A stretch of DNA of 64,000 bases from the NCBI GenBank assembly GCA_018902385.1, contig JABSSW010000029.1, forward strand, positions 1-64,000, in the 5' to 3' direction. Below, in pieces: positions 1 through 64,000 of the stretch. Position 1 is the first letter of the stretch. Each line of letters starts with the position of its first letter. The position numbers and the translations under genes were made by a program. The stretch comes from Physcia stellaris (taxonomy: Eukaryota; Ascomycota; Lecanoromycetes; Caliciales; Physciaceae). The notes beneath the pieces are model-generated. The model was not told the origin of the DNA. It ran no database searches and saw only the letters and a program-made list of their open reading frames with translations.

Positions 1-3000
1 AATAGACCGCCACGCCTGCGGTAGCAGTCGAGAAGATAGCACCGACAATCTGCAAGCGATAACCTAGCCAACGATTCAATAGCCAAAGATTCCATAGTGC
101 TTGAGCGTGCCGATCGACGCTGGAGTACATCCTTTGGCAATAATGTTCGGTCTTTCTGTATGCACGGATCGTTGTGAGGCCCGCCAAGCTAGAATCGATT
201 AGCTCAAACAGGGGGCTTCGAGCGACACTTTCTAAACGCTGGATTACTCGAGCACCTTCGAGAAAGGTTAAACAAAGCTTAATGCAGAATACGAGCAAGA
301 AGAGTGCAACGGCTGCCAGCGGTGGGGACAACAGAACGCCCGCAGCAAGGATCGCCAGAAACTCAAGCACTTTGGCAATGAAATTTGCTAGATCGTAATT
401 GAGTCGTAAGTCGACCATGTAGAGATCGGATGTGAACCGGTTCAGAATACGTCCAAGTGGTACGGTATCTGACCATGGGAGAGGTGCCCGCAGAACCGCA
501 GACACAAGAGATCGAAACAATACTCGAGAAGAAGCCAGTGAAGCAAGGGTAACGACGAAAAGTCGAGCAGTTCCGACGATAGAGGCAAAGAGAAATAGCA
601 ATGTAAATTGCGAGGTAGAAGAACACATCGCGAGAGACTTTAATGTCCGCCGTGTGATTAGGACTGCTGGTTGTTATCAGTGTGGAGTGATGTGCAATTC
701 GTGCTCGAGAGGTTGACGAGCTAGTCCAAACACTGATCCACCAGGACTGGGATGGTTCAGTATTTGAGTCGACAATCAGTACAGGGGACGACTCACCCTT
801 ACAAAGATGAGACCTGTGTATGCTATATAGATAAGGAGTGCTAGGATCCACAGTGGTAGTTGCTTCCCCTTAGTGAGGTAGGTCGTATATACTGACAGTG
901 GTGTGGAGCCTCTGGTGCGCTTCTCTTCTTTGTGCTCAGAGCCACCATCTACCCTCGAGAGTTGAGAGCTCTGAGCGGCCACCGGTGTGCCTGGCGCTGC
1001 AGGTAGATTTCCTAAGATATGTTTGTCTTCCTGGGAAGTGGTATTGTCTGCGTCTGGACTGCAAGAAAAAGATACCATTCTTGCTAGGTTTTCAGTCCGT
1101 TTTAGCGTCTCGACTGATCCTGCGAATTTCAACGCTCCATCCTCAAGAATCACGCAAATAGCGGCATGAGGGAGGCATAGAGAAAGGTGGTGGGTAGCGA
1201 GGATTGTTGTCCGGTTCTCAGCCAGTGGCCCTGTCAGACCATGTTCATACAGATGTAGCCTCGTATGTGCGTCCAAAGCACTGAATATATCATCCAGAAC
1301 AAGAATCCCTGCTCGTGAGTATAAGGCCCGCGCGAAACAAAGTCGCCATCGTTGTCCGCCACTCAAGTTGACACCGTTGACACCAATGTAAGTCATGTCG
1401 CCCTCTGGTAAAGCGACGAGTTCTGCCTCGAATCTGCACGCATGTATAACTCTCTGATAGCGGGAATGCTCATAGGGTAAGCTGAAGAGGATATTCTCTC
1501 TGAAGGTAGCATTTGCGATCCAGGGATCTTGAGCTACGTAAGCAAAGTTTGAGTCAACGACCCAATCGTCAAGGGTTACCTGTGAATTCGAGATGTTGTT
1601 CAATGGCGTTTGAGGTAGCTGGACCTCACCCGCTAGGATGTCGCATTCACCAATAATGGATGCCAAAAGCAGACTCTTGCCTGAAGCGGTTTTACCAGCA
1701 ATTACAGTGAGTCTATTTGGCGGAAAGACCACATGTAGGTTCTGGAGAACGAATCTTTGTCTGATATCACATTCACCTTGCTTTGCTTTGTCTGCCGGCC
1801 AAGCAATTGTGGCGTGCCGGAAAGCAATAGCACTGACGGCAGACGTAGCGGGCTTTCTTTCTGATGAGCTCATGTAAAGGTCGATGCGATCAGCGCTGAT
1901 TTTGGCTATGCCCCTAAAAGCGCGTCTGGAAGGCTGGCTAGCGAAGATTCCAAAGAGGCGAAGATGGACAGGGCGGTGAAGGCGACAGATGCCGGCAGCT
2001 CGCCATGTATCAGTGCATATGTGATAAACGTTGTGACGGAAAGTAACAACGGACCGAGTATCCACATTGAAACCAAGCCAGCGTTGTAGCAGGAAGCTTT
2101 CCATAACCATCGTAATTCACAGTCACGTTTGCTGTTGATGTCTTCGCCCAATGTTGCTCCGACGCCGAGAACTGATTTGGCGAATGTTTCGTAGCGCCTC
2201 AGCCATCAAAGCTGAGATACGCTTGTCGCTTGCCTTCATAAGACGGTTTTGCATAATTGAGTATCGCCTTGCTAAGAATATGCTGACAGGTGCTATGAGG
2301 AGCAGCAACAGCGAGACCAGCGAGCACACTTTCCCACCCAGTAAGCCCTTACCAGGAAAGTGCATGAAATAACCAACTTGAGAACAGAAAATGGCACAAG
2401 ATGGCTCCATGCGACAAAGTCTGCAACACGCTTGGTATCTACAGCGGTCAGGTTGACAATGTTTTGATAATTTCTGTTCTTTCTGTTTATTGTCTTGATC
2501 TGTTGAAATGCCATAGATGCTGGGATTTGATTGTTCAGGGGTTTTCGTTAGAGTTGATAATGGAGCGACGCATCGATTTTGCAAGACCAGCGCTACCAGT
2601 TCCTGGTAAATGGGTATCCCAAGCTCCGAATACATCGTCCCACCATAGCCAGGAATCCACAGTAGCTGTAACCAGCATCGTCGTGCCCAGGCCGCCAACC
2701 CATACCCAAGTCTGCATTATTCATCCGGAGCCACGTGCCGATGCTCGAGTGACGTTAGATTTGATATAATGCAATTTGAGGACCGAAACTGAGTGCGCAA
2801 GTGAGTAGGCTAAGTAAATACTGGCACACGAGAGCCCGCGTGTGGGTCCCTGACAAGTGCTTTCCACAGCTTAAGCGCCCTCGATGCTGCTCAAAATTCC
2901 TATGGAGGGTTTGAGAACGCTTGTCCAAAGAAAGCTGAGGCAAATCATCCACATTCAGAGATTTCTTCCGAACGATGTCTTGTAGTAGTCCAGCAGCCCA

Positions 3001-3718
3001 AGTGAAAGTAAATCGGCATGCGAAAGAGACCGAATGTTGTAAATCGACAACTCTGCCATTGTGGAACACATGAGGCCGGCGCGGTATCAGAATAGAACAA
3101 ATACCTTGAGCAAAGGCGCATGCGATTTGACTTAGCAGCAGCCGTGTCGATAAGACCTCAGATTACTGTAGGTTTCAGTGGTCATCATTCTGTCCAAACA
3201 ATCGATGAACATGGTCAGGATGACGAGAAGGTCAGATGAAATGCATACAGAGCTAAGGAGTGAATCTGTACGGATACTGTTTCGACACATAAAGCAGCAG
3301 CTTTGTATACATAAGGAGGTTCAGCAATAAACACAATTAGCCCCGAGGATCAATTGATGACGTTAGTTTACACACCCACATTCCAACATGGATCCAACCG
3401 TGAAATGGAAAATTATCTACGCCTCGATATTTCATTGAAAGGATGGTACGTGCCAGTGAGACACCTAAACCCATGATGGAAAGAACGGTAATACTGATCC
3501 TCTGCCATTGGTTCGAGAACTTACGGACAGATGCCGGCGTTGCTTCTCCGTCACCGTCACAGTATAGATGCAATGGAGGAAACCGTCCATTTTGCTGCCC
3601 TGACTTTCGCCTTCGAAAGGGATGGCGTACCAAATGCGCAACCGCTGGGATGCTGCTCAGTACAATCAAAACGCCCAAGCACTGCGACCACAATGAGGGT
3701 GGCCAGAGCAACTACCAT
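1..3718 (-). CDS. ABCC-type (MRP-like) ABC transporter, 3' end beyond window, reading frame interrupted
   Basis: Membrane exporter of the fungal ABCC family, read right to left. A first membrane helix lies at about 3718-3620, followed by the family's acidic spot DGEATPASVRKFS (about 3560). The pre-TMD1 segment at 3069-2755 has FTFTWAAGLLQ, LNVDDLPQLS and LSFGPQIALYQ. TMD1 follows, with KSMRRS (about 2570) and NIVNLTAVDTKRVADF (about 2450). NBD1 (about 1870-1200) shows Walker A GKTASGKS, signature LSGGQ, Walker B ILVLDDIFSALD and the H-loop THH. TMD2 begins near 830, with WWISVW and the coupling segment SPLFELIDSSLAGLTTIRAY. NBD2 would lie left of the window. A 56-nt intron fits at 747-802 (GTAAGG...CCCAG) and restores LIF/SWWIS. 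Several other frame changes (near 610, 1905, 2165, 2460, 2565, 2890 and 3690) cannot be introns because homology is continuous across them, so they are single-base indels. The start at 3718 is the ATG opening the first helix. Exported substrate unknown. Confidence 0.88.
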
Positions 3719-4531
3719 TCTCCATGTACTCTATACTACCAGAGAATTTGGATGTCATTAATGATTTGGGGATGAACCAGAAGATCGGCAGATGACAACC
3801 GTAAGCTAGCGTGGCTAGGTTGAACGGAGGAGTAGTTGGATGGTAACCGTTGGCTACCAAGTCCGAAGTGATGACTGTGCTAGCAAAGACACCGAGTGTA
3901 ATAGATCTAGTTGGAAAATAGGTTTGCCTCTCGATTATGGTCGGGTGGTAATGCGACTGAAGATGGTAATTGTTGGCGTTCGTGCGCTCGAGCCTTCCTC
4001 CACCGATTCGTCTACATCGTCCAGCCAGATTTGGTACAATGGCCAATTGGCCAGCAGCAGACTTCTCCTACCCAAATTGGATATACGTACGTGGTCTAAG
4101 ATCATTCCAAGCTTTGAGGCCATGCGGCCCTCTCGTTGATCCGCACCCTTATCGACTGGATACGAACCCACACTTGAGTAGGCGGGCGTTATGCGAAGCA
4201 TGACGGCGTTATTTGTTGGTTCTCGCAGTCGTAATCGTACGTTGCATATGTGCTGCATGCTTCTCGAATATCCTCGGGGGCACCTGGGGCACGTTCACTA
4301 GAGACTAAGAGACTGGTCAGTGGAAACCGGACTGATCGCCTATCGTATGCTAAACCTGATATATATAACTATGACCACTGCTCTCAGATCGTCAACATTA
4401 ATATTTCATTTGTTTCACGCGTCCGAACCTGTCATTGGATGCGCATGCAAGCCAATACATGCACGATGCCGGAGGATAAAGACGCTAGTGCTAACCCTAG
4501 ATTGATCGCCAGCTCTCGGCCCAGAATTCTC
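3719..4531. other. Intergenic region between the transporter start and the first oxygenase's 3' end
   Basis: No gene is supported. Minus-strand frames at 3935-4258 and 3666-4046 contain short hydrophobic runs (for example LLLANWPLYQIWL) that could be a decayed upstream transporter exon, but I cannot align them to the family with confidence. The stretch must hold the transporter's promoter. Confidence 0.4.
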
Positions 4532-5882
4532 TTAACTCCGAAATTCTTGCTGTCCCTTCAACGCCTGCTGCAATTCTTGTGGATACCATCGCCGCCCGAC
4601 GTCAGGATGACTAGTCAGCCGTGCCGTAAAGATGCCTTTTCCTGGGCTTTGCAGGTGATACTTCGCGAAAAACGCCTCGGCGTCTGACTTGACTTTCTCG
4701 TCTCTGACGAGATCAGCGATATGGCTTGGAAGTTTGAGCGAGGAGAGATCTGCACTGGTGAGATCTAGCTTCAATGTCTGAAAGACCGGAAAGGAAAACC
4801 GTGTCGAGGAAGTTCCCTTTCGAGTCTATGAAGTTTTCATATCTCAACATCGCCCGATGAGTGGCTGCGGTACATACACCGCCGGTCATGGATTCCAAGG
4901 AGCGGCCAACGTTTTACCACCAGCGTATCCGGGATTGGGGGTACTGGGATCCACGTCCCTGATTTGTTCTGAGCTTCGAGACAAGCGTGCGGTGTAGCTC
5001 TGTAGGAGGAAGTAAGAAATCCACCGTCTTTGTGAGGCCCGACACCTTGGGAGTCACAGGTAGTGTCTTCGACGCCATTCGTCGAATGCAGTAGAGACCG
5101 CGGTGGAGGATATTTGAGCAGCGACACCTTGTTGCGTGGCGGATCATTGAAGAATTTAAGCAGCGCCGTCGATTCAAGATCTAGTGCTTCCGCAAGCGTC
5201 TTCATTACGTCTCCCAAACGGCCAACGGCGGTGAGGTATGTTTCTAACGCACAACGAAATCCAGGTACGGCACTTCATCTGGCCACTGCAGGAATGTTGG
5301 CATTGTTCCACAAATCGAATTCAGCTCTTTAAACACTATCCTCAAACAGGAGCAAAGGAGAGCAGAACTGCAGACATACCTGGTTTGGGCCCTGAACATT
5401 GAGATACATTGGTTCCTCAGGGCCTGGAGCCGGAAGCGGTGTCAGGAACTGAATTCAAAGATTAAAGCCGAACATAGTACAGAGGCTCTGATACCTGGTG
5501 AAGCAGAAAGGATCGCCGGCTTACATCAACCATCTCTCGATGATCTATGTTACGAGATGTTTCTCACAGCCCAACCCTCGAATATCCTAAAATGCTTACT
5601 GTTGATCATATCAATCTCGAGTTTCTTCTCGGTTGGTAAGTCCAGAAAGGCTTTGCTCTCTCTACAAAAGATTTCTCCACATCTGCCGGGGATGGAGGTA
5701 TTCTTGAGATAGAAAACCCAACCATAACCAAAGCATCTCTAAGTTTTGAATCTAAGAATTCGGTTTTGTGACCTGTGATTTAGCGAGGATAAATCAAGTA
5801 CCGGAATGGAGGTGAAAGCCGGTGTGATGTGCTCTGTCTTGCGGAATTCAGTTCCAATTTCCGTTGCCGTTGCCGCTGCCAT
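4532..5882 (-). CDS. 2-oxoglutarate/Fe(II)-dependent oxygenase, isopenicillin N synthase-like (interrupted frame)
   Basis: Soluble non-haem iron oxygenase that would hydroxylate, desaturate or cyclise a small molecule using 2-oxoglutarate and O2. The start ATG at 5882 opens MAAATATEIGTEF, followed by the N-terminal family motif FTSIPVLDLSSL. Next come LRDALVMVGFSIS, FLDLPTEKKLEIDMINS and GYSRVG...NIDHREMVD. Introns fit at 5449-5524 (GTAAGC...TTCAG) and 5286-5379 (GTATGT...GCAG). Between them lies the exon FLTPLPAPGPEEPMYLNVQ, ending GPNQ, which joins to WPDEVP. The iron ligands are visible as HKD in GVGPHKDGGFLT (about 5030) and the distal His in CTAATHRAM (about 4860). The 2-oxoglutarate-binding arginine is in RFSFPVF (about 4790). 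The C-terminal tail carries SHPDVGRRWYPQ. Frame changes of one base occur near 5815, 5670, 5600, 5255, 4905 and 4790. Substrate unknown. Confidence 0.87.
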
Positions 5883-6583
5883 TACAACGGTCTCAGGGCA
5901 GTTGTCGGTTGGTTCAAAGTATGGAAACAGTGGTAAGCGCTCAATACTTCAGATTCCTACGGGCTGTGGACGCTGAATACTTCGCACCCCAGCAAATGCC
6001 CGACATGACTTATTTCTGATATCCTGCTATATGTAGCCTTTGGGGTCCGGCCAACGCTTAGTACAGCGGCAAGCTATTACGTTACAGTTACGATAGGAAT
6101 AGACGGAGAAATAGCGACCGTTGTGCCATTAGAGCATGGAGAGGCGATCGCATATTCGTCTGCATGCGTTGGATGTGCTCCGTGCGGGTATGGCTTTGCG
6201 GTCTCAACAAAATAGTTGGCATTGCAGATTAATGCAATATGCGTGCCTTTCGCATGTGCACTACTGGTGGTCATGGATGTACGAGTACGAGGTGCATCCG
6301 CCATTCGTGACCTCCAACAGAAGATCCTGATTCTCTGCATTACAAGCGACCGAGCTCAATGCGGGGAAATACCTCACGAAGACGACACTTCTCAATTGAT
6401 CTCGCTTAGCAGGAGATTCCTCCGAAGCCCCGTAAACTTGAAGATAAAGGCTCAATCTCCAAATGGTTTCAGCGGAGCATCTGATGTTGTTTTCCAATCG
6501 AGCTTGAAATCTAACCATTTGACTTATCGTTCTGGTGTAAACATTACCAAAACAAAGAAGTCCACTGTTAAGGTTTCTACGGT
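5883..6583. promoter_or_regulatory. Shared divergent promoter region between the two oxygenases
   Basis: The two oxygenase genes start back to back, at 5882 on the minus strand and 6584 on the plus strand, leaving 701 bp that must contain both promoters. Overlapping open frames here (for example 6216-6605 plus and 6261-6593 minus) show no family similarity and no intron structure. I treat them as chance frames. No specific operator was recognised. The arrangement would allow co-regulation; this is inference. Confidence 0.6.
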
Positions 6584-7848
6584 ATGGCAACACAGGTCGA
6601 GGTAGCCTTGCAATCTCCTATGGAGCCAATGACCTTGAAGTCATACGTCCATCCACCGGCGACAAAGCTTCAACGTGAGTTCAAAGCCTCCCCCTTTTCA
6701 AAGAACATGAGTGGTACATTATACTGACATTGTTTCAGTCGATTATGCTGAGATACCCATCCTCGACTTTGGTTTACTGGACCTACCACAGGGAAAAGAG
6801 AAGCTCGTAGTCCAGCTGAAAGAAGCCGTGGAACAGACTGGTATGTCCATTACACTCCTAGCTTTCCTTGGGGAGGTGAAACACAATATTACGGCCGTCT
6901 GAGATTGGTGTATCAACGCTAAAGCGTCGCCAATAGGTTTCTTCTACGTGGTCAACTTTGGCCTGTCTCAGGCAGACATTGACAGACAGTTTGCCATAGG
7001 GAAAGAGGTACTTGATCTTCCCGAACATGAGAAGTTGCAATATCGCGCCAATCTCGAGGATGGAGACTACAACGGCTATCGACCCCTTGGGATGATCGAA
7101 CAGTATCCTGGCCTCCGCGACAACTGGGAGTGCTATCACGTGTTCAAGTTTATTCAAGAGCATCGAAGGACGCATCCTGAATCATTTCGAGCATTACTCT
7201 GAAATCGAACAATTTCATCGCCATATTCACCAGCATGTAGCACATCGAGTGCTGCGCCTCCTCGCCACTGTCCTGAAGTCCCTGAAGAGTTCTTCGTCGA
7301 CAACCATCAATACGAAGAGAGTTGCTCATCATTCTTACGCTACGTCAAATACCATGCACGTACCCCAGAGGTGAACGAGAAGTACAAAGATATCTTTGTT
7401 CGAGGCCATACGGATTTTGGAAGTGTCACTTTGTTTTCTCGCAGCCTATCGGAGGGCTACAGCTGCAAACCCGTGATGGAAGCTGAAAGACGTCCGTCAC
7501 ATACCTGGGAGCATCGTCGTAAATACAGCGGATATGCTGCACTTCTGGACGAATACATATCTGCAAAGCTGTGTACACTGTGTCGTCGCGCCACCTGCTG
7601 ATCAGGGGCATATGGATCGGTACGGGCTGATATATTTTCTACGACCAAGCAATAAATCATACTTGCAGTCCGTGGACAGTCCACTTCTACGCCGGTTGGG
7701 AATAACAGGGGAGAATGAAAGCGAGGACCTCAAGGCGAAACGGAAAGTCACGGTGGGCGATTGGGTGCCAATTCAGACGAAGAAGAACTGGACCCCGCAC
7801 GATCAGCAGCCCCAGTCAGGGGCCGAGTTCCAGTCGCTCTTCCGCTGA
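6584..7848 (+). CDS. Second 2-oxoglutarate/Fe(II)-dependent oxygenase (interrupted frame)
   Basis: Same fold family as the gene at 4532-5882 but a distant paralogue. The start ATG at 6584 gives MATQVEVALQSPMEPM. Intron 1 is 6675-6738 (GTGAGT...TTTCAG) and intron 2 is 6841-6936 (GTATGT...ATAG). Splicing joins YAEIPILDFGLLDLPQGK to VEQTG and FFYVVNFGLSQADID, the N-terminal motif of the family. Then come LPEHEKLQYRAN, NGYRPLGMIEQ, NWECYHVFKFIQEH, SEIEQFHRHIHQHV, FLRYVKYHARTPEVNEKY, and the first iron ligands HTD in RGHTDFGSVTLF (about 7405). SQPIGGLQLQTRDG is next, then the distal His in SCVHCVVAPPADQGHMDR and the Arg of RYGLIYFLRPSNK (about 7620). The relatives I recall have R where this protein has C in VHCVV. 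Single-base frame changes lie near 7190, 7270, 7437 and 7475. The stop codon is at 7846-7848. Substrate unknown; probably works with its divergent neighbour. Confidence 0.87.
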
Positions 7849-8924
7849 TTGGGTGACAGGGAGGGGTTCAGAGTGGTCCACAATGGGCAGCGATGTACTC
7901 GGTACGACCGATGTAATAACCGCAATGTAGAACGTGCATTGCTGATGCAATCCCTGACGATCTGCGCTCCAAGAGCTATTTCGAGCTATCGACCTGACCC
8001 TCTGTGATGTGGCAGAATGTGTCGTCGAGACCCGAGATACTCTAACGTCATAGGAGTACATGTCGATGGTTCCCGAAAGACTCCACGACGTCCGAACCTG
8101 TGTGGTTGTAGGAAGGGTCCGTGGCGTGAAGCTAGAACGGCGTCTAGTAAATCTGGTCCGGGTTCGGCGGGCCGGTGGCGTCTCGTCAGACTCTACTATC
8201 CTCCAAAGGGTAACCCGTATGCATCACTCAGGGAGCGGGTCGCAGTGCGGCGCAGGTACTCATAAGGTACGATCCGATGATGCAGGTGCATACGGGTTAC
8301 CCTTTGAGGATAGTGCGACACGAGTACACTCGTACGATCGCAGCTGTGGTTTGCATGGGTGTGGAACGTTTTCGCGTGACGATCCTGCCCTCCGTTTTCC
8401 CTAACACAACGACCCGAACTGTGATCCGTCGGAATTTGCACTTGCTTCATTATTGGTCGGCTAATAAATGAACTACATCTTGCAGATACTGAGATACTCT
8501 AGACATCAGTAAGACAGTCGACGATCGAGGTCAAACTTCATTGCGGATGTTGAAAACTCTATGCCCTGGACAAGGGTAACGCATACTAGGGAACTCGAAG
8601 CCTCGTTTTCGTTCCCATGGCCCACATGTCCTGCAAGTACTAGCGTTGACTCGCTTAACACGCTGTTGTTGTTGTTTTTGTACTAGTAGAACCTGACACG
8701 CCAAGAGTCTTATCGTTGCTACTATACTTCTTATTGACTAGCATGACAGGACATACAGGAAATCTGATTCATGAGGTCCTCACGGCCGAAGGAGGCCATA
8801 TGGGCCATATGGTACATTGCAGTACATATGGGACGGAAGTTAAATCGCTCGCGAAAAGAGGCTTTGAGTACCCCTAGTAATTGACTAGGTTTTCGCTGCA
8901 TCTTGAAGCTAGGCGGTCCCTTCT
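7849..8924. other. Intergenic region between convergent 3' ends
   Basis: Lies between the stops of the plus-strand oxygenase and the minus-strand CoA-transferase. Open frames such as 8060-8404 plus have arginine-rich, low-information translations and no family match, so no gene is called. The inverted repeat at 8195-8314 is the only structured element seen. Confidence 0.5.
8195..8314. repeat. 28-bp near-perfect inverted repeat (foldback), 63-nt loop
   Basis: The left arm 8195-8223 and right arm 8287-8314 are reverse complements of each other apart from one extra C in the left arm. Both arms contain AAAGGGTAACCCGTATGCA or its complement. Such a hairpin between convergent genes could be a foldback/MITE remnant or a transcript-end structure. 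No clear target duplication flanks it. Confidence 0.8.
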
Positions 8925-11018
8925 TCACCTAACTATCTCGGTGGTCAAGTCCTCGGGCCACATAGGCAGGTCTACGCCGTTCCCTCTAGTGCCTACATTG
9001 TACCTCAACTCGACAGCATTGTCCCTGAATTGAGCGACTGGCCTAACTCTGCTGATGTCGGCTTGACCGCCCCCGATCGATATTGCCCAAAGAACGATGG
9101 CTTAAACAGAGTCTCCTCATCGTGTTGATGCAGCAATTTCAACATTGCCGGGACGGTTCGTCGGGTGTTGTCGTAGTGTCGAAAAAACGGGTGACCCGTG
9201 TCTTGTCCAGACCTCGTCCCATATATCCTTTTGGTACATGCCGCACGACCGACAAGCCATTGTGAATAGTAGTTGAGAGCAACCTAAATTCCATGTTATC
9301 CCATCATAGTAAGACTTCTCTAGTGATTGGGCTCGGTTCTCTTACGTCAATACCGTAACTGCCACCCTGCTCAGCCCTCTGTACGAGGGCATCTAGTACA
9401 GCAGTACATCCAATAACCCCGGTGCTAGAGACGTTTCCTCACTTTCAACAATGACACAAGGGCTATGGTTTTGTGGGTACGCTTGGCTTACCAATGATCA
9501 GAGTTCGGAAAGGGGGAGTGACAGCTTCGCTCAAGCCCATTCCTCGCCAAAGGATAACGAAACACCGCAGCACTGGGTGATGTTAGCATTTCCTGAACTT
9601 CGCGGCTGAGCAGAAACCATAGCCTATACCGCATCGCTAATCCCCTGCCATCCGCTTCGGTGAGCCCAAGGACCGTGCCAGCCATAGCAATTCTCACGAA
9701 GATGGACGATGCCGCGATCTCGGTTTCTCACTAGATCGAATATCGCCGTTCGACCAAAACCGAGCTTATCCATCACACCAGGACGATATCCATCGACTAC
9801 AACATCGGCGTCTAGTATCAAGTTGCGGAGACTTCTCTGTCGGCCTCGTCCTTTAGATGCAAGGAACAATTCCATTTCCCCCAGTTCAAATCACGAAAAC
9901 GGTTGTAAAGTCAACAACTTGCGGAGACGTGACCCGCATGATGCTGGCACCCAGCTCAGCTAGACTTCTGGTGATGGTAGGGCCAGCGATGACACGTGTA
10001 AGATCTACAACTTTTAAGCCAGCCAGCGGGCGCTTGGGAGAGGAAGGAAGACTGCTATGGTCAGGCCACCAAGCAGCTGGCTGAAACGAGGCGGTGTCCT
10101 GGATGAGCTCGTATAGCCCAATTTTACTATTCTGTTGTCCGTGTTCACTGACGAAATACTCCTCGGAGCTCCATGCCACAGTTCCTGCCTGACTATATTG
10201 CTCGTTCATGAGCTCATCAAGTGCGACTGCATCGAATTGGGAAACCTTGTCTTGGAATCTTTGGAGCACTGGTTCAAATGTGTCGCCTAGCCCTATCTCC
10301 AATGGCAACCCAAGGGCAGTCAATGCTCGGTCTGGATTCAAACTGCCTATTTAAATGTTAACAATGTGGTGAATTGGCCAGGAATGAACAGACACGATGA
10401 AAGCCACAGGCGTCAGCGAGGTGATTGACGGATCTACTGACCATGCACATGGTAGAACCGATCGTCTCGAGTTTTATATATATTAGTAGCCAAGATTCGA
10501 TGGAGACTTTCACGCGAGCGGTGGTACCCATTGCTGCAACGTGGCTTAAGTGTATCTGGATCTATTGCACTTGTGGATGATCGTGTCCCATTTGCGTCTA
10601 CGACCTGTGCTAGGGGTGGTGACATGATGAAAAGCGAAGCATGATCACTACCAAAATGAATCATTTTCTATCTCATTTCTGCGATTCCCTAATGTTTCAC
10701 ACAGACACGTCCAAGGAGGTAAATTACATACGTGTTGATTGTAACTTCCACGGGAAGAATCTTGTATTTTCGTGTCAGGAGGTGATTTATCATCGTAGCC
10801 TCAAAGGCTTTCAAAGCAGCGATACTCTCTGCCCATCGCCAGTTGACCGGGATGCTTGGAAGCTCGTTACCTTCGAAATGGATCAGTTGAGCCGAGTCTA
10901 TCAGCCCTGTAGGTAGCCCTCGTATCAACGGATTGTTAAGGATTCCCTCAACAAACAATTTTTTGATTCTCGAGGGACAGAGTAGGCGGAGGTTAAAGAC
11001 ATTGTTGTTCTTTTCCAC
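8925..11018 (-). CDS. CoA-transferase family III (CaiB/BaiF) protein, six exons
   Basis: Family III CoA-transferases move CoA between carboxylic acids. Proposed exons: 11018-10732, 10647-10442, 10346-9630, 9572-9492, 9424-9346, 9283-8925. The introns have GT...AG ends (10648-10731, 10347-10441, 9573-9629 with GCTAAC before the acceptor, 9425-9491, 9284-9345). Splicing gives INT/DHASLFIMSPPLAQV, FYHVHG/SLNPDRALTALGLP and SDA/CCGVSLSFG. It also gives NSDHC/TGVIGCTAVLDAL and GGSYGID/VALNYYSQWLVG. Core family motifs are PLAGLKVVDLTRVIAGP, TRSLAELGASIMRVTSP, DVVVDGYRPGVMDKLGFG and RNRDRGIVHLRENCYG. The C-terminus reads WDEVWTRHGSPVF, NVGTRGNGVDLPMWPEDL and stops at 8925-8927. Single-base frame changes occur near 9885, 9835, 9545, 9520, 9175 and 9035. 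The start ATG is tentative: an upstream exon is possible. The CoA donor and acceptor cannot be told; the neighbours suggest acid activation in the same pathway. Confidence 0.88.
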
Positions 11019-11430
11019 AAAGTTGGTCCCAGCAACGTTAATTTTATAAGAGATTCTAGCTTTATATGCAGATTGAGAGCCACGTCAATCTTGTCGCATG
11101 TGACAGGCCGCTATGATCAAGACCCTCGAACCGTTCAAGCTTCCTATGCAAAAGAGCTCCATCAAGGGGCGCTAGGTCCTACCATGATCTGCCTCTTATC
11201 TAATAACACGTGTCAGAGATTGTAGCTAGATAATCCGTGAGTTCCGAGAATCAGGAAGCGATGCAGCTCGTATCATCCAGCTGCATGTACCACTAAGTTG
11301 ATCCAGGTCCTCTTGAATGGAGGATACCTTATCTGCTACCCCGAGAGTTGCGTAAGAAACACAATATGTGAAACCCCTACTTGTCAGGAAGCGTGCCTGG
11401 CTAGAGATAACAGTAGCAGAAACGTGAATG
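11019..11430. promoter_or_regulatory. Upstream region of the CoA-transferase and compartment edge
   Basis: Normal-composition sequence with no supported gene. It contains a CACGTG hexamer at 11207-11212 next to a CTTATC (GATA-type) at 11195-11200. Both are short and could be chance. The sequence turns abruptly AT-rich at about 11,430-11,460. Confidence 0.35.
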
Positions 11431-12379
11431 TTTTGATGCGAAGAACAAATATATACATTTTAAATTTACAATGTAATCGATTGATAGATTGATAAATTCA
11501 TTAAACATTCGAAATCGATTTTAAGAATTCGTTATGCGATTAAAATAAATCGAATCAATAATTTATTAAAAGATTTTTGACTTTATACAAATTAATTTGT
11601 TTTTGATGCTTTTGTTTTTCGATTCGAACAAATTATTTCAAAAATTTTATTTTTATAATTTTTTTTATAATTTTTATTTTGTACGAATAAATTTTCAATT
11701 CAATGCATTTGTTTTGCAATTTTTAATTTTCGTCGTTTGTAATTAAAATTCGTAAATGTTCAATAAATTTTAATTTTTCTGTTACGAACATGTTTAACAA
11801 ATAAAATAAACAAATACATAATTAATACAATATGTGATTGAACAAATATGTCGAAATCGAATTATGTTTTAATTTTACGTCAAAATTAACGTGATTTGAA
11901 TTTTGACGTTTGCATATTATTTGCAATTTTAACATTTTGTATTTATTTGTTTTTGTAAATTTATTGTTTTCGTTTAATTAATCAATAATTACGTTTATTC
12001 AAACTAAATTGATCGCGTCGAATCAAAATTTAAAAAAATCAAAAATTTGATTCGAAAAAATCGAATCAAATTTAAAATATAAAATATAAAATTTGTTTTA
12101 ACGTCAAATTCAAATTTTTGATTTTAATATTTAATTCAAATTTAAATCGACATATTTGATTTGAAATTTGTTTTGACGTCAAATCAATTTTTTTTTTGAA
12201 TTTGAAATTTGATTTAAAAATTTGATTTGATTTAAAATATTATTTATAAAAATAATAAAAATAAATTTTTTTACAAATTTCATTGAAAAAAAAATATTAA
12301 AAAATATTAATCATGAATAATGAATAATAAATTTTAATAATGCAATTTGAAAAAAAATTAATTATTATTCACAAACAAA
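11431..12379. other. AT-rich left flank; part is inverted relative to 53,195-56,870
   Basis: No gene. From about 11,790 to 12,379 the sequence reappears reverse-complemented on the right side of the block: 12,000-12,250 matches 55,375-55,616, and 11,790-12,000 matches about 56,640-56,870. In the right copy a 2.03-kb repeat (53,334-55,367) and about 1 kb of other sequence (about 55,616-56,640) interrupt it. From 11,431 to 11,790 I see nothing identifiable. Confidence 0.6.
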
Positions 12380-14042
12380 TAATAATGCATTATAATAATA
12401 CATTTTCGTTATTTAATTAAATTAAAAATCGAATATTATAAAATTTGTATCGTTCGTATTTTCGTTATTAAAATTTTTTACGTTATTTTTTTTTCGTCAT
12501 TATTGTCGTTTTTTGCATTTTTTTTTTTTTTGATCGCATTGAAAAATTCGATTTTAATATTTCGATTTTTCGCATTGTACGAAAAACAAAATTTTTAATT
12601 ATTTTTCGCATTTTTTTTATCGCGTTAACAAAATTCGTCGTTTTCAATGCGCGAATTTTTATATTATTATAAAAACGCGTTGCGCGATCAATTTCGTCAT
12701 TAAATACAAATATTTTTTATTACGTTTTGCGTTCGTTCAATATTTTTATCGTTTTGAAATTAAATGAATCATTAATTAAATCAACAAATTTTAATATTCA
12801 ATATTTATCGATTGTTACAAAAATTCGAAATTAATTGTTTAACGTATAATTTCGATTGCATTTTTTAAATATCGTTTTGTCGTGTTTATTCGTCGAATTT
12901 TTTTGTTTTGTCGATAAATTTTATTTTTGAAAAAAAAAAACGTTAAAAATTAACTAAAAATTACAATGTTCGTTTGCATTATTTGATTGCATTATCATGA
13001 TTTTTTTTCGCAATACGAACATCGAATATTTTTTTTATCATTTTTTTTTAAATTTTACGATTTTTTTTATCAAATTCAAATCAAATAACAATTTTTATCA
13101 AACTTTTTTGAATTTGAACACAACGACATTATCGATATTTTGTATTTTGTAAAATTTGATTTAAATTTTCGATCAATTTTTTTCGCGATTAACGACATTT
13201 TTTGAATTCGTGAAATAAATTTTAATAAATATAAATTGTGTAAATTTGAATATTTTAAATATAAATATCAACACGATAATGCGATAAAAATGCATTATTT
13301 TTGAACAATGTTTAAAACATACGTCGAATATAAATTAATATCAATTATTCGATAAAATTGAAAACAAATTTGTAATTGAAATCATTAACAAACGTATTGC
13401 GATAAATAATTGAATTATATTTAAAAACGAAAAATAAATCAAATTTGAAAATTCAAATTAATATTGATTCGTTAAATTTGAAAATTTGTGCAATAAAATT
13501 GATTAATATCAATAATACGATATAATCATGCATACAATTTTGAAACGAAAAATAACGAATATTACACACGAAAATAATCAAATTTAACAAATAATTTATT
13601 AATAATAATAAAAATGAAATGTTTTATAATGTCGATCGAAAATTGTCGACATACGATTTTTAAATTTATCGAAAAATTTAAACGTAAAAATTAAAAATAA
13701 TATTTCGATGTAATAAATTTAATTAAACATTTAACGCAATCGTATCGATATTTTTGTAATGTTTATTAATAATGCAAATTTGTATTTCGAAAAAAATGAA
13801 TTTATTGATTAATTTAACAATAATCGTTTTATTGTATGTTTAATTTTGTAATCAATGATAATTTTATTAAATTTTCATTTGTAACAACAATAAATAAATA
13901 AAATAATGCATAAAAATAATGTATAAATTAACAAAATTTAAAATATTTCGATATTTATTCAAAATTTAAAATTGAAAAAAAATTCAAAAATTTTCGTGTT
14001 CAAAAATTCGTAATTTTTTTTAAAACAATCAATCAACAATAA

Positions 14043-16088
14043 TACACAATCTATAAAAAAATGTTCAGTATTATTTTTATTTGACTTTTTGCCGAATCAG
14101 AAAGTCAATTTTCTCGAAACAAAAACATCAAGTTTCATCGCATTTTCATTCACAGTCACTTCGTGTGCACACAAACTCATGAAATTATCAAATTGTAAAA
14201 TTAATTGAGCGCATTTCAACGCATCAACAATCGCATTAATTCGAACAATATTGAGTTTGTTATGAAATTTGAAAGTAAAATGATTTTCGAGCTCGTCGAG
14301 TCTACTTCGCAAATCAGAATCTTTTTCGTTAAATTCGATGTTTTCATCAATTGAAAATTCAAATTCTCAAAAAGAAAGTATATTATTGCTTATTGAATTT
14401 AACACGAACATCGAAACTTTTGTGATCATACAATTGCTTCGCACTTTGTACATCAAGCAACAATCACATTTGACATTGATTTGCTGAAGTCAAATTATAA
14501 AGCAAAATAAGCGCATTTCAACGCATCAAAAATAACGAAAATCGATTCATTATCGCAATAGTTACGATTTATGTAAGTTAATTGATTTGCTGAAAAATTT
14601 ACGAAATGATCAACTTTTTGCAAAATCTCATTTGTTTACTTATTTACTCATTTATCTATTTATTCACGCGAGATTGAAATTTCTCAAACAGTTGCACGTT
14701 CGTCATGAAAAGTTTTTTCGATTTCGATCTATGCAGCAGTGCTCGTTCTCGAAAACAAATCAACAAACACGTCAAAAAACGAGAAATTCGCGAGAAACAT
14801 CGAGAACGAATTATTTTTTCTCTTTTTTTTTTCTTCTTTCGACGATTCAAATCATTTTTACGAAAGTTTATTTTTATTGTCGACAAACAGTTTGCTAAAA
14901 AGCATAATTTCATTCAATATATTCACGATATGAACAATGTCGACAGAAATTACGATATATCATTTTCAACTCGACGTTTTACAGAAGACATTTTTTCATT
15001 GAAAAATTCATTGCGAAATCGACAATTAACGTTTTGCAAAACTTTACAACATGAAATTATTGAACAAAATAAAAATGATTAAAAAACACGATTGACGAAC
15101 ATTTTCACGTTTTCGATCGTATCAAAAAATCACGATATCAAAATATTCGAAATCATTTGTTCGATATTTTGCAAAAAAACATTTTTCGTCGATTCGATTC
15201 ATTATATTTTCACGCATTTCACGACGACAACGACGAAAACGTCGAAACAAACATTCGTTTTTACATCGAAAATTTTCGATCGATATTTGAATTCGAAACA
15301 AACGAAAAGAACAACATCGATTGAATGTTTTTAAAACGTTTCAAGAAACGAAAAAATTGAATCATGATCGACTTTTTCAAAAAATCATTCGATCATGAAA
15401 TGAAATTGTTGAAAAATCGAAAACGTTTTCAATTATTTCGACATTTTTACAAAAAATACGTTCGAATTTGATCAATATCGTCGTTTTTCGAAAAAAACAT
15501 TCAAATAATTTTTGTTTGCAAACGTTATTGAAGATTTCGAGTAAAAAAAAAAAATCATTTTGCAATTTCCAAATGTCAACATATGTACATAGAATTCAAA
15601 ATGATCGATATTAGAACAAATACATTTTGATATTCTATTGCGTTATATTCAATCGAAAATCATGATATGTCTCGAAGATGTGATCAAATGATTGCAATTT
15701 TTGCAATTCAGACTGTTTGACATTGAAATTCTCATTCATATTCTCAAGTTGATTTGCGACATTTTTTTTTTTTGATTTGATTAGTTCAAATTTTTTTGAC
15801 GTTTCAATCATCGAACTTGCGTTTTACAATTGTTTCGCATTTTGCATTTCAATCAACAATCATTTATGATTTTGACTTATTTAGTCAAAATTGTAAAAAC
15901 AAAATAAGCGCATTTCAACGTCGCAAAAATAACAAAAATCGATTCATTATCGCAATAATTTTGAAACTTTCAAAATTACATCGTTGTCAAATTTGTGTTC
16001 GTTTCGGATTTTGCAATTTTATCAAATCTGACTTTAATTCTACGAGTTTTCGACAAAGTTTTTTTTAAAAAACTTTCGAATCTATTTG
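14043..16088 (+). repeat. 2.04-kb unidentified repeat (family D), copy 1
   Basis: About 2.05 kb, collinear with 53,334-55,367 and, in a shorter form, with 36,686-37,602. It interrupts copy 1 of the 3.08-kb unit. It carries conserved plus-strand reading segments at 14,705-15,082, 15,092-15,334 and about 15,365-15,590. Identical strings are kept in the other copy, for example KHNFIQYI, DMNNVDRNYD, SFSTRRFTE, NRQLTFCKT and QHEIIEQN. A minus-strand segment at 14,097-14,312 (VRINAIVDALKC, QLILQFDNFM) is conserved too. No terminal inverted repeat or LTR was found. A repeated motif (GCGCATTTCAACG ... CATTATCGCAATA) occurs at about 14,205, 14,510 and 15,905. Class unknown. Confidence 0.6.
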
Positions 16089-16195
16089 TTGTTATTGTTA
16101 AAACGATAATTAAAAACAATAAAAATATTGTTGATAATATTTTAACAAAAAATATAAATATTAATAAAAATAATAATGCAAAAAAATAATGTATA

Positions 16196-19100
16196 TGTAA
16201 AATTCGTATTAAAAATAATATAATTTAATGAATTATTAACATCAAAAATGTATAATTTGAAATGTAATATATTGATTTATTAATCGTTACAAAACAAATT
16301 ACGTTTTGTAATTGTTTTTTATTTTCATTTTATTTATTCAATCGTACGAATTCGATAAATTTCGATTGAAAATTTTAATTTATTGAGTTTATCGTTGATC
16401 AAATTGTAAAATGATTGAAATAAATTTTTTCGAAATTATTCGAATTTCGATAATCGAATTGTTTGACGAAATGCGAATCGCATTTTCGAAAATTTTGAAT
16501 TTTTATTTTTTACATACGTTTTTTTTTAAACATCGAAATTTTTTGAAATCAACATGTTAACAAAAATTTTGACGTATTTTGTTTGTTTTGACGTGTTTTG
16601 TTTGTTTTGATTTTGTATTGATTTGAAAAATTATTATAATCGTGATTTTCGCATTTCGAAATATTTTTGTTCGAATTTAATAATCAATTTGCGTTAAAAA
16701 TTTGAAAAAACATTTTTTGAATGATTCAAAAAAAAACATAATTTGATAAATCAATTGTTTGTTATTTTTATAATCGAATGTTTGATTTCGTACAATTTAC
16801 AATTTTCGATATAATGATTGACAATTGATTTGTTAACAAAAATTTTTGAATTCGAACATTTTTTCATTTTTTCATTTTTATTTCGAATATCAACATCGAT
16901 ATTATGAAAAAATGTGTAACGCGATAAACGTTCATTAATCGCGATCGCATTGATATTCAAATTTTCGAAAAAATTTTTTATTTTACATTTTTTATTTAAC
17001 GATTTATCGTTCGATCAAATCGAACAACAATTTTTGAAAATATTTTTAACACAATTCAATTTTTCATGCGTCGTAAATTTTAAACAATAAATAACACACA
17101 AAATTTTGAAAACGAAAATATGTTAACATGCAATAAATATTTCAATTTATTTTTTTCGTGATTTTCGATAATTTGTTTTTTTATTGACATCAAGTTTTTT
17201 TGAATTTTCGTTGTGAAATTGTCGCAAAGTTTTTCGAAAATGTTTGACAAACGATGCAAATTTTCAAATCGTATTTTTATAATTTTGTCATTTTATTAAA
17301 TAAAAAAAAATCGTTATAATGTTTGTTTGAAATTTTATTTGTTTTAAAAATTTTATTGTTTTTGATAATTTCAATTTTATCAATTTTTTTCGTAATTTTT
17401 ATTTTTATATTTTCGTCGAATTTAATATTTTCAATTTAATACGAAAATTCAAAAAAATATAACGTATATTTTTTTTTTTAAAATTGAATTTTTTTTTTAA
17501 AACGTAAAAAACGTCGTGAATGCGTCAACGTTTGAATAAATTTAAACGATAAATTTGATTTTTATAATTTTTAAAATTTGAAATGATTAAAAAATTTTTA
17601 TTTCAATTTTTTGTTTCGTTTAATTTTGATGTTTTTATCGTTCAAATTCACGTATTTTTCGACGTTGTATAATATTGATTTTCGTGCGTTCGTTTTTGTA
17701 TATCGTTTGTTGTTGTTATGTCACGAATAAATTATTTTTCAATATTCGAAATAATTCAATTAAATGTTCAACGTGTTTTTTTTGCAAATTTGAATTTAAT
17801 TTTTTTGTTTTATATTTTTTCGAAAAATATGCGAAACGAATATTCAAACATAATTTCGAACGAAAAAATATTTGTGAATGCGTGTTTGTTGTTGTTATAA
17901 ACGAATTCGATTATAAACAACAATTTTATTCAATTATTTTGTTCGAAATTGACGAAAACGCGAAAAAATTGTTTTATAATTTTGTTATTCGTTCGATTTG
18001 TTCATCGATTTAAAAATAAAAAACGATTAACAATTTACGTTTGATTTTAAAACGTAACACAACGTATCGTTGTATTTGAATATAAAAATGAAATTTTTGT
18101 CGATAACGATTGACGAAAAAAATCGTGTAAAATCGAATGATTTCGCGAAATAAAATTTCGATTAATTTTTTTACAAAAATCGTTTTAATTATTAATATAT
18201 AAGAAATTATTTTCGTTAAACGATTCACAATCATTAAAATCGAATCGTAAATCGTTTCATTTTACGTTTTATTTGAAAAAAAAAATTTGTTACGAAATTT
18301 ATGAAAAAATCAATTCGTTTAAATTCAAAAATTAAAAAAAAAAATTCGTCGTATAATTTATGTCGTGAAATTTTGTTTCGTTTGCAAACGACGTATGTTT
18401 TATAATATTTTTTGATTTGTTATCGCATTTCAAAAATTTCGATAAAATTTTGATTCGATCAATAATATTTTCGACGTATCAATTTTAACGTTCGTTCGAT
18501 GTCGAAATGATCAACGAACGAATTATCGTGATTGATACGAATAATGTTTTCACGCAAATTTTTTGAAATGTAAACGACGTCGTTGTAATACAAAAATTCA
18601 TTTTTATGTTATCAATAATTTGTTTTTATTTTCGAAATAATTAATTTTCGACATATTTCAAAAACGAATTAATTTTTATCGATCAAATTTCGAACGAAAT
18701 TCAACAATGAAAATGTTGATTCGTCGTTATATGTTTTTTTTTTTTCGTAAAATAATTTGTATTTTAATTTTATGCATTGCGCATTCAAATACAATCGTTA
18801 ATTTTAACACAAAAATTTTTCATTTTATAAATGTCACGTTTGATTTTTGTTCAATCGAATGTTTCGAATTTTTTGAATTTTTGAATCGAATGTTTTTGAA
18901 ACAACGTTGATTGAAATTCGATTTCGTTTTGAATTTTTTGAATCAATTGTTTTTGAAATAACGTTGATTGATTCGATATTTTTGAATCATTTAAATACGA
19001 TCGACGTTTCATGTTATGCATCGCATTCATAAATTGTTTCATGACATGTATCGCATTCGTAATTTTGATCGCATTTATTCGCATTTTTCGAAATGTTTCG

Positions 19101-22100
19101 AATTTGCGATCAATGATTTTTGCAATTATTTCAAAATTTGACAATTGTTTTCGACGTTTTTTTTAATAATCATCATGTAATCAAATCGTTTTGAAAATTC
19201 GTCAACAAAATTTTTGTTATCGAAACGATAATCGATTAAAAAAATAAATCGATTCAATTTTTGAATTAAATCGAATTTGACGTGACAACAATTTAATTAT
19301 CATTATAAATTGTTTCAAATTGCGATAATCAATAAAAACAAAAATTTGTTTTTTTGCGTTTTCGAAATAATGTTTTCATTGTTTGAACGAAATCACAATA
19401 ATCAACAATTTTTTGTTATAAATTTCGTAATTGTATTCGATCGAAATCATTTTGCGCGAAAAAATACGCATCAAAATGTCAATAATTTTTTTCGTTTTGT
19501 TAATATAAAATAATTTCGATAATTTTGTCGAATGCGTCGATTTCGATTCGAATAACACGTTCGAAATCGAAATGACGTAAAATTGATATTTCGATAAATG
19601 TTTTGCGAAATTGTTTGAAAATTTTCAATGTTTCGTTGATTAAAAAAATGTAAATATTCGATAATTTATTGCGATTTCGATTTTAATTTCGTTTACGTTT
19701 ATGAATATTTTTTCGAAATTTTTGCGATTTTTTAAACATAACGATCAAAAATTCAACAATTTTATTGAAATATTTAATGAATCGTTGATAAAAATTAACG
19801 ATATCAAAAAATTACATAATATCGAAAACGTTGCGAAATACAAATCATTGTTGAATAATTTCGATTTTTTTGTTTTGCATTCGTATTTTTTTTAATGAAA
19901 CAACGAATTCAAAAAAATTATTTCGTCAACGAATTATTTGCATTTTCAAAAACAATATATAGTTTATTTTTTTAAAAAATCAAAAATTCATTTGACATCG
20001 TCGATATGAATTTCGACGTTTATCGAATAAATTATTATATCGTTTAAATATATTATGACGTTAATATCGAAACGAATCGTCAAAATTCAATTGATGAAAT
20101 TTTGAAACGTCGTCGAAACGTTAATGAAATCGAAAAAAAAAATACGTTATATTCGAAATGATTATATCGAATACGAAAAATTGTTTTTTATTCGTTTTTA
20201 TGTTTGATACGCAATCGATAATAAACAACAATCAAATCGATATTAATATATTTGACGATTTTGTTGAATTTATTTAAATTTTCATCGATTAACGAAAAAA
20301 ATATTTATTTTTTATCGTGAAAATATTGAAATTTTTGTAATTTACACACAATCGTAAATTATCGTTTTTTTTGACGAACAAAATGAACGTTTTTGCAAAA
20401 AATTGTAAAAATCGAATGAAATCGTTAATTAAATGTTTTTCGATATAAACACGTAATATTCGAAATTCATTTTCAAATAAAAAATAAATTGATTCATGCG
20501 ACGATTTTTATTTTTTTTTTTTTAAATCAATAACATGATCGTTTGAATCATGATTCGACAATTCGTAAATTTTATTTTCGTTATCGAATTTTTATACGTT
20601 TTCAAAATATCGAAAAGCGTGATTTTGACATCGAATTTTTTTTTCATTTCAATCAAAACAAATTTTATTTGAATTCGTTTTAAAACGTGCATTTAAATGC
20701 ATGTCGAATTGTTTGTCAATATATATTCGTACGAACATGAAATACGTTTCGATTTCGTTATCGATAACGTTTATAATCAATTGTTTTGATTCGATGTTTT
20801 CGATACGACATGTGATAAAAATGAAATGTTTTTTTTTACAACGTCAAATTTTGATATTGTCGTCGTTTCAATTTATTTTGATTTTCGAAAATTGTATTCA
20901 AAACATGTTTAACGTTAAATTTAAATTCAAATTCACGATCAAAAATGATTTTTCGAAAAAATTTTTTTTTGACGTTTGACATTTCGAATTGTACGAAATA
21001 AACGTCATACGTTTTTAAACGATGATTGTCAATTGTTATTGCATCACAATTTAAAATTTCAAAACGATGAAAATTCAATTTTTTCGTATAAACATGATTT
21101 ATCAAATTAATTTTCGTTTTTGTATTCGGAATATTGTTTTCGATTCGTTTCAAATTCGATTTTCGTTTTATATGTTAATTTTGATTTTGACGTTTTTACG
21201 AATCACAAATTTTTTAAATTTTTGCGTCGTTTTTTTTTTGTTAACATGATTTTTGTTCATGTTTGAAAAAAACGACGTATCGAAATCGAAATTCGATTTT
21301 TTTTTTTAACGATTTGAACGAAAATCATTAAATCGATTAATTTTTTGATTGTTCAAAAGTTTGATCAACGAAAATAATTTTGTTTTTTTTATTTGTGCAA
21401 ATTTCGATTTGATGATTTGATTTGTTACAATTTATACAATTATTTTTGTTTTGAATTTTCATAAATTCGTTAACGAATCAACGATACATTCGAATATTTT
21501 TCGATTTAATTGATTCGTGATTCGAATTGATTTTGTTAATATTTTTATTTTTTTTATTTTTGAATTTCGCAATTTTGAATTTTTCGTTTTCGTTTTTAAA
21601 ATTGTCAATATCAAACGAAATTTTACGTTTTTTAAATTTTTTGAATTTTTTTTTCAAGATTTGAAATTTTTATACGTTGCGTTTGAATCGTTCAAACAAT
21701 TTCGTTTTTGTGAAATTTTTTTTAAAAAACATACAACGAAATTTCAAACGTAATTCGTCACGAAAATCGTTGAATTTCATTGTTTTCGTAAATTTGAATT
21801 CGAATTTCAATTTAACAAACATATTTATTCGTTCGACATTGTAATTTTTAATCGATTGATTGTGATTTTGTTTGTGTTTGCGATATTTTTCAAAAATTCT
21901 GTTACAACGTGATTGCTCGTTCGATGTCGTTTTTCAAAAAAAATTTGAATTCGTTTCAAATGTATTGTTTGTTTGAATGAAAATCGATTTTTGCGTTTCA
22001 AAATTTGTTCGCATTGTTATTTGATTTAAAATAAATTTCAACATATGCGATTTTGATTAAATTCGAAAATTGAATCATGTGATTCACGTTGTTTTGCGTG

Positions 22101-22798
22101 AATTGATTTTTCATTTGTTTGCAATATTTTTTTCATTTTTTGTAATTTTTTTTTCGTATTGATTCGATGTTGTTTCGATAATTTTCATGACAAAAAATTT
22201 TCAAACAAAATCAAAAACAAAAACAAAAACAAAAATAAATAAAATAAAAATTGCAAATTTCGAACGTTCGACAATTCGAATTTGAAATTTATTTTTTTTT
22301 ATGATTTTTTTCGATTTGTTGTTTGTAATAAATCAATTAAAAAAATAAATCAATATTTTCGACAAATTCAAAAAACAAATCATTATCAGAATTCGACATG
22401 ATATATGCGAAACAACAAAATTGTGTTTTGTTAAATATACACGAATGACATCATTTTGAAATATGATAACGATTAAAATATAAAATTCGTATTAGAAATA
22501 ATATAATTTAATGAATTATTGATATCAAAAATGTATAATTTGAAATGTAATATATTGATTTATTAATCGTTACAAAATAAATTACGTTTTGCAATTGTTT
22601 TTTATTTATATTTTATTTATTCAATCGTACGAATTCGATAAATTTCGATTGAAAATTTTAATTTGTTAAATTTCGCGTTGATCGAGTTGTAAAATGATTG
22701 AAATTGATTTTTTTCGAAATCATTCGAATTTCGATCATCGAATTGTTTAACGAAATGCGAATCGCATTTTCGAAAATATTGAATTTTTATTTTTTACA
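16196..22798 (-). mobile_element. Ty3/gypsy LTR retrotransposon, minus orientation, heavily mutated
   Basis: LTRs of about 320 bp lie at 16,196-16,514 and 22,479-22,798. One starts TGTAAAATTCG, the other starts TATAAAATTCG, and both end TTTTTTACA. A perfect 5-bp target duplication GTATA flanks the element (16,191-16,195 and 22,799-22,803). On the minus strand, fragments resemble a retropepsin region (about 21,150-20,840) and an integrase core (about 18,230-18,010), giving the Ty3/gypsy order. The element is an old fossil with dozens of breaks. It sits inside copy 1 of the 3.08-kb unit, whose sequence resumes directly after the duplication. Confidence 0.85.
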
Positions 22799-24044
22799 GT
22801 ATAAATTAACAAATAATAAAACGTTTTGTTAAAAAAATTAAATTGTTTGTTTCGTTTTCGATTAATATTTCGTCAATCAATTGAAACATTTTGAATAACG
22901 TTATTTAAAAATTTAAATCGAAAATTGCGATTGAAATATTTGTTGAATTTGATAATAAAAATTTTTTAAAAAAACGCAAAATAATAAAATCAATAAAATC
23001 AATAATAATAATAATTTTTTATTTTGTAAATCGAATAATGCATGACGATAATACATAAATTAACAAATTATTATAATTGTTAAAAATAAAAACATCGCAA
23101 AAAGAATTCGAAATAAAAACATTTCAAATGTTTAAAAATAAAAATAATGTCGAAAATAATAATTCGAATAAAAAAAAATTAATAAAAATAAAAATTTAAA
23201 TGCGAACAATTTCGATAATAATGTTATTTTTGATATTAAAACGAATAAAAATAATCGAATTTTGAATAAATCGAATAATATATTAAAATAATATACAAAT
23301 TAACAAATCGAAATACGTATTATGAAAAAAACAAATCGATAAATAAATAATAATATTGATATAAATAAAAACAAAACGTCGATCAAAAAATTACAATAAT
23401 TAATTTTAATTGCGTTCAATTTTTTTCAAACGTTCAAATTTTTTTTTATAAATTAAAAAAAAATCAATCGCAAAACGTTTGAATTTATTAATTAAAAAAA
23501 ATAACGAACAAATCGATAATACATTCAATTTATATGTTATTGAATATTGATTAACATATTAATAAAAACACAAACAAATAAAATTCGAAACAATCGTATT
23601 GCGAAAAATTAAACATTTTCAAAAAATCATTGAATTTTTAATTACAAAAAAATCGTTCGCGAAATTTAAAAAAAAAAATAATACAAAAACAAATGCAAAT
23701 GTCAAAATTCAAATATTGATTTTTGAAATTTTGCAAAAAAAATATCGAAACATTTGTTATAAAAATGTTTAAAAATAAATCAAATATATTATTTTTGCGT
23801 ATTATTTTTATAATTAATTGTTATAAAATAATTTATGCAAAAACGATTTATACGAAACGAATAATTTTTCAAATAAAAAATATTCATTTTGTTCGAAATA
23901 TTTTAAAAATATTTGTAAATAACAATGTTACAATTATTTAAATACAATGTTATTTTTTGTTGAATAATTAATTTGCATAATTTGAATTCGTATTTAAATT
24001 GTTTTTTATTTTAATATTTGTTATATGTAAAATGAAAATTAAAT

Positions 24045-27000
24045 AATAATGTATAATAATAATACATTTTCGTTATTTAATTAAATTAAAAATCGAATAT
24101 TATAAAATTTTTATCGTTTATATTTTCGTTGTTTTCGAATTCGTTTTTGTTATCGAATTTTTTTACGTTTTTTTTTCGTTATTATCGTCGTTTTTTGCAC
24201 TTTTTTTTTTTGATTGCATTGAAAAATTCGATTTTAATATTTTGATTTTTCGTATTGTACGAAAAAACAAAGTTTTTAATTATTTTTCGCATTTTTTTTA
24301 TTACGTCAATAAAATTCGTCGTTTTTAATACGCGAATTTCAATATAATATAAAAACGCGTTGCGTAATTAATTTCGTAATTGAATACAAATATTTTTTAT
24401 TGTGTTTTACACGCGCGTTGATATTTTTATTATTTTGAATTTAAAATAAATCATTAATAAAATCAACAAATTTTGACAAATTTTGACATTAAAAATTCAT
24501 TGATTATTGCGAAAATTTGAAAATCAATTGTTTGACGTATAATTTCGATTGCATTTTTTAATATTGTTTTGTCGTGTTTGTTCGTCGAATTTTTTTTATT
24601 TTATTAATAAATTTCATTTTTCAAAAAACACGTTAAAAATTAATTAAAAATCGCAATTTTTATATGTATTATTCAATTATATTATTATAATTGTCGTTTT
24701 CAATACGAACATCGAACATTTTTTTTTTTATTTTTTTATAAAAATTTTACGATTTTTTTATCAAATTCAAATCAAACAACGATTTTTCATCAAATTTTTT
24801 TGAAATTTAAACACAACAATATTATCGACATTTTGTGTTTTTATAAAATTTGATTTAAATTTTCGATCAATTTTTTTCGCGATTAACGACATTTTTGAAT
24901 TTTGAAATAAATTTTAACAAATGAAAATTGTGCGAATTCGAACATTTTGAATATAAATATCAACACGATAATGCGACAAAAAAATGATATATTATTTTTA
25001 AACAATATTTAAAACGTACGTCGAATATAAATTAATATCAATTATTTAATAAAATTGAAAACAAATTTGTAATTGAAATTATCAACAAACGTGTTACGAT
25101 AAACAATTGAATTATATTTAAAAACGAAAATAATCAAATTTGAAAATTCAAATTAATGTTTATTGTTAAATTCGATGAAATTGTATACAATAAAATTAAT
25201 TAATATCGATAATGCGATATAATTATGTATACAATTTTGAAACGAAAATAACGAATATTACATACGAAAATAATCAAATTTGACAAATAATTTATCAATA
25301 ATCAAAAAAAAATGAAAATTTTATAATATCGATCGAAAATTGTCGACACGCGATTTTGCGTTTATCGAAAAATTTAAACGTCAAAAATTAAAAACAATAT
25401 TTCGATAAAAAATTTAATTAAATATTCAACACGATCGTATCGATATTTTTGCAACGTTTGCAAATAATACAAATTTGTATCGCGAAAAAATGAATTTATT
25501 GATTGATGAACAACAATCGTTTTCATCGTATGTTTAATTTTGTAATTAATGACAATTTTATTAAATTTTCATTTGTAACAACAATAAATAAATAAAATAA
25601 TGCATGAAAATAATGTATAAATTAACAAAATTTAAAATATTTCGACGTTCATTTAAATTTGAAAAATTGAAAAAAAAATTCAAAAAATTTTTTTCAAAAA
25701 TTCGTTAATTTTGTTTTTCAAAACGATCAATTAACAATTATTATTGTTAAACGATAAATGAAAATAATAAAAATATTATTGATAATATTTTAACGAAAAA
25801 TATAAATATTGATAAAAATAATAATGCAAAAAAACAATATATAAATTAACAAATGATAAAACGTTTTGTTGAAAAAATTAAATTGTTTGTTTCGTTTTCA
25901 ATCAATATTTCGTCGATCAATTAAAACATTTTGAATAACGTTATTTAAAAATTTAAATTCGAAAATTGCGATTGAAATATTTGTTGAATTTAATAATAAT
26001 AAAAAATTTGATTGAAAAAACGCGAAATAATAAAATAATTTTAATAATATTAATAATTTTTTGTTTTGTAAATCGAATAATGCATAACGATAATGCATAA
26101 ATTAACAAATTATCGCAATTATTAAAAATAAAACATTCAAAAAAAAAAAATTCAACATTCAAAAATGTTTGAAAATCGAAAAAATGTCGAAAAAATAAAA
26201 ATGAAAAAATATTGAAAAAAATGAAATTCAAAATAATAAAAAATTCGATAAAAATAAAAATGATATTTTCGATAATAATATTATTTTTAATATTAAAAAA
26301 ATAAAAATAATCGAATTTTCAAATAAATCGAATAATGCGTCAAAATAATACACAAATTAACAAATCGAAATATACGTTATAAAAAACAAATCGACAAATA
26401 AATAATGACATTGATATAAATAAAAACAAAACGTCGATCAAAAAATTACAAAAATAATCGCGTTTAAATTTTTTCGCGTTCAAATTTTTCGCGTTTAAAT
26501 TTTTTGCGTTCAAATTTTTATTTAAATTTTTTTATAAATCGAAAAAAATCAATCGCAAAACGTTTAAATTCATTAAATTAAAAAAATGATAAACAAATCG
26601 ATAATATATTCAAATTATGCGTTATCGAATATTGATTAACATATTAATAAAAATACAAACGAACAAAATTCGAAATGATCGCATTGCGCAAAAAATTAAA
26701 CGTTTTTAAAAAAACGATTGAATTTTTAATTACAAAAAAAATCGTTCGCGAAATTTATAAAAAAAATGATGCAAAAATAAAAAAAAATGTCAAAATTCAA
26801 ATATCGATTTTTGAAATTTTGCAAAAAAATATCGAAACGTTTATTATAAAAATAATTAAAAATAAATTAAATATATTATTTTTGCGCATTATTTTTTGAT
26901 AATTAATTATTATTATAAAATAATTAATACAAAAACGATTCATACGAAACGAATAATTTTTCAAAAAAAATATTCATTTTGTTCGAAAAATTTTGAAAAT

Positions 27001-27124
27001 GTTTGTGAATAATAATGTTATAATTATTTAAATACAATGTTATTTTTGTTGAATAATTAATTTATATAATTTGAATTCGTATTTAAATTGTTTTTCATTT
27101 CAATATTTGTTATACGTAAAATAA
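24045..27124 (+). repeat. 3.08-kb repeat unit, copy 2 (uninterrupted)
   Basis: The best continuous copy. It shares both ends and internal order with the neighbouring copies. It holds several internal short repeats built on AATAATGCATAAA...TTAACAAAT (about 25,600, 25,822, 26,086 and 26,335). An antisense reading segment near its start (the equivalent in copy 3 is 27,386-27,189) has the conserved strings FVFSHN, KNRNIKI and NENEFENNEN. The same segment on the plus strand of the inverted copy is 36,074-36,325. The protein is not recognised. The class of this repeat is unknown: no LTR or terminal inverted repeat was seen at the unit ends. Confidence 0.7.
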
Positions 27125-30100
27125 AAATTAAATGATAATGTATGATAATAATACATTTTCGTTATTTAATCAATTTAAAAATCGAATATTATGAAATATT
27201 TTTATCGTTTATATTTTCGTTGTTTTCGAATTCGTTTTCGTTATCGAATTTTTTTACGTTGTTTTTTTTTTCGTTATTATTATCGTTTTTGCATTTTTTT
27301 TTTTGATCGTATTGAAAAAATTCGATTTTAATATTTCGATTTTTCGTATTGTGCGAAAAAACAAAATTTTTAATTGTTTTTCGCATTTTTTTATCGCGTT
27401 AACAAAATTCGTCGTTTTTAATGCGCGAATTTCAATATCGTTATAAAAAACGTTACGTAATCAATTTCTTAATTGAATACAAATATTTTTTATTGCGTTT
27501 TTGCACGCGTTCAATGTTTTTATCGTTTTAAATTTAAAATGAATTATTAATGAAATCAACAAATTTTGACAAATTTTGACATTAAAAATTCATCGATTGT
27601 TGCGAAAATTCGAAATTAATTGTTTGACGTATAATTTCGATTGTATTTTTTTTGACATCGTTTTATCGTGTTTGTTCGTCGATTTTTTTTTGTTTTGTTA
27701 ATAAATTTCATTTTTCAAAAAAACGTTAAAAATTAATTAAAAATCGCAATTTTTATATATATTATTCGATTGCATTATTATAATTGTCGTTTTAATACGA
27801 ATATCGAACATTTTTTTAATTTTTTTTTCAAAATTTTGCGATTTTTTTTATCAAATTCAAATCAAACAACAAAATTTTTATCAAATTTTTTTGAATTTAA
27901 ACACAATAACATTATCGACATTTTTATATTTTGTACATTTTGATTTGAATTTTTGATTAATTTTTTTTTTTTTTTGCGATTAACGATATTTTTTGAATTC
28001 GTCGAAATAAATTTTAACAAATGTAAATTGTGCGAATTCGAACATTTTAAATATAAATATCAACACGATAATGCGACAAAACAATATATCATTTTTGAAC
28101 AATGTTTAAAACGTACGTCGAATATAAATTAATACGAAATAATTAACAAAATTGAAAACAAATTTGTAATTAAAATTATTAACAAACGTAATACGATAAA
28201 AAATTGAATTATATTTGAAAACGAAAAAAAAAAAACAAATCGTAAAAATACAAAATAATGTTTAATCGTCAAATTTGAAAATTTATTCGCAATGAAATTG
28301 ATTAACGTCAATAATACGATATAATAATGCATACAATTTTAAAATATTCATAACATAAATGATGAAACGAAAAATAACGAATATTACACAAAAAAATAAT
28401 CAAATATGCGAAATGATTTATCAATATCGAAAAAAAATTGAAAATATTATAAAAATCGATCGAAAATTGTCGATACGCGATTTTGCGTTTATCGAAAAAT
28501 TTAAACGTCGAAATTAAAAACAATATTTCGATACGAAAAATTTAATCAAACATTTTATTTGATTGTATCAATATTTTTGTAACGTTTGTAAATAAAACAA
28601 ATTTGAATCGCAATAAAATAAATTTATTAATTATTAAACAAATTTCGATAAAACGCATATCAAAATTCAAATTCGTCGACAATTTTATTAAATTTTCATT
28701 TGTGACAATCATAAATAAATAAAATAATGCATAAAAATAATGCGTTGATTAACATTAATTAAAATAAATTTAAAATATTTAAATTTGTAAAATTGAAAAT
28801 TGAATTATGTTTTCGTCGAATAACATCGATATTATCGATTTTATAAATTAATTTTTTCGATATTATCGATTTTAAAACAAACATTGAAAATAACGAAAAT
28901 AATATTGATAATAATTCGAATAATATTCAAAACATGAATAAATAATAATGCATGAAAATAATGCATAAATTAATAATTTTCAAAATTTATGTTTGCGAAA
29001 ATTGATTTGTTTGTTTCGTTTATAACGAATATTCAATCGTTCAAATTTAATTTTTTTAAAAAACGTAATATTCAAATTTAAAACGACAATCGATACGAAA
29101 TTTAAAAAAACGAAAAATGATAAAATTATCGATATCAATAATAATATCAATAATAATAATTTTTTTTGATAAATCAAACAATGCATAAAAATAATGCATA
29201 AATTAACAAATATAACAATTGTTAAAAATACGAAAATTTCAAAAAATTCGCAATAAAAACGATTCAAAAATTTAAAATTCAAAAAAATGTCGAAAACAAT
29301 AATTCGAATAAAAAAATTGATAAAAATGAAAATTTGAATACGAATCAAATAAATGATAATAATATTTTTGATATTGAAACGAATAAAAATAATCGAATTT
29401 TGAATAAATCAAATAATGTATCAAAATAATGCACAAATTAATAAATCGAAAAACGTTACATGAAAAAAACAAATCGACGAATAAATAATAACATTGATAT
29501 AAACAAAAACAAAACGTTAATAAAAAATCACAAAAATTAATTTTTATCGTATTTAAATTTTTCGCGTTTAAATTTTTTTCGTATTCAAATTTTTGCGTTC
29601 AAATTTTTTGCGTTCAAATTTGCAAATATGTCGAACAAAAAATTAATCGCAAAACATTTGAAATCATTAATAAAAAAAATGACGAACAAATCGATAATAT
29701 ATTCAAATTATGCGTTATCGAATATTGATTAACATCGAATATCAAACAATAAAAACACAAACGAATAAAATTCGAAATAATTTCATTACGCGAAATTAAA
29801 CGTTTTCAAAAAATCATTAAATTATTAATTGTGTTATGAATTTTGCATGTTACGCATGCAAAACGTAAAATCAAAATTGAATTTTGTGAATAATTTGATC
29901 AAAAAAATTAACGTTCGTTTCAGAATTTTCATATGTGTTTTGCAATTTTTTAAATAAAACAATCAAACATATTATTCATTCATATCACGATTTATCGTAA
30001 CAATGATAACATCATCGAACATACGATTGACAGTTTTTCAAATTGTTTAAAGTTTTTTTAACAACAATCAACGTCGTTGAATCGTATCAACGTCGTTGAA

Positions 30101-33100
30101 TAAACATCAAAATCGAAAAATATCATCAATTTCGTTGAAAGACAATTTCGCGATTTCATCGATTTTACATCAAAATTTAATACAAATAGCATTACGTCAT
30201 GATCTCGTCTTCGACTTTTAGTATTGATTATTCAGATGATCGTTCAATCAATGACAATATCACGATTAATCGTGATCAAATCGCACGCAATTCACACGTC
30301 GAGCAAACAGACGAGAATTCAAAATTTTCGCATCATTCTCGTCGTCTTTTTATCGAAGTTTTTATTTTTTCTTCGTTTTTTGTCATTCAATACGTCGTGT
30401 TTAATTCTCAACAGCGATCACATTCGATCGATGTGACATTCATTCAATTCTTTAAAAGCGTATTCGATCAATCGATTTCATTGAATTCACATTCGAATTT
30501 ATGAATTCAGCAACAACAACAACAAAAATAAAAAAATTCAATTATTCAACAAAAAAACGAAACAAATTAACGTGAAACAACGCGTAACGAGTTTGAAAAG
30601 AAATATGAATTCATTGATCGTTTTTATGAATTTCATGAAATTGTCAATGAAATCGTTCAATCGAAATTTGAAAAATTTTATGCAACAAAAGTTTGTTGAA
30701 CTTTTTGCACGACGTCAAATTAATTCATTTATTTCGTTCGAATACAATACAATACATTTCGAATACAATCGAAATCATATTACGATTTCAAATGATCATA
30801 AAAAGCATTTGCAAATGACAATAAATTTCAAAACATCGAATATCGATTTTTTTGTTTCGAATTTGATCATTACGTCAAAATATTCAACAAACGATGTTTA
30901 TCAATGTCAACAAATACATCGTATATCGTGACGTGATTCTTTTCGTGCAACAAATAAAACGTATCGTTCGTATTAATTTTGAAAATATTGTTTCGCGACT
31001 TCATGAATGTTTACGAGATTTTGCAATATTGTGATTTTCGAATTTGATGATAAAATTGCAAAATCGTATTTGCAACACGATCGAAATCTTTTGCATTCGA
31101 TTGAAACAAAAATATAAAATGTTTACGTCACAAACATTTGACAATTTTATCGCGAAACATTATACGATGACAAATGCGCAAAAGTTACGTTTCGTGAACG
31201 AATATATTCAAATCATTTTGCGTTATTCGAAAACGATCGAATTATTTGAATTTGTTGTTTTTACAATCGTTTGAAAAAATTTCGATTTCGAATTTCAACG
31301 AAACGTTCGTGTTTTCGAATCAAATGACGATCAAAACGATTTCACGAAACGTTTAAAACAAATTTGCGAATTTTGAATCAATAAAAATCGTCAATCGATT
31401 GCAAAACGTGAAAAAACGACATATTAACGAAATTTGAAAATCAATGTTCGACAACAGCAACAATTAATTGAATATCAACAACAAAAATATCAACAACAAA
31501 AATATTCACAACAAAACGATCAAAATCGTCAACAATATCAACGTTTTTCTCGATCAAAACGTAATCAAATTGTTTTTTTCTCGCAACAATACAATATTTC
31601 AACGAATGCAACGTCGATTTTCGATTTTGTTCGTAAATATGTTACATTTTTTATTTATAAATTTCGTCAATGATCAGAAATTCTTGACAAATATCGTCGA
31701 AATTGTCAAAATCAACGAAAACGAAATCGATGAAATCAACTTTTATTTCGTCGATGAAAAGATTGATTTCGTTGAAATATTTTTCAACGATTTTGCGTTT
31801 CAACAAAAAATTCAATTTCTTTTTTCGTGCATGAAATGTGCTAAAAGATAAAATATTTACGATAATTTGTGAAAAACAATTTAACAAATGATATTGATTT
31901 TGATTTTTTTTCAATAATAAATCAAAAAATAATCACATCGTCGTTTACTCGTTTATTGCACGTGAATACATTATAATACAAACGCATTTTTTTGACGATG
32001 TCAAGCGAAAAATTTGTTTTGATACAAAAAACATGATAATTTTAATCGATAATCGCATCGTGAATAAATTAAATTTCGAAATCAAAAACATCAAATCGAT
32101 CAATTTGCGAAATGTCGAAAAATGAATTCGAAATACGTCAATTACGACATCATCATTAACAACGAAAAATTAATCGTTCAATCATACGTGATAAAAAAAC
32201 TTTTCGCAAACGTGTTATTAAACATAAATATTATCAAAAATTACAACGTCGATATTTTCATTTTCAAAAATCGAATCTGTATAAAAAACAATAAGATTTC
32301 GATGACGTATGATCGAATAAAAAAAATAATGATAAATCATGTCGTGATTGAAAATATTGAACAAAACATTATACAAATTTTTGATTTTGTTTCGAATCAA
32401 ATTTTCGAAATCACGATCATCAAAACATCGAGAAAATTCAACAAATCGATCAATCAAAAATCATACATTACAAAAAATGCGAAAACACGAATTCGAAAAG
32501 TTTCAATCAATATATAATTCGAAAACAAAATTCGCATTTGTCGAACAATACGTTGATCGTCAAATTTCGAAAATTTTCATTTTTTTTCATACATGTCGTC
32601 GTTGTTTTCGAATTTTTCGTTTCAATAACGAATTGCATGAATATTTTCGTTGCATTCATTTGAAATATCGTCATCGTCGTTTCGTCGAACGAATTTTTTT
32701 TGTTCAATCGATTCGACGTTTAAATCAACTTTGAAAAAATTCTGATCAAAAATATCAAATCATTTGTCATACAAAATGTCGTATTATTTTTGATCGAACG
32801 CAATTCACGAAAACATTTGAATCAATGAACGAAAAATTCGATGAATTTTTTACTTTTTTATGTGTATTATTAATAAATTTTTCAACGATGAATTTCACAT
32901 TTTCTTTTCGACAAATGACATGATTGCGAAAACGCAATTTTTTTTTTTTTTCGTGAACATTTGTTATGAATTTTGCATGTTACGCATGCAAAACGTAAAA
33001 TCAAAATTGAATTTTGTGAATAATTTGATCAAAAAAAATTAACGTTCGTTTCAAAATTTTCATATGTGTTTTGCAATTTTTTAAATAAAACAATCAAACA

Positions 33101-33530
33101 TATTATTCATTCATATCACGATTTATCGTAACAAATTGCAAAAAAATCGTTCGCGAAATTTGTAAAAAAATTGATACAAAAAAAAATGTCAAAATTTAAA
33201 TATCGATTTTTGAAATTTTGCAAAAAAAATATCGAAACGTTTGTTACAAAAATATTTGAAAATAAATCAAATATATTATTTTCACGTATTATTTTTATAA
33301 ATAATTTTTATAAAATGTTTTATGCAAAAACATTATTTATGCGAAACGAATAATTTTTTAATCAAAAAATATTTATTTTGTTCGAAATATTTTGAAAATA
33401 TTTGTGAACAATAATGTTACAATTATTTAAACATAACGTTAATTTTGTTGAATAATTAATTTACATAATTTTAATTTGCGTTTGAATTTTGTTTTTATAT
33501 CGTTATTTATTATACGTGAAATGAAAATTG
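27125..33530 (+). repeat. 3.08-kb repeat unit, copy 3, split by a small LTR element
   Basis: Segments 27,125-29,831 and 33,134-33,530 together match copy 2. The interruption is the LTR element at 29,832-33,133 with its AATTG target duplication. The internal AATAATGCATAAA-type repeats recur at about 28,720, 28,947, 29,182 and 29,413. Confidence 0.7.
29832..33133 (+). mobile_element. Small LTR element (gag-like, no polymerase seen), heavily mutated
   Basis: LTRs of 171-172 bp lie at 29,832-30,002 and 32,962-33,133. They are nearly identical to each other, begin TGTTATGAATTTTGC and end ATTTATCGTAACA. A perfect target duplication AATTG flanks the element (29,827-29,831 and 33,134-33,138). The 2.96-kb interior has gag-like segments (from 30,199), a Gln-rich stretch (about 31,440-31,560) and a zinc-finger-like CxxC...H...H segment near 32,600-32,670. 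No reverse transcriptase or integrase was recognised, so it looks non-autonomous. The last part of the LTR and the first 35 bases of the interior match the unmutated element at 47,125-49,474, so the two belong to one family. Broken in many places. Confidence 0.85.
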
Positions 33531-35759
33531 AATCGATTAACATTTAAAAAACGTAAAATGTTAAATTATATATATTTTTGACGATTTTGTTGTCGAATTA
33601 TTATCAAAATTATATAAAACGAAAACAAAATTTTTGTCAAATAAAACGCAACAAAATATCGTCAATTTTTATATTATTTATAATTGATTTCGATTTATAA
33701 CAATATTTCATGAAATAATAATAATAATATAATAAATAATTTTTTGTCAATTTTAAACAATATATTATATCATTATTTTTCATTTTAATTTTTGAATTGT
33801 TTGAATTTTATTTATGTTTTTCAAATAACGTAACGTCGAAAAAATGTTCGATTGATTTTGACGTTTGAAATTTGTTTCGAATCGTTTAATAAAATAATCA
33901 AAATTATTGTTTTTCATTGTTTTAAATTAATAACGTTTCGTCAAAAACAAATTTTAAACAATTGAAATTTGTTTTCAATCGTTTATTGTTGATTCAAGAT
34001 TTATATTTGAAACATTAAATTGTTTCAAAACGTATCAAATAAATTCATTTTTTTCGCATATTTTTTGATTAATGATTTTTTTGTTTTGTTGATTGTTGTT
34101 TGTGCGCATTATACATTCAAAAAATTATTCAATTTTTAATAATTTTTTTATTTATTTCGTTTTTTGTTTTGAACATTTAAATCGTTTTTCATATATCAAA
34201 ATCATTGATTGTTTGTTTTGTTTTTGTCGTATCAAATATTTTTTATTTTTTTCATTTCGCGTTTGTTTTGAAATTTTTGTTTTAAAATGATTATTAACGT
34301 TATTTTTATCATTGAATTTATCGATTCGTGTTAAATTATCAATTAAATTTTGATTGATTGTTTTTATCAAACACGAAATGCAAAATTTGTATTCAATATA
34401 TATTAAATCGTTTTCGTAATTATATTTTTGCATCGTTATTGATTTTTCGAAACGTTTTTTATAATTCATTTGCAATTTTTTTTTCATTGAATTGTAATTC
34501 ATTCGTTTTGATAAATCAAAATTTTCGATGCAAAATATATTTAAATATTTTTTCGTTTTGTATATTCATTTTTTTACATTATGTTTGTCAATTCAAATCG
34601 TACGTGAACGTTCATTCTTAATCGTTTTGTTGTTTAATAAAATGATAAATTTCATTTTTTTCGACGATTCGATTTCAAAATTTGCGTTTTTTATATTTTG
34701 TTATTTATGATTGAATAATAAACACATTGACATCGCATATATAAATTCGATTTATCAATTTTTCGACACGTTTTTCAATTGTTTCGTTTTCGTATTGAAT
34801 TCGTTTTTTTTATTTTTCGTTGTTTTTTTGTTTTCAATAAATCGATATTCGAATTTTCGACAATTGATATCACGCGATTATTGTCAATAAAAAATTTGAA
34901 AACAAAACGAAAATTCGAAATCGTGTCATTTTTTTTTTCAAAAACATAATATGATATTGTTGTATTTGACATTAATTTTTCGATTAACGAATTCATTGAT
35001 TATATTCGAATTATTAATATCAATTTAAAAATTGTTTGATGTAAAAACGCGTAAAACAATTTTTTTTGTTTCGTAAAATTTTGATCGTTTCGATGAAATA
35101 ATTATATTTCAATGAAATAATTTTTGAAATTTCATTGTTTTTTGCGTTGATTGTGATTCGATTTTTGATTTTGTTTTGAAAATATTTGCAAATTTCGTTT
35201 TGAACAAAAAAATTCAAATTTTTTCAAATTAATATATAAAATTCGTAATTGTTTGTTGCATGTTAATATTGTAAAAAATCGAAATAACACGCAATATATT
35301 TTTCATTGTTAAATTTTCGAATGTTATGTTTGTTTTTTTATCATTCGCGAAATATTTTTTAATCGCATAATATATGATTGTAATCACAAAAAATATCATG
35401 ACAAAACGAAATTTATTGAATATGTTTTTGATATACATTTGAAAATCGAAATCATTTTTGAAATTTTTGAAAAATAAATCGTAAATCGCAATAATTATAA
35501 TATCGACAATAAATGAAATAAATTACACAACAATTGTTGATTTTTATTGTAATAATTGACACGCATTTATTTATTTTCGATTCAAAATTTTCGTAATTAA
35601 AACGAATAAAAACATAATTGTATAACAATTTCGCAATCAATTGATGAAAATTGACAATGATTTCGAATTTATAATACGAAATTATTATGTTTTTAATTTT
35701 GTAAATTGTATTAAATCGAAAAATGTCGATTAAATTGTATATTTGTATTAAAAAAAAAA
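33531..35759. other. 2.2-kb AT-rich core between the inverted repeat arms
   Basis: Not part of the 3.08-kb unit. I found no second copy of it in the window. Minus-strand open frames (34,152-34,502; 34,775-34,996) are low-complexity Lys/Asn-rich and unrecognised. No LTR or terminal inverted repeat was seen. Confidence 0.5.
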
Positions 35760-36565
35760 ATAAAAAATGTTCGATGTTCGTATTACGAACGACAATTATA
35801 ATAATGCAATCGAATAATACATATAAAAATTGCGATTTTCAATTAATTTTTAACGTTTTTTTTTTGAAAAATAAAATTTATCAATAAAACAAAAAAATCG
35901 ACGAACAAATACGACAAAACGATGTTAAAAAAAATGTAATCGAAATCATATGTTAAACAATTTTTTTCGAATTTTTGCAACAATCGATGAATTTTCAATA
36001 TGATAATTTGTTAAAATTTGTTAATTTTATTAATAATTCATTTTAAATTCAAAACGATAAAAATATTAAACGCGTGCAAAACGCAATAAAAAAATATTTG
36101 TATTCAATTACGAAATTGATTGCGCAACGCGTTTTTTATAACAATATAAAAATTCGCGCATTAAAAACGACGAATTTTGTTAACGCGATGAAAAAAATGC
36201 GAAAAACAATTAAAATTTTTGTTTTTTCGCACAATGCGAAAAATCGAAATATTAAAATTGATTTTTTCAATGCGATCAAAAAAAAAATGCAAAAAACGAC
36301 GATAATGACGAAAAAAAAAACGTGAAAAAATTCGATGACGAAAACGAATTCGAAAACAACGAAAATACGAACGATAAAAATTTTATAATATTCGATTTTT
36401 AATTTAATTAAATAACGAAAATGCATTATCATTATATATTATTATTTAATTTTTATTTTACGCATGACAAATATTAATGTAAAAACAATTCAAACACGAA
36501 TTCAAATTATGTAAATTAATTATTCAAAAAATAACATTATATTTAAATGATTATAATATTGTTAT
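35760..36565 (-). repeat. 3.08-kb repeat unit, inverted, partial copy 4 plus the end of copy 5
   Basis: About 35,760-36,450 is the reverse complement of the first 0.7 kb of the unit (compare 24,050-24,740). About 36,450-36,565 is the reverse complement of a unit end and belongs with the copy at 50,244-53,190, from which it is separated by the large Ty3/gypsy insertion. The plus-strand reading segment 36,074-36,325 is the longest version of the conserved, unrecognised unit protein (strings ALKTTNFVNAMKKMRKT and FSHNAKNRNIKIDFFNAI). Confidence 0.7.
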
Positions 36566-36685
36566 TGTTATGATACAAAATTGTATAATGTAAAAAATAA
36601 ATTAATTAATCAAAAACTGTTAATTAAATATTATACGTGTCAAAATATTATAATTTCGAAATAATCATTTATTAATCATTTAATA

Positions 36686-37602
36686 GAACACTTTCTATAA
36701 AAAAATGTTCATTAAATTCGCTTGACGCGAATGATCGATCGAAAAGAATTCTGATCAATTTTACGTCTGTATTCGTTAAATTCGATAACTTTCATCAATT
36801 GAGAATTCAAATTTTCAAAAAGATAATATGTTATTTTTGATTCGATCAATCATCAAACTCTTTGCGTTCGTGCAGTTGCTGCACACGTTGCATCGCAATC
36901 ATAAATCACGCATAATTTTTTTCTATTTAATTCTAATTGTAAAGCAGAATGAGCGCATTTCAACGCTGCAAAAATGACAAAAATTCGTTCATTATCGCAA
37001 TAGTTCTGGCGCTTCGAAGACTTCGTCTCTGTCAAACATGTGTCAAATCGTCAGTTGAAATGCTTGCGAAAATGTTTTCGTTTCATTTTTCGAAATCTGT
37101 ACAATTGTTTCGCAATTTGCACATCAATCAACAATCACTTATGATTTTCATTTATTTAATCATGATTGTAAAGCAAATTGAGCGCATTTCAACGTTGTAA
37201 AAATAACAAAAATCGATTCATTATCGCAATAGTTTTGAAATTTCGAAGATTACGTCGTTGTTAAATTTGTGTTCGTTTCGTTTTTTTGAAAATTCAATTT
37301 TTCGCAAAGTTTGCATCATTTCAATACGATTTCGATCATAACTCAATGCGTTAACGTCGAATTTTCGATATTATTGATTATTTGAATAATGCTCATTTTG
37401 TGTTTCAAAATGAACGTTTATTTGTATGTTTTGTTTATCGAATGCAAATGCTATCAAGATGCGAAATCGATGAAATCGCAAAACGAATGCGAAACATTAA
37501 AATTCTGATTTCGATGCAGAAATTTTGCAATTTTATCAGATCTGATTTTAATTCTGAGAACTCTCGACAAAGTTTTTTTAAAAAAACTTTCGAATTTATT
37601 TG
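36686..37602 (+). repeat. Family D repeat, short copy inserted in an LTR
   Basis: About 0.92 kb, with the same ends as the 2.04-kb copies (CTATAAAAAAATGTTCA near the left end, CGAATTTATTTG at the right) but lacking most of the interior with the reading segments. It lies in the LTR of the Ty3/gypsy element, as shown by the uninterrupted LTR at 50,091-50,243. It keeps more CT and AG dinucleotides than the other two copies, so it is less mutated and probably younger. Two copies of the GCGCATTTCAACG repeat motif occur at about 36,953 and 37,181. Confidence 0.65.
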
Positions 37603-39817
37603 TTAATTATGTTAATATGTCAATGTTATAACAAATATACAACAAAAAAAACTCAATGTTTTTATTGACACATTTAATTTATACATATGATCATGTTTTG
37701 ATCAACATATTACACATCAATTTTTATTCACGTTTTGTTTTTCGAAATTTACTTTTAAAACGATTTTTATTACGTTTTTCGAATTTTTCGCGTTTTTTTC
37801 GTGTTTTGTCTGTTTTGTCAATTTGAACAATGAAATGTTGTAAATCGTAAACATCAACGAAATTTTTGAACATATCGAAAACGTGCAAAAGATATTACAT
37901 ATTGTATTTCGAATCGTAATTTTTTCATTCGATTAAATAATTGTTGCGATTTGTAAAAATGATACGTGAATTCAATAAACGTTCGATTTCGTACAACGAA
38001 ACTTGTTCGATTAATGCAATAAATTGTTTTTCGTGAATTGATAACGAATTTTTATCGATCGTTTTACGATAAAAATCGAAACTCGATGTAATTAATTTTA
38101 ATTGTGCAATTGATACAACAAAATGTATTTTTATGACAAGAAATAGCTGTAATCGAAAAACTAAATTATCGATTTTCTCAATAATGAGAAAAGATTTTAC
38201 ACGTTGTTTCGACAGTTTGTGATTAATCAAATCGAATATAATATAATCATAATGTAGACGCAAATACATTTTATCGTTAATTTTAAATTTTAACGTTTTG
38301 TGTATTGCATCGTAACGAGCTTTGCTCAAAACGTTAACGAATGTTATAACAATTTCGACGTTTTTTCGTTTGATTTGACGCAATTGATTGTAATTTTCAA
38401 ATGATAAATTTGTTAACATGTTTAATGTATCATTGATTTTGAATTCATAAATTAATTCGTTCGAAACGTATTCAATGATAACGTGCATAACATTGTTGTT
38501 GTCGATTTGTATAAACGATAACACGTCAATTCATTTATCGTCGAAATGCGCAATGATTTAAAAACGCAAAATTATTTGAATAAATTGATTAATTCGTTTC
38601 GATTGATTATTCGTTTGCGAATGATAAATTGTGAACGCGAATATAAATGTTTTAAATTTATTGAACACAATTTGTCAAAAATTTGACATGAATTTGTTAT
38701 TTTTATTTGATACAATAACGTGCGAAATATTTCAATGATATTTCATAAATGTTACAATGATTATATTAATTAAATCAATTACAAATCATGTATCGTAATT
38801 CAAAATTAACAAAAAAAAATTCGAAAATTTGCACGTAATCGTAAACAATACGTTCATGTTTCGATTAAACGATAATTTTACAATGAAATTCATGATTATT
38901 GTATGAAAAAATATTGCAAATGATATTATAAATGTAAATTCGTCGTAAACAAAATGACGTTTGATTTAATTAATTTGACATTTTGAACAATGAATTATGT
39001 AAATTTTAAAATGTTTAATTATTGAATGTACGTAAACAAAATTGCGAAATTTATCGTACGTGCGCATGAAATCGTCGTGATATATAAAATCGTGAATTTG
39101 TTAAAATATTTCAATTTTTATGATTGCGAATATGTACAAATGTTTCGAATCGAAATCAAAAATGTAATACAATAAATTATTTCTGTATCGAAAACGTTTT
39201 TCACGAAAATTAAAAAAATAATAAATTTTCAACGAAATGTTAACAAATGTGATTACAAATGCAAATGTAATTTCAATAATAAATACAATTGCGTTAATAA
39301 ATGTAATTTCGTTCGTAATCGTAATTGACGTAATTTCGTGCGCAAATGTAATTACGACAACAAATCGTACAATAACGAAAATTTTGAATCAATGTTTGTC
39401 ATTTTGATATGTTTGTTTGAATCGAATTTTGAAATCATTCGATATTTCAATTAACGTCACATGATGAAAATACAAAAATATTTTCAAAATCAAATTTGTT
39501 TGCGTAAATTTCAAAATATGTTCGTACAATGATTTTAATACGTCGATTTTGTCAATAATAATTACGTCAATTTATAATTTAAATAAAACATTTAACATTA
39601 CGTTCGTTTTGTCAATTTTGTGTTTAACAAACAAATTAAAATCGAAAAATATTGCGAAATTCGCACAAATCGTAAATTTAATTTATCATTATTAAAAATA
39701 ATAAAAATAATTTGTCGATTAATGAATACAACAACAAAATAATCGATATAAAGAATAATTGAAAATATTTCAATTGATTTTATTATATGTTTGATTTTAC
39801 GAATTATTTACACAATA

Positions 39818-42289
39818 CAATAAATTCTCGTTACAGAAAATCGAAATTTCGAAAACATAAACTTTTTGTAATTCGAAATTTCTTGTAAGTCAAATGATTG
39901 AAATTTAAAATTATGTTACAATTTTAAAAATTAAATTTTTCTGAACAAATTATCGCAATTTATTTTCAAAAATATCGATCAAATTTTCATACAAATCGAT
40001 TTTGTTTTTTCAACGAAATTTTTGAATTTATTAAAAAATTAATTCGTTCATTTTTGCAATTTTTACATCAACGTATAAATGCGAAAATCTTTCGCAAATC
40101 AAATGCAAATCAATTATTCAATTATTTTAATCATCGATTTAATTTTATTTGTTGATCGACATATTGTTTTTTTCGTTCGATTTTTCGTTTATATCGTTCA
40201 AGTTGACAAATGATTTCAATATCGTCATGTTTTTATTGTTTTTCGTACAATTGAATGAATTTCAAAATCGCAATAACGATTTTGACGATGATTTTGAATT
40301 TCATTTTTTTCATTTTCGACTTTGATTTCGTTAATGATTTTTCAAGTCAATATTTCATAATAATTTTTTCACAATTTTTTCATCGTTTTGACAATCGAAT
40401 CGATTATTATTTCGATTTTTGAACGATCGTAATGAACGATCGATCAATCGTTGACGTCAAACGTACGATTTTTACGTTTCAAAACAATGATATTTTTGAT
40501 CATTTGCAATCGAACGTTTTGCAAAATTTGTTTCGATTCAAAAAGTTATTGCATTATTCGATCATGTTTTCGACTAAATCGTCGTTTGTTTGAATCATTT
40601 GATACATTCATATTCGAAATCAATACGATTGATTTGATTCAACAATTTTTAATGATTTCGACGATGATTTTATTTTTCAAATTTCAACGACTCATTTGAC
40701 GATTTTCAGAACGTTGATAATTTGATGTAAATTTTTTCGAATTTTGCATCGAATTCTTTCACGCAATATCGAAATCATTTGTTTCGATATCACAATTTTT
40801 ATGACGCAATGATATTTTGATCGAACGATTGACAAACGTTCGTGATATTAATCGACAAAAACAAAATTTTAATATTTTACATGAATTCGATTTCTTTCAA
40901 TTTTCGTAAATCAATATCGATTTCATGCGTCGAAAAATCATCTATTAAAAGCACGCATTTTCTGTTGAATATTTTTTTTCGAAATCAATTCAAATATTCG
41001 TCAAATATCTTATCAGTCATTCAAGTAAATCGATTGTTTCGTCATATCATACGTAGATTTTCGACGTTTACATCATGAAATTCGAACGATCGAAAATTCA
41101 TGACAATTTCAATCAATTATAATTTGAATTTATGCGAATCAAAAACATTGATGCATAAAATCGTCGTTATTTTGACTTTGTTTTTTTGATATTTTTGTTG
41201 ATTCGTTCGAAAGAATATTATCAAACATTGTTTGTCAAAATCATTTTGTTTCATTCATATTGTATACATTATGCAACGAGAAATCAAAATTCAATCAAAT
41301 TTTGATTTCGTTGCGTAATTTTTCAAAATTTTGTTTCAATTGTTGTTTATTCATTTTGTTTGATTCGTTAAGTCGAACATACTTTTTCGTATGATGACAA
41401 ATTTTGTATTCGTCTAATCAATCATTCGCAATTTTGAATTTCTTGATCGTGTTTTTGATTTTTTGATATTCAGAAATCAGTTCGACAAATTTATTTCAAA
41501 TTTTCAAGATTCATTTTTTCAATATATTTTCGTTTATAAACATTCGTTTTTTTTTTTTTTCAATTGTCATTGAAACAACGCATTTTCTTTTTTTTTTTTT
41601 CATTTTTTTTGTTTATTACGACAATGAAAATTCTGAATTTGAATGTCGTCAAGTCAAAATTCATGCGAATCGATGCAACGACAAATTACGTTTGAAAAAT
41701 CGTCGTTTTCGTATTTTCGACGATATATTTGTTTAACGATTGCGTATGAAGAAAATTTATTTTGTTTCAAACAATAATCGAATCAAAATTTTCTAATAAA
41801 TTTTCGTTGTTTCACGATATAATTGTGACGTTTTCGTTTCGACGAAAAATTCATAAATGTATTGAATGAAACAAAATTGCTTTGAATCAGCGACGAAACA
41901 AAAACAAAAAAAGTTGAAATTTGAAAAAAAGTCGAAAAAGAAATATTCATGACGAATTCAACGATGTTGAAAAAACGTAATTGACGAAATTTGAAAACAC
42001 GAATGCAAAAAATTAAACATCACGAAAATGTTCGATTTGTATAAACGATTTTCAACGAATCAACGATTCAAATCGTGTTTTAAATTTATGCGAAATTTGC
42101 ATTTGATTCATTTTTGATCTAATTAATTTTTTTATTAATTTTTTTACAAAAAGTTTGATCAATTGTATCGAAATACTTTTTGTAAATCGAAATTTCGATG
42201 ATTACATCAAAAATCAAAATTTCGACGTTTAACACTTTTTGTAAAACGAAACTTCTTATAATTCGACTTTCTGTAACGAGAATTTATTG
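39818..42289. mobile_element. TA-flanked DNA transposon with terminal inverted repeats (Tc1/mariner-pogo type suspected)
   Basis: The ends are inverted copies: CAATAAATTCTCGTTACAG at the left (39,818) and its complement at the right (ending 42,289). They are similar further in (GAAARTCGAA) and flanked by TA on both sides (39,816-39,817 and 42,290-42,291). The length of 2.47 kb and the TA duplication fit the Tc1/mariner/pogo superfamily. No transposase motif was recognised because the interior is mutated; plus-strand remnants at 40,451-40,699 and 40,842-41,078 show none. It lies inside the RNase H region of the Ty3/gypsy element. CT and AG dinucleotides are more frequent here than in its host element. 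Confidence 0.75.
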
Positions 42290-45200
42290 TATCGATTATT
42301 TTCAATTTTGTTAATTAATAATTTGTTTCGACGTCGTTCAAACATCGATTAAAAAACATAATTGATTGAATGATTGTACGCGAATACGTGACATCGTTAA
42401 ATAAATCATTTAACACGTGATACATTATTATTGCAAAATTTCATTATTTAAAAACATTTAAATCGATGTAAAAACGACGTTTTCGATCAAAATGAATCAA
42501 AAACGTAAAAAAAACGAATGCAATTTGTAAATTTCGAAAAACGACACGTTTTTCGTGCGTAAAATCGTACAATTGAATTTTAATTGTTTGTTTTTTTCGT
42601 GCAAATTCATTGACAATGACGTTTTTCGTAAACGTAATTTTTCGTTTTTGCAACGATTGTACGCGTTGTGCATAACGAAATATTGACGAACGTAATCAAT
42701 TTGTAAATTTCATGAAAATTTCGAAATCACGCAAATTAAATAAAAAACGTAATGAAATAATGACGATTATTTTTTCAACGATAATAAACATGTTTAAATT
42801 ATCGATTCGTTGATTCAACAATGTAACAAATGAATACGTTAAAAAGAATTTCGTGACAATTAAATTAATGCGTTTCGTGCGAAACATTTGAAAAAACGTG
42901 CGTAAATGTTTCAAATGTTTTTGTAAAATTTTGAAATGAACTATAATGTCGTTCACGTACGTTTTAACAAATTGTTTGTACGAACGTAATAATTTGTTCG
43001 TTTGACGTTGCATATATGAAAATGAATTTTTGTAATTCATAAAAATTACATTGAATTTTTTTGTTCACGATATGTCACAATGATAAATTTATGACGATTT
43101 TTGCGTTGCACGTTAAATTGATAAAATCAATTCACGACGTCAATGATAAAAATGAAAAACGAATTAACAATTTCAATTATGATATCGAATTGAAATGAAA
43201 ACGAATAATTATCGTTTTCAATGATATTTTTTAAGTTTTTAATGTTTATTATTACACGTTTTTTTTTATTTGTGAAAGTGTTACGTCAAACAACGAAAAT
43301 TGAATAATTGAACGAAATAAATTGAATCGTTCAATGCAATTTGTTTTGTTGATGTAATTTGTCGAAAATAACGTCAATAAAATTGCGATTTTTGATTTTT
43401 AAAAAATACATTTTGTTGAATTTAAATACAATTTCAAATTTGAAATTAATGAACATTCATTCGTTTTCAAATATGTTTACGATGAAATCAAAATTACGAA
43501 TTTGATAATTGTTCATTAAAATAATTAATTCGAACATTTTTGTTTCGTACATCGTAACGTTATTAAATAACACGTGTTTCAAAATAAAATCGATTTGTGA
43601 CATAATAAATACAACGAATACAATAAATTTGTTTAACGATGTAATTGATTCGTGCGACGATACATCAAATGAAACGATATTTAATGTAACGTATGTTGCG
43701 ACAAAAATAACGAAATTGACGATCAATTTTTTTTTTCATGAACGATCGTTCATTCAATCATTGACAATTTTGTACGATTCTTTTGACATAGTCAAATAAC
43801 ATTCAATTTAATTGTATTCGATAATCATGTTTAATCGTGCACGCTTTGCAAACGTGATAAATTGAGATATAACGTTGCGAACAAAATTTTTGAACAAATT
43901 GCTATTTACAACGTGAACATACACGTCGTCATCGTATTTTAGATCGTATTGACAATAAAATTCGAACAGAAAATCTTTATCGTCAAAAAAAAAATCGTGA
44001 TACGTAACGAATATTTTCGCAAAATCATCGAATTGTAAAATGTATGTTTGACGAAAACGAATTGTACGTTTAACGTGCGAAATAATTCGATTAAACATTT
44101 CGATTGATACACGAAAATTTTCACATTTAATTATAATAAAACGACGTTTTTCGAAATTTATTTTGATGTTTTGTGAATAAATAACGTCATTAACAAACAA
44201 CATGTTGATTGCAAAATCGTCGATAAAATGCATTTCAATTTCAATAACGTCAATAATTTCGCGTTTTGATTTGAACATTTTATCAAACGTTATGTAAACA
44301 AACATAAACTCGTTTGACTTGACGATTTTGTCATTTATATTTCGCACAAATATAAATGAAATTAATTTTTGCATCGATACATTAAATAATAATTGTGTGA
44401 AAAATTTGCGATCAATCATAATAACAAAACAATCAATATCGATGCATATTTTGATGTTTTCGATGTTATTATTTCATTTAATCATAATTTGATCATATTG
44501 ATATTCACGAAAAACGTAATCAAAATTAATTTCGTCAAAACGTATAATAAACTGAATAACGCGACGATTGATTGAAAAAAAACGTGTGAAAACTCGTAAA
44601 TTTTCTTGCGAAAAATTTTAATGTTTGAAATAATCGAAAATGATAATTTTATTATCGATACAACATCAACGTGATCAACGTGCGATACAATGAAATTATC
44701 GTGCGATATTGCGTGATCGTGCATTGTTGCGTAATTAACGTGTTCAAACGTGTCAAAAATCAATACACAATGCGTAAATGTTTGAACAATTGATTTTTAA
44801 ACGTAAAAATATTGTTACAATGATTACAATTGTGTGCATCAATGTTGATTTCGATAATAAATAAAAAAAATTGACATTTTGTGCAATTTCAACGTTTTGA
44901 TTGTAATTATCGAACAAATCAAATTGATTATCGTAAACGAATGCGTTGTTATCATCGATATCATGATATTTCGATAATCAATGAACATCGTTGATATCAT
45001 CGATGATATAATTATTTTCGTTTATTTTATCAATCACGCTAACTTGATACGCGATTTGAAAACGAAATGAATATTCGTAATTATCATAATCATTATAATC
45101 GTTTCGTTGAATATTGTTGAACAATTTAAAAAATTGTCGTGATGACATAAATTGTTGTTGATTTGAATTTGACGCGTTAACGTTTGTTAAATCGATTGTA

Positions 45201-47124
45201 ATTTGTAATCGATTCGATGAAATAAACAACGTGCAAACGTTTGAATATTGATTTTCTTGATTGTTTGAATAATCAACTTGATAATCAATTGATTTGTAAA
45301 TTTGATATTTTGCTTGTTGATAATTTTGACGAGATTGAAAAAACTGATTTTGATAAACGTTATTCGAATAACGAAATTGAAAAAATTGTCGTTGAAACGA
45401 TTGAAATTGAAATAATTGTCGTTGAAATTGCGATTGACAATTGCTATTATATTGATCGAATTGTTGAAAACAAATATTTTGTCTAAATAATTAATTGCGA
45501 TTTTTTGAATATTGATATTGTTATTGTTGCGCAATTTAACAATTTTAATTCATCATTCGTGTTTGAATTCGTTCATGTTGTTGAACATTTTGTTGATAAT
45601 AATATTATTTTTAACGCGACGCAACGTGTCAATTCGTACATCAACATCGATGTCATTGTAAATGAAATTTAATTGATTTAATACGTTGATCATATCAATA
45701 TTTTTAATTAATCGAATGATTTTTTGTGCGTATTCACGAAATTCACGCTGTGTAACGACATTTTTCAAAATATAACGTTGTTGCATCAAGTTATTCATAG
45801 CAACATTAATAAATTGTTTGAATTTGTCGTGCAACAAATTAATTCATTCAAACAATTTTTTTTGTTCAATTATAATCATTTTAATCATTCGACGTTCAAC
45901 GTTAAACAGTTCATTTGTTCATCATTTCAACGCAATATTTTTCAAACTAAGTCACAAGTTGTTTTTCATTAATTGATCGTCGCGAATAAAAATCATTTTT
46001 TTAGTACGTACGATGAACAAATGTACGTTTCGAAAATATGTATTTTTATCAATGTTAACGATAAAATTTGTTTCATTAACAAGCGATTTGTCATCGTAAT
46101 AGAAATCGAAAAAATCGAAATTTGCAAAATTTCACTTGATATTGTTGTCAATATTATCGTCATTTTGATTTGATAATTCGAAAAAATCAAACGAATCAAA
46201 TGATTTAACGTTATCATCGTCATCATCACGTTCACGAAATATAATTTGAATAATTTTTCGTACAATGATTGCAATGATTCGTTGTTGTTTCACAATGAAA
46301 TCGATCATATTTCGTGTTGATTGTGATTCAATAAATTCGTGATATATGATTTCGTCAACAAACGTAACGTTTGTAACACGTCGAAAAAATGAATTAATTA
46401 CAAACGAATAATTTGATGTTTGTAATGAAACAAAACGTAAATCGAAAAAAATAAAAACTTTTTTCGTTTTAATCATTGATTTGTTTCGATATGATATTCG
46501 TAAAACTTTGACAAAAATTTTTTGTGATTTTTGTAACAATTTTGATTTGAATGATGTGTCATTGAACGAATTATGCGAAAACGTTACAAAATTGTTAAAC
46601 GTTGAACGTTGACGTTTTTAATTAATTTTTGAAAGTATTTCGAATCACGATAAACTGTAATAACGTTGCAAAAATTTTGAACGATTTTAACAAACACACG
46701 AGATTGTTTTCAATTCGTAAATCAGTCAAATGATTTTTTGAAATCGAATTTAAATCGAAAAAATTGAAATCGTAAATCAATTGATTTAATTGAATTGAAT
46801 ACAATGTTTAAAACAATAAATTCAATTTTCGATGTTTCGAACGATCACGATACGTTGGCAAAAATTTTGAAATCGTACAATCTGAACGTTTTGCTGATTA
46901 TGTTCGATTTTACTGAAAAAAATGTCAATTTGAACTAAAATACGTTGAATAAAACAAATAAAGCATACAATTGATACAAAAACGAACGAAATACACGTCA
47001 AAAAAGTGTACGATAATCAGCGTACGAATTGTAATGTACGAATCAACGTGCGAATCGTACGTACAATAATTAATGAACGAAATTGAAACAAACGAATGTA
47101 TTATAATCACGAATTGAAACAAAC

Positions 47125-49474
47125 TGTTACGGTAAAACCTCCACATAGAGCTGAAGTCAGGATATCTTGACCAGAAGGGACTAGCGCCTTGACAGCCTGG
47201 CCCATATCTCGCACTCTGCCTCCTAGATAGTAACAATCAAGCATATTATCCACCCACATCACGATTTATCGTAACAATGGTAGCATCATCGAGCAAACGA
47301 TTGACAGCTTCTATCGCTGTCTTATAAGCAGCTTCTAGTTACCGTGTAACGCCTAGCTGCCCTGCAGTATCCAACTCCTGTGGAGTGCCTAGTCCAGCAG
47401 ACGATAATTGCTGCAACTCCCGTGGAGTATTCAGTCAGACCTGACGATAAACGGTCCTAATTGCAGTGCAATACTCAGTTGCTCTGCAACAGTCAGCATT
47501 TATTGCACCAGAACACCCAGTTGCGAATCCGCAATAACCAGAACCAAATACCCAGTCAGAATACCTAGCTTTCGAGCACCAATACATTCGGCGCCAGAAA
47601 ACCTATCCACGAGTCCTCCGCAGCCCTCAATAACTAGCCACTGAGCACCAGAAATTCCTGTCCCGAAAACTTCGCAATAACCAGCCTACCTACTCATTCA
47701 ATCATGCCCCCTCGACAATCAGAAATCGATCATTGGCGAAGGCAATACGAGCACGAAATCGGCTTCTTTTATCCGGATCTGCCAATCAGTCACATTTATC
47801 CTGAAGGCGACTCCCTCACAAACCGTGACAGTAATCTGACCGTGTATCGAGAGGTCAAGCAATTCGTACAGATTATCAAGAGCAAGACAGATATACATCT
47901 AGACGCTGAATTGATAGCTCATTGTTGTTTTCGTGGAGTTGCATCTGAATGGTTCTTCGGTCTTCTCGACTTTTGCAAGATCATTTGACAAGAGATCTGG
48001 ATGCGCTGTGCAATCGCATACTTCAGAAATTCGATACAACAAAGCAGAAGGAGGAGCAAGAACGTCTGCAACAACAACAAGCCGAACAAGCCCGCATTGC
48101 GAAGGAGAAAGCAGAAGCATTTGCATGCAGGCGTTGCCCTGCCAAGTTTCCGAGCAATACAAAACTCCATCAGCATGTGCAAGATCACCACCAGAAGAAG
48201 CCTGCAAAGCCTGCAAGCGAGATCGCAATGCCCTCATCAAACGAGTCCACCAAATCTACACCAAGCGAGTCCGCAGTAACTACACCTCCCGCAACACCTC
48301 CATCGAGTGAGCCAGCATTGGTGGTCACACCACGTCCTAGCCAATCAGAATCGGCCTCCAAAACCTCACTTCCAGAAACTACACCAACTGCCACATCAAG
48401 GCAGTCAACCCCTACAAGCTCTGCAACACCAAAGAAACCAATATTCTGGGCCGAAATAGCCTCACGCCCAGTCATTGCACCGAAGCCTTCGCGTCTCCCA
48501 GTCCCTACACCAAAACGAGTACCAAATATCGCGGAGATCGCACCAATAACGTGCCCGCCTACTCCGCCGCCTACCCCCCTGGGCCAGTACCGAAACACCA
48601 ACACCAAAAACCCTATCTTACTATCGATGACCTGTTCGAGATGTTTGCTGAGAAGCGCACAATATCAGGCCCATTACACACCAGGAAGACCAAATCCTTC
48701 CCGAAGGTCTCCCACCAGTCCAAGATTACGTCCTACTTCAGGCCTACAACCAATCAGGGCCCCTCGATTAGTCAGGGCTCGAAAACTCCAAATCCGAGGA
48801 GTTTTCAACAGCATACGCCCGCGGAATCGAACCGCACCAAATCCAGACCTCCTGCCCAAAACGTGTCTGAGAAATCGGCCGTTTTACCATGCAAATCATC
48901 GACCTTCTCCCGCCTACCTTCATCAGAGATATCGAGCATCTCGCCATACAAATCGGCCAATATCTCTCGCTGCAAATCCACGATTTGCCCGCCTCCTTCA
49001 TCTACTCCTCGAGCACCTTCCGGCATCTCCGCCTCCCCGCACGCCTGCCGCATCTGCAGCGGTACTTTCGGATCGAACAATGGCCTGCATCGTCACCTAC
49101 GGGCAATCCATTTCGACCAAGCGACTCGCCGGCATCGCCGTTGGATCATCTAGCTATCTCTGGCCGGGCGCAATCTTCAGAGATACCTGCGCCAATAAAC
49201 GGAGAACTTGGCCGTTTCCTTACTTCTTTACATGTATTACTAATAGATTTCTCATGGATGGATTGCATGTCCCCGCCACGCGGCACAACGAGGGCGTTGT
49301 GATCTTCTTTCGTTGGTGGCATCTGTTACGGTAAAACCTCCACATAAAGCTGAAGTCAGGATATCTTGACCAGAAGGGACTAGCGCCTTGACAGCCTGGC
49401 CCATATCTCGCACTCTGCTTCCTAGATAGTAACAATCAAGCATTTATCCATCCACATCACGATTTATCGTAACA
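47125..49474 (+). mobile_element. Young, nearly unmutated non-autonomous LTR element with gag-like and C2H2 zinc-finger coding
   Basis: LTRs of 151-152 bp lie at 47,125-47,276 and 49,324-49,474. Both start TGTTACGGTAAAACC and end TTATCGTAACA, giving a 7-bp inverted repeat at the LTR ends. A perfect target duplication CAAAC flanks it (47,120-47,124 and 49,475-49,479). The interior of about 2.05 kb has normal GC. It encodes a gag-like start at 47,704-47,988 and a Gln/Glu-rich segment from 48,040. A C2H2 finger lies at 48,126-48,188, then a long Pro/Ser/Thr-rich region, then a second C2H2 finger at 49,046-49,111. No protease, reverse transcriptase or integrase is present, so it must depend on another element. 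The interior looks broken in about two places. The LTRs are about 97% identical, so the insertion is recent relative to everything around it. It sits in the Ty3/gypsy element at 36,566-50,243. Confidence 0.9.
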
Positions 49475-50243
49475 CAAACGAATATTGAATAGCAAATGTT
49501 TGAACGTCAATAATACAACAAAAAACGAACGATAAAATTGCAAATAAAATGAAAAATTGAAAAAGAAAAAAGATAAAAAAAATGATTTGAACAATTCATT
49601 TTATTATTATTTGTAACAAATGTATACAAATGCGAATGCGAAATTTTCTAATCAATAATCGAAAAATACGCACGTTGAAAATGACGAGTTGTTAACGTAC
49701 GTTTCACAAAGCAAAAAAACATTTAATTGATAAATAATCATTCATTTTTTGAACAAAATTCGATTTTTGATGAAATAAATAAATCAAATTGTTAATATTG
49801 TTGACGACGACGACGATATTAATTAATTAATGTAAACAATTCGTAAATTATTTACGTAAAAATATTGTAATAAATAAATCAAATTGCAATACGAAATTCG
49901 AAAATGCAACGAAACGAACGAAACGAACAAATTGATTGAAATAAATATTGATTGATCGAATAAATCGAATTATTCGATGTTGATTTTGATATTAATATTT
50001 TAACAAACGAATATTGATATTGCGTAAAAGAATTTTGATCGATTTGTTAATTATCAATGATACAATACAAAATTCGATGATATTATCATATGTTATTATA
50101 CAAAATTGTATAATGTAAAAAAATAAATTGATTAATTAAAAAAAACTGTTAATTAAATATTACACGTGTCAAAATATTATAATTTCGAAACAATCATTTA
50201 TTAATCATTTAATTAATTATGTTAATATGTCAATGTTATAACA

Positions 50244-53190
50244 ATTATTTACAAACATTTTCAAAATGTTTCAAACAAAATGAATATTTTTTATTTGAAA
50301 AATTATTCGTTTTGCATAAATCGTTTTTGCATAAATTATTTTATAACAATTAATTATAAAAATAATACGCAAAAATAATATATTTAATTTATTTTCAAAC
50401 ATTTTTGTGACAAACGTTTCGATATTTTTTTATAAAATTTCAAAAATCGATATTTGAATTTTAATATTCGCATTTATTTTTTGTATCATTTTTTTACAAA
50501 TTTCGCGAACGATTTTTTTACAATTAAAAATTCAATAATTTTTTGAAAACGTTTAATTTTTCGCAATGCGATCGTTTCGAATTTTGTTCGTTTGTATTTT
50601 TATTGATATGTTAATCAATATTCGATAACGCATAATTTGAATGCATTATCGATTTGTTTATCAATTTTTTAATTAATAAATTTAAACGTTTTGCGATTGA
50701 TTTTTTATTTGATTTATGAAAATTTTTAAACGTTTAAAATTTGAACGCGAACAATTTGAATGTAAAAAATTTAAACGCAAAAAAATGAACGTAATCAAAA
50801 TCAATTTTTGTAATTTTTTAATCGACGTTTTGTTTTTGTTTATATTAATGTCATTATTTATTTGTCGATTTGATTTTTTTATAATGCGTGTTTCGATTTG
50901 TTAATTTATGCATTATTTTAACGCATTATTCGATTTATTCAAAATTCGATTATTTTTATTCGTTTCAATATAAAAAATAATATTATCATCGAAATTGTTT
51001 GTATTTAAATTTTTTTATCAATTTTTTTTTCGAATCATTGTTTTCGAAATTTTTGTATTTTTAAACATTTGAAATATTTTTTTTTTCGAATTTTTTTGTG
51101 ATGTTTTTATTTTCAACAATTACAATAATTTGTTAATTTATGTATTATCGTTATGTATTATTCGATTTACAAAACAAAAAACTATTAATATTATTAATAT
51201 TATTGATTTTATTATTTTGCGTTTTTTCAAATTTTTTATTATTATCAAATTTAACAAACATTTCAATTATCATTTTTAATTTAAACTTTTGAATAACGTT
51301 ATTCAAAATGTTTCAATTAATCGACGAAATATTGATCGAAAACGAAATAAACAATTCAATTTTTTTTAACAAAACGTTTTATCATTTGTTAATTTATGCA
51401 TTATTTTTTTGCATTATTATTTTTATCAATGTTAACATTTTTCGTTGAAATATTATTAACAATATTTTCATTGTTTTTATTTATCGTTTTAACAATAACA
51501 ATTGTTGATTGATTGTTTTGAAAACAAAATTCACGAATTTTTGAACACGAAAAGTTTTTTCAATTTTTTTTTTCAATTTTTAAATTTTGAATAAACGTCG
51601 AAAATTTTTAAATTTTGTTAATTTATGCATTATTTTCATACATTGTTTTATTTATTTATTGTTGTTACAAATGAAAATTTAATAAAATTATTATTGATTA
51701 CAAAATTAAACATGCGATGAAATGATTGTTATTTATTAATTAATAAATTTGTTTTTTCGCGATACAAATTTGCATTATTAATAAACATTGCAAAAATATC
51801 GATACGATCGCGTTAAATGTTTGATTAAATTTATTGCATCGAAATATTGTTTTTAATTTCGACGTTTAAATTTTTCGATAAACGCAAAAATCGTGTGTCG
51901 AAAATTTTCGATCGATATTATAAAACATTTCATTTTTTTTCGTTATTGATAAATCATTTGTCAAATTTGATTATTTTCGTTTATAATATTCGTTATTTTT
52001 CGTTTTAAAATTGTATTTATAATTATATCGTATTATTGATATTAATCAATTTTATTACACACAATTTTTCAAATTTGACGATTAAATATTAATTTGAATT
52101 TTCAAATTTAATTTATTTTTCGTTTTCAAATATAATTCAATTATTTATCGTATTACGTTTGTTGATGAATTCAATCACAAATTTGTTTTCAATTTTATCG
52201 ATTGATTGATATTAATTTATATTCGACGTACGTTTTGAATATCGTTAAAAAATAATATATTATTTTGTCGCATTATCGTGTTGATATTTACATTCAAAAT
52301 ATTCGAATTCGCACAATTTACATTTGTTAAAATTTAATTTACGAATTCAAAAAATGTCGTTAATCGCGAAAAAAAAAATCGAAAATTCAAATCAAATTTT
52401 ACAAAATACAAAATGTCGATAATGTTGTTATGTTCAAATTTAAAAAAAAAATTGATAAAAATTGTTGTTTGATTTGAATTTGATAAAAAAATTCGTAAAA
52501 TTTTGAAAAAAAAAATATTAAAAAAAATATTCGATATTCGTATTACGAAAAAAAATTATAATAATACAATTGAATATTACAAACGAATAATACAATTTTT
52601 AATTAATTTTTAACGTTTTTTTTTTGATAAATGAAATTCATTCACAAAACAAAAAAAAAATCGATAAATAAACACAATTAAACGATATCAAAAAAAATAC
52701 AATCGAAATTATATATAAAACAATTAATTTCGAATTTTCGTAACAATTAATGAATATTAAATATCAAAATTTATTAATTTTATTAATAATTTATTTTAAT
52801 TTTAAAACGATAAAAACATTAAACGAACGTAAAACGCAAAAATCAAATATTTATATTCAATTACAAAATTAATTACACAACACGTTTTTTATAATAATAT
52901 AAAAATTCGTATAATAAAAACGACGAATTTTATTAACGCGATAAAAAAAATGCAAAAAACAATTAAAAAATTTGTTTTTTCGTACAATGCGAAAAATCGA
53001 AATATTAAAATCGAATTTTTCAATGCGATAAAAAAATGCAAAAAACGACGATAATAACGAAAAAAAAAACGTGAAAAAATTCGATAACGAAAACGAATTC
53101 GAAAATAACGAAAATACGAACGATACAAATTTCATAATATTCGATTTTTAATTTGATTAAATAACGAAAATGCATTATCATGATATATTA
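50244..53190 (-). repeat. 3.08-kb repeat unit, inverted, copy 5
   Basis: Reverse complement of the unit as seen at 24,045-27,124. It is cut near its end by the Ty3/gypsy insertion, beyond which the last 0.1 kb is found at about 36,450-36,565. Both internal repeats and unit ends are recognisable, including AATTTATGCATTATTTT-type motifs at about 50,900, 51,370 and 51,620. Confidence 0.7.
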
Positions 53191-53333
53191 TCATTTGTTT
53201 ATAAATAATAATTTTTTTTTTTTCAAATTGTATTATCAAAATTTATTATTCATTATTCTTGTTTAAAAATTTTTCAATATTTTTTTTTTTCAATAAAATT
53301 TAAAAAATAAAATTATTTTTGTTATTTTTTATA
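53191..53333. other. Inverted copy of the left flank next to the repeat unit
   Basis: Reverse complement of about 12,245-12,380. It continues to the right of the D repeat at 55,368-55,616. The join shows where the D repeat entered. Confidence 0.6.
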
Positions 53334-55367
53334 ATACACAATTTATAAAAAAAAATATTTGATTATTTTTATTTGATTTTTTTGTCGAATTAAAAAATCA
53401 ATTTGTTCGAAACAAAAATATCAAATTTTATCGCATTTTCATTCACAATCATTTCGCGTACACACAAATTCATAAAATTATCAAATTGTAAAATTAATTG
53501 AACGCATTTCAACGCATCAACAATCGCATTAATTCGAACAATATTGAAATTGTTATGAGATTTGAAAATAAAATGAATTTCGAATTCGTCGAGTCTGTTT
53601 CGCAAATCAGAATTTTTTTGTTAAATTCGATGTTTTCATCAATATTTAATTCAAATTCTCAATCAGAAAATATATCATTGCATTTTGAGATTAGCACGAA
53701 CATCAAAACAACTCGAATTCATACAATTGTTTTGCATTTTGCACATCAAACATCAATCACATTCAGATTTGATTTGTTGAAATCAAATTATAAAACAAAT
53801 TAAACGCATTTCAATGAATCAAAAATAACGAAAATCGATTCATTATCGCAAAAGTTTTGATCAATGTAAATTATTTGCTCGATTGAAAAATTCGTCAAAT
53901 GATCATCTTTTGCAATCTCATCTGTTTATCTATTTATTTATTTATTTACTTATCGATTTATTTGCACGAAATTGTATCAAATCAAATTTTTCAAACATTT
54001 GCACGTTCGTTATGAAAAATCTTCTCGATTTCGATTTAGACAACAATGTTCGTTCGCGAAAACAAATCATCAAACACGTCAAAAAACGAAAAATGCGCAA
54101 AAACATCGAAAACGATTTTTTTTTTTTTTTTTTTTCGACGATTCAAATCATTTTCACGAAAATTTTTTTCATTGTTCGTAAACAATTTGTTCAAAAGCAT
54201 AATTTTATTCAATACATATACGATATGAACAATGTCGACAGAAATTACGATGTATCATTTTCAACTCGACGTTTTACAGAAAACATCTTTTCATTGAAAA
54301 AATTATTGAAAAATCGACAACTAACGTTTTGCAAAACTATTCAACATGAAATTATTGAACAAAATCGAAAATGACTAAAAAACACGATTGACGAACATTT
54401 CGAAATTTTCGATCGCATCAAAAAATCACGATATCAAGACATTCGAAGTCATTTGCTCGATGTTTTGCAAAAAAACATTTTTCGTCGATTCGATTCATTA
54501 TATTTTCAAACATTTCACGACGACAACGACGAGAACGTCGAAGCAAACATTTGTTTTTACATCGAAAATTTTCGATCAATATTTGAATTCGAAACAAAAA
54601 AAAATAACATCGATTGAATGTTTCTAAAACGTTTCAAAAAACGTAAAAAGTGAATCATGATTGATTTTTTCAAAAAATCGTTCGATCATGAAATGAAATT
54701 GTTGAAAAAATCGAAAACGTTTTCAGTCATTTCACGTTTTTTGCAGAAAATACGTTCAAATTTGATCAATATTGTTGTTTTTCGCAAAAAAAACACAAAT
54801 AATTTCTGTTTGCAAACGTTGTTGAAAATCATCGAAAAAAAAAATCATATTGCAATTTTCAAAAGTCAGCATTTGTACATAGAATTCAAAATGATCGATA
54901 TTAAAACAAATGCAATTTAAAATTCTATTGCGTTATATTCAATCGAAAATCATGATATGTTTCGAAAATATGATTAAATGATTGCAATTTTTGAAATTCA
55001 AATTTCATGTTTGACATTGAAATTTTTTCAATTATTTCGAGTTTGCGACATTCTTTTTCGATTTGATTAATTCAAAATTTATTTGACGTTCAATCATCGA
55101 ATCGTACAATTGTTTCGTATTTTGCATTTCAATCAACAATCATTTATGATTTTCATTTATTTAATCAAAATTGTAAATCAAAATGAACGCATTTCAACGT
55201 CGCAAAAATAACAAAAATCGATTCATTATCGCAATAATTTTGAAATTTCGAAAATTACGTCGTTGTCAAATTTGTGTTCGTTTCGAATTTTGCAATTTTA
55301 TCAAATTTGATTTTAATTTTACGAATTCGAACAAAGTTTTTTTTAAAAAAATTTTCGAATTTATTTG
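53334..55367 (+). repeat. 2.03-kb unidentified repeat (family D), copy 2
   Basis: Flanked by TA (53,332-53,333 and 55,368-55,369). The empty site can be read from the inverted left flank at about 12,240-12,250, which supports a TA target. Plus-strand reading segments 53,883-54,374, 54,388-54,627 and 54,657-54,920 align with those of the copy at 14,043-16,088. They carry invariant strings such as DMNNVDRNYD, TRRFTE, CKKTFFVDSIHYIF, HFTTTTT and KQTFVFTSKIFD. No recognised domain. Minus segment 53,390-53,605 matches 14,097-14,312. The long frames surviving heavy mutation suggest the original was protein-coding. Confidence 0.65.
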
Positions 55368-55615
55368 TAAATAATATTTCAAATCAAATCAAATTTTTCA
55401 AATCAAATTTCAAATTCAAAAAAAAATTGACATGACGTCAAAACAAATTTCAAATCGAATATGTCGATTTGAATTTAGATTTAACATTAAAATAAAAAAT
55501 TCAAATTTAACGTCAAAACAAATTTCAAATTTTGTATTTCAAATTTGATTCGATTTTTTCGAATCAAATTTTGATTTTTTTTTCAAATTTTTGATTCGAC
55601 GCGATTAATTTAATT

Positions 55616-56640
55616 TCAACATTATAAATCAATTTTTGAAATAATTGAAATCGATATCACGTATCGATTAAATATAATCGTCAATTTCGTCGATCGTTCA
55701 ATCAATCAAAAATGACAACAAATAAATTCGTATTGTAATAATCGTTATTGATCGTCATTTTGTTATGTATTTTCGTTTTTCACAATCGTTAAATGAAATT
55801 CATTTCATTAATAAACGTGAATGAATCAAAATGTTTGACGAAACGACGTTTTTTTGAAACGTTAAAAACAAACATATTGTCGTTATCGTTATTTTGACGT
55901 TTTTTTTTTGTTAATCGATAATGTTTGATATTTTAATTGCAACACGTCTTAATTGTTTTAAAAAATGTTATAAATTATATCGTTTAAATTTTTAAAAAAG
56001 TTTTTTTCGTTAATTGAAAATTAATTTTTGCGAATTTGTTAAATGTTATTTTGAAATGTATTCGCAAATTTTTAATATTGATTAAAAAATTTCAAATAAA
56101 TGTTTCGATTCGAACGTAAAACATCGAATTTTTGCAAAAATTTGACGATATGATTTTCGATTCATTATTTCAATTGATTAACGTTTTAATAACGTTCAAC
56201 AAATAAATAATATCGTTACTTTTTACAAATATATTTATACGCGTAAAAACAAATTCGCGACGTTTAAATTGAATAACAATTTTTTTTCATTAATGTTATC
56301 GATTATTTGTTTCAAATAACGATCAATTTCGACACGAAAAATTTCAAATAACGAATTTTCAAACGAAAAAAAAAATTATGATAATTTCGAATTATAACAA
56401 AAAATGAAAAATTGACGATTGTAAATAAAAAAATAAATTGTTTGTTGTTCGTTTTATCGTTTTTTATCGTCGAAAATTTCGTTGTTGTTTCGTCAAAAAA
56501 ATTCAAATCGTTTGTTTAATTAACAAAAAGTTTCGTCGTTTGTTTCGACAAAAAACTTTAATCGATTTGAAATTTTATTTTTGATCGTTCGCGTATTTCG
56601 ACGAACGATAAAAATTGAAAATTTATTGTAATATTATGAA
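55616..56640. other. About 1-kb insertion interrupting the right inverted flank
   Basis: The left flank is continuous across 12,000, but on the right its two halves (55,375-55,616 and 56,640-56,870) are separated by this stretch. The bases at the two edges (AATTT and TGTTT) resemble a mutated target duplication of AGTTT in the left flank. No gene, LTR or inverted repeat was recognised; it could be a solo LTR. Confidence 0.4.
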
Positions 56641-57199
56641 TCGTGTTTAAATAAACGTATTATTTATTAATTAAACAAAAACAATAATTGCAAAAACAAA
56701 TAAATACAAAATGTTAAAATTACAAACAATGTACGACGTCAAAATTCAAATCACGTTAATTTCGACGTAAAATTAAAATATAATTCGTTATTTAATTACA
56801 TATTATATTAATTATTTATTTGTTAAATTTATTTGTCAAACATGTTCATTACATAATTGATTTGATATTGCGAAAAATCTTGACGATTTTATTTCGCAAA
56901 CGAAATTCATTTCGTGAAAATTCGTAATTTTTTTTGTTTTAATAAATATTCGATCAAACGTGTCATGTTATGTCAAAATCGTTAAACATGTTAATTTGAT
57001 CGAATTTAACGTCTTGATCGATAAATATAACATTTCGAAAATTTTCATTTTTTTTTTTCGTTTTCACGATTCAATTTTATCATTATTCACAATGTTATCA
57101 CGATAATTTATCATTCGTTTCGTAAACATTGCGTTTGTTTATAATCATTTAATTATTCAATCGCATATTTTTTTACAATTTTGAATCGTTTCAATTTTC

Positions 57200-60100
57200 G
57201 TAAATGATTATTCGATCAAATGACATCATTTAAAATTTCGAAAATATTTGTTGTCGTTGCGTTCGTGATTCGAAACAATATCGTTATTTCGTTTCAACAA
57301 TTATCATTCGACAACACGATCGTGAAATCGTTTCAATTTGAAATCGATCAACGAAACGAATTGATTTCAATTCATGAAAATTCATCAAACGATGAACGCA
57401 TTGTTGTTGTTTTTCGCGTGTCGTTTCGACGTATTATCGTCGTTTCAACGAACGTCGACGATTTCGAATTCGATAATTAAATCGATTACGCACAATTGCG
57501 AACAATTCAAACGATAATTGAAAAAAAAACGAAAAACAAACGTGAATATAAATTGTTTTTGAAAAAAATCAAACGTTTCGATACAACGTCATTTCGAAAA
57601 AACGAAATTAATTCAATTCGCGTTGTTGAAAAAAAACGAAAACGTTTATAAACGTTTTTCAATAACGAAAACGACGATAACAATGACGACAACGAAAAAT
57701 TTTAATAAATTTATTTCGAAACGTTCGCGTTTTCGACGAATTATCGAATTCAAATTCAAAAATTTATCGATTTACAACGTCAAAAATATTAAAAAATTTC
57801 AATCGTGAATTCGAAACGTCGTGTAAATTTTCGAACAAATTTTAATTATTTTTTCAAATAATGTATCAAAATCGTTTGAACGCAACAATTTTTTAATCAA
57901 CGATTTCAATCGAATTATGAAAATCGTATCAAAAAATCAATCAACATCGAAAAAATTTACGATAATTTGAACGTGATCGTATTTTTCGAAATTTTTTATA
58001 ACGATGTCGAATTTTTTGAAATTCGTCGTTTTGATATGAATCAAAAATACAATAATGTCAAACAAAAAAAAACGATAAATGAATTCGCGACGTATTTCGA
58101 ATCGTTAAAAACAAAATTGAACGTTATCGAAAATATCAAACGAAACAAATTTTTTTATGATTTGAACGATATTTTACGAAAAATTATCATATTCGATGCA
58201 ATTTCGTCGACGATTCGTCAAAAAATTTTGATCAAAATCGTTAATACGAAACGATCGTTATTTTATTCAAAAATTTTCAAAACGTTTTCGATTTTCGCAA
58301 ATTTCTTCGTTCGATAATCGTGAACGTCAAAAAAATAAAAAATCGTTCAAAAAAATTTTTTTGCGCAATTTGATAAAACGAAAAATCAATTTAATAAAAA
58401 TAAAAAAAACGATATCGACACGTCGACGAAAAAAAATCGAAATTGTTACAATTGCGATAAATCAAAACATAAAAAAAAAAAATTGTTTTTATTCAAAAAA
58501 AAAACAATCGTCGACGTCAATGCGATTCGCAAAAATAAAAACAAAACATTTTCAAAATTTATCGAAATCAAAAACGATTCGAAAAATTGAAAAAATTTGT
58601 TGCGATAATCGTCGTTGTCGTAACGAATTTACACAAAATTTAATCAAATAACATATTCATTCGCGTTAACGTCAATATTTTTGAAAAATAACAATCGTAA
58701 ATGAATTTCATGAATTTTGTCGTTAACATAAATTGCATTTCGAAATCGTTAACGAAAAAATAAAATTTGCAAAATATCGACGAAACGTTCATGAAAATGA
58801 ATAATTTCGATGTTGAAAACAAATTTTTCATTAATACGTATCAAATGAAAATGAATATTCGTGATAACAAAAATAATTTTTTTATTTCGATGCAAAAATT
58901 TTATTCGTTTCAAAATTTGATATATTTTTTGATAATGAATTTTTCATAAATAATGAAAAACAATTTACATGTACATTGATTCACGATAACGTGACGTTAC
59001 ACAATCAAAAAAATCGATTGAAATTGAACATTTTCGAAAATTTCACGACAATGTTAAACGATAACATTATTTCAATATACGCGTTAATATGTATTATACG
59101 AAAAAACGACGAAACGTCGATCGAAATTTCGAATGAATTGCAAATATTCGAAAATATGTTTTTTTTTCAAATCGACGATCACGTTTTTTTCGCACGACGA
59201 ACACGATTATGTTATTGATTTAATGTCGAACAAATTTTCGTTTTTCGAATTTTTGTACAATATGTTTCAAAAAAAATTAAAAATTTTTCAAAAATACATT
59301 CGCGAAAATTTTGCGTTGAATCGTATTAAACATTCGATTGTCGATATTGATACGTCGATATTGTTCATTTTCAAAAAAAATGAAAATTTAAAATTTTGCG
59401 TAAATTACAAAAATTTGAATGCGATCACGATCAAAAACAAAATTTCATTATCGTTGATTGACGAAACATTGAATCGTTTGATAAACGTCGCGTATTTTAT
59501 TAAATTAAATTTAAAAAACGCGTATTATCGTATAAAAATCAAAACAAATAACGAATGAAAAATCGCATTTCGAACACGATACGATTTTTTCGAATACGTC
59601 GTGATGTTTTTCGATTTTGTTAACGCGTCGACGATTTTTCAATTTTTAATGAACAAAATATTTGCAAAATTGATAAACAAATTGTGTGTATTATTTTTAA
59701 ACGACATTTTGATTTATTTTCGAACGAAAAAAACATTGACGTTACGTAAAAACGATTTTTAAACGTTTTCGAAAATTCAATTTTTTCGTCAATTTGATCA
59801 AATGTCGATTTATGCAAAAATTTATCGAATTTTTTTTTAAAATATATCATCAATAACAAAAAAATATTCATAAAAACAAAAAAATAAATTCGATCAAATC
59901 ATGATCGATTTTTGAATTGTCAATTTTAAAAAAATTTTTGTTAAATTCGAAAATTTTTTCAATTGAAAATTCAAGTTTTCAATTTTTTCAAAAAATTCGA
60001 AACAACATTCAATTAAGAATTTTTTTAAAAAAATTGAAAAATTTTTTTGAAAATAATTCGATCAAATCGTAATCGCAAATTTTTTTGAAAAATTTTTATC

Positions 60101-62500
60101 GAAAATTCATCGTAAAATACGCGAAAATGTCGCGTTCATTTTTCGAATTATTGAAAAATAACAAAAACGAAAAACAAATCGACGAATTCATTTGAAACGA
60201 CGAAACAATAAAAATTTTCAAAAAATTTATTCGCATGTTTATCGAAACGTTCATGTTAATATATTTCGATTTCAATAATCGAACAATGATTGAAATCGAT
60301 GTTTCAAAATTCGTTATCGCAAAAATGATTTCGCAATTAATAAAAAATTTCGATATCGAAAATTAAACGCAATAACATTTCGTCGTTTTTTATTCAAAAA
60401 AAATAATATTTGTCGAAATCAAATATTCAACGCACGATCAAAAATTGTTTGTTATCGTGAAAAATTTCAAACAATGACGTTATTATTTAAAAAATAATCA
60501 ATTTACGATTATCGTAATGTCGAATTATAACAATTTGAAATATTTTATGTTTATTACGTTTTTGAACAAACGACAAATCAAATAAATTTTATTGTTAAAC
60601 GAATACGATTTTGAAATCAAATACAAAAATAAAAATTTCAATTTAACAAACGAATCATTTCGACGTTCAAATTACGAAAACGAAAAAAAAAAAACGATAA
60701 CATTTGTTTATTTACATTGCAAAACAAATTTCGAAATATCGCAATTGCAAATATAACGTTTTTAACGAAATTTGAACAATGCGAAAAAATTTTTGATAAA
60801 AAATTTTCAAAAAAAAAATTTTCAAAACGAAATTATCGCGATATCGCAAACAATACGTCGAAAAAAAAATTGTTGAAACATGTAACAAAAAAATTCGTAC
60901 GAAAATTTATTTTCAAAAATTTTTTCAACAAAATTAAAAATTACAAATACTTGACAACGAAATTCGAATTTGAAAAAAACGACAATTATATATAAAATTA
61001 TTAAAAAAAATAACAAAAAATTTTAATTGACAAAATCAATTTTTATATTTGTTATTTTTTTTTCATTACAATTTGCAATTTTTATTTTATATTAACGTTC
61101 GTTTTTTTTTTTTTGAAACAAATTACAAAAAATTCGAAACGTTGTTTTTAACGCAATTTCAAAAAATTCAAAACTTTTTTATTTTCATTTTTCAAAATTC
61201 GCTTTTTCGAAAATTTTCAAAAAAATTTCAAAACGAAATTGATTTCGTTAAATATTGTTTCGACTTCGAAAATGATTATTATAATGCGAAATTCAAAACG
61301 AATTGTTTTATTTCGCAATAAAAATTTGTTTGTAAATTTCGTGATTTTGACGAAAATCGTTTTGAAAAACGTTTGAATTGAAAACGACAAAATCGTTTGT
61401 TGAAAAAATTCGTTACGAAAATTTTGATCAAAAAAATTTAAAAAAAATTTTTATTATTACAAACGTTGTGATTTTGAAAATGTTTTGTCATTGATTCAAA
61501 AAAATAATCGAAATTTCGAATAGAATTTGAAATTGTGATAGAAAAAAAAACGTTCGCAAAAAAATCGAATTCGAATATTCGTCGAAAACAAAAAATCGCG
61601 CGATTCAATCAAAATCTAATTCGACGTAAAAAAAAATTTGAAAAACGATGAATTAAAAATGTAAAAAATAATATATAAAATTTCGAATTTGCGTTTAGAC
61701 ATTTTTACAACGTTTTTTTTTAAATAATTTGACAACGAATGCGTAAAACGTCACGCGTTTCAAATCGAAAAAAATTTTTAAAATTAAATACAAACAATAT
61801 TTTACGATATTGATAAATTGTATATTATTAACGAAAAAATTTAAAAATCGAAATTTTGCGACGTTGTCACGATAATTTTTTTGCGAAATATTTCGAAATT
61901 GAAAAAATCGTTGATTTCATTCAACGAAAATTTTATTGAATGTACATGCGAAAAAATATCGAAAAATACATCAAAAAATGCGCGATTTGTCAAAAAACAA
62001 AAATTTATTATTATCGTTTTTACGAAAAATTGTCGAAATTGTCGATATCGACAAAATCGTAAAAAAAAATTATCATTGATATAATCACAAAATTTTCATT
62101 TAATAAATGACGCAAAAAAATTTACGATTCGATTATAATAATAATAAATCGATATATCAAAATGACAATTTACGTTTCGATCAAATTTATTATAAAAACA
62201 AACAAAATATGTAATTTGTTTTTCGACGACGTTTTTTTGAAATATAATTTATCGAAAAACATAATTTCAAATCGTGAATTTTTGTTCACAAACAATTTTT
62301 GATTAACATTATGTTATTACGCGAAAATTAAACGCAAATTTAATATCGTTTTTTATTTACAAACAAATAATTAAACAAAAAAAACAAAATTAAAATTTGA
62401 AATTATTTGTAAAATTTTTGCAATTACAAACAAAACAATTGAATTCGTTGTTGTTAAAAATTTTTATATACAATTGCGCGAAAAATATTTATTGAATTAA
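57200..62500 (+). mobile_element. Ty3/gypsy retrotransposon interior, plus orientation, heavily mutated
   Basis: Gag-like segment 57,967-58,317 (TINEFATYFESLKTKLN). A CCHC zinc knuckle at about 58,443-58,484 has the exact C-x2-C-x4-H-x4-C spacing. Reverse transcriptase N-terminal half 59,220-59,558 has ENFALNRIKHS, CVNYKNLNAITIKNK and LIDETLNRLINVAYF. The palm follows to about 59,760, then RNase H-like pieces at about 60,200-60,700. An integrase is not clearly readable. No LTR pair was found: the 5' LTR should lie between about 56,870 and 57,200 or overlap the inverted flank, and the 3' end is uncertain. The element is an old fossil with many breaks. Confidence 0.8.
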
Positions 62501-62825
62501 TTTTATTTGAAATTTTGTATGACGAACGTATATCGAATTCAACATTTAACAAAATTAATATCGAATTAACATCGTTATTTTATCACATCGAATGTTAAAA
62601 TCGAAATTCGTTTTGACGCATTCAAAAAATCAAATTTTTTACATATGTTTTTACAAATTTTCATGTATTTGTTTTTCATTTCGATATTTTCGTGTAATTA
62701 TGTAATAATATTATATTTTTGCATAACATTTCACATTATATCGAAATTTTTTTTTCATGTTCGTTCATAATACGCGAACATTCAAATAAACAAAACTTTT
62801 TACAATTAAATTCAATGAACGAATA

Positions 62826-62935
62826 AAAACATAATAAATTCAATTTGATTTTGATCATTCAACGAAAACAACGAAACATAATAAATTCGTTGTGAATTGA
62901 AAAAAACGAAACATAATAAATTCGTTTGTTTTGTT
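62826..62935 (+). repeat. Short tandem-like repeat of AAACATAATAAATTC
   Basis: Three copies of AAACATAATAAATTC (the first is AAAACATAATAAATTCA) spaced by roughly 40 bases, at about 62,828, 62,875 and 62,914. Function unknown; possibly part of an LTR or untranslated leader. Confidence 0.55.
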
Positions 62936-64000
62936 TTAAAAAACGTTCAAAACAAACGAATTCACGCGATAATTTCGATTCACAATACAACAAACTTTTT
63001 TTTTTTTTTATCATTTTTGACGAAACATTCGTGTTTGAAAATCAAAAAATTATCAAAATTAGCAAAAAAAAACATCAACAAACAAACATTTTTATTCAAC
63101 ATTTATTTGTTTCATCATAAACAAACATTTAAAATTTCATTCAACATCACATCGAATTTGTCATTTTAAATAAAATTCAATATCAAAATTTATTTAAATC
63201 ATTGTTTTGTTTAAATTTTTTTTTTTCTGTTTCAACAATTATTCGATTTCAATTTACAATCATGATTTTTTCAAATTTTTTTTTCGAAATCAATTTGAAA
63301 AATCGATTATTGTTTAACGAAATCACACAATTGAACGTGTATATTTTTGATCGAATAATTACAAATTTCGAACAACATATCATTGACATTTTTTTTGTCA
63401 TAAATTTTAATCAAAATGATGATAAATTTGATGAAAATGAATCGTTCAAAATCGTTAATTCGATAAACATTTTTTCGAAACAACAATTTCAATCAATAAT
63501 CGTCAATTATCTCGACGAATTATGAATTATTTTCGAAATTTTTCGACGAAATCGAGATCGAAAAATGATCGTCATTCGAATTTGAAATTTTCAAATAAAA
63601 AACATGAAAATCAAAATTTCGAATCATAATAAAAAAAAATATGAAATCAACGAAATTTTGCGTGTCGTCAAAATCGAAATTTTTGTTGTTTAAATTCAAT
63701 GTAATGAATTTTTCAAAATTCAACGAATTCGTGAAAATAAAAATAAACAACGAAAAAAAACTGTTAAGTTATCAAAATCTGAAAAATTTTTCAATTTCGA
63801 GAAAAAATCTCGTTTTGAATTTAAAAAACGTTCGTTCAAACAATTTGATTTTTTTATTGAAAAATTTCGTTTTGATTTTAAGACGCGCTCGTTCAAACAT
63901 TTTGATTTTTTTATTTTTTTCGAACACAAGAATTTCAATACGTTCGAATACATTCGTTATGATATTTGAAAAAATAAATGCATTGATAAATTGAAAATCA
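62936..64000. other. AT-rich end of window with unassigned reading segments
   Basis: Plus-strand frames 63,202-63,525 (RIITNFEQHIIDIFF, QQFQSIIVNYLDEL) and 63,641-63,994 are Asn/Lys/Phe-rich and unrecognised. They may be the start of another mobile element that continues to the right. CT and AG dinucleotides are slightly more frequent near 63,760-63,900. Confidence 0.4.

Follow-up and report, generated by a model that had tools for sequence, protein, structure and literature searches.

Two long tracts in the 64,000-nucleotide stretch of Physcia stellaris DNA analyzed here (positions 1 to 64,000 of contig JABSSW010000029.1; the window) are probably repeats rewritten by a repeat-directed, RIP-type C:G to T:A process with the target order CpC > CpT >> CpA > CpG. 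CpG stays near baseline. We interpret the pattern as RIP-type mutation whose specificity has shifted, a known process with an altered target order. CpT-rich signatures are already in print; CpC as the leading target was not found in a search of open-licence PubMed Central articles and may be in print elsewhere. RIP in ascomycetes was reportedly surveyed by Clutterbuck in 2011.

The depletion of CpC and CpT in the tracts is real and very strong. In the left tract (11,431-47,124, in which several segments as long as about 4 kb recur at 82-90% identity), CC and GG occur 2 and 4 times and CT and AG 179 and 170 times (observed/expected 0.00-0.11), whereas CA (1925), TG (1974) and CG (1888) have ratios of 1.26, 1.25 and 4.18. 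In 200 mononucleotide shuffles of this tract, CC+GG averaged 902 (minimum 822) and CT+AG 3115 (minimum 3006), against 6 and 349 observed. The right tract (49,480-64,000) contains no CC or GG and 45 each of CT and AG, with ratios of 1.22 for CA, 1.14 for TG and 4.64 for CG; it runs on beyond the window into C29:64,001-69,000 (CC+GG 0, CT+AG 29 in 5 kb). In the control flank of normal composition (1-11,430), the ratios of all 16 dinucleotides lie between 0.76 and 1.16. These counts bear out the original observation that C is kept before purines and nearly lost before pyrimidines, with AG and GG affected likewise, and that CpA and TpG remain abundant; an equal depletion of CpA/TpG and CpT/ApG was not seen. 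The base 5' of the cytosine has little influence on its loss.

At the left edge, CpC+CpT on both strands number 9-19 per 50 bp across 11,101-11,400, fall to 7 in 11,401-11,450 and to 0-2 in the next seven bins, which places a boundary, sharp within about 50 bp, at 11,401-11,450. Genes outside the tracts are unmutated. The same signature is present on several contigs, as are the repeats found in mutated tracts.

Standard indices for CpA-type RIP flag none of 48 windows of 1 kb, neither with one set of thresholds (TpA/ApT ≥ 0.89 and (CpA+TpG)/(ApC+GpT) ≤ 1.03), whose second half alone is passed by 3 of the 48, nor with another (>1.15, ≤0.75, composite >0). Further, the observed/expected ratio of TA is low in the tracts (0.54 in the left, 0.50 in the right), the reverse of the pattern of CpA-type RIP. 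The index thresholds serve to detect CpA-type RIP and do not define the process. An index built on CpY (CpY+RpG over TpY+RpA) is 0.00-0.09 in the tracts and 0.63-1.27 in normal windows. RIP surveys use CpA-based indices, and in these tracts such a fungus would be filed as RIP-less.

The direction of change can be read from an rRNA pseudogene on contig C41. At strongly conserved Rfam positions, C>T changes affect 72 of 77 CpC, 41 of 84 CpT, 1 of 63 CpA and 0 of 66 CpG sites (Fisher test for 3' pyrimidine vs purine, 3e-40), as counted over 25 hand-chosen alignment pieces that omit poorly aligned, variable or unprinted stretches. Together, the 290 conserved C/G sites carry 114 C>T changes and no other change, and only 5 of 504 conserved A/U positions are altered; near-complete change at CpC beside almost untouched A/U argues against slow drift. 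The contrast weakens when lower-case Rfam positions are added (CpC 234/311, CpT 131/212, CpA 28/188, CpG 48/256). This pseudogene is the sole 5.8S match among the 39 of 2644 candidates that were scored, and no intact rDNA unit turned up with the ITS1 primer pattern, even with 2 mismatches allowed.

The same order was found in a repeat family, for which we compared 13 copies, out of 61 match rows, with a copy that has been left intact (L050; a Pfam scan assigned its 330-aa reading frame to no family). Pooled C>T changes amount to 2060/2472 at CpC (0.83), 2062/2984 at CpT (0.69), 443/3570 at CpA (0.12) and 274/2425 at CpG (0.11), and the effect of the 5' base is again small. Two of these copies, both on the forward strand, lie in the window, one less saturated at 14,039-16,089 (CpC 168/200, CpT 165/242, CpA 24/287, CpG 17/194) and the other at 53,331-55,368 (CpC 182/197, CpT 203/241, CpA 24/292, CpG 14/191). 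C:G>T:A changes account for 4909 of the 7020 substitutions in the family, which agrees, as does the pseudogene, with the proposed C-to-T change on both strands. CpY change is higher on one strand in all 13 copies (2326/2905 vs 1855/2628 overall); the mutation is two-stranded, though not perfectly even.

The third place of CpA becomes visible in some copies. Against L050, CpA change reaches 0.36 in L055 and 0.19 in L049, compared to 0.05-0.09 in seven other copies of the same subfamily. Two overlapping copies at 22,800-29,830 (22,800-26,731 and 25,840-29,830), in which CpC and CpT are fully saturated, differ by C/T at 157 of 327 CpA and 38 of 275 CpG sites, and, of eight copy-vs-copy pairs, which overlap and are not independent, the six with the highest saturation show a C/T mismatch of 0.48-0.56 at CpA and 0.05-0.15 at CpG. 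A plain CpY rule without CpA is rejected by these differences and by L049 and L055 against L050. Of the original rule, "CpY, not CpA", the 3'-pyrimidine requirement thus stands, and the exclusion of CpA gives way to a graded order in which CpA comes late. CpA does appear as the main context between copies, but only between saturated ones and because of that saturation; against the unmutated copy it is minor. On the whole, the original reading of the tracts is partly supported. The lesson for method is that saturated copies compared with each other reveal the next context in line, here CpA, rather than the favoured one. The same effect could explain the CpT-dominated alignments reported for Neurospora crassa Tad1 (in the part of PMC2621366 available).

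Between the tracts lies an LTR retroelement-like insertion on the forward strand (47,125-49,474), hardly mutated within mutated DNA and flanked by a CAAAC target duplication (47,120-47,124 and 49,475-49,479). Its 5' LTR (47,125-47,276) and 3' LTR (49,324-49,474) are 97% identical, with three substitutions, all C/T (two CpT, one CpC), and one 1-base gap. The LTR family is a repeat with 91 matches and barely mutated; in the 19 copies compared, the plus-strand ones among 29 other loci, C>T frequencies are 0.105 at CpC, 0.090 at CpT, 0.058 at CpA and 0.099 at CpG. Not every repeat is therefore rewritten. In the LTR pairs of 20 retroelements, C/T differences occur at 45/334 CpC sites (0.135), 10/400 CpT, 9/364 CpA and 5/185 CpG, around 0.025 in each non-CpC context; three elements (L008, L015, L024) supply 22 of the 45 CpC differences. 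As these pairs differ mainly at CpC, the earliest stage appears to affect CpC alone. The set covers 20 of 30 loci: L011 was dropped as the same element as L007, and L025, L026, L027, L029, L030, L032, L033, L034 and L035 have one LTR match or none; L023, whose two LTR matches lie side by side, was retained.

The proposed search for RID and DIM-2 homologues was productive: the genome encodes three cytosine methyltransferase-type genes, two of the RID class and one DIM-2-like. The product of the latter (P0003, partial, ending at the locus edge) matches 9bap_A and 9baq_A (E 2e-181 and 2.9e-181), entries named DNA (cytosine-5-)-methyltransferase, which we take to be DIM-2; its motif VI reads ENV. 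The other two proteins match PF00145 (116.5 and 102.8 bits), have SPPCQ in motif IV and read EQT (P0002) and EET (P0001) in motif VI. By sequence, both belong to the Masc1/RID class, in which EQT or EET replaces ENV (PMC6709928, as excerpted). The EET gene, L001, lies on contig C6; its target recognition domain, measured by eye on exons that we joined ourselves, is about 70 residues long, against a class criterion of about 80. The genome further contains a MATalpha_HMGbox match, compatible with a sexual cycle, and two matches each to UDG and PF01048. A search for HP1 via the chromo-shadow domain (PF01393) gave no match, and neither did its positive control.

Several other processes could leave C-to-T changes. 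Plain AT drift would fit the AT-richness of the tracts (GC 0.15-0.29 in most 1-kb windows), as would a sequencing or assembly artefact, but C survives before G and A, the contrast depends on the 3' base, and the pattern recurs on several contigs and is polarized against rRNA; we give this next to no chance. UV lesions at dipyrimidines and a deaminase of the APOBEC/AID type are just as improbable. CpC and CpT are indeed pyrimidine pairs and PF00383 has eight match rows in the genome, yet UV would strike TpC too, and the share of C retained among C+T in the tracts is 0.41 in TCA and 0.47 in TCG, which refutes UV as the main cause. Only 1 of 129 CpR sites changed in the pseudogene, and AID/APOBEC enzymes read the 5' side of the target C, which matters little here. 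The "other deaminase" originally envisaged has no positive support; the PF00383 rows are unclassified.

More serious, though still unlikely, is a route without a RID-class mutator, in which a DIM-2-type enzyme would methylate CpC and CpT in heterochromatin and the resulting 5-methylcytosine would then deaminate. It draws on the DIM-2-like gene, on a review according to which the main targets of N. crassa DIM-2 are non-CG sites, CpT being preferred (PMC13297926, in part), and on Zymoseptoria, where mitotic C>T change at CpA is more frequent when dim2 is functional (PMC8016269, in part). In the same report, however, dim2-dependent 5mC lies on CG, CA and CC and hardly on CT, a different order; the contrast in the pseudogene between CpC and either A/U or CpA+CpG is judged too large for slow deamination, and the tract edge at 11,430 is sharp. 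Somewhat less doubtful are two layered activities, one enzyme acting on CpC/CpT and a second (the EQT RID or DIM-2) on CpA, for which three methyltransferase-type genes are available and which would suit a CpA change that is high in some copies only, namely in L055 and L049. Against this, CpA loss follows CpT exhaustion smoothly: while CpT drops from more than 45 to 0 per 500 bp, with CpC already gone, CpA declines no further than from 70 to 50, and does so late. Among 634 windows of 500 bp, some from overlapping loci, there is not one in which CpA lies below 45 and at the same time below CpT. One enzyme with a graded preference thus suffices and no second is needed.

In the RIP-type process that we favour, C:G would be changed to T:A on both strands of repeats, the cytosine being chosen by its 3' neighbour, with CpC attacked first, CpT second and CpA late. 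As in RIP, the process may be guided by DNA homology during the sexual cycle, and a RID-class enzyme may bear the altered specificity. L001 is the first candidate, since the RID of Botrytis cinerea is listed as EET (PMC6709928) and B. cinerea T4 has a predominant CpT signature (PMC4352252); this link is a weak correlation from parts of two papers, as Magnaporthe oryzae has a predominant CpT signature as well (PMC4352252). Tentatively, and with the odds rather against it, a duplicated EET enzyme might have switched from CpA to CpC/CpT and now carry out the initial and most intense round of RIP, CpA being a late side reaction or the work of the second RID or DIM-2. If so, evolution could alter RIP specificity through a single small recognition domain, and surveys built on CpA would overlook RIP in lineages of this kind. 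With its two RID-class paralogues, the genome lends itself to comparing the short recognition domain with the target. By the codon table, CpC/CpT change should create stop codons only rarely, turning TGG into TGA but leaving CAA and CAG as sense codons, and nonsense inactivation should be weaker than under CpA-type RIP.

The tracts resemble those of RIP in N. crassa in their dense C:G to T:A changes on both strands over kilobases of repeat-containing DNA, in the intact genes outside and in the presence of RID-class and DIM-2-like genes. They differ in their order of contexts, which in N. crassa is CpA>CpT>CpG>CpC, with CpC least favoured (PMC5496416, in part); in addition, the tracts taken together show no increase in TpA, and the standard indices fail. 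Also comparable are the fungi with a CpT signature, B. cinerea, Sclerotinia sclerotiorum and M. oryzae (PMC4352252) and Anisogramma anomala, in which rid has two homologues and dim-2 one (PMC10998396). In them, too, CpT is a main context of C>T change and a RID/Masc1-type gene is present; there, however, CpT goes with CpA and no CpC signature is named in the available parts of these reports, whereas in P. stellaris CpC is in first place and CpA in third. The rRNA pseudogenes that RIP has mutated in filamentous ascomycetes are likewise rDNA copies dense with C>T and G>A, but their most mutated context is CpA/TpG (PMC5555474, as excerpted) instead of CpC and CpT. Experiments in Trichoderma reesei show that species differ in their target order; its leading contexts, CpA and CpG, with CpC last (PMC5496416, in part), are not those found here.

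AT-rich DNA starts at 11,431 with a sharp edge and forms two tracts, 11,431-47,124 and 49,480-64,000. In the first, CC+GG amount to 6, against 902 in mononucleotide shuffles, and CT+AG to 349, against 3115; in the second, the counts are 0 and 90, confirming the near-loss of these dinucleotides claimed in the original prediction. CA/TG and CG are retained, and the 5' neighbor of C has little effect. On its minus strand, the flank of normal composition (1-11,430) contains fragments in several frames (776-3711), perhaps owing to introns or decay, which we take from their motifs to resemble an ABC transporter, and a frame (9886-10350) presumably resembling a family III CoA-transferase.

The assembly comprises 43,974,083 bases in 147 contigs, and the window covers positions 1-64,000 of contig C29. 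Two of 20 two-kb samples, taken at position 300,001 of contigs C1-C20, carried the signature (C8 and C12, with CC = 0 in both), and six further pieces had it on C29, C41 and C50 and lacked it on C1, C90 and C120; such small samples indicate spread, not a genome fraction. Two published sets of indices for repeat-induced point mutation (RIP), with thresholds from PMC7882544 and PMC2621366, each flagged none of 48 tract windows. An index of CpY (C before C or T) separates tract windows: it was 0.00-0.09 in 49 of them and, among 40 sampled windows, 0.02-0.04 in 4 and 0.63-1.27 in 36.

The repeat at 14,039-16,089 has 61 matches. One fetched copy (L050, C1:537,099-539,181, GC 0.46) is unmutated, and the other 13 are mutated. 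Relative to L050, their C-to-T rates by 3' neighbor are 0.83 at CpC, 0.69 at CpT, 0.12 at CpA and 0.11 at CpG. The latter two approximate general divergence, except in the two copies with the greatest CpT loss, L049 (CpA 0.19, CpG 0.07) and L055 (0.36, 0.17). Both strands are mutated, one slightly more than the other in 13 of 13 copies. A scan of 330 residues of a 350-aa frame in L050 yielded no Pfam family.

Eight pairs of copies were also compared. In the six most saturated, 0.48-0.56 of CpA sites and 0.05-0.15 of CpG sites were C/T-different; in the two less saturated, variation lay at CpT (0.86 and 1.00), with low values at CpA (0.13 and 0.12). The predicted targeting of CpY therefore stands, CpC and CpT being the main contexts against L050, but the exclusion of CpA does not, as CpA is a late third target; its prominence in saturated pairs is an effect of saturation. 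Across 634 windows of 500 bp (all fetched loci, overlaps counted), CpC is lost first, then CpT; CpA drops from 70 to 50 only once CpT is almost gone, CpG barely shifts, and no window at the cut-off used combined CpA loss with retained CpT.

Only one 5.8S match was reported for the assembly. It is a pseudogene on C41 that also includes LSU and SSU parts and whose rRNA genes are mutated at CpC and CpT; two segments cover it, 44,399-47,552 (the 5.8S match extended by 1,500 bases on either side) and 35,001-44,000. Taking positions printed by Rfam as strongly conserved for the ancestral state, C-to-T changes affect 72/77 CpC, 41/84 CpT, 1/63 CpA and 0/66 CpG sites, and 5/504 A/U positions changed. 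Counts over all aligned positions (CpC 234/311, CpT 131/212, CpA 28/188, CpG 48/256) are noisier, owing to the lower certainty of the Rfam consensus at the added positions. Compared with the Rfam models, both the SSU and the LSU part contain long insertions that may be mutated introns. A search with a single ITS1 primer pattern found no intact rDNA unit in the assembly.

Between the tracts lies an LTR element (47,125-49,474), almost intact though seated in mutated DNA. Its LTRs measure 152 and 151 bases and share 97% identity, and its target duplication is CAAAC. The element's family, with at least 91 matches (40 of 140 candidates scored), is numerous and diverse, and many copies adjoin mutated DNA; a 461-aa frame weakly matches a C2H2 zinc finger, scoring under the Pfam cut-off. 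The family is hardly rewritten, since the copies compared, from 19 of the 29 other loci, show changes of every kind and lack the marked context dependence seen in the tracts. As a guess, the copies may have inserted recently or may be too dissimilar to one another, which might account for this sparing. Because an element normally inserts with identical LTRs, any differences between the pair arose later. In 20 LTR pairs, 45/334 CpC, 10/400 CpT, 9/364 CpA and 5/185 CpG sites differ (in either direction), with three elements supplying 22 of the 45 CpC differences. The early action is thus at CpC alone and took place after these insertions.

The base change, its context order, its occurrence on several contigs and the gene inventory are shown by the data. 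The most likely explanation is a RIP-type system whose C-to-T step prefers CpC, then CpT, then CpA; it would be guided by homology and may operate in the sexual phase. The original prediction had implied a differently specific RID- or DIM-2-type enzyme or another deaminase, and three places matching PF00145 yielded two RID-class proteins and one DIM-2-like protein. The latter, on C3, has an ENV triad and matches 9bap_A with E 2e-181. The RID-class proteins, 40% identical over 174 residues, show a partial PF00145 match and SPPCQ; according to PMC6709928, members of this class are recognized by an EQT or EET triad and by a short recognition domain. Both genes occur in a single genome, L001 (C6) with EET and L003 (C5) with EQT, the EQT protein having a long, low-complexity-looking stretch between its N-terminal and catalytic parts. 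Since the B. cinerea RID is EET (PMC6709928) and predominant CpT signatures are described for B. cinerea T4, as for M. oryzae (PMC4352252), the EET protein is our first candidate, by correlation and not demonstration. Together with one MATalpha_HMGbox and one Pre-SET match, the RID-class genes are compatible with a filamentous ascomycete. As the main rival, the DIM-2-like protein could methylate CpC and CpT, with deamination following; the near-complete change at CpC with almost no A/U change argues against slow decay, though not against an active DIM-2 route.

For the preferred RIP-type system, searches of an open-licence library, outside which most subscription papers lie, returned no report of CpC as first target. 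CpT-rich signatures are already known (PMC4352252, PMC10998396, PMC2621366, PMC7882544). The orders stated for N. crassa and T. reesei in PMC5496416 put CpC last, whereas in the present tracts it comes first.
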